A stretch of 64,000 bases of DNA from Zobellia uliginosa (GTDB taxonomy: Bacteria; Bacteroidota; Bacteroidia; Flavobacteriales; Flavobacteriaceae): positions 1 through 64,000 of the forward strand of contig NZ_JAHKPY010000001.1 in NCBI RefSeq assembly GCF_018860745.1, in the 5' to 3' direction. Under the pieces are notes generated by a model that searched no databases, was not told where the DNA came from, and worked only from the letters and a program-made list of their open reading frames with translations. Below are positions 1 to 64,000 of this stretch, piece by piece (position 1 is the first letter of the stretch; each line of letters starts with the position of its first letter). The position numbers and the translations under genes are program-made.

Positions 1-121
1 AAGTTTCCCTTCCCGAACCTTATTTACGCTGTCTCCACAATATGTCAAATGAACTTCTATTATTCCTTCCCGGTCTCCCGGTAACGCCTATCGAACATCT
101 TACTGTTTGCCTAAGCGGCTG

Positions 122-152
122 CAAATATACAACTGTTTTTCTAACCGGCAAC
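122..152 (-). promoter_or_regulatory. Leftward promoter, -7 box 122-129
   Basis: On the minus strand 122-129 reads TATATTTG, a perfect Bacteroidetes -7 box (TAnnTTTG), and a GTTG at 149-152 sits 19 bases upstream as a -33 element. It points left, out of the window. The following bases (CAGCCGC) resemble those after the second leftward promoter at 270-277. The target gene is not visible. Confidence 0.55.
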
Positions 153-269
153 TTTCTTTCGAAAAAAAACCAAATCTTTTTTCCCGCCGTGAAAAACAAT
201 ATCTTAAGGAACCTTTACTATTTCTTTACCCTGACCCAACAAACATATTCATGCCTGTTTTGCGGGCTG

Positions 270-302
270 CAAATGTAAGACCCTTTTTCGTTCCAATCAC
301 AA
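270..302 (-). promoter_or_regulatory. Second leftward promoter, -7 box 270-277
   Basis: The minus strand reads TACATTTG at 270-277, followed by CAGCCCGC, nearly the same initiation-region sequence as the promoter about 148 bases further left. TTG candidates for -33 lie at 294-296 and 300-302, neither with ideal spacing. Tandem promoters with a pyrimidine-rich leader are typical of stable-RNA operons, so an rRNA or tRNA operon may lie to the left; that is inference. No gene is seen in 1-600. Confidence 0.5.
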
Positions 303-587
303 TTTTTTAAAGGAAAATTTGAAAAAATACTCAATCCCTTAGTTTTCAGTAAATTATATTCGAATTAAAAATAAAGGGGTTTAAAATTAGATTTTTTTAT
401 TCATTCTTACAAACTTCAATCTACTTTTTGCTCTTAATATTTTATTAATTTTTAATTAACCCTTACTTATCACCGTTGAATAACCAACTCTTATGGATTT
501 AACTACCAAAAAAACTGTATCTACAGGTCTTGTACACAAACTTTATCATCGTACTTCATAAACTATAGATAAACTTAACCTTATATA

Positions 588-618
588 TTGTATGCCTAGT
601 AACTCTATACTATCTTTG
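588..618 (+). promoter_or_regulatory. thrS promoter
   Basis: TTG at 588-590 and TATCTTTG at 611-618 are separated by 20 bases and fit the Bacteroidetes primary sigma consensus. Transcription would start near 623-625, leaving only about 20 bases of leader before thrS. That leaves no room for a T-box or long attenuator. Confidence 0.75.
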
Positions 619-644
619 CACCCTTATAACAAAAAATGGGCTTG

Positions 645-2582
645 ATGAAAATTACATTACCAGACGGAAGTATTAGGGAGTATCCCAAAGGAACTACCCC
701 TATGGACATTGCAAAAAGCATAAGTGAAGGTTTTGCAAGAAACGTGATTTCTGCAAAATTTAACGATACAGTCATAGAAACCGTAACCCCCATTAATGAA
801 GACGGAGCGCTTGTTCTTTACACTTGGCAAGACAAGGAAGGCAAAAAAGCATTTTGGCATTCATCTTCGCATATTGTTGCACAAGCACTTGAAGAACTTT
901 ACCCCGGCATAAAATTAACGATTGGACCTGCTATTGACAATGGCTTTTATTATGATGTTGATTTTGGCGAGCACACACTTTCTGAGAAAGATTTCCCTTT
1001 AATAGAAAAAAAGGCCTTAGAAATTGCGCGCGGCAAGCATGACTTTAAAATGCGACCTATCTCAAAAGCTGAAGCCCTATCTCTGTATAGGAGCCAAGGG
1101 AATGAATTTAAGGTAGAACTCATAGAGAATCTTGAAGACGGCACCATTACCTTTTGTGATCATGATACTTTTACCGATTTATGCCGTGGTGGCCACATCC
1201 CTAATACCGGCATTGTAAAAGCAGTTAAAATATTAAACGTTGCTGGTGCTTATTGGCGTGGTGACGAAAATAAACCTCAGTTAACACGTGTGTACGGTAT
1301 TTCTTTTCCAAAACAGAAAGAGCTTACCGAATATCTTACTTTAATAGAAGAAGCTAAAAAACGTGATCATAGAAAACTTGGTAAAGAGCTAGAACTTTTC
1401 ACATTTTCTCAGAAAGTTGGACAAGGATTGCCGTTGTGGCTCCCCAAAGGTGCTGCGCTAAGAGAAAGATTAGAAAATTTTTTAAAAAAAGCTCAAAAAA
1501 AAGCAGGCTATGAAATGGTGGTTACACCTCATATTGGCCAGAAAGAGCTTTATGTAACTTCTGGTCATTACGCTAAATACGGAGAAGATAGTTTTCAACC
1601 CATAAAAACCCCTAAAATGGATGAGGAGTTTTTATTAAAACCGATGAACTGTCCGCACCACTGTGAGGTTTTTAATTTTAAACCTCATTCTTACAAAGAT
1701 CTACCAAAACGTTTTGCTGAATTTGGCACAGTTTATAGATACGAACAGAGTGGTGAACTACATGGTCTTACTAGAGTTCGTGGTTTTACTCAAGATGATG
1801 CTCACATTTTCTGTACGCCTGATCAGCTAGACGAAGAATTTAAAAATGTTATAGACCTATCTTTATATGTATTAGGTTCATTAGGGTTTGAAAACTTTAC
1901 AGCACAAGTATCCGTAAGAGACCTTGATACTCCTGACAAATACATTGGTAGCGTAGAAAACTGGGAAAAAGCAGAAAACGCGATTATCAATGCTGCCAAA
2001 GAAAAAGGATTGGATTTCGTAATAGAAAAGGGCGAAGCTGCATTTTATGGTCCCAAACTAGATTTCATGGTAAAAGATGCCTTGGGAAGACAGTGGCAAT
2101 TGGGTACCATTCAAGTAGATTACAACTTACCCGAACGTTTTGACCTTACTTACAAAGGCAGTGATAATGAGTTACATAGGCCAGTTATGATACATCGTGC
2201 TCCCTTTGGTAGTATGGAACGCTTCATTGCCCTCTTACTGGAACATACAGGAGGAAATTTCCCATTATGGCTCATCCCGGAACAAGCTATTGTATTGCCC
2301 GTTAGCGAGAAACATGAAAAATATGCGGAAAAAGTTTTAAAATCCTTAGAAAATGACGAAATTCGCGCCCTTGTTGATGATAGGAATGAGACAGTAGGCA
2401 AGAAAATACGTGAAGCTGAAATGAATAAAATTCCTTTTATGCTGATTGTTGGGGAAAACGAAGAAGCGTCAAACACTATTTCTGTTCGCAGACATGGCGG
2501 TGAAGATTTAGGCTCTATTTCCCTTGAACAGTTTTCAGACTTGGTAACTAAAGAAATAAATAGTACCTTAAAGTCGTTTTAA
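645..2582 (+). CDS. thrS: Threonine--tRNA ligase
   Basis: Charges tRNA-Thr with threonine in the cytoplasm. The 645-aa product has the full family layout: an N-terminal TGS domain starting KITLPDGS, the editing/SAD domain with the HSSSH and CRGGH metal-site motifs, a class II catalytic core with the zinc-site motif [10 protein letters not shown], and the C-terminal anticodon-binding domain ([12 protein letters not shown] onward). An in-frame ATG at 636 would add MGL; 645 is preferred because family members normally begin one or two residues before KITLPDG and because the transcription start is predicted at about 624. First gene of the thrS-infC-rpmI-rplT operon. Confidence 0.97.
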
Positions 2583-2612
2583 AAATTTAAGTTTAATTAA
2601 AAAGAATTAGTC

Positions 2613-3167
2613 ATAGCAATACGAAAAAGATTTAGGCCCCAACCTAGGAGGGAAAATAAAAACCCTCACAAAATCAATGAAAAAATACTAGCACCTAAAG
2701 TAAGGTTGGTAGGTGACAACGTTGAAGTAGGTGTATACCCTATAAGGGTAGCTCTAGATAAATCGGAAGAAATGGGTTTGGACTTGGTAGAAATATCTCC
2801 AAACGCAGAACCTCCGGTATGTAAGATTATAGATTACAAGAAGTTTCTTTATGAACAAAAGAAGCGTGAAAAAATCATGAAGGCCAAGGCCACAAAGGTT
2901 ATCGTAAAAGAGATCCGTTTTGGTCCTAACACGGACGATCATGATTATGATTTTAAGAAAAAACACGCGGAAAAGTTCCTGCAGGACGGTGCCAAATTAA
3001 AAGCATACGTTTTCTTTAAAGGACGTTCTATAGTTTATAAAGATAAAGGTGAAATTTTACTTTTAAAACTTGCCCAAGATTTGGAAGAGTTAGGTAAAGT
3101 AGAGCAATTGCCAAGATTAGAAGGTAAGCGAATGACCATGTTCATTGCCCCTAAAACCAAAAAATAA
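2613..3167 (+). CDS. infC: Translation initiation factor IF-3 (non-AUG start)
   Basis: IF-3 binds the 30S subunit and monitors start-codon selection. The product has the IF3-N domain ([31 protein letters not shown]) and the IF3-C domain ([18 protein letters not shown]). The first ATG/GTG/TTG-type start in frame is the TTG at 2706, inside the conserved N-domain, so it is too late. The frame is open back to the TAA at 2598. The upstream residues ([13 protein letters not shown], then INEKI) match the expected flavobacterial N-terminus, which makes the ATA at 2613 (ATA-GCA-ATA-CGA) the best start and gives 184 aa, the normal IF-3 length. A rare start codon on infC is the known autoregulation device in E. 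coli (AUU). Start codon identity is inference. Confidence 0.93.
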
Positions 3168-3272
3168 AAGCAGTTTAGTTTTATACTTAATTGTGATATA
3201 AAATACTGAAACCTGTTCGCTCTTAGCGGACAGGTTCAGCATAAATAAGTGAGATTCATATAAATAGGAAAA

Positions 3273-3470
3273 ATGCCTAAACAAAAAACAAAATCTAGTG
3301 CCAAGAAGCGTTTTAAGCTTACCGGTACTGGTAAAATTAAAAGAAAGCACGCTTTTAAGAGTCACATCTTGACTAAAAAATCGAAAAAGCGTAAGCTTAA
3401 GTTAACGCATGATGGATTAGTTCATCAAGCAGATGTTAACAGTATTAAAGAACAATTACGTTTAAAGTAA
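3273..3470 (+). CDS. rpmI: 50S ribosomal protein L35
   Basis: Small basic protein of the large ribosomal subunit, 65 aa, the usual length. Begins [15 protein letters not shown] and contains the typical [14 protein letters not shown] segment. Sits between infC (about 105 bases upstream) and rplT, the classical order. The 105-base gap before it contains GCTCTTAGCGGACAGG-type sequence but no clear attenuator. Confidence 0.98.
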
Positions 3471-3559
3471 TATTCTTTACGGTAAAAAAGTATTAACCAT
3501 GGAGTTAGGCTTAGAAAGTGTGTAAATTAAAGCACCGCCTACTACAAAAATTTAAAATT

Positions 3560-3904
3560 ATGCCAAGATCAGTAAATGCAGTTGCTTCCAGAGCCAGAAG
3601 AAAAAAGGTGATGAAGCAAGCCAAAGGTTATTTTGGAAGACGTAAAAACGTTTGGACAGTAGCCAAAAATGCGGTAGAGAAAGCAATGTTATACGCTTAC
3701 CGCGATAGAAGAAACAAAAAGAGAACTTTTCGTGCCTTGTGGATTACCCGTATTAATGCAGGTGCCCGTTTACACGGAATGTCTTATTCTCAGTTTATGG
3801 GGAAATTAAAAGCTAATGAAATTGAATTGAATAGAAAAGTTCTTGCAGATTTAGCGATGAATCATCCAGAAGCTTTTAAAGCAATCGTAGACCAGGTTAA
3901 ATAA
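3560..3904 (+). CDS. rplT: 50S ribosomal protein L20
   Basis: L20 binds 23S rRNA early in 50S assembly and often represses its own operon. The 114-aa product starts [17 protein letters not shown], the standard L20 N-terminus, so the ATG at 3560 is the start. An in-frame GTG at 3518 would add 14 non-conserved residues and is rejected. Last gene of the translation operon, followed directly by a strong terminator. Confidence 0.98.
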
Positions 3905-3926
3905 ATTAAAAATACATCTCACTTAG

Positions 3927-3960
3927 AAAAAGCCCAGTACATTTGTACTGGGCTTTTTTA
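3927..3960. terminator. Bidirectional terminator after rplT
   Basis: Stem GCCCAGTAC (3932-3940), loop ATTT, stem GTACTGGGC (3945-3953), with A-run before and T-run after. It ends the rplT operon on the plus strand; its left A-run gives a T-run for transcripts of the convergent yjbQ gene, whose stop codon overlaps the end of the element. Confidence 0.9.
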
Positions 3961-4380
3961 TTTGCCAAAGGCTGTAACAACCAAGTTTCTTCCTGATGCA
4001 TGATTTCTATGCTCACAAAGATAAATTCCTTGCCAAACTCCAAGATTCAATCTACCGTTAGTAACAGGAATTTGCACGGACGCTCCCATTAAAGATGCCT
4101 TAATATGCGCTGGCATATCATCCGATCCTTCATAGGTATGAGTATAATAGGGTGCATTTTCGGGAACCATTTTATTCATATGACTTTCAAAATCTACCCG
4201 CACAGTTGGATCTGCATTCTCATTTATAGTTAAACTAGCTGATGTGTGTTTTATAAAAACCTGACACATGCCCACCTTAATTCTTTTGAGCTCTGGAAAT
4301 GAGCTTAAGATATCTTCTGTCACCAGATGAAAACCTCGCCTATATGCTTTTAGTTGTATTTCTTTTTGAAAAAATTTCAT
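3958..4380 (-). CDS. YjbQ/UPF0047 family protein (thiamine phosphate synthase-like)
   Basis: 140-aa member of the YjbQ family, small trimeric proteins for which a weak thiamine-phosphate synthase activity has been reported. Family signatures visible are VFIKHTSASLTINENADP in the middle, the metal-site YTHTYEGSDDMPAHIKAS, and GVWQGIYLCEHRN near the C-terminus. Full length for the family. Convergent with rplT and divergent from the Cof phosphatase gene. The physiological role is not settled. Confidence 0.88.
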   Translation of the reverse strand: MKFFQKEIQLKAYRRGFHLVTEDILSSFPELKRIKVGMCQVFIKHTSASLTINENADPTVRVDFESHMNKMVPENAPYYTHTYEGSDDMPAHIKASLMGASVQIPVTNGRLNLGVWQGIYLCEHRNHASGRNLVVTAFGK

Positions 4381-4445
4381 ATGTGTTTTATATCAAATAA
4401 ATGTAAAACTTTCTGAATACGAACCCTAATTAAATTATGAACAGA

Positions 4446-4453
4446 TACCTTTG
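4446..4453 (+). promoter_or_regulatory. -7 box of the Cof phosphatase gene
   Basis: TACCTTTG matches TAnnTTTG and lies 20 bases upstream of the ATG at 4473. No convincing -33 TTG at the right distance was found. Confidence 0.55.
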
Positions 4454-4472
4454 CAGCTTCTAAAATATACGC

Positions 4473-5282
4473 ATGGATTTATCTAAAGTAAAAATGGTCG
4501 TCACGGATATGGACGGGACCTTATTGAACTCTAATCATGAAGTGAGCGCTCGCTTTTTTGAACTGTTCGAAAAAATGAAACAGCAAGGTATTATTTTCGT
4601 TGCTGCTAGCGGAAGACAGTATCATAGTATTGTAGATAAATTGTTGCCTATTAAAAATGATATTATTGTTATTGCTGAAAATGGTGGTTTTGCCGTACAA
4701 AATGAAACCGAACTATTAGCTACTCCCCTGCCTAACGATTCTAAAAATGTGGTTCTAGATGTTTTGGATTCTATTGAGAACATTCATCCTGTTCTCTGCG
4801 GAAAGCACAGTGCTTACATAAAAAGTGATTCAAAAGAGTTTGAAGCTAAACTTCGCGAGTATTATACGGACTACAAGGTTGTTGATGACTTAAAGGATTT
4901 TGATGGCGAAATACTTAAAATTGCTATATATCATTTTGAAAGCTCCGAGAAATACATTTATCCATCTGTAGCCCACTTAGAGAAAACCTTAAAGGTTAAA
5001 GTATCTGGTGAAAACTGGGTAGACATTTCTAGTCCCAATGCGCATAAGGGCTATGCGCTACAAAAAGTACAAGAACGCTTTAATGTAACTCCTTCTGAAA
5101 CTATGGTATTTGGAGATTACAACAATGACCTTGAAATGCTGGCTTTAGCAGATTTTAGTTTTGCCATGGAAAATGCACATCCTAACGTAAAAAAAGTGGC
5201 TAATTATCTTACGGACAGTAACGATAATTATGGTGTGGAAAATATCTTACAATCAATGCTCACCTCAAAAGATACTATTTAA
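4473..5282 (+). CDS. Cof-type HAD-superfamily phosphatase
   Basis: Cytoplasmic haloacid-dehalogenase hydrolase of the Cof/YbiV type, 269 aa, expected to dephosphorylate sugar phosphates or other small phosphometabolites. Motif I is VTDMDGTLLNS (nucleophile and acid Asp at residues 11 and 13), motif II is AASGR, and motif III/IV is VFGDYNNDLEML. The segment between is the C2 cap that sets substrate choice. Lys in the HKGYALQ segment is the usual motif III residue. It has its own promoter and overlaps the convergent AraC-type gene by four bases. Substrate cannot be told from sequence. Confidence 0.93.
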   Translation: MDLSKVKMVVTDMDGTLLNSNHEVSARFFELFEKMKQQGIIFVAASGRQYHSIVDKLLPIKNDIIVIAENGGFAVQNETELLATPLPNDSKNVVLDVLDSIENIHPVLCGKHSAYIKSDSKEFEAKLREYYTDYKVVDDLKDFDGEILKIAIYHFESSEKYIYPSVAHLEKTLKVKVSGENWVDISSPNAHKGYALQKVQERFNVTPSETMVFGDYNNDLEMLALADFSFAMENAHPNVKKVANYLTDSNDNYGVENILQSMLTSKDTI

Positions 5283-6259
5283 AACGAGCTGTCTAGCAAC
5301 ATGCTTGGCAAGTATCCCATTGATTTTTTAAATGCCACCGTAAAATGTTGAGGATTGGAATACCCAACTTCATACGATGCTTGAGCAATTGTAAAATTTT
5401 GCTCTAGAATTAGAGCTTTTGCCTTCTCCATACGTAGCTCGGTAATATATTTAAATATGGTAGTTTGATGCACTTTCTTAAAGCAACTTTTTAGTTTGGT
5501 TGTATTAAAACCTGCTACTTTGGATAGCTCTTTAATTGTAAGTTTTAATTTTAGGTTCTGTTTTATATACAATACTACTTTTTCAATAGCTTCGTAATCA
5601 ACAGCTGGTAATTGTATCTTCTTTTCATCTACACACTTTTCTTTTCTTAAAAACGCTTCTATTACCAAGCAGCGCATTTGAGATTCAATATAATTCGTTT
5701 TAGCATTTCCTGTGAACGGACAGTTCAAAATTTCAAGAAGTAACACCCTTAACCTTTTAGGAATTGGTTGCCCCTTATCCCATAGACTTTTAGGATATTT
5801 CCCAGAAGAACTTAAAAAATTCTTGAAAGCATTGTATTCTGTTCCTAATAAATCTTCCAGGAACTCCTTAGTAAAAAATATTTCTACCGAAATATAGTTT
5901 AAGCCGTCAAACTTCTGTTTCCCGAAAATGCTGGGCCATTGAATAATATTGTAAAAACCAGAATTTATATTCACTTTGGCTTTCTTCTCTAGACTAGTAA
6001 ATTCATAGTTTCCTTCCAACAAGAAATGTATACCGAAACAAGAACAAGAACTTTCATATTGCACGTCAGAAAAATTACCGAAACTCAAGTTCCGCAATAA
6101 GACTGTTGCCCCATCTACCCGAAGTTCATGTTTACTTCCGTTAACACTCTTTCCTATCTTAAAAACTTCAGTCTTAAGCGCATTTTCATGTTTTAATTCT
6201 ATTGAATCAACATCATTGTTTACACAATACTCCTTGGATGGAAAAAGACCTATTCTCAT
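5279..6259 (-). CDS. AraC-family regulator (PchR-like) of the iron uptake operon
   Basis: 326-aa transcription factor with a C-terminal double helix-turn-helix AraC domain (about residues 225-322; motifs KELSKVAGFNTTKLKSCFK and IAQASYEVGYSNPQHF) and an N-terminal ligand-sensing region of about 200 residues. The overall layout, and position divergent to a TonB receptor/ferric reductase operon, resemble PchR-type siderophore-responsive activators. Its own -7 box (minus strand 6327-6334) abuts that of the uptake operon, so both units probably share one control region. The ligand is unknown; ferric siderophore is inference. Confidence 0.88.
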   Translation of the reverse strand: MRIGLFPSKEYCVNNDVDSIELKHENALKTEVFKIGKSVNGSKHELRVDGATVLLRNLSFGNFSDVQYESSCSCFGIHFLLEGNYEFTSLEKKAKVNINSGFYNIIQWPSIFGKQKFDGLNYISVEIFFTKEFLEDLLGTEYNAFKNFLSSSGKYPKSLWDKGQPIPKRLRVLLLEILNCPFTGNAKTNYIESQMRCLVIEAFLRKEKCVDEKKIQLPAVDYEAIEKVVLYIKQNLKLKLTIKELSKVAGFNTTKLKSCFKKVHQTTIFKYITELRMEKAKALILEQNFTIAQASYEVGYSNPQHFTVAFKKSMGYLPSMLLDSSF

Positions 6260-6318
6260 TTATTCCTAATTCGTAACTAAAACTTCCTTTCGCGTTATTC
6301 CTATCTCAAAACCTAGAT

Positions 6319-6334
6319 TAGTTTTGCAAATATA
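6319..6334. promoter_or_regulatory. Back-to-back -7 boxes of the AraC gene and the iron operon
   Basis: TAGTTTTG at 6319-6326 is a plus-strand -7 box for the TonB receptor operon. Directly adjoining it, 6327-6334 reads TATATTTG on the minus strand, a -7 box for the AraC-type gene. The two promoters therefore overlap and cannot easily be used at the same time. Confidence 0.65.
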
Positions 6335-6337
6335 TTT

Positions 6338-6350
6338 ATTTAGACTAAAT
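6338..6350. promoter_or_regulatory. Palindromic operator ATTTAG-A-CTAAAT
   Basis: A perfect 6+1+6 inverted repeat just downstream of the predicted plus-strand start site (about 6332) and inside the -10 to -33 spacer of the minus promoter. That is a classical repressor position, and an iron-responsive DtxR- or Fur-type repressor is the natural candidate given the operon. Which regulator binds is inference. Confidence 0.55.
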
Positions 6351-6383
6351 CTTAATAGAGATAATATTTTTTTTTGAAATTAT

Positions 6384-8798
6384 ATGAAGAACTTATTTAC
6401 GGCTTTCTTTTTCTTAGCAATCTTATCCGTGCATGGACAAGAAACTTTGGGCTTTATATCTGGTGTAGTGAGTGATGTCTCTGGAAAGCCTTTGCCTTTT
6501 ACTAGCGTTATATTGGAGGGACTAAAACTTGGTGTTCTAACAGATGACAATGGCGCGTACCGTATTGACAAGGTTCCTTTTGGCAAACATAAAATTGTTG
6601 CCTCTTTTATTGGCTATGGTACGCGCAAGAATGAAATTGAGGTAAATGAAACTACCGTAAACATCAAAATCAATTTTATCCTAGAAGAAAATGTAGAGAA
6701 ACTAAACGAGGTTACGATAAATGGCAAGAGCAAAGAAACAGAACTTGAAACCAAAGGTTTTGCTGTAAATGCCATAAACACACAAGAAGCCAGCCTTAGA
6801 AGTATTCAAACCAACGATTTATTGAACACTACAGTTGGGGTTAAAATACGTCAAAATGGAGGTTTAGGATCTAATGTCCAATATAGTCTTAATGGTTTAT
6901 CAGGTAGGTCCGTAAGTATATTTATAGATGGTATACCCATTTCTATTTATGGATCCTCTTTTAGCCTAAATAGCATTCCTCCATCCATGATTAAGAATAT
7001 TGAAGTGTACAAAGGAGTGGTGCCAGGGCATTTATCTAGCGACGCTATAGGCGGAGCCATTAATATTGTACTACATAAAGGAGCCAAAAATAACTTGAAT
7101 GCTTCCGTTTCATATGGTTCTTTTAACACCTTACAGACCAATTTAAACGGAGCATATAGATTTGACAAATCCGGATTTACCGTCAAAGCATCCGCTTTTC
7201 ATAACTACTCGGATAACGACTATAAAATCTCAGGGAGAACCATTGTAGATATTGCTCCCAATGGAGTAGAAACCCCCATCGTTGCTAGAAGGTTTCATGA
7301 TGCTTACCGTTCTACAGGAGGTATGGCGCAAATAGGATACACCAATGTTATCTGGGCCGATCAGTTCTTAATAGGGGTTACGGCTTCTGATGAATATAAT
7401 GAAGTACAACATGGTACTTTCGTAACTAAACTTCCCTATAAAGGACGCTTTTTAGAATCTGACGCCATATTGGGAAATCTAACGTATCAAAAGAAAGATA
7501 TTTTTGTTAAAGGTCTTGATCTTAATGTCACCGGTGTATATGGTAAGCGTAATCGCATCATAAATGACACTGTTCCCGAAGCTTATAGTTGGACGGGAGA
7601 AAGAAGAGTTGGTTTTGATGGTGAGTACCTTGATTACATATGGAGTTCCCAAAATGAAAATGGACCAACACTGGCCAAAATAGTCAGAAATGTATCTTCT
7701 GTCCGTTCAGGTCTATCATACGGCATTAATGACAACCATAAAGTCTTGCTGAACCATGTATATAGTGGTGTTGACCGAGAAGATAGTGATGCAATGATAT
7801 CGCTACTAGAAAACACTTTTCAACAAACAAGTGATTTATATAAGCATATTACTTCTTTAAGTTATGAGGTTAATGCCTTTGAAGAAAAACTAAACCTAAA
7901 TGCTTTTGGAAAATATTATCAACAAAAAGTTAAGAATACCCAACCTGAATTTAATGAAGACAATACCGAAGTCATAGATGAAGTTTATGATAGTAACGTA
8001 GATTATACCGGGTATGGCTTTGCTGCCTCGTACATCATTATTCCTACCATTACCTTATTAACATCTGCCGAAAAAGCCATTCGCTTACCAAGTGAAAACG
8101 AAGTTTTTGGAGATGCGGGAGACAATTTGCTCCCTAACTTAACCATTAAACCAGAAACAAGCAACAATTTAAATTTAGGTTTTAGACTTGGGAAGTTCAA
8201 TATAAACAAGCATGGCCTTACACTCGCTGCCAACTTTTTTTTCCGAAATATTGAAAACAGAATTGGGTTGCCTGCCAATGCCGATGCACTAAGAGACAGT
8301 GATGAGTTTATTCAGTATACCAATTTAGAAAATACAGCCGAATCCAAAGGTATTGAAGCAGAATTCAATTATACCTACCATAACAACCTGGGGTTTAATG
8401 TCAATATAACCCATATGAGCTTGACCACGGTTAATTCAGGTATTAAAACCGACGTTCCTAACGTACCCCTATCGACCATGAACGCTGGTCTGCGGTATAC
8501 CATTAAAGATTTAATCCAATCAAAATCAGTAATCAATCTTTTTTATAACGCTTACTACACAGATGAATTTGCATTCAAGTTTGCTGCAGGAACCAATACT
8601 ACAGGAGAGGATGAATTTCTAATTCCACAACAGTTTGCTCACGACTTTGGCCTAAGCTATACTTTCCCAAAAAAGGATTTTGTATTGAGTCTTGATGTTA
8701 AAAATATTTTTGATCAAGACATCTATGACAATTTATCGGTTCAAAAACCAGGAAGAGGCTTTTATTTTAAACTCAATTATACAATCAATAATTTTTAA
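6384..8798 (+). CDS. TonB-dependent outer membrane receptor (XusA-like)
   Basis: Outer membrane active transporter of 804 aa, probably for a ferric siderophore. A signal peptide ends near residue 19 (LSVHGQ). It is followed by a CarboxypepD_reg-like beta-sandwich (about 22-105, GVVSDVSGKPLPFTSV), a plug domain (about 115-230, with SIFIDGIPI and AIGGAINIV) and a C-terminal 22-strand barrel ending in Phe (YTINNF). First gene of an operon encoding a DUF4374 lipoprotein, an ankyrin protein, a DUF2271 protein and a PepSY ferric reductase, which argues for iron rather than glycan uptake; no SusD partner is present. Probably iron-regulated through the operator at 6338-6350. Confidence 0.93.
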   Translation: MKNLFTAFFFLAILSVHGQETLGFISGVVSDVSGKPLPFTSVILEGLKLGVLTDDNGAYRIDKVPFGKHKIVASFIGYGTRKNEIEVNETTVNIKINFILEENVEKLNEVTINGKSKETELETKGFAVNAINTQEASLRSIQTNDLLNTTVGVKIRQNGGLGSNVQYSLNGLSGRSVSIFIDGIPISIYGSSFSLNSIPPSMIKNIEVYKGVVPGHLSSDAIGGAINIVLHKGAKNNLNASVSYGSFNTLQTNLNGAYRFDKSGFTVKASAFHNYSDNDYKISGRTIVDIAPNGVETPIVARRFHDAYRSTGGMAQIGYTNVIWADQFLIGVTASDEYNEVQHGTFVTKLPYKGRFLESDAILGNLTYQKKDIFVKGLDLNVTGVYGKRNRIINDTVPEAYSWTGERRVGFDGEYLDYIWSSQNENGPTLAKIVRNVSSVRSGLSYGINDNHKVLLNHVYSGVDREDSDAMISLLENTFQQTSDLYKHITSLSYEVNAFEEKLNLNAFGKYYQQKVKNTQPEFNEDNTEVIDEVYDSNVDYTGYGFAASYIIIPTITLLTSAEKAIRLPSENEVFGDAGDNLLPNLTIKPETSNNLNLGFRLGKFNINKHGLTLAANFFFRNIENRIGLPANADALRDSDEFIQYTNLENTAESKGIEAEFNYTYHNNLGFNVNITHMSLTTVNSGIKTDVPNVPLSTMNAGLRYTIKDLIQSKSVINLFYNAYYTDEFAFKFAAGTNTTGEDEFLIPQQFAHDFGLSYTFPKKDFVLSLDVKNIFDQDIYDNLSVQKPGRGFYFKLNYTINNF

Positions 8799-8818
8799 AT
8801 ATCTAAATAGAATCTATT

Positions 8819-10219
8819 ATGAAACGACCCGTATTAAATTTGAAATCATATGCCATAGCCATATTTGCCGTTGGTTTTATGACTGCTTGTAGCAGCGATG
8901 ACAATACAGTAGCACCGGAAACTGAACAAGAAGAGGTGCAAGAAGTTGAAAAGGAAGAAGAAGAGGTAGAATCAAGATGGATTACCATAGCTGGGGCCAA
9001 AATGGGAGACAACCCAGGAGATGGAAACGGTGGAACTCTCATATATTCCGTAACCAGTGAAGATGCTAAAGACCCTACGGTACAAATAGACCCTTTTAAC
9101 AATGGTTTTGTAGCCCCGTCTAATAGAACGGCAAGATTACAAGCTTCAGAAGACGGTAACACTATTTTTAATATCAGTTATGCTGGTGACACTGGAGGTA
9201 ATTATACAAAATACACAGTAAATGGAGGTAGTGATTTTGAGCTAACAGGTTCAGAAATCAGTATTGCTCCTTATGTGGGTACTGCTCCAAGATGGATAAA
9301 ATTGTTTGACGGAGATAACACCGGTTCTGCAGTATACGTATCTACCGAGCATCAAGTTGATGATAACGGTACTCCTAATGAAGTTACCGATGACACCTAC
9401 ATACGCACAAGTCAAACTATAGGTGTAGTTACCTTAGATTTAGTTGATTCTAAAATAAACGCATTTGAAGAACATGAAATTGGGCTAAGTGATGAAGAAG
9501 AGGCAAAAGGTTATTATATCTCTAGAATAGATATGCCTACTTTAAATGAGGCTGGAGACAAATTATACATTGGTGCTCGAGTAAGTAAAATAGACCCAAC
9601 TACACTTGAAAGTGATGAGACTGATTACGAAATTTTAGGATCCAAAACTATTGTATTAGATTACCCTTCTTTGTTAAACCCAACTGTAATTACATCAGGT
9701 GTTGGCCACGGTAATACTAATGGATACCGTAGTATCAATTCTTTTGAATATGGTGGAAGCGTTTACCAAGCCAACCAAAGTGACCCTGAAGGTTCTTATA
9801 TCTTAAAAATTGGAGCAGACAACCTATATGATGATTCATATGACTTTAATTTAGATGATGCTCTAGGTGTAACCGGTGCATACGTTTTGGCATGGAGACC
9901 TGCAGCCAATGGAAAAGCAGTTTTGGCTTATCGTCATGATGGGTCTGCAGAAGGTATTTCCGGTAGAGGAGAAAGCTTTTTTGCATTAGTGGATTTGAAC
10001 GCAAAAACCGCAACTCAAATAAACGATATTCCTTACGAAGTAGATTTTGAATTATTCCAGTACCAAGGTTATGCGGTTGACGGAACGGAAATCTATCTTA
10101 CTCAAGCACCAGTTGGTCAAAATGGTAATATATATATTGTAGAGACCGAGACCGGTGCAGTAACAAAAGGTGCTGAATTGGTTAATGCTACAGGCAGCCA
10201 TTTCATTGGCGCTTGGTAA
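8819..10219 (+). CDS. DUF4374 surface lipoprotein (XusB-like siderophore binder)
   Basis: 466-aa lipoprotein; signal sequence with lipobox TAC at about residue 24, followed by SSDDN and a Glu-rich linker (EEVQEVEKEEEEVE), a typical surface-export tether in Bacteroidetes. The rest looks like a repeat-rich all-beta fold, as expected for a beta-propeller. DUF4374 includes XusB of Bacteroides thetaiotaomicron, which binds ferric enterobactin outside the cell and works with a TonB receptor and a PepSY protein. The same trio is present here, 20 bases downstream of the receptor gene. Siderophore specificity is unknown. Confidence 0.85.
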   Translation: MKRPVLNLKSYAIAIFAVGFMTACSSDDNTVAPETEQEEVQEVEKEEEEVESRWITIAGAKMGDNPGDGNGGTLIYSVTSEDAKDPTVQIDPFNNGFVAPSNRTARLQASEDGNTIFNISYAGDTGGNYTKYTVNGGSDFELTGSEISIAPYVGTAPRWIKLFDGDNTGSAVYVSTEHQVDDNGTPNEVTDDTYIRTSQTIGVVTLDLVDSKINAFEEHEIGLSDEEEAKGYYISRIDMPTLNEAGDKLYIGARVSKIDPTTLESDETDYEILGSKTIVLDYPSLLNPTVITSGVGHGNTNGYRSINSFEYGGSVYQANQSDPEGSYILKIGADNLYDDSYDFNLDDALGVTGAYVLAWRPAANGKAVLAYRHDGSAEGISGRGESFFALVDLNAKTATQINDIPYEVDFELFQYQGYAVDGTEIYLTQAPVGQNGNIYIVETETGAVTKGAELVNATGSHFIGAW

Positions 10220-10240
10220 CCTATTAAAATTACTAGGTAT

Positions 10241-10280
10241 AAAATACCATTATCGGGCTTAATGTCCGGTAATGGTTTTA
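10241..10280 (+). terminator. Intra-operon hairpin (attenuator or processing site)
   Basis: Stem ACCATTATCGG (10246-10256) pairs with CCGGTAATGGT (10266-10276) with one G-U pair, followed by a short TTTT. It lies in the only large gap (88 bases) of the iron operon, between the lipoprotein and the ankyrin gene. It may reduce downstream expression relative to the receptor and lipoprotein. Confidence 0.6.
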
Positions 10281-10307
10281 ACAAATTAGAACCTAAATTA
10301 TACGAAC

Positions 10308-11819
10308 ATGAAGACAGCTATTTTTAGAAATTTCGTTTTAGTTCTCAGCTTCGCTCTGGTATCCATCAGTGCCATGGCCCAGCGAGGAGGCCCAAAAGAC
10401 CCTAATACTTTATTAAATAGAAGTTTTTGGGAGAAAAAACCAAGTATTAGTACTATTGAAGCTACTATAAAAGAAGGTCACTCGGCCACGGTAGCTAACG
10501 GTGGTGGTTTTGATGCAACTACCTTTGCACTATTGGCAGACAGCCCTTTAGCCACAATAAAATATTTGGTTGAGCAGGGTAATGACGTAAACAAGAAAAC
10601 ACATGATTCTCGTACCTATATTTTCTGGGCTGCTTACAGTGGGAACGTAGAAGCAATGGAATACCTAATTGAGAAGGGTGCTAAACTAGACGTAGTGGAT
10701 TCTCACGGTTACTACCCTAGTGCTTTTGCCTCTGCAAGCGGACAAACAGATTCGAAAATTTATGAATTGTTGATTGCCAATGGTGCCGATTTAAAAAATG
10801 AAAAAGACCATCATGGCGCTAACATAATTTTAGTGGCAGTGTCCAGTGCTAAAGACCTTAAATTTACAGATTATTTAATCTCTAAAGGTCTAGATATCAA
10901 TACTACGGACAAAGATGGCAATGGCATCTTTTATTATGCAGCAAGAGGAGGAAACATTGATGTACTTAAAGCGCTAAAAGAACGTGGTGTTTCAACCGCT
11001 AAAAATACTGAAACCGGTGAAAATGCTATCCTTTCCGCCAGTAGAGTTGGCCGTGGAGGGGGTAATGGCTTAGCCGTTTTCAAATACTTGGAAGAGCTTG
11101 GTATTGAACCTAATGTTGTTTCTAAGGAAGGTACCACACCATTACATAATTTAGCATCATCTAAAGACATTAAAGTTTTGGACTACTTCATATCAAAAGA
11201 TGTAGACCCTAATGCGGTAGATGCAGAAGGCCAAACGGCTCTAATAAAGGCTGCCGAAAGAAATGAGTTGGAGGTTATCACTTATTTTACTGAGAAAACC
11301 GATAACATCAACCATGCCGATAAAGCCGGACATACCGCTCTAACCGCTGCCATTCAAAACAACAGTGCAGATCTAGTAACATATTTAATCTCTAAAGGAG
11401 CTAGTGTCGGTGTTCTTGATAAAAAAGGAAACAACTTGGTTTCTTACCTTTTTAACGGTCGCGGAAAACCTCGTGATTTTGATGCTAAGGTTGCCGCATT
11501 AAAAGGTGAAGGTCTTGATTTTACACAACTACAAGGCGATAATAGCACGGTATGGCATTTAGCAGTTGCAAAAAACAATTTGGGTCTTCTCAAAAAGGTT
11601 AAGGCATTTGGTGCAGATATCAATGGCAAGGATAAAGATGGCAACACCCCGTTACATTATGCGGCCATGAAAACCGAAAATGCAGAAATCTTGAAGTTTT
11701 TGATTGCAAATGGAGCCGACGTAAAATCGACTACCGAATTTGGTGAAACTGCCCACGATTTAGCAAGCGAGAACGAATTGTTGGCCAAAAACAAGGTTAA
11801 TCTTCAATTTTTAAACTAG
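10308..11819 (+). CDS. Exported ankyrin-repeat protein of the iron operon
   Basis: 503-aa protein with a signal peptide cleaved near residue 24 (SISAMAQ), then ankyrin repeats almost to the C-terminus. Units of about 33 residues recur with the usual GxTPLHxAA or GNTPLHYAAMK signature and conserved ISKGAD/IANGADV turns; about ten to eleven repeats can be counted. Expected to be periplasmic, and to act by protein-protein contact. It is separated by 6 bases from the DUF2271 gene and is clearly in the operon. A helper of receptor or reductase assembly, or protection against iron-driven oxidative damage (as with catalase-linked AnkB proteins), are possibilities, not shown. Confidence 0.88.
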   Translation: MKTAIFRNFVLVLSFALVSISAMAQRGGPKDPNTLLNRSFWEKKPSISTIEATIKEGHSATVANGGGFDATTFALLADSPLATIKYLVEQGNDVNKKTHDSRTYIFWAAYSGNVEAMEYLIEKGAKLDVVDSHGYYPSAFASASGQTDSKIYELLIANGADLKNEKDHHGANIILVAVSSAKDLKFTDYLISKGLDINTTDKDGNGIFYYAARGGNIDVLKALKERGVSTAKNTETGENAILSASRVGRGGGNGLAVFKYLEELGIEPNVVSKEGTTPLHNLASSKDIKVLDYFISKDVDPNAVDAEGQTALIKAAERNELEVITYFTEKTDNINHADKAGHTALTAAIQNNSADLVTYLISKGASVGVLDKKGNNLVSYLFNGRGKPRDFDAKVAALKGEGLDFTQLQGDNSTVWHLAVAKNNLGLLKKVKAFGADINGKDKDGNTPLHYAAMKTENAEILKFLIANGADVKSTTEFGETAHDLASENELLAKNKVNLQFLN

Positions 11820-11825
11820 TTCCCA

Positions 11826-12323
11826 ATGAAAAATTCAATAATCAAGACCGTTGGTGCGCTTGGTTTAGCCTGTGCGCTCTTTATATTATCCTCTTTTGTA
11901 AAAGAGCCGGAAGTGAGTTATAAGTGTATGATTCAAATGACAAACTATACTGGCGAAAAAGCCTATGTAGTGGTTTCTTTGATAAATCCTGATGGAACGT
12001 ACGAAAAAACACTTTATGTTCAAGGAGATGATAAAGAATGGTTCCCGGATTTAAAAAACTGGTGGGAGTTCAGTGACGGTACCAAGGAAAATGTAGATGC
12101 CATTTCAGGGGCTACCATTGGCAACGGAGAGCGGAATATTATATCTTTGGGCTTCAATGCCGCTCATATTGATGCGGGTTATAAAGTTCGTTTTGAGTCT
12201 GCGGTAGAGAATCAAGAATACTATGCCGTAGATGCAGAAATTCCATTGAACTCTGCTACGATTAAGGAAAAAGTAGACGGAAAAGGTTACATCCGTTATA
12301 TAAGAATGGTACCTAACAGATAG
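11826..12323 (+). CDS. DUF2271-like exported protein
   Basis: 165 aa, N-terminal signal sequence or anchor (ALGLACALFILSSFV). Contains DUF2271-type features: AYVVVSLINPDGTYEKTLYVQGDDKEW, the conserved DAISGATIG segment and a C-terminal YIRYIRMV. Genes of this family are commonly next to PepSY-associated membrane reductases in TonB receptor loci, and here it ends 5 bases before one. The DAISGAT segment resembles the FMN/PepSY-associated SGAT motif, but no covalent-flavin function is claimed. Confidence 0.75.
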   Translation: MKNSIIKTVGALGLACALFILSSFVKEPEVSYKCMIQMTNYTGEKAYVVVSLINPDGTYEKTLYVQGDDKEWFPDLKNWWEFSDGTKENVDAISGATIGNGERNIISLGFNAAHIDAGYKVRFESAVENQEYYAVDAEIPLNSATIKEKVDGKGYIRYIRMVPNR

Positions 12324-12328
12324 CTTTT

Positions 12329-14524
12329 ATGATTGTATCGGTATGGAGATATAGCCATTTACTATTTGCAATTATATCTTCTATTTTTCTTCTGATTGCT
12401 TCCATTACGGGTGTGATTCTTGCTGTAGAACCAATTTCGAATAAAATTGAACCCTACAGTGTATCAGGTGCCGATGAGCTTTCTTTGGCCGAAACCTTAG
12501 AAAATCTTAATGCGAAATACGAAGAAATATTGGCTATATCACGTGACCGAAATGGTTTCATAAGTGTCACTGCCATTGTAGACGGGAAGAACGAAGCATT
12601 TTATATTGACCCGTTTACAGGTGAAAAATTGGGGGCTTTACTTCAAAAGAAGCCCCTTTTTCAGTTTGCCACTAACCTTCATCGTTCCCTTTTTTTAAAA
12701 TCTACAGGACGTTTTCTTATTGGCCTTGCTTCTTTTTTACTCGTCCTAATTATCATTTCTGGCATTGTACTTATAGCTAAAAGACAAGGTGGATTTAAAC
12801 AGTTCTTTGCTCCAGTAGTCCGTGAAAATTTTTCACAATACAACCATGTGGTTTATGCGAGGTTTTCACTTATTCCCTTATTGGTATTAGCAATTACTGG
12901 AGTTTATCTTTCTTTACTACGGTTTGATGTGATTCCGGATACTCAGGTTGCTTTACAAGTGGATTTTGATTCCATTCAAGAAGAACCTTTTAAAGAATAT
13001 ACGGAATTTGACCTGTTCAAAACTACACCTCTATCCGAGCTACGCGAGTTGGAATACCCCTTTTCGGAATTTGTTGAAGATTATTATATTATTAGACTGA
13101 AGAATAAAGAAGTATACCTAAATCAGGTTACTGGCGATGTACTGGCGGAAGAAAAATACCCTACAGTACAGGTCATGTCTTCTTGGGCTACTGTATTACA
13201 CACCGGAGAAGGGAGTATCTTATGGTCTATTGTACTTGGTTTGGGAAGTCTAGCCATTCCCTTTCTAACCGTAACGGGCTTTATCGTATATTTCAAAAGG
13301 CCTAAGACAAAAATTAAAAACACCTATAATAAGAACGAAGGTACCTATATAGTTTTAGTAGGAACTGAAAGAGGAACCACACTTCAATTTGCTCAAGAAT
13401 TCCATAAACAACTATTATCCGCTGGAAAGAAAAGTCATTTGGCCCTGATGAATCAATATACCCATTTCAAAAAAATGGAGCATTTAATTGTTATAACCGC
13501 GACTTACGGGCAGGGAGAAGCTCCTGCATCCGCCGAAAAATTCGTGCAACTGGTTAAAAAACATCCGCAAAAACAAGCTTTTGATTTTTGTGTAGTAGGT
13601 TTTGGATCTACGGCCTACCCTAATTTCTGCCAGTTTGCCTATGAAGCATATGAGGTTTTAGGCAATTTAGAAAATAGCGCTGCACTACAGGATGTATTTA
13701 CAGTGAACGACCAATCTTTTGAAGCTTTCAACAATTGGTCTGATGCATGGTCTAGAAAAGTAGGTTTGAATATTCTCCTAGAAAAGCCAAAATTAGCTGC
13801 CAACTCCTTACCTCCTTCCACATTTGAAGTCATCAATAAGGCAGAAATACCCGAAGATGACACGTTTCTTTTGAGCTTGAAAAACCTAAACGGTTCCATA
13901 CCCATTTCTGGTGATTTACTATCGGTAATACCGGAAGAAGGAGCTCGTGAGCGATTATATTCAATAGGAAAGCTGAATGCAGAAACTCTATTGATTAGCA
14001 TAAGAAGGCACGAACAAGGACTATGTTCTAACTATTTGCATCAACTTGGGCAGAATGAAAAACTGACTGCTACTGTAGTGGACAATAGAAATTTCCACTT
14101 TCCAAAAAATGCAAAAAAGACCATCTTTATAGCTACTGGAACTGGTATAGGACCCTTCCTTGGAATGATAGAAGAGAATAGCCATAAGAAAGAAATTCAT
14201 ATGTATTGGGGAGCGCGAACTACCAATTCATTCAATCTGTACAAAAATTATATAGACAAGGCCCTACAAGATGGAAAGCTTACGAATTTCAAAACTGCGT
14301 ACTCACGTAATCAACCTGAAAAAATCTATGTACAACATCTAATAAAACAGGATAAAGAACTGTTTGTAGAGGTTCTAAAAAAGAAGGGTTGTATTATGAT
14401 TTGTGGATCCATTGCCATGCAAAAAGAAGTACTACAGGAACTACAGCAACTCTGCAACGAACATCTTGGCAAAGACTTGAGCCACTATCAAAATCGTAAG
14501 CAAATTAAGATGGATTGTTATTAA
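12329..14524 (+). CDS. PepSY membrane protein fused to flavodoxin/FAD reductase (ferric siderophore reductase)
   Basis: 731-aa inner-membrane protein. Residues about 1-335 form a PepSY_TM unit with four or so transmembrane helices (first at 10-32, others near 130-150, 185-205, 300-325). Residues about 345-480 are a flavodoxin-like FMN domain (IVLVGTERGTTLQFAQEF, ITATYGQGEAPAS, GFGSTAYPNFCQF). Residues about 520-731 are a sulfite-reductase/P450-reductase type FAD/NADPH module (RLYSIGK, FIATGTGIGPFLGM, YWGARTTNSF, MICGSIAMQKEV). Electrons would flow NADPH-FAD-FMN to a periplasmic ferric complex. It corresponds to XusC, which has only the PepSY part. Last gene of the iron operon. Confidence 0.87.
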   Translation: MIVSVWRYSHLLFAIISSIFLLIASITGVILAVEPISNKIEPYSVSGADELSLAETLENLNAKYEEILAISRDRNGFISVTAIVDGKNEAFYIDPFTGEKLGALLQKKPLFQFATNLHRSLFLKSTGRFLIGLASFLLVLIIISGIVLIAKRQGGFKQFFAPVVRENFSQYNHVVYARFSLIPLLVLAITGVYLSLLRFDVIPDTQVALQVDFDSIQEEPFKEYTEFDLFKTTPLSELRELEYPFSEFVEDYYIIRLKNKEVYLNQVTGDVLAEEKYPTVQVMSSWATVLHTGEGSILWSIVLGLGSLAIPFLTVTGFIVYFKRPKTKIKNTYNKNEGTYIVLVGTERGTTLQFAQEFHKQLLSAGKKSHLALMNQYTHFKKMEHLIVITATYGQGEAPASAEKFVQLVKKHPQKQAFDFCVVGFGSTAYPNFCQFAYEAYEVLGNLENSAALQDVFTVNDQSFEAFNNWSDAWSRKVGLNILLEKPKLAANSLPPSTFEVINKAEIPEDDTFLLSLKNLNGSIPISGDLLSVIPEEGARERLYSIGKLNAETLLISIRRHEQGLCSNYLHQLGQNEKLTATVVDNRNFHFPKNAKKTIFIATGTGIGPFLGMIEENSHKKEIHMYWGARTTNSFNLYKNYIDKALQDGKLTNFKTAYSRNQPEKIYVQHLIKQDKELFVEVLKKKGCIMICGSIAMQKEVLQELQQLCNEHLGKDLSHYQNRKQIKMDCY

Positions 14525-14542
14525 AGCAACCACCTAGCATCT

Positions 14543-15808
14543 TTAGGTCTTCTGCTTCTTCTTTCTTGCTGCCGGAAATAAAACATTGTTCAGTATCAGT
14601 CGATACCCAGGAGAATTTGGATGTAACTCCAATTCCGTTTTTGGGTCCCCTACCCTGTGCTGGTAATCTTCTGGGTCGTGACCACCGTAGAACGTAAAAA
14701 AGCCTTTCCCTTTTACACCATGTATATAACGGGCTTCGCCATTCAGTTTATTTTCGCCCAAAACCATGACCGTTGGCTTCACTTCTTCTCTTGCGAATGC
14801 CGTGGTCTGCCCCATAAAGCCCTTGACCAAAGCCGTGTGGTTTTGACAAAGCATAGTAGGAACGGCATCCCATTTTGCAGAAAAATCCATTAGCGAAAAG
14901 TAATCGGACTCCTTAGGAACGTTACCCCTTTTACTGGTCATATCAATTGAAGAAAACTCATATTTTAATGGATTCCTTTCCAGAGTAAAATCCGTAAAGG
15001 CAAACGTTTTATTATAATCCAATCGACTTTGGTAGTTGGCGTCCGATGGGTCATTATCGAACATAGGTTCGCAAATATCAACGCCTTCGGCAGAAAGTGC
15101 GATATCAAAACTATCAGTAGCGGAACACATAGCGAACATAAACCCCCCCCCAATAACATACTTTCTTATTTTTTGGGCAACGGCACTTTTCTCTTCCGAA
15201 ACTTTCGAAAACCCATGAGTATGAGCAAGCGCTTCAGCTTCCTTTTTTTGTGCGATATACCAGGGAGCAGCGCGATAGGCTCCATAAAATTTTCCGTATT
15301 GACCTGTGAAATCTTCGTGATGTAAGTGCAGCCAATCGTATAGCGCCAGTTTATCACCTAAAACCTCTTCGTCATAAACGGTTACATAAGGAATCTCAGC
15401 ATAGGTCAAAACCATGGTTACGGCATCGTCCCAAGGTTGATTTCCTTTTGGGGAATATACCGCAATCTTAGGTGCCTTTTCTAGAATTACAGCGTCTTGA
15501 TTTTTAGATGGACTACTGATTTCCGACAAAATATTTGCCGCTTGACTATCAGATAGAATTTCATAGGATACCCCTCTAATTTGACATTCTTTACGGATAA
15601 CATCTCCATCGGGCAGTAAAAAAGAACCACCTCTATAGTTCAGAAGCCATTGTACCTTTTGTTGCTTGTTGAGTACCCAATAGGTAATTCCATAGGCTTT
15701 AAGGTGGTCTTTCTGACTCTCGGCATCCATGGGAACTAAAATAGAGGATGCGGAAAGTTGCAAAACACCTATTAAGATGAAAAGAACGGACAAAAGCGAT
15801 TTCATCAT
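14543..15808 (-). CDS. Conserved exported protein, often labelled asparagine synthetase B
   Basis: 421 aa with a signal peptide (LLSVLFILIGVLQLSAS). Flavobacterial homologues commonly carry the name asparagine synthetase B, but neither an N-terminal Cys-2 glutaminase domain nor the PP-loop synthetase domain is visible, so the name should not be trusted. What is visible: an N-terminal segment (ILVPMDAESQKDHLKAYG, WLLNYRGGSFLLPD), a central alpha/beta domain that looks like a class I amidotransferase-like fold (IAVYSPKGNQPWDD, DWLHLHHEDFTGQYG, GGGFMFAMCSATDSFDIAL) and a C-terminal GVKGKGFFTFYGGHDPEDYQHRVGDP segment. A run of nine G on the coding strand (15143-15151) encodes part of the GGG motif. 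Function unknown. Confidence 0.75.
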   Translation of the reverse strand: MMKSLLSVLFILIGVLQLSASSILVPMDAESQKDHLKAYGITYWVLNKQQKVQWLLNYRGGSFLLPDGDVIRKECQIRGVSYEILSDSQAANILSEISSPSKNQDAVILEKAPKIAVYSPKGNQPWDDAVTMVLTYAEIPYVTVYDEEVLGDKLALYDWLHLHHEDFTGQYGKFYGAYRAAPWYIAQKKEAEALAHTHGFSKVSEEKSAVAQKIRKYVIGGGFMFAMCSATDSFDIALSAEGVDICEPMFDNDPSDANYQSRLDYNKTFAFTDFTLERNPLKYEFSSIDMTSKRGNVPKESDYFSLMDFSAKWDAVPTMLCQNHTALVKGFMGQTTAFAREEVKPTVMVLGENKLNGEARYIHGVKGKGFFTFYGGHDPEDYQHRVGDPKTELELHPNSPGYRLILNNVLFPAARKKKQKT

Positions 15809-15917
15809 ATTTCTATCACATTATTTTTTCTAAAGATACTTGAAAAACTGCGCTTTTTATCTTCATTCAAAGTTAAAGCTAATAGAAAACTAACTGATTT
15901 TTGTAATTTTTCTTCTA

Positions 15918-17465
15918 TTAAAACGGAACATCATCATCGCCAGGAGGCATGCTATCGTTCATAGAACTACCAAAAGCTTCGTTCGCATCTGGTAAATTAG
16001 GTGTAATAAAAGGATTGTCTTCGTTCTCGTTCATTTTAGATTGGAACTCAAAAGGAGAATCAAAATCATCAAGATTATCAAACTTACCAAGGTTTCCAAT
16101 AAATTTCAAACGAATATTTTCCAGACCACCATTACGGTGTTTGGCAACGATAAACTCCGCCTGACCCTGTGTAGGGCTTCTTTCTTCATCATCCCATTCA
16201 TCTATTTTGTAATACTCGGGACGGAAAATAAACGAAACAATATCCGCATCCTGCTCAATTGCACCAGATTCACGTAAATCCGAAAGTAAAGGTCTTTTAC
16301 TTCCACCACGCGTTTCCACCGCACGTGATAGCTGAGATAGCGCAATTACGGGAATATTCAATTCTTTTGCCAATGCTTTAAGGTTACGCGAAATAGTAGA
16401 AATTTCCTGTTCACGGTTTCCTCCTTTACCGGTTCCACCAGCGGTCATTAACTGCAAGTAGTCAATAATAATTATCTTAATGTTATGCTGAGAAGCCAGA
16501 CGTCTGGCCTTTGCACGTAAATCAAAAATGGATAACGACGGAGTATCATCAATAAACAAAGGCGCCTTTTCCAAAGCCTTCACTTTAACGTTTAGTTGTT
16601 CCCACTCGTGTTTTTCTAATTTCCCTGTTCTAAGCTTCTCGGAAGAAAGTCCGGTTTCCGAAGAAATAAGACGTGTAATTAGCTGTACAGAGGACATCTC
16701 ACAAGAGAAGAACGCCACACCTTGACCACTATCTACTGCAATATTTCTTGCCATGGACAACGTCAATGCCGTTTTACCCATACCAGGACGCGCTGCCACA
16801 ATAATCAAATCACTTGGTTGCCATCCCGAAGTTAATTTATCCAATTTATCAAAGCCGGTAGCGATACCGCTCATTCCTTCTTTATTGGAAATTTCTTCAA
16901 TCTTTTTCTTGGCCTGGATAACCAAATCCATTGCGGTTTCGGCAGATCGTTTTAAGTTCCCCTGCGTAACATCATACAGTTTGGATTCCGCACTATCCAA
17001 AAGGTCAAAAACATCGGTACTTTCATCATAAGCCTCTTCAATAATCTCATTAGAGATTTTAATTAGGCTTCGCTGGATATATTTTTGAAGAATAATACGG
17101 GCATGGAACTCAATATGTGCCGAAGAAGCTACTTTTTGAGTCAGTTTTATTAGGTAAAAATCGCCGCCTATAGACTCTAATTGTCCATCTCTTTTTAATT
17201 GAGATGAAACCGTTAATAAATCTACAGGTTCCGAACTTTCGAACAGTTTAAATATGGCCTCATAGATGAAACGGTGGGCGTCCTTATAGAAAACATCGGG
17301 ATGTAAGATATCTATCACCTCATCTACCCCTTTCTTATCAATCATCATTGCACCAAGAACAACCTCCTCTAAATCAACTGATTGTGGTGGAATTTTACCG
17401 CGCTCTAAATTGATTAGGGTTGATTTATCTATTTTTCTGGCCACGACCGGATTAATTTTTTCCAT
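15918..17465 (-). CDS. dnaB: Replicative DNA helicase
   Basis: Hexameric 5'-3' helicase that unwinds DNA at the replication fork. 515 aa, no intein. N-terminal primase-interacting domain (about 20-125, PPQSVDLEEVVLGAMMID), linker, and RecA-like C-terminal domain with Walker A ARPGMGKT, Walker B IIIIDYLQLM, and the SRNLKALAKEL/LSQLSR motifs. The C-terminal tail is acidic and disordered (NDSMPPGDDDVPF), a DPF-like tip seen in other Bacteroidetes replication proteins. It is transcribed separately from accA because a terminator lies between them. Confidence 0.97.
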   Translation of the reverse strand: MEKINPVVARKIDKSTLINLERGKIPPQSVDLEEVVLGAMMIDKKGVDEVIDILHPDVFYKDAHRFIYEAIFKLFESSEPVDLLTVSSQLKRDGQLESIGGDFYLIKLTQKVASSAHIEFHARIILQKYIQRSLIKISNEIIEEAYDESTDVFDLLDSAESKLYDVTQGNLKRSAETAMDLVIQAKKKIEEISNKEGMSGIATGFDKLDKLTSGWQPSDLIIVAARPGMGKTALTLSMARNIAVDSGQGVAFFSCEMSSVQLITRLISSETGLSSEKLRTGKLEKHEWEQLNVKVKALEKAPLFIDDTPSLSIFDLRAKARRLASQHNIKIIIIDYLQLMTAGGTGKGGNREQEISTISRNLKALAKELNIPVIALSQLSRAVETRGGSKRPLLSDLRESGAIEQDADIVSFIFRPEYYKIDEWDDEERSPTQGQAEFIVAKHRNGGLENIRLKFIGNLGKFDNLDDFDSPFEFQSKMNENEDNPFITPNLPDANEAFGSSMNDSMPPGDDDVPF

Positions 17466-17566
17466 TTCACGAAATTATACAATAAACTAAAAGATAATGC
17501 GAAGTAAAGTTAACAGGTAATGAACATTACCTTGTTAATAAGTTACGATTTTATGTTGATAACAAA

Positions 17567-17598
17567 AAAAATCTGAGAAAAGTCTTTCTCAGATTTTT
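17567..17598 (-). terminator. Terminator after accA
   Basis: AAATCTGAGAAA (17569-17580) pairs with TTTCTCAGATTT (17585-17596) around a 4-base loop; on the minus strand it is followed by eight T. It ends accA transcription before dnaB. Confidence 0.85.
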
Positions 17599-17621
17599 AA
17601 CCAGCTTGTTAAAAGTGTCAG

Positions 17622-18575
17622 TTAACCGTTAAAAACTCCCATTTGAGCGTATTTATCCATTCGGCTATTCACCAATTCTTTTGGGGATAACTTTTCTAAA
17701 GCCTCAAATTGAGCGACTATTTTATTTTTTACCACATCAAAAGTCTTCTCTCGATTTGCGTGTGCGCCACCCGCAGGTTCACGTACGATTTCATCGATTA
17801 ATTTTAATTTTTTCATATCGGTAGCGGTCAGCTTCAATGCTTCGGCAGCTACTTCTTTATACTCCCAACTTCTCCAAAGAATAGAAGAACAAGACTCGGG
17901 AGATATTACGGAGTACCAAGTATTTTCCAACATCAATACTCTATCACCTACACCTATTCCCAAAGCTCCCCCAGAGGCTCCTTCACCTATAATCACAACA
18001 ATTATCGGCACTTTAAGGCGGGTCATTTCCAAAATATTACGAGCAATTGCCTCTCCTTGGCCACGTTCTTCTGCCTCAATACCGGCAGCACCACCGGGAG
18101 TGTCTATAAAACACACAACAGGAACATTAAATTTCTCTGCAGATTTCATTAAACGCAAAGCTTTACGGTACCCTTCTGGGTTGGCCATGCCAAAATTACG
18201 GTATTGCCTTGTCTTGGTATTGTATCCTTTTTGCTGTCCGATGAACATAAAACTCTGATCACCAATTTTACCAAGACCACCAATCATAGCCTTGTCATCT
18301 TTCACATTTCTATCTCCGTGAAGTTCTAGAAAAGTATCGCCACATATGGCATTGATATAATCTAATGTATAAGGTCTATTAGGATGTCTAGATAACTGTA
18401 CCCGTTGCCAAGCAGTAAGATTTTTGTAGATGTCTTTTCTGGTATCGGCTAATTTCTTTTCGATCTGTTTACAGGTCTCCGATACATCTACATCGCTTTC
18501 CTCTCCAATAATCATACATTTATCCAGCTGGTCTTCAAGCTCTTTTATCGGGAGTTCAAAATCGAGATATTCCAT
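17622..18575 (-). CDS. accA: Acetyl-CoA carboxylase, carboxyltransferase subunit alpha
   Basis: Makes malonyl-CoA for fatty acid synthesis together with AccD. 317 aa, standard length. Recognisable segments are the N-terminal [15 protein letters not shown] coiled region, [14 protein letters not shown], the [25 protein letters not shown] crotonase-type core and [15 protein letters not shown] oxyanion-hole glycines. It has its own -7 box on the minus strand at 18602-18609 (TATATTTG), giving a leader of about 20 bases. Confidence 0.97.
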
Positions 18576-18601
18576 TAGTGTAATAGGTTTAGTTTGATGG
18601 G

Positions 18602-18609
18602 CAAATATA
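18602..18609 (-). promoter_or_regulatory. -7 box of accA
   Basis: Minus strand reads TATATTTG, a perfect TAnnTTTG, 27 bases upstream of the accA start codon. Confidence 0.6.
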
Positions 18610-18620
18610 GAACTTTAAGC

Positions 18621-19514
18621 TTATCTCTTGAAGGGTTTTTTTAACCTTCTCTTATTTTTCATTATTCCGTTGGCAAGAACCGTCATTAGGATGATGCCAC
18701 CACCTACATAAAATAAGGGATTCATTTTCTCTGAATCGCCTAAGATAAAATACGCCAAAATTATGCCGTACACAGGCTCTAGATTGATTGTAAGCATTAC
18801 TGTATAAGGACTGATATACTTTAATATTTTTACCGATGCAATAAAAGCATAGGCCGTACAGATAGATGCTAATATAAAAAGATAAAATATATCATCTGAT
18901 GACAATTGAAAAAACTGTGCATTAAAGCTCCCCCGAAAAGCTAGAAAAATAGTCAATAGCACTACCCCGCTTAATAACTCATAAAACGAGATTACCGATG
19001 GCCTCTCTTTCTGAATAAGCTTACCGTTTATTAGTGAGAAAAGTGCTGAAAGAAACGCGGAAATAAGGGCCAAAACAATACCGTACAGATACTGGGTATC
19101 AACTTTAAAAATCAAATAAAGCCCCAACATAACTATAACTCCGAACAGAATTTCGTACCAAATCATTTTGCGTTTGTACCAAAAGGGCTCAATTATGGCG
19201 GTAAAAAAAGCGCCTGTAGACATTGTAGCTAAAGCTATCGAGACATTAGAAACCTTAATTGCCAAGAAGAAAGTAACCCAATGTAATGCAATTACCACCC
19301 CTGCTCCCATCAAAGCTAAAAGCATCTTACGGCTAACCTTAAGAGAATATCTTTTTGCGAACAGATAGAAAAATATAAGTACTGCAGCTATTAGCATTCG
19401 GTACCAAACCAAAGGCATAGCATCTAAGGTTATTAATTTTCCCAAAACCGCGGTAAAGCCCCAAATAAAAACTATAAAATGTAAGTGCAGGTAGTTTTTT
19501 AGCTGTGCCCCCAT
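18621..19514 (-). CDS. DMT-superfamily (EamA) transporter
   Basis: Inner-membrane permease of 297 aa with two EamA repeats and ten predicted transmembrane helices (first at about 10-27, HFIVFIWGFTAVLGKL). The C-terminal tail is basic (KNKRRLKKPFKR), as expected for a cytoplasmic end. Such proteins export metabolites or amino acids, or take up nucleosides; the substrate is not readable here. Lies 25 bases downstream of the lptG-type gene and probably shares its transcript. Confidence 0.88.
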   Translation of the reverse strand: MGAQLKNYLHLHFIVFIWGFTAVLGKLITLDAMPLVWYRMLIAAVLIFFYLFAKRYSLKVSRKMLLALMGAGVVIALHWVTFFLAIKVSNVSIALATMSTGAFFTAIIEPFWYKRKMIWYEILFGVIVMLGLYLIFKVDTQYLYGIVLALISAFLSALFSLINGKLIQKERPSVISFYELLSGVVLLTIFLAFRGSFNAQFFQLSSDDIFYLFILASICTAYAFIASVKILKYISPYTVMLTINLEPVYGIILAYFILGDSEKMNPLFYVGGGIILMTVLANGIMKNKRRLKKPFKR

Positions 19515-19539
19515 AAAAAACTTTTTAAATGCCGCTGCA

Positions 19540-20622
19540 TTATCGTTTTGCCTTCTGTAACAAAACTACAGCAAGAATACTAAAAATCGTATTAGGAATA
19601 AGTACGGCCAGAAGAGGTGAAAAACCTGACTGTTCCGCAAGTGTTCCAAAAACTTTGTCAAAGAAAACAAAAACAAAGGCCACAATAATACCAAAAGCCA
19701 AGTTTATACCCATTCCTCCACGCCTTTTTACGGAAGAAACCGCAACGGCTATGATAGTTAAGATAAAAGCTGTTATAGGCAGTGCCCAACGTTTATACTT
19801 CACCAAAACATAAGCGTTAATATTTGATGCCCCCTTTAACCTTTGGTCTTTTATAAAACGGTTGAGTTCAAAAATATTCTTGGTTTCTGCCGCATAGGAT
19901 ACCGGGGTAAGATCGCCTATTTTAAAAGAGAAAAGCGTATCTAACCTACGTTTGGTTTCCACCATGGCGGTGTCATTGATTAACTTTCTTTTCTTGTATG
20001 TAGTTAGACGATACATACTGTCTTTCTCTATATATCTAATATTAGCGGCAGATATCTTAAAATCGAGTTCATTTTTCTCGTTAAATCTTTCAAAAGTAAA
20101 ATTGTACCCTATTTGTCTAGCCGGATCAAAACTACTCACATATATAAAGTCGTTGGCATTTAATTGGGTAAAAATATTATTGGTAACCCTGTCCTGTTTT
20201 CCCTTTTTCAGATATTTATATTTAAACTCGTTAAAGCCTTTACTGGCATTGGGCACAATAAACATACCCATAACAAACATAAGTATTGCAATAATAGAGG
20301 CCCCTATAATATAAGGACGTAAAAATCTTGAATAAGAAACACCTGAACTTAAAATAGCTACAATTTCAGTATTACCGGCTAGTTTTGAAGTAAAGAAAAT
20401 GATGGAAAGAAAAAGAAATATAGGAAACAGTAAACTGCCTATATAAATGGTAAAATTACCAAAATAGATAAGTATTTCATCCAATGGTGCTTCATTAGCC
20501 TGCATTTTGCCTATCTGCTCGGCCAAATGCGCCATGATGCCTATAGGAATGAACAGCAAAATCATCACCGAAAAGGTGACTAAATACCGCTTTAATATAT
20601 ATTTATCTAATATCGTTAGCAC
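19540..20622 (-). CDS. lptG: LptF/LptG-family LPS export permease
   Basis: 360-aa YjgP/YjgQ family protein: one of the two membrane subunits of the LptB2FG transporter that extracts lipopolysaccharide from the inner membrane. Begins MLTILDKYILKRY, the usual first helix approach, with three N-terminal and three C-terminal transmembrane helices around a periplasmic beta-jellyroll domain (about 130-265). The start is GTG and shares one base with the tgt stop (TAGTG), so translation is coupled to tgt. LptF versus LptG cannot be separated with certainty; the tgt-linked copy in flavobacteria is usually named lptG. Confidence 0.88.
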   Translation of the reverse strand: MLTILDKYILKRYLVTFSVMILLFIPIGIMAHLAEQIGKMQANEAPLDEILIYFGNFTIYIGSLLFPIFLFLSIIFFTSKLAGNTEIVAILSSGVSYSRFLRPYIIGASIIAILMFVMGMFIVPNASKGFNEFKYKYLKKGKQDRVTNNIFTQLNANDFIYVSSFDPARQIGYNFTFERFNEKNELDFKISAANIRYIEKDSMYRLTTYKKRKLINDTAMVETKRRLDTLFSFKIGDLTPVSYAAETKNIFELNRFIKDQRLKGASNINAYVLVKYKRWALPITAFILTIIAVAVSSVKRRGGMGINLAFGIIVAFVFVFFDKVFGTLAEQSGFSPLLAVLIPNTIFSILAVVLLQKAKR

Positions 20623-21752
20623 TACAATCGTTTATCCATTTGCTTCACCATACGGTTTTTCCATTCTGTGAAGTCCCCCGCTAAAATATGCTTTCGAGCT
20701 TCACGGGTCAACCAAAGGTAAAATCCTAAGTTATGAATAGTGGCAATTTGCTTTCCTAAATACTCCTTGGCAACGAATAAATGACGTAAGTAGGCCTTTG
20801 AATATTCCAAGTCCACAAAAGTAATTCCCATATCATCTATGGGAGAAAAATCATCTTCCCATTTCTTATTCTTTATATTGATGGTACCATGGGCCGTAAA
20901 CAACATTCCATTTCTAGCGTTTCGTGTAGGCATTACACAATCAAACATATCAATACCCAAAGCAATATTCTCAAGAATATTAATTGGCGTACCAACCCCC
21001 ATTAAATACCTAGGCTTATCTTCTGGTAAAATCTCGCAAACTACCTCGGTCATTGCATACATTTCCTCAGCAGGCTCACCAACGGAAAGACCACCAATGG
21101 CATTGCCTTCCGCTCCTACACCTGCAATATATTCTGCTGAACGTTTTCTCAAGTCCGTATATGTAGAACCTTGAACTATAGGGAAAAACGTTTGAGAATA
21201 ATCATATTCAAAAGGGGTTTTCTCCAAATGTGCAATACAACGTTCCAACCATCTGTGGGTCATATGCATTGATCTTTCGGCATATCTATAATCACAAGGG
21301 TAAGGTGTACATTCATCAAAGGCCATAATAATATCGGCCCCAATGACACGCTGAATTTCCATTACATTTTCAGGTGTAAAAAGATGCATTGAACCGTCTA
21401 TATGCGATTTAAATTTTACACCTTCTTCTTTAATTTTTCTATTTCCGGAAAGTGAATATACTTGGTAACCTCCACTATCTGTAAGGATATTTCTATCCCA
21501 TCCCATAAATTTATGGAGTCCGCCTGCTTTCTTTAGAATTTCGGTTTTAGGCCTAAGAAAAAGATGATATGTATTCCCTAGAATAATATCCGGGTTTATA
21601 TCCTCTTTCAATTCTCGCTGGTGTACACTTTTCACGGATCCAACCGTGCCAACAGGCATGAATATAGGGGTTTCTATTGCTCCGTGATCGGTAACCATGG
21701 TTCCTGCACGCGCTTTACTTTGGGGGTCTGTATGATGTAAGGTAAATTTCAA
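20622..21752 (-). CDS. tgt: Queuine tRNA-ribosyltransferase
   Basis: Exchanges guanine-34 for preQ1 in GUN-anticodon tRNAs. 376 aa from the TTG at 21752 (MKFTLHHTDPQSKARAG), the normal Tgt N-terminus and length. A longer frame from 21782 would add ten residues, but the promoter -7 box lies inside that stretch, so it cannot be translated. Catalytic Asp motifs are visible in ILTDSGGYQV and IMAFDECTPYP, the second Asp in GIDMFDCVMPTRNAR. The zinc-site cysteines typical of CxCxxC are not evident at the expected C-terminal position (VDLEYSKAYLRHL), unlike E. coli Tgt. Confidence 0.95.
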   Translation of the reverse strand: MKFTLHHTDPQSKARAGTMVTDHGAIETPIFMPVGTVGSVKSVHQRELKEDINPDIILGNTYHLFLRPKTEILKKAGGLHKFMGWDRNILTDSGGYQVYSLSGNRKIKEEGVKFKSHIDGSMHLFTPENVMEIQRVIGADIIMAFDECTPYPCDYRYAERSMHMTHRWLERCIAHLEKTPFEYDYSQTFFPIVQGSTYTDLRKRSAEYIAGVGAEGNAIGGLSVGEPAEEMYAMTEVVCEILPEDKPRYLMGVGTPINILENIALGIDMFDCVMPTRNARNGMLFTAHGTINIKNKKWEDDFSPIDDMGITFVDLEYSKAYLRHLFVAKEYLGKQIATIHNLGFYLWLTREARKHILAGDFTEWKNRMVKQMDKRL

Positions 21753-21769
21753 AATAATATTTATGGGCG

Positions 21770-21777
21770 CAAAGATA
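21770..21777 (-). promoter_or_regulatory. tgt promoter -7 box
   Basis: Minus strand reads TATCTTTG followed by C, a perfect TAnnTTTG. The predicted start site is near 21763, about ten bases before the TTG start codon, so the tgt message is almost leaderless. Confidence 0.7.
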
Positions 21778-21982
21778 AACAACTGCTTAGCATAATAGCC
21801 TTAACGAAAAAATAAAGTTTGCACGAGTTTGAACCTCCAATGTAAAAATACTTTCCCAGGTCCGTTTCACTTCTAGGTTTGCTAATATTAAGCACAATCA
21901 AACCGCTATTGCTCAAAACGTTGCCATCTGTTGCTTTTATCACTCTTTTTTTGATTTGATGGCAAAAATAAACAAGGTGCGA

Positions 21983-22014
21983 TTTGTATTCCCAAAAGAT
22001 TGCGGTTACATTTG
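21983..22014 (+). promoter_or_regulatory. Promoter of the split transketolase genes
   Basis: TTTG at 21983-21986 and TACATTTG at 22007-22014 with a 20-base spacer: a full consensus match. It decides the start codon of the downstream gene, because an upstream in-frame start at 22000 lies inside it. Confidence 0.8.
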
Positions 22015-22041
22015 AAAACTACTAAAAATGAACATTTACAA

Positions 22042-22887
22042 ATGGCAAAATTAGACGATTTACAAGATATCGTAGTACAGACCCGAAGGGACATTCTACG
22101 TATGGTACATAAAGTAAATTCAGGTCACCCAGGGGGTTCTTTGGGCTGTACTGAGTTTTTGGTCGCACTTTACAATGAAGTAATGGACCTTAAAGAAGGT
22201 TTTGATATGGACGGTAAGGATGAAGACCTTTTCTTCCTATCAAACGGTCATATATCTCCTGTATTTTACAGCGTTTTAGCTAGAAAAGGATATTTTCCTG
22301 TTGAGGAACTAAACACATTCCGTTTATTGGACTCACGTTTACAAGGTCACCCTACTACACATGAAGGCCTTCCCGGTGTTCGTGTAGCATCCGGTTCTTT
22401 AGGGCAAGGTATGTCCGTAGCGATCGGTGCGGCATTAGCCAAGAAATTGAACGGCGATGACAAATTGGTTTATAGTCTTCATGGCGATGGCGAATTACAA
22501 GAAGGTCAGAACTGGGAAGCTATTATGTATGCCGCCGGAAATAAAGTTGACAATCTGATCTCTACCATAGATAGGAACGGACAACAGATTGACGGCCCTA
22601 CCGAAGAAGTGCTTCCTTTAGGAAACCTAAAAGAAAAGTTCGAAGTTTTTGGATGGGATGTTCTTGAAGTTGCGGAAGGAAACAATCTTGAAGCCGTTAT
22701 AAACGGACTTAAAGAAGCAAAGAGCAGAACCGGAAAAGGAAAACCGGTCTGTATCATCCTTGATACAATGATGGGTAACGGTGTAGATTTTATGATGCAC
22801 ACGCACGCATGGCACGGTAAAGCGCCAAGCGATGAGCAGTTGGAAAACGCACTAGGACAGAATCCTGAAACCTTAGGAGACTATTAA
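22042..22887 (+). CDS. Transketolase, N-terminal (thiamine diphosphate) subunit
   Basis: 281 aa from the ATG at 22042 (MAKLDDLQDIVVQ). Carries the ThDP-binding half of transketolase: HPGGSLGCTEF, the LSNGHISP segment, the GSLGQGMSVAIG motif and the metal-binding GDGELQEGQNWEA. The pyrimidine-binding half is the next gene. Together they interconvert sugar phosphates in the pentose phosphate pathway. Split transketolases are normal in flavobacteria. A small hairpin (TTTCCG/CGGAAA, 22915-22931) lies in the 62-base gap before the partner gene. Confidence 0.94.
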   Translation: MAKLDDLQDIVVQTRRDILRMVHKVNSGHPGGSLGCTEFLVALYNEVMDLKEGFDMDGKDEDLFFLSNGHISPVFYSVLARKGYFPVEELNTFRLLDSRLQGHPTTHEGLPGVRVASGSLGQGMSVAIGAALAKKLNGDDKLVYSLHGDGELQEGQNWEAIMYAAGNKVDNLISTIDRNGQQIDGPTEEVLPLGNLKEKFEVFGWDVLEVAEGNNLEAVINGLKEAKSRTGKGKPVCIILDTMMGNGVDFMMHTHAWHGKAPSDEQLENALGQNPETLGDY

Positions 22888-22949
22888 AATTCCGTAACTA
22901 TCTTAAATTTTAGATTTCCGCTTGACGGAAACGACAAAAACGAAATACA

Positions 22950-23903
22950 ATGACAAAATATATAGATCAAGGAAAAAACGATACTAGAAGTGGCTACGGA
23001 GAGGCCATGACCGAGCTAGGAAGAACCAACCCTAATGTTGTAGCTCTTTGTGCGGATTTGGTAGGATCACTAAAAATTCAGCCTTTTATTGATGAGAACC
23101 CAGAGCGTTTCTTTCAAATAGGTATTGCAGAGGCTAACATGATGGGTATAGCTGCAGGTCTTACCATTGGTGGTAAAATACCCTTTGCAAGTACATTTGC
23201 TAACTTTGCCACAGGTAGGGTTTACGATCAGATCCGCCAGTCCATTGCTTACTCTAACAAGAACGTAAAAATATGTGCTTCGCATGCCGGTGTTACTTTA
23301 GGTGAAGATGGTGCAACCCACCAGATTCTAGAAGATATAGGAATGATGAAAATGCTTCCGGGCATGACTGTCATCAACCCTTGTGATTTTAACCAAACAA
23401 AAGCTGCTACTTTAGCAATAGCTGAATATGATGGCCCTGTTTACTTACGTTTTGGAAGACCAAAAGTAGCCAACTTTACCCCAGTTGACCAAAAGTTCGA
23501 AATTGGTAAAGCTGTTATGCTTAGCGAGGGTACGGATGTTACTATTGTTGCTACCGGCCATTTGGTTTGGGAAGCTTTAATTGCCGCCGAAAGATTAGAG
23601 GAGCAAGGCATTTCTGCAGAGGTGATTAATTTTCACACTATCAAACCATTTGATGAAGAAGCATTGTTAAAGTCAGTTAAAAAAACGGGCTGTGTTGTTT
23701 CTGCTGAAGAGCATAATTTCTTAGGTGGACTTGGTGAGAGTGTTGCCAGAACCCTTACAGTTCATAACCCCACGCCGCAAGAGTTTGTTGCAACACAAGA
23801 TACTTTTGGTGAAAGTGGTACTCCAGACCAACTTATGGAGAAATACGGACTAAACAATAAAGCTATTGAGAAGGCCGTTTTAAAGGTATTGAAAAGGAAA
23901 TAA
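22950..23903 (+). CDS. Transketolase, C-terminal subunit
   Basis: 317 aa. Carries the pyrimidine-binding domain (TELGRTNPNVVALCADLVGS, the catalytic Glu in QIGIAEANMMGIAAGL, FANFATGRVYDQIRQ) and the C-terminal transketolase domain (VTIVATGHLVWEALIAAERL). Forms a heteromer with the product of the preceding gene; the active site lies between the two. Same transcript as its partner. Confidence 0.94.
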   Translation: MTKYIDQGKNDTRSGYGEAMTELGRTNPNVVALCADLVGSLKIQPFIDENPERFFQIGIAEANMMGIAAGLTIGGKIPFASTFANFATGRVYDQIRQSIAYSNKNVKICASHAGVTLGEDGATHQILEDIGMMKMLPGMTVINPCDFNQTKAATLAIAEYDGPVYLRFGRPKVANFTPVDQKFEIGKAVMLSEGTDVTIVATGHLVWEALIAAERLEEQGISAEVINFHTIKPFDEEALLKSVKKTGCVVSAEEHNFLGGLGESVARTLTVHNPTPQEFVATQDTFGESGTPDQLMEKYGLNNKAIEKAVLKVLKRK

Positions 23904-23951
23904 CAATGGTATCGTTTTTGATACTGTTGTGGTATTAAAAAACGAGAACAT

Positions 23952-24545
23952 ATGAAAAAAACACTCCTAACGGCAGTTTTTGCTTTAGTAAGCATTACTG
24001 CATTCGCACAGAAAGATTTGGTAAAAATTGGTGTTAAAGCCGGTTTGAACTACAGCGCCAATGGTGATTATTTTGAATCCATAGGTGATGCTGCCAGTGA
24101 TCCTGACCGAAATGTGGGTTACCACATTGGTCTTTTTAGTAAAATAGGCTTAAACCGTCTCTATCTTAGACCTGAATTGGTATACACCAAAACAAAGTCC
24201 GATTATAACGGAGATAAATTTGATATTAGCAAGCTAGATTTACCCTTATTGGTAGGCATTAAAGTTATTGGTCCATTACGTGTTTTTGCAGGACCTTCGT
24301 TCCAATATATTCTTGATACCGAATTTGATGGTATTTCTATAGACGATATTGAAAACGACTTTAGTGTAGGTGCCAATATAGGCGCGGGAGTTGAATTAGG
24401 AAAACTAGGTATTGATATTAGGTACGAACGAGGCTTTAATAGTAACGAAGCTACTTTTATTAATACTAATATTACCAACCTGGGACCTAGCCGTGTAGAC
24501 GCTCGCCCAGATCAATTGATCGTTAGTTTATCTCTGACCTTATAA
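23952..24545 (+). CDS. Outer membrane beta-barrel protein (PorT/OmpW-like small barrel)
   Basis: 197 aa with a signal peptide ending at FAQ (about residue 20), then alternating amphipathic strands consistent with an eight-stranded barrel (VKIGVKAGLNYSA, LYLRPELVYTK, LRVFAGPSFQYIL, VGANIGAGVELGKLGIDIRYERGF), ending in VSLSLTL. Belongs to the broad outer-membrane beta-barrel/porin-family group of Bacteroidetes; no specific function can be assigned. 48 bases after the transketolase gene, upstream of a strong terminator. Confidence 0.85.
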   Translation: MKKTLLTAVFALVSITAFAQKDLVKIGVKAGLNYSANGDYFESIGDAASDPDRNVGYHIGLFSKIGLNRLYLRPELVYTKTKSDYNGDKFDISKLDLPLLVGIKVIGPLRVFAGPSFQYILDTEFDGISIDDIENDFSVGANIGAGVELGKLGIDIRYERGFNSNEATFINTNITNLGPSRVDARPDQLIVSLSLTL

Positions 24546-24558
24546 GGAAAGTTTTATT

Positions 24559-24605
24559 ATAAAAAGAAAGCCCGAAACCATATGGTTTCGGGCTTTCTTT
24601 TTTTA
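24559..24605. terminator. Strong bidirectional terminator
   Basis: Perfect long stem AAAGAAAGCCCGAAACC / GGTTTCGGGCTTTCTTT around CATATG, flanked by A- and T-runs. Serves the beta-barrel gene on the plus strand and the convergent FKBP lipoprotein gene on the minus strand. Confidence 0.92.
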
Positions 24606-24621
24606 AGTATGTCAAAAGGAT

Positions 24622-25548
24622 TTAACTGTCACTATCCAAGTAGTCTACCACACCATCACCATCTGTATCAGGATAGGTTATAACACCATTCTCATCGATT
24701 TCAATTTCATCCCTTGTCAAAATTCCATCATTATCATCATCGGAATCTCTATGGTTGTACAAAAAACTATTATTAGATACGTCTCCATCAGTATTGTCAT
24801 TATTTAGATTACCATCTTCATTCACATCCTCAAGAATTGATGGAATACCGTCATTATCATAATCTGTATCTTTAACAAAAACACCTAATTCTAAAGTGAA
24901 AACAAGAGGAGAATATGCAGGAATACCTCCTTGTAAATTGTTAAAATACCCCAGACCGGAAGGCATAACCACCATTCCAACACCAGGATCTGTTATAGAA
25001 TAGGTTCCATTATCTTCCACCACGACTTCTCCTCCTGCTTGTAATTGAGAAAAACCCTGTGCATATCCTCTTATTGTGTTGGGGAGGTACTGCCAGATAT
25101 AATTATCTGTACCATCAAATCTATCCCCATTTAGTAAAGTACCCTCATACTTAACAAAAGTGGAATCTGCATAGGTTGGAGACCCACCAGCCCCTTCTTT
25201 AGCTATCAGATAATAATAGGTATGAGAAACATCTTCGTCCCCATCACCTGTATTTCCAGTGACTTTCACTGTTTCTGATGTCACTTGTTCGCTTAAAGGA
25301 ACTATCTCCGTGTTACCTTCTGGTATCACCTTTAACTCAATCTTATAATCAAAATCTTCGGCCGGGCTCTCAAACTCCGTATAATTGTAATAATGTGTTT
25401 TAAGATATTCCTGAATCTTAGCTTCATCATCAACTAATACCTCACTTAATGGTAGTGGCGGTTCAACGTTGGCACCTCCATCATCGTTATTACAAGAGTA
25501 CAGTACAACTACCAATGCCAATAAGGCAACTATTCGATTCATTATCAT
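24622..25548 (-). CDS. FKBP-type peptidyl-prolyl isomerase lipoprotein with Ca-binding repeats
   Basis: 308-aa lipoprotein (lipobox LYSC near residue 19, then NNDDGG). The middle (about 105-225) is an FKBP fold (STFVKYEGTLLNGDRFDGT, MVVMPSGLGYFNN, PLVFTLELGVF) that would help proline isomerisation during folding of exported proteins. The C-terminal 80 residues are thrombospondin type 3-like DxDxDG repeats (DYDNDGIPSILEDVNEDG, DSDDDNDG, DTDGDGVVDYLDSD), probably calcium-binding. Related FKBP lipoproteins include GldI of the gliding machinery, but that link is not shown here. Confidence 0.88.
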   Translation of the reverse strand: MIMNRIVALLALVVVLYSCNNDDGGANVEPPLPLSEVLVDDEAKIQEYLKTHYYNYTEFESPAEDFDYKIELKVIPEGNTEIVPLSEQVTSETVKVTGNTGDGDEDVSHTYYYLIAKEGAGGSPTYADSTFVKYEGTLLNGDRFDGTDNYIWQYLPNTIRGYAQGFSQLQAGGEVVVEDNGTYSITDPGVGMVVMPSGLGYFNNLQGGIPAYSPLVFTLELGVFVKDTDYDNDGIPSILEDVNEDGNLNNDNTDGDVSNNSFLYNHRDSDDDNDGILTRDEIEIDENGVITYPDTDGDGVVDYLDSDS

Positions 25549-25625
25549 CTATTCAATTTTACAGGCGGCAAGATACAATTTTCCCTTATTTTTGTGGAGA
25601 GCCTTAACAAAGATTTTTAATAGTT

Positions 25626-26027
25626 ATGCGAATTGATAAGTACTTGTGGAGTACCCGCTATTTTAAGACCCGAAACATTGCTTCTACTGCCTGCAAGAAA
25701 GGGCAAGTAAAAATTAATGACCAAGTGGTTAAACCTTCACGAGAAGTGTACCCAATGGATAAAATCATTGTTCGGAAGGATCAGATAAATCTTCAGCTTA
25801 CGGTTTTGGACATTCCTAAAAGTAGAGTGGGCGCTAAATTGGTGCCTATTTATAGAACCGATACCACACCAAAAGAGGCCTTTGAACATAATGAGCTTTT
25901 AAAACAGGCCAAAGAGCACTACCGAAAGAAAGGTACCGGAAGACCTACAAAGAAAGATAGAAGAGATATTGAGGACTATTTAGATGATCCGGACATGGCA
26001 CCGGACGATTTGAAAAGCATAGAATAA
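25626..26027 (+). CDS. S4-domain RNA-binding protein (Hsp15-like)
   Basis: 133 aa. N-terminal S4 domain (MRIDKYLWSTRYFKTRNIASTACKK, GQVKINDQVVKPSREV) and a basic then acidic C-terminal tail (KKGTGRPTKKDRRDIEDYLDD). Hsp15 (HslR) binds stalled 50S subunits carrying peptidyl-tRNA and returns them to the ribosome cycle. Length and layout fit the family. 52 bases upstream of the PRTase gene, which has its own -7 box. Confidence 0.9.
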   Translation: MRIDKYLWSTRYFKTRNIASTACKKGQVKINDQVVKPSREVYPMDKIIVRKDQINLQLTVLDIPKSRVGAKLVPIYRTDTTPKEAFEHNELLKQAKEHYRKKGTGRPTKKDRRDIEDYLDDPDMAPDDLKSIE

Positions 26028-26053
26028 AAAGAACAGATTAATACTTGGTTGTC

Positions 26054-26061
26054 TATCTTTG
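26054..26061 (+). promoter_or_regulatory. -7 box of the PRTase gene
   Basis: TATCTTTG matches TAnnTTTG, 18 bases upstream of the ATG at 26080. The -33 region is weak. Confidence 0.5.
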
Positions 26062-26079
26062 AATTGAAAATACCCTTTT

Positions 26080-26577
26080 ATGGAAAACAAAATACTTACG
26101 CATCAACAAATTCAATATAAGATAGAACGTATTGCCTACCAGATATACGAGGCGAACGTGGAAGAAAAAGAAATTATTATTGCCGGTATAGACGGAGGGG
26201 GACTTAATTTTGCCAAAAAACTACAACGGGTTTTAAAAAGGGTAACTAATGCAGAAGTTACGCTGTGCAAAGTGATAATGGACAAAGAAAACCCTTTGCA
26301 AAGTGGGGTAAAGACTTCTATTCCTGAATCTGAATACATTAACAAATCCATAGTCCTTGTAGATGATGTACTAAATTCTGGCACAACATTGATCTATGGT
26401 GTACATCATTTCCTTAAAACTCCGCTAAAACAACTTAAGACCGCCGTTCTAGTGAATAGAAACCATAAAAAATATCCTGTAAAAGCAGATTACAAGGGTA
26501 TATCCTTATCTACTTCTTTACAAGAGCATGTACATGTGCAATTCAAAGCAAAGAATGATATGGTCTTTCTAGACTAA
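26080..26577 (+). CDS. Phosphoribosyltransferase-family protein (PyrR-like)
   Basis: 165 aa type I PRTase fold. The PRPP-binding motif is VLVDDVLNSGTT (about residues 88-99) and the GIDGGGLNFAKKL loop is upstream. Resembles PyrR/UPRTase or short bacterial HPRT-like enzymes; whether it salvages a base or regulates pyrimidine genes is not readable, and no attenuator was found nearby. Overlaps the convergent aroK gene by nine bases. Confidence 0.85.
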   Translation: MENKILTHQQIQYKIERIAYQIYEANVEEKEIIIAGIDGGGLNFAKKLQRVLKRVTNAEVTLCKVIMDKENPLQSGVKTSIPESEYINKSIVLVDDVLNSGTTLIYGVHHFLKTPLKQLKTAVLVNRNHKKYPVKADYKGISLSTSLQEHVHVQFKAKNDMVFLD

Positions 26578-27084
26578 ATAAGATTCTATTTCATCAACAA
26601 TTTCCTGTGGACTCTTAGTGTCGCAACTAATAACTTTACTTGCCTGATTATAATAGTAGCTCCGCTCAAAAAGATGCTTGCCAATAAATTCAGGTAATTC
26701 TTCTTCCGTAATGTTTCTAACCAATGGTCGCTCATCTTTCTCTTTTAAAAGACGTTTTGTTAACTCTGGTATGGAAACCTTTAAATAAAAAGCATTATTG
26801 GTGTTTTCAAGTATAGTCTGCATATTATTTCCATAACATGGAGTGCCACCTCCTGTAGATAGAATAAAATCATTTCTCTGCTCAAGCACCTCGTTTAAAT
26901 ATTGAAATTCTTTCTTTCTGAAATAGACTTCGCCCTTATTTTCAAAAATTTCGGAGACAGACATATTTTCAGCCTGTTCTATATAATCATCAAGATCTAT
27001 GAATTCTAGACTTTTTTTGTGGGCTAATAATTTGCCGATTGTGCTCTTACCACTACCCATATACCCCAACAATACTATTTTCAC
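26569..27084 (-). CDS. aroK: Shikimate kinase
   Basis: Phosphorylates shikimate in aromatic amino acid synthesis. From the GTG at 27084 the product is 171 aa (MKIVLLGYMGSGKSTIG), the normal length; an upstream in-frame ATG at 27129 would add 15 non-conserved residues. Walker A is GYMGSGKST; substrate-binding residues are in DLDDYIE, EVYFRKKE and LSTGGGTPCY; the lid contains ERPLVRN. Complete. Confidence 0.94.
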   Translation of the reverse strand: MKIVLLGYMGSGKSTIGKLLAHKKSLEFIDLDDYIEQAENMSVSEIFENKGEVYFRKKEFQYLNEVLEQRNDFILSTGGGTPCYGNNMQTILENTNNAFYLKVSIPELTKRLLKEKDERPLVRNITEEELPEFIGKHLFERSYYYNQASKVISCDTKSPQEIVDEIESYLV

Positions 27085-27156
27085 AATTTTATTTTGGTGT
27101 AAAAGTGGCTTATTTTCAGGGGATTTCAAAAAAAAAGAAATTTATCTTAAAAAGGT

Positions 27157-27187
27157 CTTGGAAAATAAAGTAATCGACTTATATTTG
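27157..27187 (+). promoter_or_regulatory. tRNA-Lys promoter
   Basis: CTTG at 27157-27160, 19-base spacer, TATATTTG at 27180-27187. Transcription would start about 30 bases before the first tRNA-Lys. Confidence 0.65.
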
Positions 27188-27223
27188 CACCCGCATTGAG
27201 GGAAACAATCCTGATATGTTTTT

Positions 27224-27299
27224 GACCTGGTAGCTCAGTTGGTAGAGCATCTCCCTTTTAAGGAGAGGGTCCTGGGTTCGAGCCCCAGCCAGGTCACCA
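27224..27299 (+). tRNA. tRNA-Lys (UUU), copy 1, CCA encoded
   Basis: Complete cloverleaf: 7-bp acceptor GACCTGG/CCAGGTC, D-arm GCTC/GAGC, anticodon stem TCTCC/GGAGA with loop CTTTTAA (anticodon TTT at 27257-27259), T-arm CTGGG TTCGAGC CCCAG. The discriminator A at 27296 is followed by a genomically encoded CCA (27297-27299), unlike copy 2. Confidence 0.97.
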
Positions 27300-27308
27300 A
27301 ATAAATAA

Positions 27309-27340
27309 TAGCCTCTTCAACATAAAAGAGGCTTTTTTAT
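27309..27340 (+). terminator. Terminator between the two tRNA-Lys genes
   Basis: GCCTCTT (27311-27317) pairs with AAGAGGC (27326-27332), followed by six T. Confidence 0.85.
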
Positions 27341-27393
27341 TTAATTATGTGAGCTGATTTTTTTTGAATTGAACACGTATATTTTGACATTAT

Positions 27394-27466
27394 GACCTGG
27401 TAGCTCAGTTGGTAGAGCATCTCCCTTTTAAGGAGAGGGTCCTGGGTTCGAGCCCCAGCCAGGTCA
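27394..27466 (+). tRNA. tRNA-Lys (UUU), copy 2, no CCA
   Basis: The 73-base body is identical to copy 1 (anticodon at 27427-27429). The bases after the discriminator are CTTT, so CCA must be added after transcription. A terminator separates it from copy 1, so it needs read-through or its own promoter; only a poor -7 match (TATTTTG near 27380) is seen. Confidence 0.96.
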
Positions 27467-27490
27467 CTTTAAAAACTTCACGATTTATAA

Positions 27491-27532
27491 AAAAAGCTCT
27501 GAAACGGAATCATCGTTTCAGGGCTTTTTTTT
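27491..27532 (+). terminator. Terminator after tRNA-Lys copy 2
   Basis: GCTCTGAAACG (27496-27506) pairs with CGTTTCAGGGC (27514-27524, one G-U pair), with an A-run before and eight T after. The remaining bases to the nrdA 3' end contain only the nrd terminator. Confidence 0.88.
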
Positions 27533-27752
27533 ACTGGATTCGGTATTTTTTTGCGAGTTCTTTAAATAGAAATATAATTCTCCTACCTTAATTTGAACCT
27601 TCAGTTTCAAAACTCCTTACCACTAAGCACATAAAAAAGCCGCTCTGTGCTTTGCTCGTGTATACTCGCCACTCATTATAGCAGTAAGTGATTAAGGTCT
27701 TTACTCCTCTCCTATCCACCTTCATAGAAAGATATATTATATAGACTGACCA

Positions 27753-27793
27753 TAAAAAAACACCCCTGTTCTATATGATATAGAGCAGGGGTA
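27753..27793 (-). terminator. Terminator of the nrdB-nrdA operon
   Basis: ACCCCTGTTCTATAT pairs with ATATAGAGCAGGGGT across 27762-27792 (one G-U); on the minus strand it is followed by seven T. Confidence 0.88.
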
Positions 27794-27835
27794 TTTCTAA
27801 ATAAATATAAGCCTAAGATAATTACTGCTGCACGC

Positions 27836-29623
27836 TTACGCTTCGCAACTAGCACAATCTTTTTTCTGCTTAAATTTTTGTGCTGCATTCATACTATGCT
27901 GGTAGTAAAGCGATTTTAACCCAAGCTTCCAAGCGGTAACATGAATCTTATTGATTTCTTTTACCGGCATATCCGGATGCACTATGATGTTTACAGATTG
28001 ACCTTGATCAATATGGTTTTGACGGTTTGCTGCTTGATAAATAATATCCATTTGGTCTATCTCAGAATACGTCTGAAAAACATCCTTTTCAAGTTCCGTT
28101 AAGAACTCCAAATGCTGTACTGATCCATCACGCTCACGAATGCTGTGCCAGACCTCTGTAGTGTTCTTTCCTTTTTCTTCCAGCAATTCTAGTAAAAAAG
28201 GATTTTTTATGGTTGTTTTTACCTTGGCAATATCCTTTACATAGATATTAGACCAAATTGGCTCAATACCCTGCGATACCTGCCCTAAAATAAAAGCAGA
28301 AGATGTTGTCGGAGCCACGGCATTCAAAGTAGCATTACGTCTACCATATCCTTTTAGAACAGCTGGTTCGCCAAACTTAGCTGCCAATTCCTCTGAAGCT
28401 TTGTATGATTTCTCTTTTATTCCTTTAAATATCTCACTATTTAGGTTAAAAGCTTCCTGACTATTAAAAGGCAATCTTTTTGATTGTAATAACGAATGCC
28501 ATCCTAAAACCCCTAAACCAAGAGCCCTGTTGTCTTTTGCAAAATTATAAGCGCGCTCCATAAAAAGGAAAGTCTGCCTGTCTTCACGAGAATCGGAATC
28601 GCGATACCTTTCTAATTTTTCAATAAACTCGGTAATTACAGCATCTAAGAAATAGACCATTGTTTCAACAGCATCGGTATCTTTCCATTTATCATAGTGC
28701 AAAACATTTACTGATGATAATACACATACAAAAGACCAATCATCATTTGATGGTAACATTATCTCTGTACAAAGGTTACTTGCATATATAGGTAAATCTT
28801 TCTCCTTATATACGTTTGATGCGCCATTATTGGCATTGTCCGTAAAGAATATGTATGGATAACCCATCTCTCCCCTACGCTGTAATACTTTAGCCCAAAT
28901 AGAGCGCTTATCCGTATCACCATCAATCATTTCCTGCATCCACTTATCGGTAACTGTTACCCCATGGGTAAGTTCCTGAATAGCATTTCCTTCCGTACCA
29001 ATCTCTAAGAACTCCATAATGTCTGGATGCTCAATAGGCAAGTATGGCGAAAAACGACCACGACGAACCGAACCTTGACTTACAACATCAACCATAGATT
29101 CAAAAAGCTGCATAATATGTACTGCCCCTGAAGCTTGACCATTATTTTTTACCTCAGCACCACGGTGTCTTATTTTCCCAAAATAGCCAGAAGTACCTCC
29201 GCCCATTTTAGACATCATACCAACTTCTGATTGGGTATATAAGATATTACCCATATCATCATCTATATGAGATCCGAAACAACTGATCGGCAATCCTCTT
29301 TCTTTTCCAAAATTTGACCATACGGGAGATGCCAATGAAAAATACCCTTCTGACATGTACCCGAAAAATTTATCGGAAAAACCAGGCATATCCAATAACT
29401 GCTCAGCTCTATCCGCGATTTCACGAATACGTTGTTCCGCAGTTACGCCTTTGGTCAAATATCCTGAATTCAGAAAATTAAGGCTGTGGTCGGTAAGCCA
29501 CTTAAAACCGCCATTGTTTTTTTTATTAGTGTTTTTAAGAGCTTCCTTTCTTGCGTTTACAAGTTGGTCTTGCCCTGAAATTGTTTCTTTAATTTGTGTG
29601 GTGGTAGTGTTTAATTCGTTCAT
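27836..29623 (-). CDS. nrdA: Class I ribonucleotide reductase, catalytic subunit without ATP-cone
   Basis: Reduces ribonucleotides to deoxyribonucleotides. 595 aa, about 165 shorter than E. coli NrdA because the N-terminal ATP-cone is missing; the protein starts close to the helical domain (GGFKWLTDHSLNFLNSGYL). Active-site residues are intact: the first redox Cys in LPISCFGS, the N-x-C-x-E motif NLCTE that holds the thiyl radical Cys, and the second redox Cys in FVCVLSS. The C-terminal tail ends CASCEA, the shuttling Cys pair. The start codon directly follows the nrdB stop (TAAATG), so the two are coupled. The overall activity regulator is on NrdB. Confidence 0.95.
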   Translation of the reverse strand: MNELNTTTTQIKETISGQDQLVNARKEALKNTNKKNNGGFKWLTDHSLNFLNSGYLTKGVTAEQRIREIADRAEQLLDMPGFSDKFFGYMSEGYFSLASPVWSNFGKERGLPISCFGSHIDDDMGNILYTQSEVGMMSKMGGGTSGYFGKIRHRGAEVKNNGQASGAVHIMQLFESMVDVVSQGSVRRGRFSPYLPIEHPDIMEFLEIGTEGNAIQELTHGVTVTDKWMQEMIDGDTDKRSIWAKVLQRRGEMGYPYIFFTDNANNGASNVYKEKDLPIYASNLCTEIMLPSNDDWSFVCVLSSVNVLHYDKWKDTDAVETMVYFLDAVITEFIEKLERYRDSDSREDRQTFLFMERAYNFAKDNRALGLGVLGWHSLLQSKRLPFNSQEAFNLNSEIFKGIKEKSYKASEELAAKFGEPAVLKGYGRRNATLNAVAPTTSSAFILGQVSQGIEPIWSNIYVKDIAKVKTTIKNPFLLELLEEKGKNTTEVWHSIRERDGSVQHLEFLTELEKDVFQTYSEIDQMDIIYQAANRQNHIDQGQSVNIIVHPDMPVKEINKIHVTAWKLGLKSLYYQHSMNAAQKFKQKKDCASCEA

Positions 29624-30898
29624 TTAAAAAAGGTCGTCACTGGTTATACTTTGGGTTCGTTTACTATAATTGATAGAGCGTTTTACAAAGAAATCGCCAT
29701 GTTTGGTTCCTATAATTTCATCATCAAACCATTCTGTTTCTGTCAATAGGTTGTTATCAACATCAAATATTTTCTCTATTCCTATACTACTCAGAGAATT
29801 ATTGAATCGGTTTTTAATAAATTCGTTTATAACTGATTTTGGCAAGAAATCCAATTCACCTTGCTCAAAAATCCAATCTACTATTTCACTTTCCGCAAGA
29901 AATGCTTCATGACACATATCTTGTATCATTGTATGGTATTCTTCATCAAACCAATCCGGATTTTCATCCTTAATGATCTTGATGACATCAATACCAAAAT
30001 CTCCATGAATTTGTTCTTCCTTAGAGGTAGCTTCAACTACATTAGATATACCCTTAAACATATTCTTATGCTTGTTGAAAGCCATGATAATCAAAAACTG
30101 AGAGAAAAGGGAAACGTGCTCTATAAATAAAGAGAACAACAAAATTGATTCCGCGTATTCCTTATTATCTACACTTTTTGCATTCTTAAGCGCTGTTTCA
30201 AGATATTGCACACGCTTCATTATTACAGGCTTTTTCTTTAAACTCTTGAATTCGGTATTAAGTCCTAAAATTTCAAGTAAGTGTGAGTAAGCATCGGCAT
30301 GGCGTACTTCACTTTCGGCAAAAGTGGCCCCTACCGAACCTATTTCCGGTTTAGGCATTTTATGATAGATATCTCCCCAAAAACTTTTTACGGCTACTTC
30401 AATCTGAGAAATAGCCAACATTGCATTTTTTATAGCACTTCTTTCTGATTCTTCAAGTCCGGTTTTGAAATCTTGAATATCACTTGTGAAATTAAATTCC
30501 GTGTGAATCCAATAGGAATGACGAATAGCCGGCACGTATTCGTATAATTGAGGATATTCGTATGGTTTTAAATTTATACGTTTTTCAAAAATATTGGATT
30601 TTCTTTTTTGAGCTTGCTCGTTCCGATACAAGATGTACCCTTTTGCGACATCAAAAAAACCACCTTCCATAAGTCGGTTTTCAACAAAATCTTGTACTTC
30701 CTCAACGGTAGGCACATAATTCGCATCCAGCTCACTTCTTTCCAGTAACGAGGCATGGACGTTGTTAGCAACACGTTCTGCATCCTGCTGACCTCCATGG
30801 GAAGCCGCCGTCATGGCTTTCATAATAGCTTCGGTTATTTTATACAACTGAAACGGTTTCTTAGTAAAATCTCTTTTTATAACATGTGTTATCTGCAT
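29624..30898 (-). CDS. nrdB: Class I ribonucleotide reductase, radical subunit with N-terminal ATP-cone
   Basis: 424 aa. Residues 1 to about 95 are an ATP-cone (ITHVIKRDFTKKPFQLYKI, VQDFVENRLMEGGFFDVAKGYILYR), a domain normally found at the start of NrdA. The rest is a ferritin-like radical subunit with metal ligands in AISQIEVAVK, AESEVRHADAYSH, TSKEEQIHGDFG. The same arrangement is characterised in the flavobacterium Leeuwenhoekiella blandensis, where dATP causes NrdB tetramers and switches the enzyme off, with a dimanganese (class Id) cofactor. The Tyr corresponding to the E. coli radical Tyr is present in the HADAYSH segment, so the cofactor type cannot be settled by sequence alone. Confidence 0.95.
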   Translation of the reverse strand: MQITHVIKRDFTKKPFQLYKITEAIMKAMTAASHGGQQDAERVANNVHASLLERSELDANYVPTVEEVQDFVENRLMEGGFFDVAKGYILYRNEQAQKRKSNIFEKRINLKPYEYPQLYEYVPAIRHSYWIHTEFNFTSDIQDFKTGLEESERSAIKNAMLAISQIEVAVKSFWGDIYHKMPKPEIGSVGATFAESEVRHADAYSHLLEILGLNTEFKSLKKKPVIMKRVQYLETALKNAKSVDNKEYAESILLFSLFIEHVSLFSQFLIIMAFNKHKNMFKGISNVVEATSKEEQIHGDFGIDVIKIIKDENPDWFDEEYHTMIQDMCHEAFLAESEIVDWIFEQGELDFLPKSVINEFIKNRFNNSLSSIGIEKIFDVDNNLLTETEWFDDEIIGTKHGDFFVKRSINYSKRTQSITSDDLF

Positions 30899-31542
30899 AG
30901 GAAATGGATCTTATAACTCTTCTAATGAAGAAGTATAAAGGTCTGATTTAACTGCCTTAATTTCTCTTAAAACAAACTAATGTTTTCAGACATTTATTAA
31001 CAACGTGTAAATAAACTGTAAAAACAATTGTTCCTTAGGAAGTTGTCCACAACAAAAAATCATATCTAAAAAAAATTGTAATTGGTATTGGTCAAAAACT
31101 CATCAACTGAGGAAATTCTCCTCATAGCAAATCACAAAATTTAGATAAAACACAATACAAAATATTAAAAATCAGGTGTTTATGTTAAATAACATATTGA
31201 AGGTTTCAAAAGGTATACTTTTTGTCCTAACCTAAACAACCTAAATCATTTTATAAATCTATTCGGAAATCATACAGAGATAGGCATACGCAATTTAATG
31301 TAACGTCATCAACAATCGGTATAGGAGCAAAAATCGGACTTGAAAAAAGAACCGAAAAACTTACAATACTGAAAAGCTAAAACCAAAGCAAATCCAGTTT
31401 TGAAATTTTATTGGATTCTAACCTTACAATCTAATTATGTATTTGAAATGAGAAAATAACGAAGAGAGAAAATAATGCCACAATTTCATCAGAAGAGAAG
31501 CAAGATCAATTTGCATGTATGAATTAACTAAAAATAAGTATT
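30899..31542. other. Intergenic region, nrdB to usp, with one DnaA-box-like site
   Basis: 644 bases, strongly AT-rich. It contains the 12-base inverted repeat GTTGTCCACAAC (31042-31053), which includes the DnaA-box-like TTGTCCACA. No perfect TAnnTTTG for nrdB on the minus strand was found, and no NrdR-type box pair. A stretch of about 45 open codons ending at 31380 has no start codon and is not called. Confidence 0.5.
31043..31051 (+). promoter_or_regulatory. DnaA-box-like site upstream of nrdB
   Basis: TTGTCCACA differs by one base from the DnaA consensus TTATCCACA and lies about 145 bases upstream of the nrdB start. In E. coli DnaA boxes upstream of nrdAB tie dNTP supply to replication initiation. 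A single site in an AT-rich spacer could occur by chance. Confidence 0.4.
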
Positions 31543-32391
31543 ATGGGGAAAAAACTTTTATTGCCGACCGATTTTTCAAGAAATTCATTAATTGCAATTC
31601 AATATGCCATAAAACTCTATGCCAACAAAGATTGTGATTTCTACATTTTAAACACCTACGCCAAAGAAGTAAGTGGTTTGGATAGCCTTAATCTTCTAGA
31701 CCCGGATGATGCTTTCAATAAACTATCCGAGAAACGTTCGCACGAAGGTCTTGGAAAAATATTAGCCTTAATAACTCTTGAAAACAAAAATCCCAAGCAT
31801 AGATTTCATGTGCTCTCCCGTTCTACACTCTTCGCAGATACCGTAAAGGACGTTATTGAACGCTTACAAATAGATATGTTGGTAATGGGTGCCAAGGGAA
31901 TAACCAATAATAGATTGAAAAATTATGGAAAAACAGCCATATCCGCGATTGAAAACGTTAGAAAATGTCCTGTTCTAATTGTTCCAAAAAATGCAATTAT
32001 GTCTCACTCAAAGGAAATTGTATTAACCACCGATTTCAAAACCGATTTTAATTGCTTTGATATAAAGCATCTGGCAAAAATAGCAAAGCTTAGTAACGCT
32101 AGTATTCAGATAGTAAGCTTAGAAGCTCCCAAAACCATGGATAAAGAGCAAACAAACAATAAAGACCTACTTACCAATTACCTTAATGATATTGACCACG
32201 ATTTTAAGATTATACATAATGTAAACCTGCATACCGCTTTAAGTTGTTTTATTGAAAAAGGCCGTAGTAATATGGTAAGTTACATTAATCAAAAGCGCAC
32301 ATTTTGGCAAAAAATAGGATTTGGAAAATCCACATTGAGAAGATTGGGATATTTTGATGACATTCCTGTACTGGCCTTAAATGACAAGTAG
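31543..32391 (+). CDS. Universal stress protein, tandem UspA domains
   Basis: 282 aa. The first domain (about 1-145) has the complete alpha/beta Usp fold with KLLLPTDFSRNSLIAIQYAI and an ATP-loop-like MGAKGITNNRLKNYGKTAISAI. The second domain (about 150-282, EIVLTTDFKTDFN) is shorter and lacks the glycine-rich loop, as is common in two-domain Usps. A cytoplasmic stress protein of unknown mechanism. It stands alone between nrdB and a mechanosensitive channel gene. Confidence 0.88.
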   Translation: MGKKLLLPTDFSRNSLIAIQYAIKLYANKDCDFYILNTYAKEVSGLDSLNLLDPDDAFNKLSEKRSHEGLGKILALITLENKNPKHRFHVLSRSTLFADTVKDVIERLQIDMLVMGAKGITNNRLKNYGKTAISAIENVRKCPVLIVPKNAIMSHSKEIVLTTDFKTDFNCFDIKHLAKIAKLSNASIQIVSLEAPKTMDKEQTNNKDLLTNYLNDIDHDFKIIHNVNLHTALSCFIEKGRSNMVSYINQKRTFWQKIGFGKSTLRRLGYFDDIPVLALNDK

Positions 32392-32537
32392 ATGTTTTAA
32401 ATTAAAATACCTATCAAATCAAATTGGTTTTTAATGCGGATACGACCTTAAAAAAAATATCCAATTAATTCATTTATAAGTCTTCTTTGTTACCGTTATA
32501 ATTTAATTTTGCAACCGTTATCTTTAGAAGAAGATTC

Positions 32538-33791
32538 ATGGAACAGGGATTGCACAGGTTATTATACGATTACTTACTAAAAACAGGAATGAGCGGGAAT
32601 CTAGCATCATACCTAAACCTACTAATAGTCTTAATCGTTGCTTTAATTCTTGCATGGTTCCTAGATTTAATTATTTGGAAAGTGCTACGATCGGTATCAC
32701 TAAAATTGGCGCGACAATCAAAAACAAATTTTGACAATTTTCTTGTTGTCAATAGAGTGCCAAGATATCTGGCTCATATCATTCCATTATCCATTCTGTT
32801 TAAGTTTGTTCCTTTTGCCTTTTTTCACTTTGATTATGGTGCTACTTTAGCCCTCAAGGCGCTTCAAATTGTGTTTGTAATATTGACACTTTTTATTGTC
32901 AAAAGTATTTTTAAAAGTACCAACGATTATCTAAAGACTACACCTAAATTTAGGGATAAACCAATGGATAGTTATATCCAGGTCTTTATGATATTTGCTT
33001 GGGTAGTAGGCATTTTTACAATATTCGCCATAGTTACCGATGTATTGATCTGGAAGTTCTTTACGGCACTGGGAGCTGGTTCTGCCGTTATTCTCCTCAT
33101 TTTCAAGGACTCTATTTTAGGGCTTGTGGCAAGCATTCAAGTCAGTATTAACGACATGGTGCGTATTGGCGATTGGATTACTTTTGAAAAGTACGGTGCA
33201 GATGGTTACGTGGTTGAAATTACCCTAGCTACCGTAAAAGTTCAGAATTTTGATAAGACCATTACCACCATTCCTACCTATTCTCTTATCTCTGATTCCT
33301 TTAAAAACTGGAGAGGAATGGAGGTTTCAGCAGGCCGGCGTATAAAAAGAGCATTAATTGTAAGGCAAAAAAGCATTCGTTTTCTGACCCAAAAGGATAT
33401 ACAATCTTTTGAAAAGATTCAACTTATACAACCCTATCTAACGTCAAGAATCGAACAGATTAACTCGTATAACGAATCCAACAATATAAATAAGGAGCTT
33501 CCTATAAATGGAAGAAACCTGACCAACATTGGTGTGTTTCGTAAATATGTGAACGACTATCTACAAAACCATTCTGCCGTAAATAAAGATATGACGCTAA
33601 TGGTTCGTCAATTGGCGCCAACTTCACAAGGCATTCCTTTGGAAATTTATGCTTTTAGCTCGGACAAACGCTGGGAAAACTATGAATACATAATGGCGGA
33701 CATTTTTGACCACTTATTAGCTGCTTTGCCTTATTTTGATTTAGAAGTGTTTGAGCTTCCTGTTTCTATAAATGCACCATTAGATAAATAG
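32538..33791 (+). CDS. ybdG: Mechanosensitive channel, YbdG/MscM type
   Basis: 417-aa inner-membrane channel of the MscS superfamily. It resembles E. coli YbdG (415 aa) in length and in the conserved core: RIGDWITFEKYGADGYVVEI, TTIPTYSLISDSFKNWRGM and AGRRIKRAL. Five or so transmembrane helices occupy about 20-190, with the pore helix in the ALGAGSAVILLIFKDSILGLVASIQ region, followed by the beta and alpha/beta cytoplasmic cage. YbdG has low-level gating and a role in mild osmotic stress. TAATTTTG at 32504-32511 could be its -7 box. Confidence 0.9.
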   Translation: MEQGLHRLLYDYLLKTGMSGNLASYLNLLIVLIVALILAWFLDLIIWKVLRSVSLKLARQSKTNFDNFLVVNRVPRYLAHIIPLSILFKFVPFAFFHFDYGATLALKALQIVFVILTLFIVKSIFKSTNDYLKTTPKFRDKPMDSYIQVFMIFAWVVGIFTIFAIVTDVLIWKFFTALGAGSAVILLIFKDSILGLVASIQVSINDMVRIGDWITFEKYGADGYVVEITLATVKVQNFDKTITTIPTYSLISDSFKNWRGMEVSAGRRIKRALIVRQKSIRFLTQKDIQSFEKIQLIQPYLTSRIEQINSYNESNNINKELPINGRNLTNIGVFRKYVNDYLQNHSAVNKDMTLMVRQLAPTSQGIPLEIYAFSSDKRWENYEYIMADIFDHLLAALPYFDLEVFELPVSINAPLDK

Positions 33792-34372
33792 AGCATCAAA
33801 TCAAAGATAGGGCTGTATACATGTTATTTATCACTAATTCCATGTAACATTGTAAAAGATTTAATGTATTAACCCCCTCTTGCCTATACTTTCCTATAAT
33901 CTGTGGACGCATAATTTTAAAAATCGATACAGTTTTGATATTACTTCTTTAGATTACACATATGCAGTATGAGTTATTCAACGTATTATTTAAAAAACTA
34001 AAATCGAAGAAGTTTTGAGTTGGGTAGCGAGCTGGGGATCTTTGGGTGAAGTCAAAAAAAACTTGGGCACTGGTTTAATACTAAATCAACTAATGTTATA
34101 AGTTATAAAAATTTTGACAACTAAATAGTAGGTATTATCCCACCAAACTTATGATAGCAATTTCTTATTATATAGGTTATTCATGGCGTTAATTTAGCTT
34201 AACAAACTTTAATAAAGAGTGGAATTAATTTTTTGAGTAGCGCTATAAATAATTAAGATTCCTGTAAAGCATCCGTTTGAACACTAATTAAGAAGTACTA
34301 AGCACTTATTACCTAATGGTAATAGAAAACACAGTTAAACCGAAGATTTTACTGAGTGCAAAAAGAAAAGCC
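33792..34372. other. Intergenic region without recognised gene
   Basis: About 580 AT-rich bases between ybdG and the convergent PAS kinase gene. One 33-codon open stretch near 34000-34100 (IEEVLSWVASWGSLGEV) has protein-like composition but no start codon and no recognised family. No terminator hairpin with a T-run was found. Confidence 0.4.
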
Positions 34373-37300
34373 TTAATCAAAATGTATTGTAAAAGTTGTT
34401 CCTACATTCACCTTACTAGATGCAGAGATAACACCGTTCATAGCTTCAATTTGAGTTTTTGTCAAAAATAGACCCACACCCTTTGCATCAGGGTGCCTGT
34501 GAAAAACTTTATTTAATCCAAACAGCTTATGGCCGTGTTGCTCTAAATCTATACCTAGGCCATTATCCTGGAACTTGAGTACAATTTTTCCGTTTTCAAG
34601 CTCTGAGGTAATTCGTATTTCCGGTATGCGGTCTTCCGATTTATATTTAATTGCATTTCCTACCAAATTGAGGAAAATACTTTCCATATAAACTCTCTTA
34701 TAACCAATAGTAGAAACCTTTGAGAAATCGCTTTTGATTATCGCGCCAGAATTCAATATTGCTCCACTCAAAATTTCCTTGGTATGCTCCAATATCGCAC
34801 CTAAATCAATCTCTTCTAGGTCTTCGCCTGAATCACCAATCTTAGTTTTTAATGCATCCACTAACGTGTTGAGCGTTAAAGTAAGGTGTTGGATAACTGT
34901 TTTAAACTTGCTGAATATTGCCTTACGATCCCCTTCAGTTTCTGACTGATCATATATTTCCAGCAATGAGTTAAGGTTGGCTACGGGTGCCCTTAAATTG
35001 TGAGACGTAATATGAGTAAAATCTGCAAGTTGCTTATTTTGGCTGGAAAGTTTTTGCGCAACGAGCTCTAAATTCTCTTTTGCCTCATTAATTTTTTGTT
35101 CGGCCAATTTTCTTTTGGTAATGTCACGTATGGCTGCAGAAACCAACAACCCTTCTTCTGTATGAAGCGGACTTAGACTTATTTGAATGGGTATTTCTTC
35201 TCCATTTTTCTTTAATGCGTATAAATCCTTACCAATTCCCATTTCTTTATTAATTGGGGTATGGAAAAAACTACTGTGGTGCGTGGGATGTTCAGGATAA
35301 AAACTTGTGGGAATTAAGATTTCCACTGGTTTATCAATCAATTCTTCGGGAGTATATCCAAATAATTTTTCGGATTGTTTATTTATTAGCTGTATAGTTC
35401 CCCTATCATTTACGATGACCATAGCGTCTGGAGCAGACTCTAAAAGTCCTCTAAACTTCTTTTCTGCCATTTTAATGTCGGTCACATCTTGGCTAGTACC
35501 TACCATTTCAACAATCTCACCCTTTTCGTTGGTATGAACTTCTCCTAAAACGTGAATTGTTTTTAGCTTACCCGAAGTAGTTATAATTCTATGAGTAAAA
35601 CTATTAAGCTTTTTGTCTTTTATTGCTTTATCAAAATATTGAGTAACAATTTCTTTATCTTCTGGATGAACAAAACCAAAATACGTATCAAAATTAAGAT
35701 TGGTTATGGTCTCGTCAAGTTCAAAAACGGTATAAAGATTTTGTGACCACTTTACGGTATCGGCCATGGTGTTCCATTGCCAATGGCCCATCATTGAAAT
35801 TTGCTCCGCAAAATTTAACTGCTCATTTTTTTTCAGTAGTTCACTTTCCGCATTTTTTATTTCAGAAATATCTTTGGAGATTGCTATAAATCCTTCATTG
35901 GCATTGTCTCCATTTTTAATAGTGGTAATTGTGGAGAGTACGGAAACCGGCGAACCATCTTTTTTGTAATACGTCCATTCACGAGTGTCGTTTAACTCCT
36001 TTTTAAAAAGGTTTTCATAATGATCATATGTAGCTGGATCTTCGCCATTTAGTACTGCAATATCTTTTCTAAATTCTTTAATTTCATCCTCGTGAATATA
36101 TTTTCTAGGTTTTTCAATCCCAACCATTTCTGCCGCTGAATACCCCAATAACAACTCTGCACCATGATTGAAACGATTAATGACACCATTCTTATCTGTT
36201 GTTATAATTAAAATAGATTCTGAGTTGAATATAGCTTGCAATTCAGAATGGGCTTTTTGTAAATGACGTTCTGCCATTGTAATTTCGGTCACATCTTGGC
36301 AGGTACCGGTTATTTCTATTACCTCACCTTTTTCGTTAGTAAAAACTTCTCCTAAGAGCTGAATTGTTTTTACTCTACCTGAAGTTGTAATAATACGATG
36401 CGTAAAACTTTCCCATTTTTTATCCTTTACTGCTTTCTCAAAATGTTGAGCAGTAATCTCTTTATCTTCTGGATGAACAAAATCTAAATATATGTCTAAC
36501 TGTAGGTCGGTGATTTTTTCGTCAAGCTCTAGAATTTTATATAGATTTTTTGAAGATTTTCCTTTATCGGCAACAGGGTCCCATTGCCAATTGGCCATCT
36601 TTGAAATCCGTTCCGCATAATTTAAAAGCTGATTTTTTTTCAGAAGTTCACTTTCCGCATTTTTAATTTCAGAAATATCTTTGGAGATTGCTATATAACC
36701 TTCATTACTATTGTCTATATTTTTAATAGCCGATGTTGTAGCAAGTACCGGAACAATAACGCCATCTTTCCGGCGATACATCCATTCTCGGGTATCATTT
36801 AAATCGTGCTCTAAACTATCTACATAATAATTAAATGTAGCAGGGTCTTTACCATTTTGCCTTGCAATATCATTTTTAAATTTGGAGTGTTCTTCTTTAA
36901 GAAGATAGAGTTCAGGTTTTTCTTTCCCTACTACTTCAGCCGCGGAGTAACCTAATATAGCCTCCGCTCCTTCATTGAATCGATTAATGACACCATTTTT
37001 ATCTGTTGTTATGATTGAAATAGAATTTGAATTGAATATAGCTGTCAATTCAGAATGGGCTTTTTGCAAATTACGTTCCGCCATTTTACTTTCGGTCACA
37101 TCTTGGCACGTACCAACCATTTCAACAATCTCATCTTTTTCGTTGGTATGGACCTCTCCTAAAAGTTGAATTATTTTTACCTTACCTGAAGTGGTAATAA
37201 TACGATGTGTAAAACTTTCCCATTTTTTATCCTTTTCTACTTTCTCAAAATGTTGATTGACAATCTCTATATCCTCTGGATGAACAAACCTAAAATACGA

Positions 37301-38671
37301 ATCAAACTTAAGTTCCGTTATGGATTCATCAAGCTCTAAAATTTTATAAAAATTTTGCGACCACTGTACTTTATCCGCGATCGTATCCCATTTCCAATTG
37401 GACAACATTGAAATCTGTTCGGCAAAATTTAATCTATCATTTTTTTCCAGAAGTTCTTCCTCTGCATTTTTAATTTCCGAAATATCGGACAATACAGCGA
37501 TAAAGCCCGTATGCTCACCGTTTTCATCTTTAATAGATGAGACCGTTGTTTGACATGGAAACGTTGACCCGTCTTTTCTGCGATGTGTCCATTCCCGGGT
37601 ATCATCCATATCTTTTTTTGAAAGATCTATATATTTTGAGATATCTTCAAAATGGTTCAAGCTAGATGACCTTTCCCCATACAATTGCTTTAATTCATTT
37701 TTAAACCTTACTAGTTCATATTCTGCAACAAATAACAAAGGATTGTTGATTCCAACAGTTTCTGCAGACGTATAGCCTAATAAAACCTCTGCACCTCTAT
37801 TAAAATTATTAATAATACCATCTCTGCCAGTAGTGATGATTGCAATGGCTTTTGAATTGAATATAGCTTGAAGTTCTGAGTGGGCCTTGTTTAATTGTTG
37901 TTCCGCTAGTTTTGTGTTATTGATATCTTGAACTATCCCAAAAAGCCTAGTTCGTTTTCCTTCCAAGTATTCTACTCTCCCTACTACCCTAGTCCAACAA
38001 ATATTACGCTTGGCAGTTACGATTTCTAATTCCAAATTAAAATGAGTGCCGTCCTCCCTAGCTTTTTCAATTGCATTTTCTAATTTCTCTCTACTTTCTC
38101 CTTCTTTAAAAAAGTTGACACCACTATCTAAAGTCGGGACAAAATCTTCTGAAACCTCGTGTATTTCGCGAGTTATTTTACTCCAATAAACCTCACCTGT
38201 TAATAGATTTATTTCCCAGGTTCCAATTCTGGCAATTTCATTTGTTTTTTCTAGTATCTCGTCAATTCTTGCCTGCTCTAGCTCTTTTTCCTTTCTACGG
38301 GTAACATCTCCGGTATGCATTAAAATACCGCCAATTTTGTCCTCTGATATGAACCAAGGCCTAACATCCCAATAAATCCATTGTACTGAACCATCTGTGC
38401 GCTCAAAAGGCGTTTCTTCACAAATATCCGTTGCGCCATTTAAACACCTATTGTGCATATCTTTCCAATCATCACCTATTTCGGGAAAGATTTCATAGTG
38501 GGAACGACCTATTATTTCTATTCCTTCTAAGCCGTAATCCTTCACCCATGATGGAGACGCGGCAACATAACACATGTTATTATCCACCATAGCCATTGCA
38601 GTAGAGGCCTGTTCAATAAACATTTTCTGGTACTCCTCCTGTGACTTTGATTTGTTCTTAGATGCCCCCAA
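34373..38671 (-). CDS. Multi-PAS sensor histidine kinase
   Basis: 1432-aa cytoplasmic kinase without clear membrane segments. PAS domains fill residues about 10-1190: two leading PAS units (10-130, 135-260), then three copies of a PAS-PAS module of about 270 residues (263-537, 538-807, 808-1074), then a final PAS (1075-1190). The kinase core follows: HisKA with His1224 in the THITSHNLRAP motif, and HATPase with NLVGNAIKY, DNGLGID and GVGLFLTK. No receiver domain. The modules share long near-identical segments (FVHPEDKEI, ESFTHRIITTSG, GEVHTNEK), so they arose by tandem duplication. No response regulator gene is adjacent; the partner is unknown. Related proteins are bacteriophytochrome-like kinases without the phytochrome domain. 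Confidence 0.92.
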   Translation of the reverse strand: MGASKNKSKSQEEYQKMFIEQASTAMAMVDNNMCYVAASPSWVKDYGLEGIEIIGRSHYEIFPEIGDDWKDMHNRCLNGATDICEETPFERTDGSVQWIYWDVRPWFISEDKIGGILMHTGDVTRRKEKELEQARIDEILEKTNEIARIGTWEINLLTGEVYWSKITREIHEVSEDFVPTLDSGVNFFKEGESREKLENAIEKAREDGTHFNLELEIVTAKRNICWTRVVGRVEYLEGKRTRLFGIVQDINNTKLAEQQLNKAHSELQAIFNSKAIAIITTGRDGIINNFNRGAEVLLGYTSAETVGINNPLLFVAEYELVRFKNELKQLYGERSSSLNHFEDISKYIDLSKKDMDDTREWTHRRKDGSTFPCQTTVSSIKDENGEHTGFIAVLSDISEIKNAEEELLEKNDRLNFAEQISMLSNWKWDTIADKVQWSQNFYKILELDESITELKFDSYFRFVHPEDIEIVNQHFEKVEKDKKWESFTHRIITTSGKVKIIQLLGEVHTNEKDEIVEMVGTCQDVTESKMAERNLQKAHSELTAIFNSNSISIITTDKNGVINRFNEGAEAILGYSAAEVVGKEKPELYLLKEEHSKFKNDIARQNGKDPATFNYYVDSLEHDLNDTREWMYRRKDGVIVPVLATTSAIKNIDNSNEGYIAISKDISEIKNAESELLKKNQLLNYAERISKMANWQWDPVADKGKSSKNLYKILELDEKITDLQLDIYLDFVHPEDKEITAQHFEKAVKDKKWESFTHRIITTSGRVKTIQLLGEVFTNEKGEVIEITGTCQDVTEITMAERHLQKAHSELQAIFNSESILIITTDKNGVINRFNHGAELLLGYSAAEMVGIEKPRKYIHEDEIKEFRKDIAVLNGEDPATYDHYENLFKKELNDTREWTYYKKDGSPVSVLSTITTIKNGDNANEGFIAISKDISEIKNAESELLKKNEQLNFAEQISMMGHWQWNTMADTVKWSQNLYTVFELDETITNLNFDTYFGFVHPEDKEIVTQYFDKAIKDKKLNSFTHRIITTSGKLKTIHVLGEVHTNEKGEIVEMVGTSQDVTDIKMAEKKFRGLLESAPDAMVIVNDRGTIQLINKQSEKLFGYTPEELIDKPVEILIPTSFYPEHPTHHSSFFHTPINKEMGIGKDLYALKKNGEEIPIQISLSPLHTEEGLLVSAAIRDITKRKLAEQKINEAKENLELVAQKLSSQNKQLADFTHITSHNLRAPVANLNSLLEIYDQSETEGDRKAIFSKFKTVIQHLTLTLNTLVDALKTKIGDSGEDLEEIDLGAILEHTKEILSGAILNSGAIIKSDFSKVSTIGYKRVYMESIFLNLVGNAIKYKSEDRIPEIRITSELENGKIVLKFQDNGLGIDLEQHGHKLFGLNKVFHRHPDAKGVGLFLTKTQIEAMNGVISASSKVNVGTTFTIHFD
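35450..37885 (-). repeat. Three tandem PAS-PAS coding modules
   Basis: Module boundaries in DNA are 37061-37885, 36251-37060 and 35450-36250. Each starts at a KAHSEL segment and ends just after a CQDVTE/SQDVTD segment. The encoded modules are 275, 270 and 267 residues and align along their whole length, with the highest likeness in the second PAS of each. Confidence 0.85.
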
Positions 38672-39113
38672 TTATTAGAATTTTGTAGGAATTTTATTTA
38701 AGATAATGATAATAATTAATGTAGGGTAGGATTTTTAATGGATAATTGTAATTTACTAAAGAAAAACCCTACAATTACAAAACGGAGTATCGTTAAAATA
38801 TTACCAAATTCAACATTTTAATTTGTATCTGAGCCACCCTATTTATCAAGTTTTTATACCGTGTAGCACAGAATTAAATAAAAGAGGAACTAATAGTATA
38901 AACTAATCAAAATCATAAGTAGACTATACTAGTGCATTGTTCAAGAATATACCCAAAGTCTGTTTTTGTGTTATAGCCTATTTATTAAGGTATCTTTACT
39001 AAAGATTATATAAACAAAACTCTACTGCATTCCATAGTTATGAATGCAGGAGAGCGTTTTATTTACTTCGTTTATTCAATACAAAATGAGATTGCCAAGA
39101 TAATCTTTATGTC
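38672..39113. other. Intergenic region without recognised gene
   Basis: About 440 very AT-rich bases between the kinase start and the SDR pseudogene. It must hold the kinase promoter, but no perfect minus-strand TAnnTTTG was found. The inverted pair GTAGGG (38721) and CCCTAC (38767) with distant arms could form a weak stem. Confidence 0.4.
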
Positions 39114-39679
39114 CTATGGATTGGTAGACCATATAGATGCATTTGCTAACATGGCTCTTCTAGATAATTTTAAATCTGCAGTAATCAATTCTGCAAAATT
39201 TTCTGGTTGCAGAACTTTATCCGGGTTACCGTCTGTAATACCTAAATCCAAAGTCATATCTGTGGCAATGGTACTTGGTGTTAACGTAGATATTCTAGTA
39301 TTGTCTTTACGAACCTCTTTAGTCAATGCTTGAGACATGCCAATAACTGTAAACTTAGATGCTGAATAAGCCGAAGTATTTGCATTACCACTTAACCCAG
39401 CTGTAGACGAGATATTGATGATATCTTCGTCATTATTCGCTATTAAGTACGGTAAAACTAACTTGGTTGCGTAATACACTCCCAATACGTTAACCTCAAT
39501 CATCCGAGTCCATTCTAAGACTTCCATTTCATTGAAAGATGCAAAATTACCAATACCGGCGTTGTTCATTAAAATATCTACTCCGCCTAAATCAATGATA
39601 CTTTAATACCTTTCAGCACTGCTTTATAATCGCTTTCATCAAAAGCAGCATGCGTAGCTTTGACTCCTAATTTCCCCAA
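39114..39679 (-). pseudogene. Short-chain dehydrogenase pseudogene (truncated and frameshifted)
   Basis: The 151-residue open part (from 39569) has the middle and end of a classical SDR: NNAG, INISSTAG, the catalytic YSASK and a C-terminal tail. The N-terminal cofactor motif TGxxxGxG is missing. Just upstream, in another frame, the segment LGKLGVKATHAAFDESD reads as the preceding part of the same protein; it runs into a stop at about 39595, while the next frame continues IDLGGVDILMNNAG. So one frameshift lies near 39596-39605. The remnant begins immediately after the stop codon of the racemase gene, which suggests that a deletion removed the first third. Not expected to be functional. Confidence 0.82.
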
Positions 39680-40438
39680 TTAACCAATAAGGGTCTCTTC
39701 CATTTTTCTGGACTCCCGTATTAAAGCACTGGCCAAAACTGTCGTAGCATCAATAATTAAACTGTCTTCTATCTTTTCATATTGAATAGCAAGCGGAATT
39801 TCAGTGCAACCTAAAATTACGGCTTGTGCGCCTTTTCTGGACAAATACGTGGCCGCCATACTCAGGTTTTCTTTAGCTTTTTCATTTACTGGATTAGAAA
39901 ACGCCTTAATTCCATAACTTGTGTCATAAATAGAAGGATGAACAAATAGATCCTGAATATCTTCGGATGGCTGAATTACTTCAATATTATATTTTGCCAA
40001 TACCTCTGGATATACTTTTGCTAAAATTGTACCTGTCGTACCCAAAACACCCACCTTCGTAATCTCTGGATGCTTGGTAGATATATGTAAACCTACTTCT
40101 TCGATCAAGTTTACCAGAACACAAGATTCTGGAATACTTTTCTCTATTAAGCTTAAAATAGGTCTTGCGTGCGCTGTATTACAAGGGATACCGATAATAC
40201 TGGAACCACTTGCGATGAGGGAGGCTATAATTTCCGATATGGCAATACCTGGATTGACGTCCGTTTCCCCCAATAGATACTTGGTACGATCTATAATCTT
40301 ATGAGGAACCGATAACATAGAAACCGGCAAATGTTCTTGGTCCGATTTTGCTTCGGTAAGGTCGTAGACTTTTTTAATTAAATCTATACCTGCGTAGCTA
40401 CCCACTCCCCCTACTATGCCTATTGTCTTATTTGTCAT
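39680..40438 (-). CDS. Aspartate/glutamate racemase-family protein
   Basis: 252 aa from the ATG at 40438 (MTNKTIGIVGGVG); one or five more residues are possible from 40441 or 40453. The family's two catalytic cysteines are present in IPCNTAHA (about residue 85) and ILGCTEIP (about residue 210), and the N-terminal GIVGGVG(S) loop fits aspartate racemases. Probably a cytoplasmic amino acid racemase; substrate cannot be assigned. Its 3' end abuts an SDR remnant, marking a deletion junction. Confidence 0.88.
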   Translation of the reverse strand: MTNKTIGIVGGVGSYAGIDLIKKVYDLTEAKSDQEHLPVSMLSVPHKIIDRTKYLLGETDVNPGIAISEIIASLIASGSSIIGIPCNTAHARPILSLIEKSIPESCVLVNLIEEVGLHISTKHPEITKVGVLGTTGTILAKVYPEVLAKYNIEVIQPSEDIQDLFVHPSIYDTSYGIKAFSNPVNEKAKENLSMAATYLSRKGAQAVILGCTEIPLAIQYEKIEDSLIIDATTVLASALIRESRKMEETLIG

Positions 40439-40493
40439 CATAATGCTATACAAAATAAACAGACCCCATTTTATTAGACTAAAATAAGGTCTG

Positions 40494-40501
40494 CAAAGAT
40501 A
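40494..40501 (-). promoter_or_regulatory. -7 box of the racemase gene
   Basis: Minus strand reads TATCTTTG followed by C, a perfect TAnnTTTG, about 55 bases upstream of the start codon. Confidence 0.65.
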
Positions 40502-40556
40502 CGTTTTATGCTCTTTGAATTTGTGAGCTAAACTGAATTATAATTAGTAATCCATA

Positions 40557-41204
40557 TTAGGCTTCTTGTAGCATTTCCGTTAATACTTGCTTAAAAACAT
40601 CTACGGGTTGCGCCCCTGTTAATGCACTCTTCTTGTCAAAAACAAAAGTAGGCACAGAAGACACTCCAAGTCCTTGCCAGTATTGCTCTTTAGAAGTTAC
40701 TTCATATCTAAAGCTGTCATTGTCCAGCCTTGCCATTCCTTTCTCTACATCCAACCCAACATCTTTCAACGCTTCAGCTAAGACATTCCTATCGGAAACA
40801 TCTTTTCTTTCGCTGAAAAAAGCCGTCATTAAACGCATTTTCAATTCAGTTTGTTTTCCTTTTTCATGTGCAAACTCCAATAACACATGAGCGTCTCGCG
40901 TATTGGCCATTCGCATACCTTCAAAATAATCGAATGTAAAGCCCAATTCTTCACCGGCATCTATCATACGTTGCTGAGAATCTTTTTGCTGCTCTAGGGT
41001 TGAACCATATTTGTTTGCAATGTGCTCTACCAAATCCTCACCCTCTACAGGCATATGAGGATTCAATTCAAAAGGTTGCCACTCTACTTCAATTTTATCC
41101 TCAACACCAAGTTCGGTAATCGCTCTTTGTAAGCGCTTGTATCCAATAGTACACCAAGGGCAAACTACATCTGAAACAATATCTAATTTTATTTTTTCTG
41201 CCAT
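40557..41204 (-). CDS. DsbA-family FrnE-like oxidoreductase
   Basis: 215-aa thioredoxin-fold protein with an inserted helical domain. The active-site motif VCPWC lies at about residues 13-17, typical for FrnE/2-hydroxychromene isomerase-like members (IVSDVVCPWCTIGYKRL). No signal peptide, so it acts in the cytoplasm. The cis-Pro loop is SSVPTFVFD. FrnE proteins act in thiol redox and oxidative-stress tolerance. Transcribed after the EthD-family gene with a 23-base gap. Confidence 0.9.
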   Translation of the reverse strand: MAEKIKLDIVSDVVCPWCTIGYKRLQRAITELGVEDKIEVEWQPFELNPHMPVEGEDLVEHIANKYGSTLEQQKDSQQRMIDAGEELGFTFDYFEGMRMANTRDAHVLLEFAHEKGKQTELKMRLMTAFFSERKDVSDRNVLAEALKDVGLDVEKGMARLDNDSFRYEVTSKEQYWQGLGVSSVPTFVFDKKSALTGAQPVDVFKQVLTEMLQEA

Positions 41205-41227
41205 AACATCAATTTTAATTTAGAAAA

Positions 41228-41536
41228 CTAAACTAATTCACTAATCTGGATTATCCCATCAACATTGGAATAATTTGGTACATCTGCCGCGAACTTCTCT
41301 GCATGAGGACCAAAAGATTTTTGAAACTCTTCAAGTGAATCAAAATATAGATTCGCAATAGTAACAAAAGGAGCAAGCTCACCAGGTACCCTACCTCCCA
41401 GTCCTTTTTCTACTTCCACCTTTTTCAGGGCACTCCCCACCAAAGATTGAACCATTGGTATATGGGTATTGGAGTAGTATTCATGATTGAACTCTACAGT
41501 TTCACTATTTGTATACAGTACGGATACTTTAATCAT
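41228..41536 (-). CDS. EthD-family protein
   Basis: 102 aa, small alpha+beta barrel (ferredoxin-like) protein. The N-terminus IKVSVLYTNSETVEFNHEYYSNTHIPMVQSLVG carries the conserved FxxYYxxxHIP signature. EthD proteins are associated with ring-cleavage or detoxification operons, but enzymatic function is unproven. Start codon supported by position right after an A/T-rich leader. First gene of a two-gene operon with frnE-like. Confidence 0.88.
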   Translation of the reverse strand: MIKVSVLYTNSETVEFNHEYYSNTHIPMVQSLVGSALKKVEVEKGLGGRVPGELAPFVTIANLYFDSLEEFQKSFGPHAEKFAADVPNYSNVDGIIQISELV

Positions 41537-41988
41537 AATTCTATTTTTATTTTATTTGTGTTCTCTTACTATTTCTATCGCAATGGATTCAGTTTAGCTA
41601 CGGAAAAAGCATTCCATTTTAAAACTTTTTACTGTTAACCGATGCACGTATTCGTCCGTGCTATCTTTTGGCTCACCAATTTGAGCCGAAAGTTCAAAAA
41701 ACACCAAAATACCATTTACTTCTCTATAGTCTTCAAATTATATAGAACCATACAAAAAATCTTTTGCAGGTTTAGGATTATTGCTTATTGTAATACTAAG
41801 GCTTCAAGAAGCCCACTGTCTTTACCAATATACAGCAATAGTGGAAAGAATAGCCGTTAAAATTTTTAATAGATTTTTCATGAAAAGCTGGTTGAAACTG
41901 GTTCTGTTGCTAACGATTAGAAAGAAATAAACCCTCCACCTAAGTGGAAGGTTTATGCACTACCATCAAACTTCGTAAGCTAACAACA
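41537..41988. other. Intergenic region with one terminator
   Basis: About 450 bases. It must hold the EthD operon promoter, but no perfect minus-strand -7 box was seen. The only clear structure is the hairpin at 41928-41953. A 72-codon open frame at 41642-41860 has no family signature or conserved composition and is not called. Confidence 0.45.
41928..41953 (-). terminator. Terminator of the AhpD-like gene
   Basis: AAACCCTCCAC pairs with GTGGAAGGTTT around CTAA with one mismatch; on the minus strand it is followed by a T-rich stretch (TTTATTTCTTTC). Confidence 0.65.
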
Positions 41989-42552
41989 TTAGGCAGTTTG
42001 TCCTTCTTTTTTCCAAGCGAATTTTTGAAAAGCATCATCTACTGGAGTTTCAGCAATATGGTTTACATAATTGCTGATTACTTTTTGAGAAAGACCCAAT
42101 ATAATCTCCAATAATTGTCTTTCTTCATAACCGGCTGCGTAAAATGCTTGAATGTCCTCTTCTTTGATATACCCTCTGTCACGAACAATTTTCAATGTAG
42201 TTTCATGCAATACTTGAAGTTTTTCAAAAGGTAATTTTGTGCCATTTCTCAAGGCTTCCGTAATAGCATCATCAACTTTCATCATTTTGGCTATGGCAGT
42301 GTGGGCTGGAACACAATAATGACATTTATGCTCTACGTTAATAGTTTGCCACACCACTGTAAGTTCATCGTTATCAAAAGATGAATTAACAAAAAGTTCG
42401 TGAATGGACTGATATGCATTCAATAGACCTGGTGCCCCAGCCAATACCCCGTGTAAATTAGGTATATTACCGTATGCCTTGATCGATTTTTCCAATAATG
42501 GCTTACTTTCTTCCGGTGCTGTTTCTAAAGTGTGAATCTTTAATGTGCTCAT
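41989..42552 (-). CDS. Carboxymuconolactone decarboxylase-family protein (AhpD-like)
   Basis: 187 aa. The redox motif EHKCHYCVPAHT (Cys-x-x-Cys plus His) is the AhpD/CMD alkylhydroperoxidase-type active site. A second half-domain follows (LQVLHETTLKIVRDRGYI). Probably a thiol peroxidase-like detoxification enzyme in the cytoplasm. A TetR-type regulator gene is directly upstream on the same strand, and a perfect inverted repeat (42597-42614) lies between the two, so the gene is likely repressed by it. Confidence 0.9.
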   Translation of the reverse strand: MSTLKIHTLETAPEESKPLLEKSIKAYGNIPNLHGVLAGAPGLLNAYQSIHELFVNSSFDNDELTVVWQTINVEHKCHYCVPAHTAIAKMMKVDDAITEALRNGTKLPFEKLQVLHETTLKIVRDRGYIKEEDIQAFYAAGYEERQLLEIILGLSQKVISNYVNHIAETPVDDAFQKFAWKKEGQTA

Positions 42553-42596
42553 AATTCTTATATATCAATTAATTATTATTTATATCCTTATTTATT

Positions 42597-42614
42597 ACTA
42601 AGCAAACGCTTAGT
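42597..42614. promoter_or_regulatory. TetR-type operator O1
   Basis: Perfect inverted repeat ACTAAGC-N4-GCTTAGT, 45 bases upstream of the AhpD-like gene. The left arm and spacer length recur upstream of the TetR gene itself. Confidence 0.7.
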
Positions 42615-42631
42615 TTTTGTGTAAAAAATTT

Positions 42632-43195
42632 TTATATGTTCAAAAATGAAATTTCAATAGTGTCATTGAGTTTCCTTTGGTCGTAAACTTTTGATGAAAC
42701 TGACAATCCTAATAAACAGTTCATTAAATAATTTGCTTTCCGTTGTACTTCCCCCTCCTTACTTCCCTCTTCCTGTAAAAGATTAGCTATAAATAATTGC
42801 CTAATGGTACTAGCAAAATCCACTAATTTTTCCATAATAATAGGGTCTGAAACATCTTTCATTTCGTTCACCGTATTGGTTACCAAACACCCTTTATTTT
42901 TACTGCCCTCCTTCGCAAATTCCAAAAAGTCATAGAAGTATTGCTTAATTCCCTCCTTACCGTTTTTAGATGCTTTAAGTTTGTTCGTAATACAGGAGAT
43001 TTGTTTTTTATAGGCACTAATACTTTCAAGAAAAACACCCTGTTTATTACCAAAACTAGAGTAAATAGAAAATTGATTAATTCCCATTTCTTTCTCCAAC
43101 ATACGAACTGTAGTGGCTTCATAGCCATTTCGCCAGAACAAAGCCGTTGCTTTTTCTATTACCTCTTGTTCGTTATATTGCTTTTTTCTAGCCAT
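42632..43195 (-). CDS. TetR/AcrR-family repressor
   Basis: 187 aa from the ATG at 43195 (MARKKQYNEQEVIEKATALF); seven extra residues from 43216 would run over the -7 box and are rejected. The N-terminal helix-turn-helix is complete (TALFWRNGYEATTVRMLEKEMGINQFSIYSSFGNKQGVF), and the C-terminal part resembles TetR_C regulators with an NCLLGLSVSSK helix. Probably represses itself and the AhpD-like gene through the two ACTAAGC repeats. Inducer unknown. Confidence 0.9.
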   Translation of the reverse strand: MARKKQYNEQEVIEKATALFWRNGYEATTVRMLEKEMGINQFSIYSSFGNKQGVFLESISAYKKQISCITNKLKASKNGKEGIKQYFYDFLEFAKEGSKNKGCLVTNTVNEMKDVSDPIIMEKLVDFASTIRQLFIANLLQEEGSKEGEVQRKANYLMNCLLGLSVSSKVYDQRKLNDTIEISFLNI

Positions 43196-43213
43196 TGTTA
43201 CTAATCTGCGATA

Positions 43214-43235
43214 CAAAACTAAGCACTTGCTTTGA
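43214..43235. promoter_or_regulatory. TetR promoter (-7 43214-43221) overlapped by operator O2
   Basis: Minus strand 43214-43221 reads TAGTTTTG, a -7 box. ACTAAGC-ACTT-GCTTTGA at 43218-43235 repeats the O1 left arm exactly and matches five of seven bases on the right arm. The overlap fits autorepression. Confidence 0.62.
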
Positions 43236-43275
43236 AATAAAGAACTAATTAAGAATATTTTAGCTTTTGGAAATA

Positions 43276-43330
43276 AAAAAACAGCTCAAAAGTTAATTCA
43301 TAGCCCCATGAATTAAACTTTTGAGCTGCA
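43276..43330 (-). terminator. Terminator of the glycosyltransferase operon
   Basis: CAGCTCAAAAGTTAATTCAT pairs with ATGAATTAAACTTTTGAGCTG with one bulged base; on the minus strand it is followed by seven T. It ends the flippase-GT4-receiver/GT2 transcript. Confidence 0.9.
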
Positions 43331-43353
43331 CATATAATTAAGGAATACTGATT

Positions 43354-44493
43354 TTATCTATACGAAACGGCAATCTTGGCCAGTTGGCCTACAATTTTAA
43401 CCGAATCTTTCATAGATAGCTTAGAACCATCTGCATGAATCCATCTTTTAAGTGGCTGTTCACAAATAATACGCTTGGCTTCTTCTTTGCCATAATGCTT
43501 TCTCATTCGCATAAAAATCTCCACATCAAAAAGCCATTTGGTAATGAACTTTTTATTGAACATGGTAGAAGCTATTTCACGGTCCATTATTTTGGCACCA
43601 CACTGCGTATCCTTAAACGGCATACCTAAAATGGTCTGTATGATCATATTAATGGTCATACTTATGATTTTACGAGCGGATTCTTTAGTGATGTTCGCTC
43701 CCATTCTACTGATTCTGGAACCGCTCACAATCTTAAACTGAGAACTCTCTATAGTTTTAACTAAATCGTCAAAATCTCTAAAGTCAGTGGAAAGGTCAGC
43801 ATCCAAATAGCCTAAATAATCTAATTGATCGTCTTTTATCATATGCAAGATACCCTGCCGAACAGCTTCTGCTTTACCTCCATTCTTTTCACAATCGTAC
43901 ACACTTATATTAGACTCGTTTCCTTTGCGCAATTCATGTAGCACCTCTAAAGTTTTATCGGTACTTCCATCGTTTACAAAACATAAATGGTATCCTAAAT
44001 TTGCATGGGCAAAAGCTTTAAATTCCGGACCGGACAAACGTTCCTCTTCATTATAACATGGTATAACTACTCCTACACAATGCTTCTGCAGCATTTGAGC
44101 GTCTTCATTTGCTCCTGTTTTCACTTGAATTTCTGGCGCTCCGATAATACGTTTTATACGCGCCGCCATTTCATCAAGACTTACCGGCTTTTTCATGTAA
44201 TCATTTATACCTAAGTCAAAACCATCCACAATTATTTTCTCATCCGTATTACCGGACATTACTAAAATGGGAGTATCGGATTTCTTTTCCGAACGAATAT
44301 GTTCTACAACATTAAGCCCGGACATACCCGGCATATTAATATCTACAAGAACTAAATCTGGTGCAAAATTATCAAATATCTCTACACCTTGCTCCCCAGA
44401 GGAAGCTGTTTTAACATCATAACCCAACTCTAAAAGTCTTTTCTCTACGGAAAGCAAAATTAATTGCTGGTCATCAATGGCTAATATTTTCAT
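43354..44493 (-). CDS. Receiver domain fused to a family 2 glycosyltransferase
   Basis: 379 aa. Residues 1-120 are a canonical response-regulator receiver: acid pair D7 D8, phospho-acceptor D51 in LVLVDINMPGMSG, and the conserved Lys in DYMKKPVS. Residues about 138-379 are a GT2 enzyme of the dolichyl/polyprenyl-phosphate sugar transferase type: VVIPCYNEEERL, FVNDGSTDKT, the DxD site in GYLDADLSTD, and KDTQCGAKIM. There is no membrane anchor and no DNA-binding output. The design suggests that phosphorylation controls sugar transfer directly. Last gene of the flippase/GT4 operon. Kinase donors are probably those of the 56513-62751 operon (inference). Confidence 0.92.
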   Translation of the reverse strand: MKILAIDDQQLILLSVEKRLLELGYDVKTASSGEQGVEIFDNFAPDLVLVDINMPGMSGLNVVEHIRSEKKSDTPILVMSGNTDEKIIVDGFDLGINDYMKKPVSLDEMAARIKRIIGAPEIQVKTGANEDAQMLQKHCVGVVIPCYNEEERLSGPEFKAFAHANLGYHLCFVNDGSTDKTLEVLHELRKGNESNISVYDCEKNGGKAEAVRQGILHMIKDDQLDYLGYLDADLSTDFRDFDDLVKTIESSQFKIVSGSRISRMGANITKESARKIISMTINMIIQTILGMPFKDTQCGAKIMDREIASTMFNKKFITKWLFDVEIFMRMRKHYGKEEAKRIICEQPLKRWIHADGSKLSMKDSVKIVGQLAKIAVSYR

Positions 44494-44532
44494 GGTTGTA
44501 TTTTTAAGAAGATTTGGGATTCTAATCTTTTA

Positions 44533-45771
44533 TTATGCTTTTACTTTTTCGTGCGTTAGTCCAATGGCGTTGACATCTATAATCTGTCCTTTAGATTTTT
44601 GAACCTGAATGGCTTTAAAATAATCCAAATACATTTGGGTAATAGTACTCATTGGCAGGGAACAAGCTGCCGCATAATTAGTTTTTGCCAGCTCCGTTCT
44701 GTAGGCATCATCCGTAAGTATTTTTTCTATAGCATCGGCAAGGGACTCTTTGTTCTCAGGTAAAAAGAATTCACCTCTATAGCCTTCTTCCTGAACCAAA
44801 ACACTTAAGTCTCCTAAGTCCGGTAGTGCAACTGCTTTTCCATAGCTTCCCGCTTGGTGCAATACTCCTGAACTACCTGTAGTAGATGTATACGGAAAAA
44901 CTACAACCGCACTCTCTCCAAAAATAACAGGAACGTCTTCTTCGGCCACATAACCGGTAAAACGTATTTGTGGTACATGGCTATATACTTCTTCCATTTT
45001 CTTTAGATAACCTGGTGTATTAGGGCTATCCGTACCGGCAATAACAATTTCTATATCTTCATTGCTTCTATTACGGATGACCTCTACGGCCTCTATAAGA
45101 ACCTCTACTTTTTTGTACGTGCCAAACTTACCGAAAGCCATAACCTGTTTTGGTCCTTCAGGAAGGCCAAAGTCCGGCTCTGGAGGCGTTTCAAAAGAAC
45201 CATGGGGAATTAAAGCAACATTTTTAGCTTTATATTTGCCCTCAAGAATAGTTACATATTTACTGATCGTTACTGCCAATATATCCGATGCCAGAACAAA
45301 CTTCGTTAAAGTCGTTCCTATGAATCCGTATATACTCTGAAGCAATTTATTTTTTGTGAATCCGGCACTATCCAAATCTACTTGCTCCAAAATATTATGC
45401 AATAATGATATGGTAGGAATACCTTTAAACTTTGTTATGTAAGGCAACATCAAACCTAAAGCTGCCGGTATTTTTTTATCCCCGAATTTTAAAAACTGTA
45501 AATTATAAAGTACAGCATCGGGCTTATGGGTTTTAATAGCCTTATTAACCGTTAGTATGTTTGAATAGCTATTGAAATCCCAACACTCCGATACAGTAAT
45601 CTTACAACCCTCGCCTTCAAAAGAAAGGTCTTTTGGCGCTTCCGTTATATCGGTCATCAAAATTATTTCTGTGACTTCTTCTTGCAGTCTAAAGTGCTTT
45701 ACAAGATAATATCCATACTCTGTTAAGGTGACTTTACTTGGTGGATATGCGGTTACAATGGCTAATTTCAT
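44533..45771 (-). CDS. Glycosyltransferase family 4
   Basis: 412-aa GT-B fold glycosyltransferase, retaining type. N-terminal domain begins MKLAIVTAYPPSKVTLTEYG. The C-terminal nucleotide-sugar domain shows VMAFGKFGTYKKVEVLIEA, IVIAGTDSPN, RFTGYVAEEDVPVIF and the donor-site GSSGVLHQAGSYGKAV with its Glu/Gln-type position changed to Gln. Cytoplasmic, assembling the repeat unit or polymer of the local exopolysaccharide. Lies between the flippase and receiver-GT2 genes. Confidence 0.92.
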   Translation of the reverse strand: MKLAIVTAYPPSKVTLTEYGYYLVKHFRLQEEVTEIILMTDITEAPKDLSFEGEGCKITVSECWDFNSYSNILTVNKAIKTHKPDAVLYNLQFLKFGDKKIPAALGLMLPYITKFKGIPTISLLHNILEQVDLDSAGFTKNKLLQSIYGFIGTTLTKFVLASDILAVTISKYVTILEGKYKAKNVALIPHGSFETPPEPDFGLPEGPKQVMAFGKFGTYKKVEVLIEAVEVIRNRSNEDIEIVIAGTDSPNTPGYLKKMEEVYSHVPQIRFTGYVAEEDVPVIFGESAVVVFPYTSTTGSSGVLHQAGSYGKAVALPDLGDLSVLVQEEGYRGEFFLPENKESLADAIEKILTDDAYRTELAKTNYAAACSLPMSTITQMYLDYFKAIQVQKSKGQIIDVNAIGLTHEKVKA

Positions 45772-45825
45772 ATTATTGGTTTAAGGTTTGGGGCTATTTA
45801 TCTTGTGTTTTTAGTTAGATATAGA

Positions 45826-47070
45826 TTACCATTTTCGGAATAATTCCTTTTTAGCGAAATATGCCAGTTGAACTACAAGTAGTATGGACATGGCAATCAA
45901 TTGCATATAGACTACACTTTCTAGATTTTTATGATAAAGCATTACTAACACTATTTGCGAAAGGCCTAATACTCCCGAAAGAATAACAGGTACATAATGG
46001 TCTAAGGACAAAAAATAGTAGGCAAAAATATTTGATATGGCAAACAATGAGGTTGCCAGTGCGTACTGCCATAATAAGCTAGACATAGCCACATAGGAAT
46101 CACCGAACATTAAAGTGATAATAAGTTCTGGAAAAAGATAGCACGCCGCAACTATTCCCGCCGAAAGCAGGCCTATATAGGATACATATTTAAACAATAT
46201 GGGCGCCGTTGGCTCTCCGTCTTTTTGCTTCTGCACAACAACGGGAAGCAATAACATTACGAACATCCAAGCTACAAAATACACTACTCTACCTATTAAT
46301 GCCAAAGAGGCATATAGTCCTGCTTCCATTGGCTCAAAATAGTGCTTGACCAGTAGTACATCACTATTATTTATGATAATTTGAGTTAACTCATAACAGG
46401 CGGTCAGCCATATAAATTGAGAAACTCGTTTTGCATTTTCAGGTTGTAATTTTCTAGATTCCCTAAATGAGATAGATTTACTATCCGAAGGAAAAAGTCC
46501 AAATAGAAAAGATAAGAATATACCCAAAGCCACTAATGTGCCAGGCTCTAAGTCTAAAAGGAAAAGCAAAGCCATGGTTAGTAATAACCGGCTCCACATC
46601 TCCGTTTGATAGGTAATGGATAATTTTCCAAACTCTTGCTTGCCTTGGTATGCTCCCCTATTAACACTCATGAAAAAGTAAATAGGTATACCTACGCCAA
46701 AAACAACGAACATCCAATGGCTTTCCGTATTGAATAATGATTGCAGCTGTTTTGAAAAAACCAGAATCAGTAATCCAATTATTAAACCAACAATACTTGC
46801 TTGACGGTAACTGATGTTCTTAAAAACATCCCATTCGCTACCTGAAAAAATTACCGCGAATTTTGCCGTAGCTAATTGAAACGTCATTCCCATAAAGGAC
46901 AAGACCAATAATAAGGTAACTAAAAGTGCCGCTTCAGAAAAAGCAGCCGGACCTAAAAGTCTACCCAACAAAAGATTATATAGGTAATTTCCGCCATTTA
47001 CCAAAAGTACGCTTCCCATGAACAATTGTTCCTGAGATACTTTTTTGAACATTAATTTGATGGCTGTCAT
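45826..47070 (-). CDS. Polysaccharide flippase-like membrane protein (MOP superfamily, PelG/Wzx-like)
   Basis: 414 aa with about twelve transmembrane helices, oligosaccharide-flippase/polysaccharide biosynthesis protein type (GGNYLYNLLLGRLLGPAAFSEAALL at the start, FISVNRGAYQGKQEFGKLS-like loop in the middle, NNSDVLLVKHYFEPMEAGLYASLALIG). It would move a lipid-linked sugar or assist polymer export across the inner membrane. First gene of the leftward EPS operon, divergent from the 1028-aa membrane protein gene. The pairing of a GT4 enzyme and this flippase recalls PelF and PelG, but no other Pel protein is recognised. Confidence 0.87.
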   Translation of the reverse strand: MTAIKLMFKKVSQEQLFMGSVLLVNGGNYLYNLLLGRLLGPAAFSEAALLVTLLLVLSFMGMTFQLATAKFAVIFSGSEWDVFKNISYRQASIVGLIIGLLILVFSKQLQSLFNTESHWMFVVFGVGIPIYFFMSVNRGAYQGKQEFGKLSITYQTEMWSRLLLTMALLFLLDLEPGTLVALGIFLSFLFGLFPSDSKSISFRESRKLQPENAKRVSQFIWLTACYELTQIIINNSDVLLVKHYFEPMEAGLYASLALIGRVVYFVAWMFVMLLLPVVVQKQKDGEPTAPILFKYVSYIGLLSAGIVAACYLFPELIITLMFGDSYVAMSSLLWQYALATSLFAISNIFAYYFLSLDHYVPVILSGVLGLSQIVLVMLYHKNLESVVYMQLIAMSILLVVQLAYFAKKELFRKW

Positions 47071-47609
47071 TATTTATACTATTTATATAATTCCTACATT
47101 TTTGGGCAATTTCTATATTTTTCTATATCTCGTAAAATATCTATAGCATTCTGTTTATCAAAACATCACATTTATAACAAGTAAAATTTAGAACTCATTA
47201 CGTAAACGCCAATTGCATTAATTATTGTAGGATTTAACTTATAATCGATAAAATGTATCATTTCATGGAATTATTTTACCTTTCATCGATATTACTAGCT
47301 TTTAATACTTAATTATATTTCCGTTTTGTGATATGTTATATACTGATAAATAGAATCTACCTTCTGTATTAACTCTTTTTTAATCTGCTGTAATGCAAGT
47401 AATTATTATTCAATAACTGATAAAGTCAGTTACTGTAAATATCATTTATACTTGTAAAATTACCGTCAACTACCGTCTTTTTTACGGTCAAAAAGTCCAC
47501 TAGCGTTTATCTATAGACCAATGGCTCAAAGCCTTAGATAGGCAATACCATCGATGAAATACAATATATATACCTTTATAATGTTATATTTTCTGACAAA
47601 TAACCACCA
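47071..47609. other. Divergent EPS control region
   Basis: 539 bases between the two EPS operons. Notable items are TACCGTC repeated with a 10-base period (47461 and 47471), an inverted ACGGT at 47483-47488, and the 21-base-period pair at 47491-47520. TACCTTTA (47571-47578) is a near -7 box for the rightward operon. No gene seen. Confidence 0.5.
47491..47520. promoter_or_regulatory. Weak LytTR-type direct repeat in the EPS control region
   Basis: AAAAGTCCA (47491-47499) and TATAGACCA (47512-47520), period 21, six of nine bases equal. The second half-site is close to TGTAGACCA at 62811. Weaker than the three other sites and oriented towards the leftward operon, whose start is about 420 bases away. 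Confidence 0.35.
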
Positions 47610-50600
47610 ATGCAACGCACCAATGTTTTATTGATTTTGGCACTGGTCATAGGTATCGCATTTCATGGGTCTAGTATCTTCTTTACTCTTGAGACTACCT
47701 ATGATGCCCTGATTCATTTGTTTTTTGCGGACCATTATGCCAATAGTTGGTTTGAACCATGGGACTATCGTTGGTATACGGGTTTTACGGTGCAGGCCTA
47801 TCCGCCACTGGTGCACCAGTCCATTGGTATTCTTTCTCATATTGGCGGACTCAAATTTGGCATGTTCACCGTAGCCATGATAGGTATTGTCCTGTTTATT
47901 ACGGGTGCATACAGGTTTGGATTATTAATGACAGGAGACAGAAAAATTGCCGGGTATACGGCAATACTGGCTGTATTCTCTTCCACATTTGTAGAAACCC
48001 TTCATATCTTTGGTCAATTACCCAGTATCATTGGTTTATCGGTTCTATTGCATTCATTGCCTGAAATATATCTTTGGGTCAAAACAGGTAAAACTAGATA
48101 TATTGTCACAAGCCTTTCCTTGATAGCCGTTACCGTAACTTCTCACCATGTAACTCCTATTTTTGGTATGGTATTCTTTATTTTTCCATTATTGGGAATG
48201 GCCGTTATGGACTCTGCCAGGGATCAGGTCAATAGTTTTAAGGAAGTTCGTTTTGGTGTATTTTATAAGCAATTCAAAAAGTGCTTCTGGCGCATAGTCA
48301 TATTCGGGTTTTCATCATTATTTCTCATTGTAACCTGCATCCTTCCCTACTGGATAAATTCAAAGAAAAACCCTATTACCCAAGTACCTATTCCACATGG
48401 TTCACGAGATAATTTTCTAGAAGTAACCTCATCTGGATTAGTGTTTTTTGTTATCCCTTGGGGGATTTTGACTTTTGTACTCCCTTTTCTTTTCTATCGC
48501 TATTACAGCAGACGATACATCTTTTTTGGTTTATCGTTTTCTATGTTAACTCTTTTAGGAACTGGTGGTACCACACCTCTTCCGCTAATATTATTGGGCG
48601 AAACCGCATTTAATATTTTAACCTTAGACCGCTTTACCCTTTGGGCAACTATTATGGCGCTTCCCCTATTTGGAGAATTCGCTTACCGTATGGTAGAGGG
48701 GGATCTTAAAGACCGTATTCAGGAAAATTGGGGCCGCGTTTATCATCGTATTCTGGGTGGTGTTATTGTAGGAGGCATTCTGTTCATGGTTATTTTTACC
48801 ATGAGTCTGGGCTATTTTAGACCTTCACAACCACAGAAAATTAAGATGCAACCCATCATTAACTTTCTAAGTCAGGATTCTCATGACCATTGGCGCTATT
48901 TACCTTTAGGTTTCGGTGATCAAATGGCATGGCTGTCCGCTCAGACAAAAGCTATGACCGTAGATGGTAATTATCATTCTGCTCGCCGGTTACCAGAGCT
49001 TACTACAAGAGCCATAGAACGACTAGAAAATTCAAAATTTAGAGGTGTTGAAGGTATCGGTTCTTTACAGCAATTCTTAACCGTACCCGAGAAATACAAC
49101 CTTAAATATATATTTTCCAACGACAAATTCTATGATCCCATTCTCTATTTCTGCGGATGGCAACGATTACAGCAACTGGAGAACGGCATTATGGTCTGGG
49201 AGAAATTAAATGTGCCTCCTTTTCCCACAATAATGCCCAAAGAAGATGTGCATGTAGCCTTAAAAGTGATGTGGGGCATCATACCTATTCTTACGGTTGT
49301 AATTGCCTTTATCATTAATATTCAGTGGATATGGGTCAGGGCTTTAAAGGCTAGAGATTTACCACAGGGCGAGTTTATGAAATATGCGATTGAATTTAAA
49401 AACTTCCCAAAAAAACTAATTATAATAAATCATATTTGGGCGGTTATCATATTAATCGTACTGGGGTTTGGAATTCATTTTTTCTATATTAAAAACGTAG
49501 ACCAGATTGCACCTACCAATGTTGTGGAGGCCTATTACGATGCTATTGACTTCAAAGAATTTAACAAGGCGCATTCCTTTTTGAATCCTGATAGCGGCAA
49601 AACCATTGCCCAATATATGTTGGAGGTTTCGGTAACGGATGGCATTCTTAGTTCCTATGCCAAACTAGATTCCTTAGGTATTGAATTTTTACAGGAAAAT
49701 GATACCAGTGCGCGGGTGAAAGCTGCTACTAGATGGATTACGCCTTTAGAAAGTATCAACAAAGATTTTTACCACAGTCTTATTAAAAAGGAAGGCAAAT
49801 GGTATATTGAACCTTCTTCATTGGACAATGATTTGCCACCGGACCAACTGTTCACTTCGAACAATACCACTTTTTTTAATCATGGTAGGCGAAAAATAAC
49901 GACTCAACAGACCCACCACGAAGATGTTTTAAAGCAGCCTGTTCTAGAAGTACTTAAAGCCAAACTGGTACAATACCAAGGTAGCTACAGTATTATTGGG
50001 GAGCTCCAAAATGTAGACCACGTACCTGCGGATGTGGTCATTAAGGGCACACTTTATAACGATGAGAACAGGCAACTGGCCACCTATAATGCAAAAGATG
50101 TTGCCAAGCACAAATTGATGCCCAAAGAAACTACGACTTTTAGAATTGATTTTGAAGGTATTGCATGGTCTTCCACTAAAGACACTCTACCCCCTACTTT
50201 TGATCCGGACCAGTTTACACCTATGACGTTTGAAGAGCAACCTACAAAATTTAACCTACAGTGCGCGGGTAATGTTGCCAATACAGATTTATATAAACAG
50301 GTAAGTCTTCAAGAGCTTGTTTTTGAGGATGACCGAATAAGTGGTACACTCTTTAATTCAGGAATTCAAGAAGTAACCATACCTCAACTTTTGATATCCT
50401 ATTATGATGAAAACAAAGACCTTTTATGGGTTGAACATGAATTTCTCACGGATGGGGTTCGCATTCAAAGAAAACGGTATTTTGAATATGAAACTGCCTG
50501 CCTTACCGAAATTACGCTTATCAATAGCAGTTTAAAAAATTGTTTTGTGAACGGAAGTCCAAATTCGGAGATTAGTAAAAAGCTTTTCCCCGAAAGAGAT

Positions 50601-50696
50601 ATTTCTCATGCCGAAGACCAACTACAGCCTTATTCCGGACATGGCTTTGAATATTTAAAATTTGAGTTGAACAGTTACATTGGCAATCCAAAATGA
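47610..50696 (+). CDS. Large polytopic membrane protein of the EPS system (PTPS-related / GT-C-like)
   Basis: 1028 aa. Residues 1 to about 620 hold ten or more transmembrane helices. The first periplasmic loop has TTYDALIHLFFADHYANSWFE followed by PWDYRWYTGF, an Asp-x3-His arrangement reminiscent of GT-C glycosyltransferases and of the 6-pyruvoyl-tetrahydropterin-synthase-related membrane domain found in polysaccharide loci. After the last helices (about 540-560 and 600-625) come soluble extracytoplasmic domains: an NTF2-like segment (VVEAYYDAIDFKEFNKAHSFL) and two FxLYD-like beta domains. Probably polymerises or transfers sugar outside the inner membrane. Its stop overlaps the next start (ATGA). 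The family assignment is tentative. Confidence 0.75.
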   Translation: MQRTNVLLILALVIGIAFHGSSIFFTLETTYDALIHLFFADHYANSWFEPWDYRWYTGFTVQAYPPLVHQSIGILSHIGGLKFGMFTVAMIGIVLFITGAYRFGLLMTGDRKIAGYTAILAVFSSTFVETLHIFGQLPSIIGLSVLLHSLPEIYLWVKTGKTRYIVTSLSLIAVTVTSHHVTPIFGMVFFIFPLLGMAVMDSARDQVNSFKEVRFGVFYKQFKKCFWRIVIFGFSSLFLIVTCILPYWINSKKNPITQVPIPHGSRDNFLEVTSSGLVFFVIPWGILTFVLPFLFYRYYSRRYIFFGLSFSMLTLLGTGGTTPLPLILLGETAFNILTLDRFTLWATIMALPLFGEFAYRMVEGDLKDRIQENWGRVYHRILGGVIVGGILFMVIFTMSLGYFRPSQPQKIKMQPIINFLSQDSHDHWRYLPLGFGDQMAWLSAQTKAMTVDGNYHSARRLPELTTRAIERLENSKFRGVEGIGSLQQFLTVPEKYNLKYIFSNDKFYDPILYFCGWQRLQQLENGIMVWEKLNVPPFPTIMPKEDVHVALKVMWGIIPILTVVIAFIINIQWIWVRALKARDLPQGEFMKYAIEFKNFPKKLIIINHIWAVIILIVLGFGIHFFYIKNVDQIAPTNVVEAYYDAIDFKEFNKAHSFLNPDSGKTIAQYMLEVSVTDGILSSYAKLDSLGIEFLQENDTSARVKAATRWITPLESINKDFYHSLIKKEGKWYIEPSSLDNDLPPDQLFTSNNTTFFNHGRRKITTQQTHHEDVLKQPVLEVLKAKLVQYQGSYSIIGELQNVDHVPADVVIKGTLYNDENRQLATYNAKDVAKHKLMPKETTTFRIDFEGIAWSSTKDTLPPTFDPDQFTPMTFEEQPTKFNLQCAGNVANTDLYKQVSLQELVFEDDRISGTLFNSGIQEVTIPQLLISYYDENKDLLWVEHEFLTDGVRIQRKRYFEYETACLTEITLINSSLKNCFVNGSPNSEISKKLFPERDISHAEDQLQPYSGHGFEYLKFELNSYIGNPK

Positions 50697-51922
50697 GAAT
50701 GCGTATCATACATATCTGCATTATTTGTTCCTTGCTTTTCTTTGGGTGTTCTAAAGAACCCGAAGTGAAAAAAGTTTCGCAGGCCAGTTATGAGTTGCTC
50801 ACGAATAAAGAAAATTTCACCGCTGGGGAAGCCTTCTCTTTAGAATTCAAGGCTTCTGAGGAATCCAATCCCGTTTTAGTATTTAGAAACGCCGTAGGTA
50901 CTACTATTGTTGAAGCTTCCGATAAGGCAGAAAAGCTTCAATTCAATATTCCAAAAAACTATTATGAAAAAGCGGGTATTTGCTACTGGTCATTGGTTTC
51001 CCGTTCCGAGGAGAAAATGAACGGTACTATCAACATCAATGTAAATAACAAAAAAGGTACATTTCTTGAGTCCTATTTGGGGCCTAGAAGCCTTACTGCC
51101 GGCCCAGAAGATTATGCCATGTTCGTAATGGTCGCAACAGATTTTTATGACAATCCATTGAACGATAGTACATCTATTTATAGTAAAGTGCAATTTCAGG
51201 ATAGCCAAATGGAAAAAGAGCTACGTACTAAAAATCTTATCGCATGGTCTAGAGTTAGAGCTCCTGAAAAATCAGGTAGAATGTTAATTTCATCGGCATG
51301 TAATGAGACCAATTCAAAAGAATTTACAACTATCATTTATCCTGCAAACCCCGTAGACTTCAATATTTCATATGAAAGAAACCACGAATTTGCAGATGGC
51401 AACCAGGTCATAACTTTTAGAACTGATATTATTAGGGATACTTACGGAAATATAGCCAGCGAAGGTACTTTGGTGTCGTTTATAATTACTGATGATAAGG
51501 GAGCTAGGCTAAAGGCTCAGGGCACTACGTTGAACGGTAAGGCCGAAGCGCGCTTACTACATCCTGAATACGAAGCTTTTTGGTCTATTGAGGCATTTGT
51601 AACGGGCGCGGCAAGAAGTAAACCTATAACCGTTGCGTTTAAAGCGTCTGTAACCGAATACGAGGTTCTTATTTCCGAGGACTCAAGAACCATTTCGGTT
51701 GGTCCGCTCAAAAGTTTCATGGACCAGTTGGTTCCGGACGGCATGCCTATTGCACTGACCATAAGAGATGGAGACCACAGAATATTGGATGTTCTAAGAA
51801 CTTCTTCTATGAGGGGCAAAGGAGAATTTAAATTATCTCGGGATTTCTTTCCGCCCGGATCCTATAACTTACAGATTAAGACAGCAGGTATAACCCAAAC
51901 AAAATCAGTCGTGCTAAAATGA
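50693..51922 (+). CDS. Ig-like domain lipoprotein of the EPS operon
   Basis: 409 aa lipoprotein, lipobox LFFGC at about residue 19. The remainder is all-beta; three or four Ig/invasin-like units can be made out (SYELLTNKENFTAGEAFSLEF, NISYERNHEFADGNQVITFRTDI with a Big_1-like DTYGN turn, SEDSRTISVGPLKSF). Both ends overlap neighbouring genes by ATGA, so it is translated together with the membrane protein and the glycosidase. Likely a periplasmic or outer-membrane scaffold for the polymer machinery; no enzyme motif is visible. Confidence 0.8.
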   Translation: MRMRIIHICIICSLLFFGCSKEPEVKKVSQASYELLTNKENFTAGEAFSLEFKASEESNPVLVFRNAVGTTIVEASDKAEKLQFNIPKNYYEKAGICYWSLVSRSEEKMNGTININVNNKKGTFLESYLGPRSLTAGPEDYAMFVMVATDFYDNPLNDSTSIYSKVQFQDSQMEKELRTKNLIAWSRVRAPEKSGRMLISSACNETNSKEFTTIIYPANPVDFNISYERNHEFADGNQVITFRTDIIRDTYGNIASEGTLVSFIITDDKGARLKAQGTTLNGKAEARLLHPEYEAFWSIEAFVTGAARSKPITVAFKASVTEYEVLISEDSRTISVGPLKSFMDQLVPDGMPIALTIRDGDHRILDVLRTSSMRGKGEFKLSRDFFPPGSYNLQIKTAGITQTKSVVLK

Positions 51923-53442
51923 AAATGAACAGAACCTTATATCGTGTTTTTCTACTGATTACGTTTCTGGCCATAAACGGTCTTATTCTATTTGGTATTA
52001 GCAGCGCCCTATCCTATCTGAACACAGGTGCAGACCGTACTTCTATGCTTCACTTGCATGAAGAAATCTCTGCCAGCTATTTACCAAAAATTGAATGGGA
52101 GATTGCTATGAACGAGGGTCGTCCCATGGAAGACCAGACTTTAGGGGAAATAGAACGTGACTACCTTAGTGCATGGCAAGTACGCAATGCTGCTTACGCC
52201 AATAATGTACCATATGGAATAGCCGACTATTATACGGATAGTATGCGTACAGAACTTTTTAAGATAACAGACCTAAACCTAAAAAATAAAGTAACCCTAC
52301 AAACCACAACATTAGAACATCACCCTAAATTAGATTTCTATAGTACAGATGGTAAACTCGTGATTTTTACGGATAAAAATGTTTCTGCCTACGAAGCGGT
52401 GTATAGAGATGATAAGCTGATTACCAAGCGTAACCTAAAATCAGATTATAAAGTTATGTTGCTATTAGAAGATGGTTTCTGGAGGATTCGCCAATTAGTT
52501 GAAACGTTCTTGCCCGAGGAGACCATTGGGGAACGAACAAAGGTTCAAGATTTTGACAACTTTCATTTTAAAGGCATAAACTACTACCCACAAGATACAC
52601 CTTGGGATATGTTCGGGAAACAATTTAACGATTCGATTATTGCACATGATTTTGAACTTATGGCCAGAATGGGGGTCAACAGTTTACGGATTTTTATTCC
52701 ATACGAATCTTTTGGCAAAGAATATGTGGACTCCGAAAAGTTGGAAAAAGTTAAATTGACCCTTGATATCGCCGAGAAAAACGGACTTCAAGTGATGCCA
52801 ACTTTATTTGATTTTTACGGTAATTATAGCGTTCATGATTGGACGATGACCAACCGCCATGTTGAGCAAGTTGTAGAAGCCCTTAAAGACCATAAGGCCA
52901 TCGTTGCCTGGGATGTAAAGAATGAGCCAGATTTAGATTTTGAATCTCGAGGCAAAGAACTGGTGCTTTCTTGGTTGGAACAAACGGTAGAACGCATCCG
53001 TAAAATAGACCCTAATAACCCAATTACTATAGGATGGTCAAGTCCCGAAGCAGCAATCAATCTGAAAGATCAATTAAATCTAGTCTCTTTTCATTACTAC
53101 CGGGGAGCAGCTGAATTTGAAAGTGCTTTCCGTAATTTAAAAAATGAGGTGACAGACAAGCCATTATTGCTACAAGAGTATGGTTACTCTTCTTATGACG
53201 GTATTTGGAACGCCTATACCGGTTCGGAAAAGAAAGAAAAAGAATATATGGAAACCATGCAAAAAGTTGTGGAGAAAGAAAAGTTGTCCCATATGATTTG
53301 GACACTCTATGATTTTAGAAACATACCAACTTCTGTAGTTGGGCGCCTACCTTGGAGAAAAGTTCGTCAGCGTCATTTTGGTCTTCTTGATTCTAAAGGG
53401 AAGAAAAAACCGGTGTACGATATTTTCTTTAACGAAAAATAA
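51919..53442 (+). CDS. Membrane-anchored GH5-like glycoside hydrolase
   Basis: 507 aa. One N-terminal transmembrane helix (about 8-32), an NTF2-like or linker domain (about 45-200) and a TIM-barrel catalytic domain (about 215-505). Clan A catalytic glutamates are visible: acid/base Glu336 in WDVKNEPDLD and nucleophile Glu420 in LLQEYGYSS; the barrel start FHFKGINYYPQDTPWD and the substrate-site SFHYYRG fit GH5/cellulase-type enzymes. In EPS loci such hydrolases trim or release polymer (compare PelA and BcsZ). Starts in the stop of the lipoprotein gene. Substrate unknown. Confidence 0.87.
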   Translation: MKMNRTLYRVFLLITFLAINGLILFGISSALSYLNTGADRTSMLHLHEEISASYLPKIEWEIAMNEGRPMEDQTLGEIERDYLSAWQVRNAAYANNVPYGIADYYTDSMRTELFKITDLNLKNKVTLQTTTLEHHPKLDFYSTDGKLVIFTDKNVSAYEAVYRDDKLITKRNLKSDYKVMLLLEDGFWRIRQLVETFLPEETIGERTKVQDFDNFHFKGINYYPQDTPWDMFGKQFNDSIIAHDFELMARMGVNSLRIFIPYESFGKEYVDSEKLEKVKLTLDIAEKNGLQVMPTLFDFYGNYSVHDWTMTNRHVEQVVEALKDHKAIVAWDVKNEPDLDFESRGKELVLSWLEQTVERIRKIDPNNPITIGWSSPEAAINLKDQLNLVSFHYYRGAAEFESAFRNLKNEVTDKPLLLQEYGYSSYDGIWNAYTGSEKKEKEYMETMQKVVEKEKLSHMIWTLYDFRNIPTSVVGRLPWRKVRQRHFGLLDSKGKKKPVYDIFFNEK

Positions 53443-53480
53443 TAATCCATAAAATTTACAACCAAACAAGAGACAAAAGC

Positions 53481-53783
53481 CTAGGCTTGATTGACTCCCA
53501 ATATATGCGTTGAATTTATTTCCTGTAGAATAGACAGAACATCTGCATTCTTTTTTCCAAGGATGGTTAGTTGTCTATTATTTTTGATAGCGTTTTCATA
53601 TAATTCTTTAAGAGCACTTGCTCCATTTACATCAATACTGGTGATGCGTTCCAAATTTATGACGATTCGTCTATCCGAACCAAAATATCTACCAATATGA
53701 CGGCTAAGAATGGTGGCACTATTACTATTCAATGTTCCATAAATGCAAAATATTCCACGGGACTCTGCGATTTGTAAAGGCAT
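53481..53783 (-). CDS. STAS-domain protein without the canonical phosphoserine
   Basis: 100 aa single STAS domain (anti-sigma-factor antagonist type), with GIFCIYGTLNSNSATILSRHI and VINLERITSIDVNGASALKEL. At the loop where SpoIIAA has Asp-Ser-Ser-Gly, this protein has D51-V-N53-G, so the phosphorylatable Ser is replaced by Asn. It may bind a partner constitutively or be regulated otherwise. No anti-sigma kinase gene is nearby. Its promoter region carries a LytTR-type repeat (53863-53892), placing it in the same regulon as the sensor operon. Confidence 0.88.
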   Translation of the reverse strand: MPLQIAESRGIFCIYGTLNSNSATILSRHIGRYFGSDRRIVINLERITSIDVNGASALKELYENAIKNNRQLTILGKKNADVLSILQEINSTHILGVNQA

Positions 53784-53819
53784 AATTAAAAAAAATTTAA
53801 GTTTATTTTTAGTCTATAG

Positions 53820-53892
53820 CAAAATATGAAATGACGTACAGAAGGTACGAAAATAAATGCACTGTAGATAGACAGTAAATAACTGTAGGTGA
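53820..53892 (-). promoter_or_regulatory. STAS promoter region with LytTR-type direct repeat
   Basis: TGTAGATAG (53863-53871) and TGTAGGTGA (53884-53892) are direct repeats with a period of exactly 21 bases (9-base half-sites, 12-base spacer). A near -7 box (minus strand TATTTTG, 53820-53826) lies about 40 bases downstream towards the STAS gene. Confidence 0.65.
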
Positions 53893-54003
53893 GTTGTTTT
53901 TATTGTTTTAAAGCATAAATAATATCCCCGAAACATTTTACAGTAAGATACCAATAAATTAAGTATACAGCCGTTATACTCTTGTGGTAAAAAACTTACT
54001 TTA

Positions 54004-56064
54004 ATGTTAAAACTCAATACGTTCTGTTTATTCTTGTTCCTTTCTTTCTACGGAATGGCACAAAGTCCACTTCAACCAGGTTTCACCTTATTGGAAAATG
54101 GGGATTTTGAACAAGCAGAGGCTTTTTTTGAAGGTTACCTTGCAGATGACCCGAAGAATAAAACTGCACTAATATGTTACGGTCGCGCTGTAGGCTTGAG
54201 CGGCGAACCGGAAAAAGCCACAGGAATGTTTTCTGAACTTTTAAAAGAATACCCTGGCGATTTTGAAATACAGATAAATTACAACGAATCTTTTCTTTGG
54301 GACAAAAAATTTCAGCAAGCAGAGCCACTATACGCTCAGCTTGTGAAAGAGTACCCAGAAAATTTTGGAGCTGTTCTAGGATATGCCAATACCTTAAGTA
54401 ATTTAAAGAAATACGAAAAGGCATTGGAATGGGTAGAAAGAGCTTTAATTATACAACCCGGAAATATAAGTGCAAAGACCTCTAGAAAATACATGCGCCT
54501 TGGGTATGCCAACGCCTATGTAAACCAACAGAATTACAAAAAAGGAGAAACATTACTGAAAGAGATATTTGTAGATTTCCCAGAAGATAGAGATGCTTTG
54601 TTAAACCTTGCCAACCTCTATTTGATTACAAAGGAAACAGAAAAAGCAAAATCAACATACAAACGTCTTTCAACCTCCAAAAAAGATTCGATTACCGCAC
54701 TTAACGGTATTGCTCTTGCCGAACATATTGGGGAGAATGACAAACAAGCTCTGGTAATTGCGACAACAGCAAAAGAAAAAGCAATTGAGCTTGGCGATGA
54801 AACTATTAAAGAGCAGACTTATGACCGTTACGTTCAAGCTTTAATTTGGAATAGGAAGTACAAAAAAGCTAAAGAAGAGATAGCAGTGTTAGAAACTCAT
54901 TATAATAACAGAAATTGGATATATGCTCTTAAAGCAATGTTCGGACTCTACACGGGCTCTCCTAAAAAGAGTGTGGAAAATTATAATGCCATTCTCAAAA
55001 ATGATAGCACTTCTTTTGATGGTAATCTAGGAAAAGCCAATGCACTTTTCGCGGCTGACCGAATTATACCGGCTTATAATGCCGCTTTTGGTACTTTAAA
55101 GGTCTTCAAGGACCAAAAGGATGCCCTAGGTTTTATTGATAAGCTAAACATCTCCTTTACACCCACTATAGAGGAACACCTTGCCTATACTTTTGATAAT
55201 GGAAAAAACGTAGCTTTTTCAACCAATACAATTGCTACGGTACCCTTATCTACAAAGTTGAGCACTAATCTTTCGTACAATTACAGAACTACCGAAAATA
55301 CTATTACGAACAATAAGGCAAGCTCTCATGTTCTTTCAGCAGGTTTCGATTACAAACTATTCCCTAAAACTACGTTCAAGGCTGTTTTAGGTTTAAATAA
55401 ATCTAGTTTTGGTTCTGAATCTTATTCTCAGCCCGTTATAGATACAAAGCTATTGTTACAACCGTTTAAATTGCAAAATCTTGAATTGGGTTATAAGCGA
55501 GAGATTCAAAGTTTTAATGCTGACCTGATTGAACGTGAAATTGTAATGAACCATTTTGGTCTGAACTATAACCTAGGCACCAATTTTAATTTAGGATGGT
55601 ACACACAAGCTATTCACACCACACAGAGTGATAATAATACCCGAAATCTATTGTTTACATCGCTATACTACAATGTAATGCGCAAACCTGCTCTTAAGGT
55701 TGGGGTAAACTACCAATATCTTTCTTTTGCAGAGCAAGTACCTACCATTTACTTTAGTCCTGAAAAATATCAGGCCGTTGAACTATTTGCTGACTTAAGA
55801 GGTGATATATCAGTAAAGACAAAATATATGATGAGTGCGGCAACCGGTTTACAACAAGTAGAGAAAGACCCAAACACTGTAATATTTAGAGCAGAAACGG
55901 GCATTACCCATGAATTCTCTAAACGTTTTAGTGGCAATCTATATGGCAAGTACAGTAACATTGCCTCTGCGACCGCAGCTGGTTTTGAATTTACAGAAAT
56001 TGGTCTTAAATTAAAATGGCTAATGACCAAGAAGCCTCTGTTCTATAAGAAAATCGCTAAATAA
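54004..56064 (+). CDS. TPR and outer-membrane beta-barrel protein (polysaccharide exporter candidate)
   Basis: 686 aa with a signal peptide ending at GMAQ (about residue 19). Residues about 25-400 are TPR-like helical repeats (LENGDFEQAEAFFEGYLADDP, WDKKFQQAEPLYAQLVKEYP, LKKYEKALEWVERALIIQP). Residues about 410-686 are amphipathic strands of a YaiO/PgaA-like outer-membrane barrel. The TPR-plus-porin layout is that of PgaA, PelB and AlgK-AlgE, which carry polysaccharides through the periplasm and outer membrane. It stands in the EPS block, separated from the GH gene by the STAS gene. TACTCTTG at 53977-53984 is an imperfect -7 box. Confidence 0.85.
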   Translation: MLKLNTFCLFLFLSFYGMAQSPLQPGFTLLENGDFEQAEAFFEGYLADDPKNKTALICYGRAVGLSGEPEKATGMFSELLKEYPGDFEIQINYNESFLWDKKFQQAEPLYAQLVKEYPENFGAVLGYANTLSNLKKYEKALEWVERALIIQPGNISAKTSRKYMRLGYANAYVNQQNYKKGETLLKEIFVDFPEDRDALLNLANLYLITKETEKAKSTYKRLSTSKKDSITALNGIALAEHIGENDKQALVIATTAKEKAIELGDETIKEQTYDRYVQALIWNRKYKKAKEEIAVLETHYNNRNWIYALKAMFGLYTGSPKKSVENYNAILKNDSTSFDGNLGKANALFAADRIIPAYNAAFGTLKVFKDQKDALGFIDKLNISFTPTIEEHLAYTFDNGKNVAFSTNTIATVPLSTKLSTNLSYNYRTTENTITNNKASSHVLSAGFDYKLFPKTTFKAVLGLNKSSFGSESYSQPVIDTKLLLQPFKLQNLELGYKREIQSFNADLIEREIVMNHFGLNYNLGTNFNLGWYTQAIHTTQSDNNTRNLLFTSLYYNVMRKPALKVGVNYQYLSFAEQVPTIYFSPEKYQAVELFADLRGDISVKTKYMMSAATGLQQVEKDPNTVIFRAETGITHEFSKRFSGNLYGKYSNIASATAAGFEFTEIGLKLKWLMTKKPLFYKKIAK

Positions 56065-56097
56065 TTCCTCCCCCTACTTCTAGCCGTAGAACAAAAA

Positions 56098-56129
56098 AAG
56101 ACAACCTTTCACTTAAGAAAGATTGTCTT
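56098..56129. terminator. Terminator between exporter gene and 39-aa gene
   Basis: AAGACAACCTTTC (56098-56110) pairs with GAAAGATTGTCTT (56117-56129) with one mismatch. The minus-strand side is followed by seven T, so it mainly terminates the small leftward gene at 56278-56397. Confidence 0.82.
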
Positions 56130-56210
56130 GATACAAATTGTATTCTCACGAACCCAAATTAAAATGAGAATATTTTCTAGGAAAACTTGTTCCTAATACT
56201 GTTTTATATC

Positions 56211-56233
56211 TTACCTAGTAGGTAAGTACTTAC
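56211..56233. promoter_or_regulatory. Two interlocked palindromes
   Basis: TTACCTA-G-TAGGTAA (56211-56225) overlaps the perfect 12-base palindrome GTAAGTACTTAC (56222-56233). They lie between the small gene and its terminator. No T-run follows, so a protein-binding site is more likely than a terminator; the binder is unknown. Confidence 0.45.
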
Positions 56234-56277
56234 GATGGATAAAGTGTTGTTTTTAGAATAAAAAAAATCTACTTATT

Positions 56278-56397
56278 CTAATAGTTCCAGATACTCATTA
56301 CGGCTAGTACTATGCCGATGATTACTGAAACAAGCACCCCTATCAAACGTATAGCGGCTCCTTTGGTATTTAAGATGTATAGAAGATTTGCTTTCAT
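56278..56397 (-). CDS. Unannotated 39-aa single-pass membrane protein
   Basis: A short open frame on the minus strand encodes 39 residues: a polar N-terminus (MKANLLYILNTKGAAIR) and one hydrophobic helix (about residues 18-36, LIGVLVSVIIGIVLAVMS) ending WNY. It is a complete transcription unit: LytTR-type direct repeat (56480-56509), perfect -7 box (56423-56430), leader of about 19 bases, the frame, and a terminator (56098-56129). It lies directly downstream of the LytTR regulator gene. Function unknown; a small membrane modulator of the kinase or EPS machinery is inference. No homologue can be named. Confidence 0.68.
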   Translation of the reverse strand: MKANLLYILNTKGAAIRLIGVLVSVIIGIVLAVMSIWNY

Positions 56398-56422
56398 GAG
56401 TAGATGGCTTTAATATTCATTA

Positions 56423-56430
56423 CAAATTTA
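56423..56430 (-). promoter_or_regulatory. -7 box of the 39-aa gene
   Basis: Minus strand reads TAAATTTG, a TAnnTTTG match, 26 bases upstream of the small gene's start codon. Confidence 0.62.
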
Positions 56431-56479
56431 CATCTGATAATCAAAAATAGGAAAGCACTTACGGTGAATTACTTTAACC

Positions 56480-56509
56480 TATAGATGAACGGTAAAAAAT
56501 TGTAGAAGT
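56480..56509. promoter_or_regulatory. LytTR-type direct repeat upstream of the 39-aa gene
   Basis: TATAGATGA (56480-56488) and TGTAGAAGT (56501-56509), exact 21-base period. It lies 50 bases upstream of the -7 box of the small gene and just beyond the LytTR regulator's stop codon. Confidence 0.65.
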
Positions 56510-56512
56510 ACT

Positions 56513-57229
56513 TTAAACCAAATTTAAACGCCTCATGAGTTCTGGTCGATTTGATCGACTAATGGGAATTACCATCTTTTTAATTAATACACTATTATCC
56601 TCTATATCAATGATTTTAGTAAAGTTGATAACGTAGGACCTGTGAATTTGAAGAAATATTTTTTCTGGTAATTTATCCTTTATTTTCTTAAGTGTGGTAT
56701 GTACGCGGTAATCTTTATTTTCGGTTGAAATATCAATATAATCTCCTTTTGCCTTAACCACCAATATTTCATCAAAATGAAGCTTTATCAATCGCTTATC
56801 TATGTTGATATAAAGATCTTGGACAGCATCTGTATTAGAAATAGACCTTGTATTAGGTGCAGCTGTAGGTTCCTTGTCAAGAGCTTTTTTTATTTTTTGT
56901 ACGGATTTTTCAAATCTATCTGCAGTTAAAGGTTTAACCATATAGTCTACAATAGCCTCATACTCATAAGCTGCGATTGCAAATTCAGTATCAGATGTTG
57001 TCAAAACAACCTTTGGACAATTTTTTAAAGTCTGTACAAAATCAACACCGCTAAAACCGGGCATATGAATATCTAAAAAAACGACATCTACGTCTTGCTG
57101 ATTCAAAAATTTAATAGCGTCTATAGCATTATCATATTCACCAACCACATCTAACTCAGGAATTCCAGAGCAATGTTTTGCTACTATGGCCCGTGCCGTT
57201 GCCTCGTCATCTACAATAATACAAGTCAT
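56513..57229 (-). CDS. LytTR-family response regulator
   Basis: 238 aa. Receiver domain 1-120 with acid pair D7 D8, phospho-acceptor D53 in VVFLDIHMPGFSG, TTSDTEFAI and the Lys of DYMVKPLT. A LytTR DNA-binding domain covers about 135-238 (LYINIDKRLIKLHFDEILVVKAKGDYI, LQIHRSYVIN, ISRSNRPELMRR). Output regulator of the operon, receiving phosphate through the Hpt protein encoded four bases upstream. Direct repeats with LytTR geometry in the same block are its likely targets. Confidence 0.95.
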   Translation of the reverse strand: MTCIIVDDEATARAIVAKHCSGIPELDVVGEYDNAIDAIKFLNQQDVDVVFLDIHMPGFSGVDFVQTLKNCPKVVLTTSDTEFAIAAYEYEAIVDYMVKPLTADRFEKSVQKIKKALDKEPTAAPNTRSISNTDAVQDLYINIDKRLIKLHFDEILVVKAKGDYIDISTENKDYRVHTTLKKIKDKLPEKIFLQIHRSYVINFTKIIDIEDNSVLIKKMVIPISRSNRPELMRRLNLV

Positions 57230-57233
57230 GCTA

Positions 57234-57551
57234 CTATAAGGTTTTAAGAAAAGCTTCTATATTAATTAAAGTGTGTCTAAAATCTTGGTCCATATCTGTC
57301 TTACCGTCGCGTAGTTGTTCCTCAAAAGTAACTGCGTATCGGTATGCTTCTTCCATGCTTAAAATATTGAACTTATGTTTTAATTTATGCACAACATCCG
57401 CAGCTTCCAGATTGTCTTTACCATCTATGTGTTCTTTGTAACTGGCAAACTCCACAGGAAATTCATCCTTCAAGATAGAAATAAATTTTTGTTCGAACTC
57501 TATATCGTCTCCAGATAATTCTTTAATATATCTAAGGTTAGGCTGTTCCAT
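57234..57551 (-). CDS. Histidine phosphotransfer (Hpt) protein
   Basis: 105-aa four-helix-bundle Hpt. The phospho-acceptor is His55 in VVHKLKHKF, followed by the helix FNILSMEEAYRYAVTFEEQL. It shuttles phosphate between a receiver-bearing partner and the LytTR regulator, or between the NahK-like kinase, the single receiver (62350-62751) and the receiver-GT2 protein. The usual Gly after the HxLKG motif is His here (LKH). Gaps of four bases on either side show tight operon packing. Confidence 0.9.
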   Translation of the reverse strand: MEQPNLRYIKELSGDDIEFEQKFISILKDEFPVEFASYKEHIDGKDNLEAADVVHKLKHKFNILSMEEAYRYAVTFEEQLRDGKTDMDQDFRHTLINIEAFLKTL

Positions 57552-57555
57552 AACA

Positions 57556-58614
57556 CTATTTTTTTAACGTAAACGAAAAATCTGCTCCCATATTCTCCTC
57601 GGACTTTAATTCTATAGAACCACCGTATAATTTGATAATTTTTTTAGCCAACGCCAATCCTACACCTGCAGCGCTATCATTATTCTCTAATTTTTTAAAC
57701 ATTTCAAAAATCGATTCTTGATGTTTAAGTGGAATTCCTTTTCCGTTGTCCACTACAGAAAACTTCCAAAACTCTTTATCTTCTTCATATTTTATAGTGA
57801 TAATACCTTTTTCTAAATGTTCAGTTGCGGTAATTGCGTTGGTTGTTAAGTATGCGAAAACCTGTTCAATCAGATGTTTTTCAATATGGATTACCGGAAA
57901 ATGAGCATCATAATTTAAACTCACATTGTCAGGTAAAGGCAAATAACCCTCTATTTCCTTTAGTAGGATATTGATATCAACATTCATTTTAGATTCCATC
58001 TTAGAACCAATTGTAGCGTGCTCTAGAATTCCATTTATCAGGTTGTCCATTTTAACCAAATTTTCCGAGGCTAAGTTCAAATTTTCCTTGCCCTCCTCTG
58101 ATATATTGTTTTCACAGTCCTCCTTAATCCAGCTTAATAAAGCGTTTATATTACGAATAGGAGACTTTAAATCATGCGATACCATTTGCACGTAATTATT
58201 AAGTGACTCATTTTGAGATTCTAAATCTTCAAAAAGTAAGTTTTTTTCTTCTGTGATTTTGGCTACCTGGGCAGCCAAATGACTAATATGTTTTGCGAGT
58301 TTTTCTACATCAAATTCCTTACTTTCCTCTTCCTGTAATTGGTCTTCTGTTACTAGATTTGTACTCAAACTATCCATTGCCAGTTCTAGGGACACTAAAA
58401 TTTTCTTTTGTCTTTGTGCCTCTTTGGTCAACTCTCTATTTGCCTTAAACAATTCTTCTGAGCTAATTGTAGTAGCCCTTTGGATCATACTTAGCTTTTC
58501 ATCATAATTCCTGTAAGACATCTCTACGGCATCCAAGAACTTCTGCATCTCAGTATCTTCCCTGAGATGGGCAGGTAGGTTTTTCTTTAGCTGTCGTTTT
58601 AAAAGGGAGTGCAT
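57556..58614 (-). CDS. NahK-like histidine kinase paired with FIST protein
   Basis: 352 aa, no membrane segment. Residues 1-135 are coiled-coil (MHSLLKRQLKKNLPAHLR, EMSYRNYDEKLSMIQRATTISSEELFKANREL), closely recalling the N-terminus of NahK, the NosP-associated kinase of Pseudomonas. HisKA has His147 in MVSHDLKSP; HATPase motifs are NAITATEHL, DNGKGIPL and GVGLALAKKI. The start ATG shares a base with the FIST gene stop (TAATG), so the pair is coupled, as NosP-NahK pairs are. It probably exchanges phosphate with the Hpt encoded next. Confidence 0.92.
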   Translation of the reverse strand: MHSLLKRQLKKNLPAHLREDTEMQKFLDAVEMSYRNYDEKLSMIQRATTISSEELFKANRELTKEAQRQKKILVSLELAMDSLSTNLVTEDQLQEEESKEFDVEKLAKHISHLAAQVAKITEEKNLLFEDLESQNESLNNYVQMVSHDLKSPIRNINALLSWIKEDCENNISEEGKENLNLASENLVKMDNLINGILEHATIGSKMESKMNVDINILLKEIEGYLPLPDNVSLNYDAHFPVIHIEKHLIEQVFAYLTTNAITATEHLEKGIITIKYEEDKEFWKFSVVDNGKGIPLKHQESIFEMFKKLENNDSAAGVGLALAKKIIKLYGGSIELKSEENMGADFSFTLKK

Positions 58615-59747
58615 TATTCGCTAAATAAGGTTAAGGTCATAGTTTGGTTATGTAATTTACAGGCATCCTGACCAGCAAATGGAGCCATTTCTCCGTAGGA
58701 ATAAAAGCCAGTGATCGCTGTTCTATTTCCAATTACCGATATTACTTCTTCTACTTCTTCTTCCGTTCTCTGATCCATTACTAATTTTCTTCCAACACAG
58801 CTGACCAAAATAGCCAGTTCTGGCTTATTTTGTCTGCCTTTCATAGCATACTGTGCCGCCATACTTGCACCATCAACTATATCATCTACCGTAGACATCA
58901 TTAATTGCACACGTGCGCCTTCAGGAACATCTCCTGCCAAAGTCATGGTATTGGCATCATCGTCTATGGTAAGAATTGTTCGTACCAGAGGCTCTGCTTT
59001 TTCATTTATACGAACACTTAATGGGTAAAGCAAAGCAGATGTTGGCAACTCCTTTGCTTTTTCTCCCAAATATTTTTTATATAAATCCAAAGCAGGTTGA
59101 TCATCCAATTCAAAAAGTATGTTTTTTTCTGATTTTGTTATAATGCGTTCTGGTCCAAAGGGTGTCCAACCTCCATAATTGGCACTTGTTATTTCCAAAG
59201 ATTTACCATAAAAGCCAATGGCTATTATCTCTCCCTCCTTTGGGCTCTCATTGTAGGACGCAAGGGTTCTTTCAAAACGATCATCATCACCGCATAAACC
59301 GCCGGATAATCCAATATTATTTATCCTAACGTCTTCAAAACCTTCTATTAAAGCACTACCGTTTATAGAACTTCCTTCAGATACCAAGAAAATATGTTTT
59401 AAGCCTTCCTTGGAAAATTCATTGAGTAGCTTTTGTCCTAATTGATGCTCATCACTAGCTTCAGAAACATTCTTTCTCTTTACCTCAAAATTACATTTCT
59501 CAAACTCGATAGCAGTTAAAGAAACTGAACCTTGACGTACCGAATCTTCTATAATTTCACCTGCAGTACTACCAAAAACAATATGCCCATCTGGAAAAAG
59601 CGCTTTTACTTCTTTTAAAAGTGCTTGGTCTTCCAAAGCATATCTATTACCAAAAACTAAAACTAAAGGGTTATTTAACTTATGCTCGTTACCATTTAAT
59701 ATACGAAACGGTTGCTTTGCCTCTTTTACTGCCTGTGTAATTTTCAT
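58614..59747 (-). CDS. FIST-domain sensor (NosP-like)
   Basis: 377 aa with FIST_N (about 30-220; IVFGSTAGEIIEDS, GLSGGLCGDDDRF) and FIST_C (about 230-370; ITGFYSYGEMAPF, LHNQTMTLTLF) domains. FIST proteins sense small ligands; a subgroup (NosP) binds heme and nitric oxide and controls its cognate kinase. Heme ligation cannot be confirmed from sequence here, but the coupling to a NahK-like kinase and an H-NOX gene in the same operon supports gas sensing. Soluble and cytoplasmic. Confidence 0.9.
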   Translation of the reverse strand: MKITQAVKEAKQPFRILNGNEHKLNNPLVLVFGNRYALEDQALLKEVKALFPDGHIVFGSTAGEIIEDSVRQGSVSLTAIEFEKCNFEVKRKNVSEASDEHQLGQKLLNEFSKEGLKHIFLVSEGSSINGSALIEGFEDVRINNIGLSGGLCGDDDRFERTLASYNESPKEGEIIAIGFYGKSLEITSANYGGWTPFGPERIITKSEKNILFELDDQPALDLYKKYLGEKAKELPTSALLYPLSVRINEKAEPLVRTILTIDDDANTMTLAGDVPEGARVQLMMSTVDDIVDGASMAAQYAMKGRQNKPELAILVSCVGRKLVMDQRTEEEVEEVISVIGNRTAITGFYSYGEMAPFAGQDACKLHNQTMTLTLFSE

Positions 59748-59749
59748 TT

Positions 59750-61738
59750 TTAGCTATTAAGGTTAGTTGGTTCTTTCTTGATGGTAAAGTGAAATTCAGT
59801 ACCCATATCTTTTTCACTCTCCACCCACACTTCGCCTTCATAGCGATCTATAATTTTTTTAACTATTGATAGTCCTATACCCGTAGACCTTTCGTTTGCT
59901 CCTATGGATTGAAAGATCTCGAATATTTTCTTGTGATATTCCTTAGGTATCCCCACTCCATTATCTTTTATAGAAAACTGCCAATGTGATCTGTTTTCTA
60001 CAAATAATACTTCTACAAGACCTACTTCCTTCTCAATATGTACCACGGCATTAGAAAGTATATTTTGAAACAATTGATGCATTTTAGTGCGGTCTGCCGA
60101 AATAGTCGGTAATTTTTCCGGCACTACAAGATTTACATGTTCAGGTATGAATATACTTTCTTTTATACTTTCCACAACTTCATTTAAATCAACACTAGAG
60201 TTATCTAGAGCTGAGTTATTAGCTGTTGAGTATTCTAGAATTCCTTGAATTAATTTATCCATTGAAGCCACTTTTTCCTGCATCAATGTTAAATTCTCCT
60301 GACCTGCTTCATCCAGAACATCTTTGTAATCATCTTGAATCCAAGTAGCTAGAGCACTTATACTTCGTAAAGGAGACTTTAAATCATGCGAAACAATGTG
60401 CGCATATTCCTGGAGCCCCTTGTTACTCTGTTCTAATTCTTTTACCAATAGTTCTTTTTGTTCCTCAAGTAGTTTTTGTTCAGTTACATCCAAATGAATT
60501 CCAACTGAACCTATTAGTTTTTTATCATTGTCATAACGTGGTGCACCACTCACCAACCAATTTTTTTTGAGTCCCTCTTTATTTATTACTTCCAGTTCAT
60601 ATGAATTTGATTCTCCTTCTATTCGTTTCTCGTTTTCTTCATCTAGGACACTTTTATTTTGAACACTAAGTATATCACTTCCTTTTTTTCCTAAAAGTTC
60701 TTCTTCTTTAAAACCACTCATTGCGCAAAAACTCTGGTTTACAAGTTGAATAACATCATTAGTATCTACCTCTACAAGACCAAGATTCATATTGGCTATA
60801 ATACTGGCGTACTTTTCTCGCTCATAATTTAATCTCTCCTCTGCTTCGCGCTCTCTTGTAATATCTTCTACCATTGCCAAGGTGTACTTTAGATTTCCCT
60901 TAGCATCTCTAACCGCACTTACCGAGGTCTTGCCAACTAAGCAGCCCCCTTCTTTTTTATAGTATCGCTTTACAACTACTGCAGTGTCTATTTTGCCTTC
61001 AGCCATTTGCTTCCCAATTTCTTGAGATGGGGTTCCTTCAATATCCTTGGAAAAATCCGAGATTTGCATGGTTTTGAATTCTGCTTCTGTATACCCAAGA
61101 AGTTCCGTAAATGTGCTGTTGGATTTAATAATCTTACTACCTACGCTTAATACTATTCCCAAAGGAGAGCTTTCAACAATAATATCAAGCTGTTTTCTCT
61201 GTTGGTCCAACAATTCCTTAATCTCCATTTCTTGGGTAATATCTCTAATAATACCCTGAGCTCCAATAGGTTCTTGTTTTGTATTGTAAATTAAACTGCT
61301 ATTGATTTCTATCCACTTTTCATCTCCGTTCTTAACTGTAATCTTTGAGCGGTAGTTCTTAAGTGTGCCTATTTCTAGAAGATATTTAAACGATTCCGCA
61401 GTATATTGGAGATAATCCTCCTGTACAAGATTAGTTAGGTTAACCTTTTCTTTAGTGTTATCATAACCTAAAAATTCCTTGGCCGAAGCATTCATCTTTA
61501 TAACCGTGGCCTGAAGATCCATTACTACGTACGGATCTATGATATTAACAAAAACGCCATCTAGCTCGGAAACCTTTTCACTCAATAAGTTTTCGAGGGT
61601 ACTATTGGATTCCTTTAATCGTCTAGTGGTTTCGTAAAGCTCCGTAGATTTTTGTTCAAGGATTTTTTCAGCTTGTTGTCTGGCTTTCTTCTGCCGTTCT
61701 AATGCTCTTTTGAGAAGTTCAACTTCTTTATTATCCAT
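59750..61738 (-). CDS. PAS-domain histidine kinase (H-NOX-associated)
   Basis: 662 aa from the ATG at 61738 (MDNKEVELLKRALERQKKARQQ), which overlaps the H-NOX stop by eight bases (ATGGATAA); five more residues are possible from 61753. N-terminal coiled coil (1-60), three PAS domains (about 60-170, 180-295, 305-420), HisKA with the phospho-His in AHIVSHDLKSPLRS (residue 451) and HATPase (NAVVHIEKE, DNGVGIPK, GIGLSIVKKI). No receiver domain and no membrane segments. H-NOX proteins normally regulate a kinase encoded next to them, so this is the probable H-NOX partner. Confidence 0.92.
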   Translation of the reverse strand: MDNKEVELLKRALERQKKARQQAEKILEQKSTELYETTRRLKESNSTLENLLSEKVSELDGVFVNIIDPYVVMDLQATVIKMNASAKEFLGYDNTKEKVNLTNLVQEDYLQYTAESFKYLLEIGTLKNYRSKITVKNGDEKWIEINSSLIYNTKQEPIGAQGIIRDITQEMEIKELLDQQRKQLDIIVESSPLGIVLSVGSKIIKSNSTFTELLGYTEAEFKTMQISDFSKDIEGTPSQEIGKQMAEGKIDTAVVVKRYYKKEGGCLVGKTSVSAVRDAKGNLKYTLAMVEDITREREAEERLNYEREKYASIIANMNLGLVEVDTNDVIQLVNQSFCAMSGFKEEELLGKKGSDILSVQNKSVLDEENEKRIEGESNSYELEVINKEGLKKNWLVSGAPRYDNDKKLIGSVGIHLDVTEQKLLEEQKELLVKELEQSNKGLQEYAHIVSHDLKSPLRSISALATWIQDDYKDVLDEAGQENLTLMQEKVASMDKLIQGILEYSTANNSALDNSSVDLNEVVESIKESIFIPEHVNLVVPEKLPTISADRTKMHQLFQNILSNAVVHIEKEVGLVEVLFVENRSHWQFSIKDNGVGIPKEYHKKIFEIFQSIGANERSTGIGLSIVKKIIDRYEGEVWVESEKDMGTEFHFTIKKEPTNLNS

Positions 61739-62273
61739 TTTGAACAATATCAAATTTCACTTCGGTACCGTCATCTTTCAATAATTCATAACTGATTGTG
61801 GCCGTACCCCCAAAGTGTTCAAATGCTTTTTCTATAAGACCATGTGCCAAACGGTATAGACCTCTTGAGGAAGAATAGACCATGACAATATTCGTGTCCG
61901 TTTTATCCAGTATTTTAAATGTAGGTAGTTCTGCGTCTGGATATAGCTTTTTTACATGTACATGAATATGGTCTTCTATACAGTAAAGAAGCCCTAAAGG
62001 AGTATTGTAATTTTTAATGACCTCTGGATGGGAGTTGGCTAAACCTGCAAAAAGATACAGACCAAACGCATAAATAAGATCACCGACCGGAATTTTAGTT
62101 TCTTCACTTAATCCGGTAATAAGTGTTACCATCTCATTGAACTCATACGTTCCTACGGAAGTATAAATACCTTCAGATGGTAATTGACCATTTTCTATAA
62201 TATTATCTAGAGTCTCAAGGCCAAATTTTTGTTCGACCATCTCTAGAAACTCTGTAAAAACAATACCCTTCAT
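61731..62273 (-). CDS. H-NOX heme nitric oxide/oxygen-binding protein
   Basis: 180 aa, complete HNOB domain. The probable proximal heme ligand is His104 in the IEDHIHVHV segment, followed by KKLYPDAELPTF. The porphyrin-propionate motif YxSxR is intact (Y133, S135, R137 in VYSSSRGLYRLAHGL). Binds NO (and perhaps O2) and switches a partner kinase. Bacterial H-NOX proteins commonly control biofilm formation or quorum sensing. It lies 76 bases after the receiver gene and overlaps the PAS kinase gene. Confidence 0.95.
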   Translation of the reverse strand: MKGIVFTEFLEMVEQKFGLETLDNIIENGQLPSEGIYTSVGTYEFNEMVTLITGLSEETKIPVGDLIYAFGLYLFAGLANSHPEVIKNYNTPLGLLYCIEDHIHVHVKKLYPDAELPTFKILDKTDTNIVMVYSSSRGLYRLAHGLIEKAFEHFGGTATISYELLKDDGTEVKFDIVQNG

Positions 62274-62349
62274 ACTTTATGATTTATTAACTAAAAGTAG
62301 GAAAAGTTGTATTGTTTATATAATTTTTGTTGTGAAATGCACTATTCTG

Positions 62350-62751
62350 TTAGCCTTTAACCAATTGGTTGATGTCCCAGTACTCTAGAACTTTATGAAG
62401 TTTAGATTGATAATCTTCATATTTTAATGGTTTGATGACGTAGCCAGCTACACCCTTTTTGTAACATTCTAATAAATCTGCTCTATTTTCAGATGTTGTA
62501 AGAATAATTGTAGGAAGATATTTTAAAACTTCATCTTCTCTAAGAATACTCAAGAATTCTATACCATTCATTCGTGGCATATTAAGGTCCAGCAAAATAA
62601 TATCCGGCAACCTATTACCCGATCGTAAAATTTCTAAGGCATCTTCACCATTCTTGGTTTCAATAATATTATGCTTGAGTTCTAATTTTTTAACGGTCCT
62701 CTGTAATTTCATTACCTCAATAGCATCATCTTCAATTAACAAAATATCCAT
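62350..62751 (-). CDS. Single-domain response regulator (Rcp1/CheY-like)
   Basis: 133 aa receiver without an output domain. D8 and D9 form the acid pocket, D55 in IILLDLNMPRMNG is the phospho-acceptor, and TTSENRADLLECYKKGVAGYVIKPL holds the conserved Thr and Lys. Rcp1-type receivers pair with PAS/phytochrome kinases and act as phosphate relays or sinks, fitting a kinase-receiver-Hpt-LytTR chain. First gene of the sensor operon; the promoter has a perfect -7 box and a LytTR-type repeat. Confidence 0.94.
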   Translation of the reverse strand: MDILLIEDDAIEVMKLQRTVKKLELKHNIIETKNGEDALEILRSGNRLPDIILLDLNMPRMNGIEFLSILREDEVLKYLPTIILTTSENRADLLECYKKGVAGYVIKPLKYEDYQSKLHKVLEYWDINQLVKG

Positions 62752-62790
62752 AGCCTAATAATTTAAGTGAATCACAAATCTCTATAATTA

Positions 62791-62798
62791 CAAATGTA
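62791..62798 (-). promoter_or_regulatory. -7 box of the sensor operon
   Basis: Minus strand reads TACATTTG, a perfect TAnnTTTG, 40 bases upstream of the receiver gene. Confidence 0.68.
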
Positions 62799-62810
62799 AT
62801 ATTGACTGTA

Positions 62811-62840
62811 TGTAGACCAATAACGCTTAACTGTAGACGA
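62811..62840. promoter_or_regulatory. LytTR-type direct repeat of the sensor operon
   Basis: TGTAGACCA (62811-62819) and TGTAGACGA (62832-62840), eight of nine bases equal, period exactly 21. It starts 13 bases upstream of the -7 box, so it covers the -33 region, an activator position. The rest of 62752-63126 is AT-rich and holds the tRNA-Leu promoter. Confidence 0.7.
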
Positions 62841-63012
62841 ATGGAAAATTATACCAGATAAACGAAATCCGTTTTTTCTGGTTCTTCTCAATATTTACAG
62901 CTGTTAACATCTAATTATGGTCTACTTCGTAAACCACATTTTTGTTATCAATATAATAAGCAACTACACTTCAACGAGTTAACCCCGTTTCTTATTGTAA
63001 TTTTAAAACTTC

Positions 63013-63044
63013 TTTGAATACAATATATATTTTACAGATATTTG
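63013..63044 (+). promoter_or_regulatory. tRNA-Leu promoter
   Basis: TTTG at 63013-63016, 20-base spacer, GATATTTG at 63037-63044 (one mismatch to TAnnTTTG). Confidence 0.6.
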
Positions 63045-63126
63045 CATCCTGTTTTAAACAAAAATGGCGTTGCAAACTTTAGTTTCTTCTAATTATACCA
63101 TTATTAAAACAATAAAAAACCTCCTG

Positions 63127-63210
63127 CGCACGTGGCGGAATTGGTAGACGCGCCAGCTTGAGGGGCTGGTGGCCATTAGGCCGTGGAAGTTCGAGTCTTC
63201 TCGTGCGCAC
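63127..63210 (+). tRNA. tRNA-Leu (GAG)
   Basis: 84 bases with acceptor stem GCGCACG/CGTGCGC, discriminator A, anticodon stem CCAGC/GCTGG with loop TTGAGGG (anticodon GAG at 63161-63163), a long variable arm (TGGCCATTAGGCCG region) as expected for class II tRNA, and T-arm with TTCGAGT. CCA is not encoded. Confidence 0.96.
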
Positions 63211-63212
63211 AT

Positions 63213-63247
63213 TAAACCATCAACATTCTGTTGATGGTTTTTTTTAT
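63213..63247 (+). terminator. Terminator after tRNA-Leu
   Basis: AAACCATCAAC (63215-63225) pairs with GTTGATGGTTT (63231-63241) around ATTCT, followed by a T-run. Confidence 0.88.
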
Positions 63248-63361
63248 ATCCGTATCTTGTATCTGGGATTTATACTATTACTTTTTTTTGCGAAAGAGCA
63301 CACTTCCACTCCCAAACCAAGAATAAAATTGTTAAATTTGTTTAATGTTTATAACAAAAAG

Positions 63362-64000
63362 ATGAACAACACTAAAAAAACGTTCAGCATCCGTGATTTA
63401 GAGAACCTTTCAGGTATCAAAGCACATACCATAAGAATTTGGGAAAAAAGATACAATCTGCTTTCACCGGAGAGAACAGATACCAATATAAGAAGGTACA
63501 GTTTGGAGAGCCTCCAAAAGCTACTGAACATTACTCTTCTATACAGTAATGGTCATAAAATTTCTAAAATCGCTAATCTCAAGGAGAATAAAATTCCTGA
63601 GATTGTTAATGAACTTATATCTAAAAACAACAATAATCAGATAACTAATACCTTTAAGCTGTCCATGATTAATTTTGATCAGCAGCTTTTTACACAAACA
63701 TTTAAAAATCTACTTCTAGAAAAATCGTTCGCAGAGATTTTCAAAGAAGTTTTCATACCGCTATTAAATGAACTTGGTCTACTTTGGCAGACAGATACCA
63801 TTTGTCCAGCACATGAACATTTTATTTCCAACTTGGTAAAACAGAAAATCTTGATCAGCACTCAAGAATTACCCGTTTTTCCTAACCATGATCAAAAAAA
63901 GACCACATTTGTAGCTTATCTACCTGAAAACGAAATTCATGAAATAGGTCTACTTTACTTAAATTATGAGGTCGTTTTGAGAGGATATAAATCTATTTAC
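63362..64000 (+). CDS. CarH/LitR-type MerR regulator with B12-binding domain (5' part)
   Basis: Partial: 213 codons, open to the window edge. N-terminal MerR helix-turn-helix (FSIRDLENLSGIKAHTIRIWEKRY, residues 8-75), a four-helix cap domain with the W-x9-EH signature of adenosylcobalamin photoreceptors (W142, E152, H153), and the start of a Rossmann B12 domain with the ligand His193 in PENEIHEIGL. CarH/LitR proteins repress carotenoid and light-stress genes in the dark using B12 as chromophore. The target genes would lie to the right of the window. Whether it is light-responsive or uses B12 otherwise is not known. Confidence 0.88.
   Translation, partial: MNNTKKTFSIRDLENLSGIKAHTIRIWEKRYNLLSPERTDTNIRRYSLESLQKLLNITLLYSNGHKISKIANLKENKIPEIVNELISKNNNNQITNTFKLSMINFDQQLFTQTFKNLLLEKSFAEIFKEVFIPLLNELGLLWQTDTICPAHEHFISNLVKQKILISTQELPVFPNHDQKKTTFVAYLPENEIHEIGLLYLNYEVVLRGYKSIY

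Follow-up and report, generated by a model that had tools for sequence, protein, structure and literature searches.

Control of biofilm polysaccharide through NO and a phosphorelay has been described in two vibrios. In Vibrio fischeri, the NO/HnoX-controlled kinase HahK drives syp: the H-NOX protein is cistronic with a histidine kinase, the relay (HnoX-HahK-SypF/SypG) leads to SypG, a sigma54-dependent regulator of exopolysaccharide (EPS) genes, and a second branch, SypE acting on SypA, lies below transcription (PMC12369376, in its accessible text). In V. cholerae, NO-bound NosP inhibits VpsS, a kinase without a sensor domain that is cistronic with its NosP-type sensor and feeds LuxU and the biofilm genes (PMC6769237, likewise in its accessible portion). 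The synthase-dependent systems Bcs, Pga, Pel and Alg have an exporter made of TPRs and a 16-stranded barrel and a hydrolase in the cluster, Wzx/Wzy pathways have a flippase and glycosyltransferases, and the ArnC/ArnT, GtrB and DPMS/GT-C pairs couple a GT2 that makes a polyprenyl-phosphate sugar to a GT-C enzyme.

The locus described here lies in a 64,000-nucleotide stretch (the window) of the Zobellia uliginosa (Flavobacteriaceae) contig NZ_JAHKPY010000001.1. All of the ORFs named in a first-pass annotation were found where it had placed them, at 43354..62751, and Pfam domains were assigned to them; the gene set and its arrangement as first described are real. An Rfam search returned tRNAs and nothing else. 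The features are as follows.

43354..44493 (-) fusion of a receiver and a GT2 glycosyltransferase (REC-GT2; Pfam Response_reg 4.6e-27, Glycos_transf_2 5.6e-21)
44533..45771 (-) GT4 glycosyltransferase (Pfam Glyco_trans_1_4 5.6e-19)
45826..47070 (-) flippase-like polysaccharide transporter (Polysacc_synt_3 2.5e-10)
47508..47541 (-) weaker tandem direct repeat, candidate LytTR site of the flippase-GT4-REC-GT2 operon (score 12.7)
47610..50696 (+) 1028-aa membrane protein, probable GT-C, with a large non-membrane part (PTPS_related match below cut-off)
50693..51922 (+) lipoprotein, possibly with Ig-like domains (lipobox LFFGC from sequence; weak Invasin_D3)
51919..53442 (+) membrane-anchored GH5/GH2-like hydrolase (Cellulase 6.9e-16, Glyco_hydro_2_C 2.1e-12)
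53481..53783 (-) STAS protein (STAS 5.1e-8)
53859..53892 (-) tandem direct repeat CTACAGT-N14-CTACAGT, candidate LytTR site before the STAS gene, with the TPR-barrel gene divergent (14/14; PWM 24.1)
54004..56064 (+) predicted outer-membrane exporter, TPR plus 16-stranded beta-barrel (AF2 model; BCSC_C below cut-off)
56513..57229 (-) LytTR response regulator that probably controls the sensor operon and EPS genes (LytTR 1.1e-18, REC 5.3e-17)
57234..57551 (-) Hpt phosphotransfer protein (Hpt 22.2 bits, slightly below the cut-off of 24.6)
57556..58614 (-) histidine kinase 2, paired with the FIST protein (HisKA and HATPase_c)
58614..59747 (-) FIST protein, predicted NosP-like gas sensor (FIST 7.4e-43, FIST_C 8.1e-36)
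59750..61753 (-) histidine kinase 1, with a PAS domain; its gene overlaps that of H-NOX (Pfam)
61731..62273 (-) H-NOX haem sensor (HNOB 3.3e-36)
62350..62751 (-) stand-alone receiver, at the head of the sensor operon (Response_reg 6.1e-22)
62807..62840 (-) tandem direct repeat, candidate LytTR site before the sensor operon (12/14; PWM 24.1)

A phosphorelay responding to NO, or possibly to another diatomic gas, is likely to control this EPS machine on two levels; the most likely route would run to transcription through the LytTR regulator and perhaps also to an enzyme, REC-GT2. Like the V. fischeri system, the locus has an H-NOX gene cistronic with a histidine kinase gene and, as proposed, a phosphorelay to a regulator of EPS genes and a second branch below transcription; like the V. 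cholerae system, it has a NosP-type sensor cistronic with a kinase without a sensor domain, and its Hpt relay can be likened to the step through LuxU. Compared with the available accounts of syp, the sensors here adjoin the EPS genes and the operon includes a second, NosP-like sensor; the regulator is of the LytTR and not the sigma54-dependent type, a glycosyltransferase carries a fused receiver and the polymer is handled by another kind of EPS machine. Unlike NosP-VpsS-LuxU, again as far as its available description goes, the H-NOX is in the same operon, the output is a LytTR protein and the genome has no matches to c-di-GMP domains. The first-pass annotation had regarded control by phosphorelay as a distinct design; the lack of c-di-GMP domains stands, but the claim of novelty was too strong because the accessible parts of the Vibrio reports already describe NO-phosphorelay control of biofilm polysaccharide (PMC12369376, PMC6769237).

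The H-NOX and kinase 1 genes overlap at 61731-61753. The H-NOX protein aligns to solved H-NOX-type chains (6bde, E 4.8e-57) and keeps the YSSSR motif (YxSxR) and the proximal haem-His region; a response to NO is predicted. The FIST protein aligns along its length to the NCBIfam NosP model (75 bits over residues 25-354, the equivalog cut-off of 450 not being reached), so that the operon probably holds two gas-sensor/kinase pairs. Among Pfam domains, kinase 2 has no sensor domain besides HisKA and HATPase_c, as expected of a NosP partner kinase, and FIST and kinase 2 are present or absent together in 35 of 36 operons. The residues for phosphotransfer are intact: the phospho-Asp D53 of the LytTR regulator is found in 26/26 sequences, and both candidate histidines of the Hpt protein (55 and 59) in 28/28. 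LuxU is also an Hpt protein. In the proposed scheme, kinase 1 would be gated by H-NOX and kinase 2 by the NosP-like FIST protein, and phosphate would pass via the receiver and Hpt to the LytTR regulator. If Vibrio is a guide, the effect of NO would be less kinase activity and less EPS. A literature search on H-NOX with LytTR found nothing on this system in the accessible texts, where the one mention of LytTR concerns nitrosylation of AgrA.

Conservation of the EPS and sensor neighbourhood in related genomes had been set beforehand as a check of the first-pass annotation, and it held. A near full-length gene for the 1028-aa protein is present in 108 of 397 Flavobacteriaceae genomes, and the EPS core in 104 of the 330 better genomes, about a third. 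H-NOX occurs in 101/108 genomes with the 1028-aa gene (seven lack it) versus 41/289 without (raw counts that ignore kinship); four genomes with fragments of the 1028-aa gene (112 reduced to 108) and 13 with weak H-NOX matches (155 reduced to 142) were left out. Where both genes are on one contig, H-NOX is at most 32 kb from the 1028-aa gene in 84 of 86 genomes, being downstream on the opposite strand in 83 of those 84, and 254 kb and 2.3 Mb away in the other two. A chance neighbourhood was rejected, the rough expectation being 1-2% (32 kb either side in ~4 Mb); conservation across the family makes it more than chance. H-NOX is on a different contig in 15/101 genomes, and some of these contigs are long enough to indicate true separation (G009, G330).

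Shared ancestry alone, with two unrelated gene sets kept together by chance in one family, is a rival account of this pattern: the linkage counts ignore kinship, and carriers are found almost only in one family (0/23 genomes of other families and one of two non-self matches among 295 genomes of the class). It is nevertheless very improbable, since proximity to the sensor operon is kept despite several orders of the EPS genes, the repeats described below are conserved in distance and strand, and in other genomes the sensor operon goes with another EPS cluster. A relative outside the Flavobacteriaceae (G539) carries the EPS core with a receiver-less GT2 and with no sensor gene or repeat site in the 38 kb read, so the core can occur without the relay.

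Gene content was compared in 80 named loci, of which 12 were dropped because the contig was too short on one side, leaving 68 longer loci, and in the G loci (L019-L035). At least six pairs across the two sets look like one record each (L019/L036, L020/L037, L022/L038, L026/L039, L027/L044 and L028/L074); the sets are therefore not independent, and the GT2 tree includes duplicates.

Tandem direct repeats of the LytTR type with a 21-bp period are shared by the sensor, flippase, GT4, REC-GT2 and STAS operons, usually standing about 100 bp upstream of these genes (site distances use gene starts extrapolated from tblastn). LytTR sites are described in the accessible parts of two reports as two repeats of 9-11 nt with 11-13 nt spacing at target promoters (PMC4847170, PMC6193735), a description that the repeat geometry fits; the sites are candidates, read from sequence alone. 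In the window only three sites score 10 or more, one of them weak (12.7), and each precedes one of three operons. For the window scores (14/14 and 12/14) the control was 20 runs of an order-1 Markov model at period 21 alone. Across the 4.86 Mb genome, CTACAGT-N14-CTACAGT is the one place where the searched pattern matches without mismatch; the mismatch-tolerant pattern is hardly enriched genome-wide (222 versus 177).

The motif seed was the window's own two sites, so that only the remaining loci count as evidence. Training of the PWM used 19 sites from named non-Zobellia loci, which makes the counts in the named set partly circular; L116-L155 and the window lay outside training. In the loci without the 1028-aa gene, outside the training set, 34 repeats score 15 or more at period 21 versus 0-8 at eleven other periods. 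Repeats with a mapped neighbour are upstream on the same strand in 86/88 cases (named loci), 23/23 (window plus G loci) and 20/20 (loci without the 1028-aa gene); control periods also give upstream matches, up to 11 at period 22 and 8 at period 17. A site stands before the stand-alone receiver gene six times in the window and G loci combined, and 15 times where the 1028-aa gene is missing. Only 45/80 named loci showed an upstream site, namely 11/28 with a LytTR gene in view versus 34/52 without one in view; the three distinct genomes with Hpt but no LytTR match in view (L056, L061 and L074 = L028), a small number, have none. No mapped repeat site faces the 1028-aa gene or the TPR-barrel gene. 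The LytTR regulator would bind these repeats and activate its own operon and the EPS operons, giving a predicted regulon and operator (half-site consensus TCATCTACAGTAA, 21-bp period).

The sensor operon also precedes a Wzx/Wzy-type EPS cluster in 11 of 40 genomes without the full-length 1028-aa gene. These were 40 of the 41 such genomes with H-NOX (G197 was left out), some of the stretches end at contig ends, and two carry broken remnants of the gene (L122, L135). Its position beside two different EPS clusters makes the operon a possible general EPS controller, and as a marker it could serve to find further EPS systems. Together with the shared repeats, this second, unrelated cluster supports the linkage of EPS genes and sensors read by the first-pass annotation, and we infer that the two are wired together.

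REC-GT2 consists of a receiver (residues 1-122) and a polyprenyl-phosphate-type GT2 (residues ~138-379) whose closest solved structures are ArnC, GtrB and DPMS. In the proposed second branch, phosphorylation of the receiver would set the amount of polyprenyl-phosphate sugar made and act directly as a switch for polymer synthesis. Among the 77 named loci that have a GT2, 72 carry the fusion, the exceptions being four Aquimarina records and one MAG, and receiver-less GT2s occupy the equivalent place in L031, L032 and L035. The fusion state changes once on the tree of 112 GT2s. Two genomes with receiver-less enzymes keep H-NOX nearby (13.5 kb away in L035 and 31.5 kb in L031), so the receiver branch is not obligatory. 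All this lends weight to a reading that is quite possible, if on balance doubtful, in which the sensor operon acts on the polysaccharide genes at the level of transcription and the GT2 receiver answers another kinase or is structural only, with no direct branch. A merely structural remnant would not be expected to keep D8, D51, S80 and K102, which are found in 84/84 aligned fused receivers. No literature was found on a receiver fused to a glycosyltransferase with EPS, which is weak evidence of novelty as subscription papers are thinly covered.

Control on two levels would act on an unusual polymer route. The 1028-aa protein is probably a GT-C glycosyltransferase, judging from structural models: its AF2 model is poor (pLDDT 59) and gave recurrent matches to STT3, PglB, ArnT and DPY19 (E 3e-3 to 9e-2, none at or below 0.001) mixed with unrelated ones, while a profile search against solved chains gave no match. 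Mean column identity is 79% over 28 aligned sequences. PTPS function was rejected for this protein, as the PTPS_related match (PF10131, 19.9 bits, gathering score 26.4) is below cut-off and concerns a membrane domain. As in ArnC/ArnT-type pairs, a polyprenyl-phosphate-type GT2 accompanies the tentative GT-C enzyme, which would use the sugar donor periplasmically as ArnT uses the ArnC product; unlike in those pairs, the GT2 carries a receiver and has no TM-like segment, and its partner has 1028 residues with a large non-membrane part. The flippase (67/68 longer named loci; GT4 68/68) would move a lipid-linked precursor, and the lipoprotein (Invasin_D3 0.0049, below cut-off) and the hydrolase would act on the chain. 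The hydrolase has one N-terminal TM-like segment, and its solved relatives are beta-glucuronidases and, more weakly, GH5 enzymes. Unlike in Wzx/Wzy pathways, no Wzy, Wzz or initiating phosphoglycosyl transferase is among the annotated ORFs of the window's cluster, and queries for these three gave no match in L019-L035.

The polymer would leave through a BcsC/PgaA-like TPR-barrel. The exporter model (pLDDT 90.1) has 16 strands at residues 388-673, consistent with the TPR-plus-barrel exporters of synthase-dependent systems; its best solved match is BcsC (9b8a, E 6.6e-13, TM 0.36/0.44), alongside many generic TPR matches, PelBC (9h80) and the barrel 4y25 (TMt 0.82). The resemblance to synthase-dependent systems suggested at first thus extends to the exporter, with its BcsC-like fold, but not to the polymerising enzyme, which looks like a GT-C. 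As that annotation had stated, no Pel, Bcs, Alg or Pga synthase, nor any processive membrane GT2 synthase, is among the cluster's annotated ORFs, and Cellulose_synt has no match genome-wide (controls 4/14); the probable GT-C protein, flippase, GT4 and polyprenyl-phosphate-type GT2 stand in place of a synthase. The missing Cellulose_synt match would also suit a cluster that makes a glycoconjugate (for example a glycan carried by a lipid, a lipoprotein or a surface protein) exported or displayed by the TPR-barrel, as would the lipoprotein gene, which adjoins in 68/68 longer named loci, and the tendency of GT-C enzymes, including those among the fold matches, to glycosylate proteins or lipids. 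Such a product is unlikely rather than probable, given an exporter fold that is nearest BcsC and also matches PelB and the barrel of a polysaccharide secretin, a hydrolase gene in 68/68 longer named loci as in synthase-dependent EPS systems, and a sensor operon that also adjoins a Wzx/Wzy EPS cluster.

For a free EPS, control would again differ from that of Bcs, Pga, Pel and Alg. The absence of GGDEF, EAL and PilZ proteins first noted in the locus extends to the genome (99.99% complete as listed), where GGDEF, PilZ and EAL have 0 matches each (controls 8, 5 and 6 of 14), and no PilZ or GGDEF-type receptor for c-di-GMP control was found. Tentatively, and as a serious possibility, the locus may represent an undescribed class of polysaccharide secretion, with a GT-C enzyme fed by a polyprenyl-phosphate GT2, a BcsC/PgaA-like TPR-barrel and a donor step switched by receiver phosphorylation, in which, among marine Flavobacteriaceae, a relay that senses gas and can be coupled to different EPS clusters takes the place of c-di-GMP control. 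Searches on Zobellia EPS and related topics found nothing on this system in a literature whose subscription papers were thinly covered. The locus bears on matrix switching in bacteria without c-di-GMP signalling.

SypA of V. fischeri is a STAS protein. It speaks against the proposed reading that in the STAS protein of the window Asn is found where Ser is commonest, the aligned position being Ser in 23 and Asn in 8 of 57 STAS copies.

All genes named in the first-pass annotation of positions 43354..62751 were recovered in place by open reading frame and profile reading of the window, which comes from a genome of 4.86 Mb. The exopolysaccharide (EPS) genes form three groups: a flippase, GT4 and receiver-GT2 fusion (REC-GT2) on the minus strand; a 1028-aa membrane protein, a lipoprotein and a hydrolase, with overlapping genes, on the plus strand; and a STAS gene (minus) divergent from the gene for a TPR-barrel protein (plus). 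The sensor operon, on the minus strand, has the order receiver, H-NOX, kinase 1, FIST, kinase 2, Hpt and LytTR. No sensor domain was found in kinase 2 by profile search, and the FIST protein aligns with the NosP model over residues 25-354 with a score of 75, under the cut-off of 450. The nearest named relatives are Zobellia species, the best being Z. amurskyensis (96% over the 1028-aa protein). The reported lack of c-di-GMP proteins extends to the whole genome, where GGDEF, PilZ and EAL have no matches (found in 8, 5 and 6 of 14 controls, respectively); Cellulose_synt also has none in the genome and is found in 4 of the 14 controls.

The 1028-aa gene is present in 18 of 60 relatives searched and in none of the 23 of these that belong to other families. 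The EPS genes (GT2, GT4, flippase, 1028-aa protein, lipoprotein, hydrolase and TPR-barrel) are clustered in 17/17 neighbourhoods of 20 kb, with their order shuffled, and 15 of the 17 also contain some or all of the sensor-operon genes. The exceptions are L031, where H-NOX is 31.5 kb off, and L033, where it is on a different contig. Among 397 genomes of the family, the 1028-aa gene was found in 112, H-NOX in 155 and a FIST protein in 118. When near full-length 1028-aa genes (108 genomes) and strong H-NOX matches (142 genomes) were counted, 101 genomes had both, 7 the 1028-aa gene only, 41 H-NOX only and 248 neither (Fisher p 3e-51, without correction for phylogeny). The two genes share a contig in 86 of the 101 genomes and are on separate contigs in 15. 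The association proposed from the single window is thus a conserved neighbourhood in flavobacterial genomes, H-NOX lying no more than 32 kb from the 1028-aa gene in 84 of the 86 same-contig genomes, downstream and on the opposite strand in 83 of these 84; the other two pairs are 254 kb and 2.3 Mb apart.

Of 80 loci around the 1028-aa gene in named relatives, 68 were long enough on both sides to be counted. GT4, lipoprotein and hydrolase genes are each present in 68/68, the flippase in 67, TPR-barrel in 64, STAS in 43 and LytTR in 26; the sensor operon is frequently out of sight because the view stops ~13 kb from the 1028-aa gene start. Where LytTR or Hpt is in view the order of the EPS genes varies (for example, GT2-1028-GT4-flippase-TPR-LytTR; GT2-GT4-flippase-1028-TPR-LytTR; and, in L079, 1028-GT4-flippase-GT2-TPR-LytTR). 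In 35 of 36 operons, FIST and kinase 2 are either both present or both missing. A small GT2-like ORF lies immediately behind REC-GT2 in L034 (2939-3403) and L030 (16609-17085), and a second GT2 match occurs behind the REC-GT2 position in named Winogradskyella, Olleya, Lutibacter and other loci. In some relatives a large protein of 820-862 aa that looks secreted is encoded between TPR-barrel and LytTR (L032:16051-18513; L030:1077-3665); a partial relative of it, in L117, carries DUF4842 and DUF4114.

Loci were also read in 40 of the 41 genomes that have a strong H-NOX match and lack a full-length 1028-aa gene. Most retain receiver-H-NOX-kinase-(FIST-kinase)-Hpt-LytTR, and in 11 of the 40 (L116-L121, L130, L137, L139, L145 and L148) a different EPS cluster comes after the sensor operon; the sensor operon therefore adjoins EPS genes of two kinds. 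By Pfam, the cluster of L120 comprises a stand-alone receiver, a Bac_transf phosphoglycosyl transferase, OEP, flippase, Wzy_C and GT2, with Wzz at 20.2 bits, below the cut-off. Comparison with the L120 proteins found receiver, transferase, OEP, Wzz and Wzy in 11/11 loci, flippase in 10, STAS in 9 and GT2 in 6. A full EPS cluster was not identified in the remaining loci read among the 40; L126 and L129 have REC-GT2 and no 1028-aa gene, and in L122 (9499-9939) and L135 (6234-7262) broken remnants of the 1028-aa gene, intact in relatives, lie beside sensor-operon genes. The initiating phosphoglycosyl transferases of L120 (10449-11681) and L117 (8602-9843) have ~150 additional N-terminal residues and adjoin the intact stand-alone receiver. 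By eye the extension resembles a degenerate receiver without the phospho-Asp; it has no Pfam match in L120. The transferase and receiver are possibly a second, independent pairing of a receiver with a sugar transferase.

Comparison of Zobellia upstream regions revealed a tandem CTACAGT repeat with a 21-bp period before STAS and the sensor operon. When periods 20-22 are scanned across the 64 kb of the window, these two places alone reach 12/14, against an expectation of 0.1 for period 21. Genome-wide, only the STAS site is free of mismatches, and the sensor-operon site is among 16 places with one; at two or fewer mismatches there are 222 places vs 177 for the reversed control, so that relaxed pattern matching is unspecific. 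A matrix (PWM) trained on 19 sites from named non-Zobellia loci scores just three places in the window at 10 or more:

62807-62840, minus strand: candidate LytTR site before the sensor operon (PWM 24.1)
53859-53892, minus strand: candidate LytTR site before STAS (PWM 24.1)
47508-47541, minus strand: candidate LytTR site before the flippase operon (PWM 12.7)

The repeat recurs in relatives. In 76 named non-Zobellia loci there are 10 places scoring at least 13 at period 21 vs 0-2 at twelve other periods, and 36 vs 3-23 at a score of at least 12. At a PWM score of at least 15, period 21 was compared with eleven other periods: the 40 loci that lack the 1028-aa gene hold 34 places at period 21 vs 0-8 at the others, L027-L035 hold 13 vs 0-5, eight relatives from Zobellia 9 vs 0-2, and the named loci, training sites included, 106 vs 0-13. 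Published LytTR sites are described as repeats of 9-11 nt with spacers of 11-13 nt (PMC4847170); for a second class of LytTR systems, spacers are mostly of 12 bp (PMC6193735). The 21-bp-period repeats have this architecture, and LytTR is their predicted binder.

Sites with a mapped neighbour lie almost always upstream on the neighbour's strand: 86/88 in the named loci (a further 15 unmapped, 5 inside genes), 23/23 in the window and the other relatives' loci (1 inside a gene) and 20/20 in loci without the 1028-aa gene (14 unmapped), vs 0-11 such matches at six control periods. Measured to extrapolated gene starts, the median distance in the named loci is 101 bp for both GT4 and REC-GT2 and 89 bp for STAS; sites before the sensor operon have a median of 72 or 107 bp, and three flippase sites in the Zobellia set are 431-476 bp from the gene start. 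Mapped sites face neither the 1028-aa gene nor that of the TPR-barrel. The Bacteroidota -7 consensus is TAnnTTTG, and a similar element (at least 5/6) lies within 50 nt of 72 of 128 sites scoring at least 18, 33 of them at one shared offset, a count made without a control. At least one upstream site is present in 45/80 named loci, 5/8 Zobellia, 7/9 other relatives and 16/40 loci without the 1028-aa gene. Among the named loci the share is 11/28 with LytTR in view vs 34/52 without. Three distinct genomes with Hpt and no adjacent LytTR match (L056, L061 and L074/L028) have no upstream repeat in view, which fits LytTR as the predicted binder. In the Wzx/Wzy loci (n = 11) a site is present in 6, before the sensor operon in 5 and STAS in 1, and none precedes biosynthesis genes; in L153 one lies ahead of a gene for a UDP-sugar dehydrogenase. 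L124 (15328-15828), L125 (18664-19164) and L138 (11510-12010) carry similar genes for lipoprotein-like products of 166 aa, each behind a LytTR-type site, which may be a further regulon member.

The TPR-barrel model (pLDDT 90.1) has 16 strands. Among solved structures it is closest to BcsC (9b8a; E 6.6e-13, TM 0.36 and 0.44); other matches include PelBC (9h80), a polysaccharide secretin barrel (4y25, PgaA; TMt 0.82) and many generic TPR proteins. Matches for the GT2 portion of REC-GT2 are ArnC (E 1.1e-8), GtrB-type sll0501 and DPMS. The model of the 1028-aa protein is poor (pLDDT 59) and matches no solved structure at E 0.001 or better; STT3/OST, PglB, DPY19 and ArnT, all GT-C enzymes, recur at E 3e-3 to 9e-2 amid unrelated matches. 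An ArnC/ArnT-like division of labour between REC-GT2 and the 1028-aa protein is suggested. In the REC-GT2 receiver, D8, D51, S80 and K102 are kept in 84/84 copies. A midpoint-rooted tree of 112 GT2 sequences, of which 98 are fused and 14 are not (duplicates included), shows a single change of fusion state, vs at least 12 in 100 shuffles; support is low for the fused clade (0.55) and 0.92 for the main unfused clade.

Three of 295 genomes of the class match: the source genome, another member of the family, and G539, which lies outside the family. G539 (locus L189) has a cluster of the 1028-aa protein, lipoprotein, hydrolase and GT4 with a GT2 that lacks the receiver, and no sensor gene or repeat site within the 38 kb read; the EPS core can therefore occur without the relay. 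Judging from this one genome, the relay and the receiver fusion may have been added later, in the Flavobacteriaceae.

Control by phosphorelay had been proposed as a distinct design; phosphorelay-based NO control of biofilm polysaccharide is, however, already known from Vibrio fischeri and V. cholerae. In V. fischeri, HnoX inhibits HahK, which acts via SypF/SypG on syp, while SypE acts on SypA below transcription (PMC12369376), and in V. cholerae NO-bound NosP inhibits VpsS, giving less LuxU phosphate (PMC6769237). Unlike these, the Zobellia-type system has a predicted LytTR output whose repeats are conserved, a single operon with probably two sensor-kinase pairs that adjoins EPS genes, a receiver fused to a probable sugar-donor GT2, and a machine that combines a TPR-barrel with a probable GT-C enzyme, with a second EPS cluster in relatives; the Z. 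uliginosa genome also has no c-di-GMP domain matches. A literature search of incomplete coverage returned no paper on this relay/EPS system, and it is a realistic possibility that the EPS machine represents a new class.

Two further genes flank the cluster. At 34373-38671, ~5 kb away, a 1432-aa protein combines many PAS domains with the ATPase domain of a kinase. An ORF behind tRNA-Leu (63158-64000), running past the window end, resembles by eye a MerR-type regulator; a similar gene in L028 (677-3070) lies beside a phytoene desaturase-like gene, again by eye, which suggests a carotenoid cluster.
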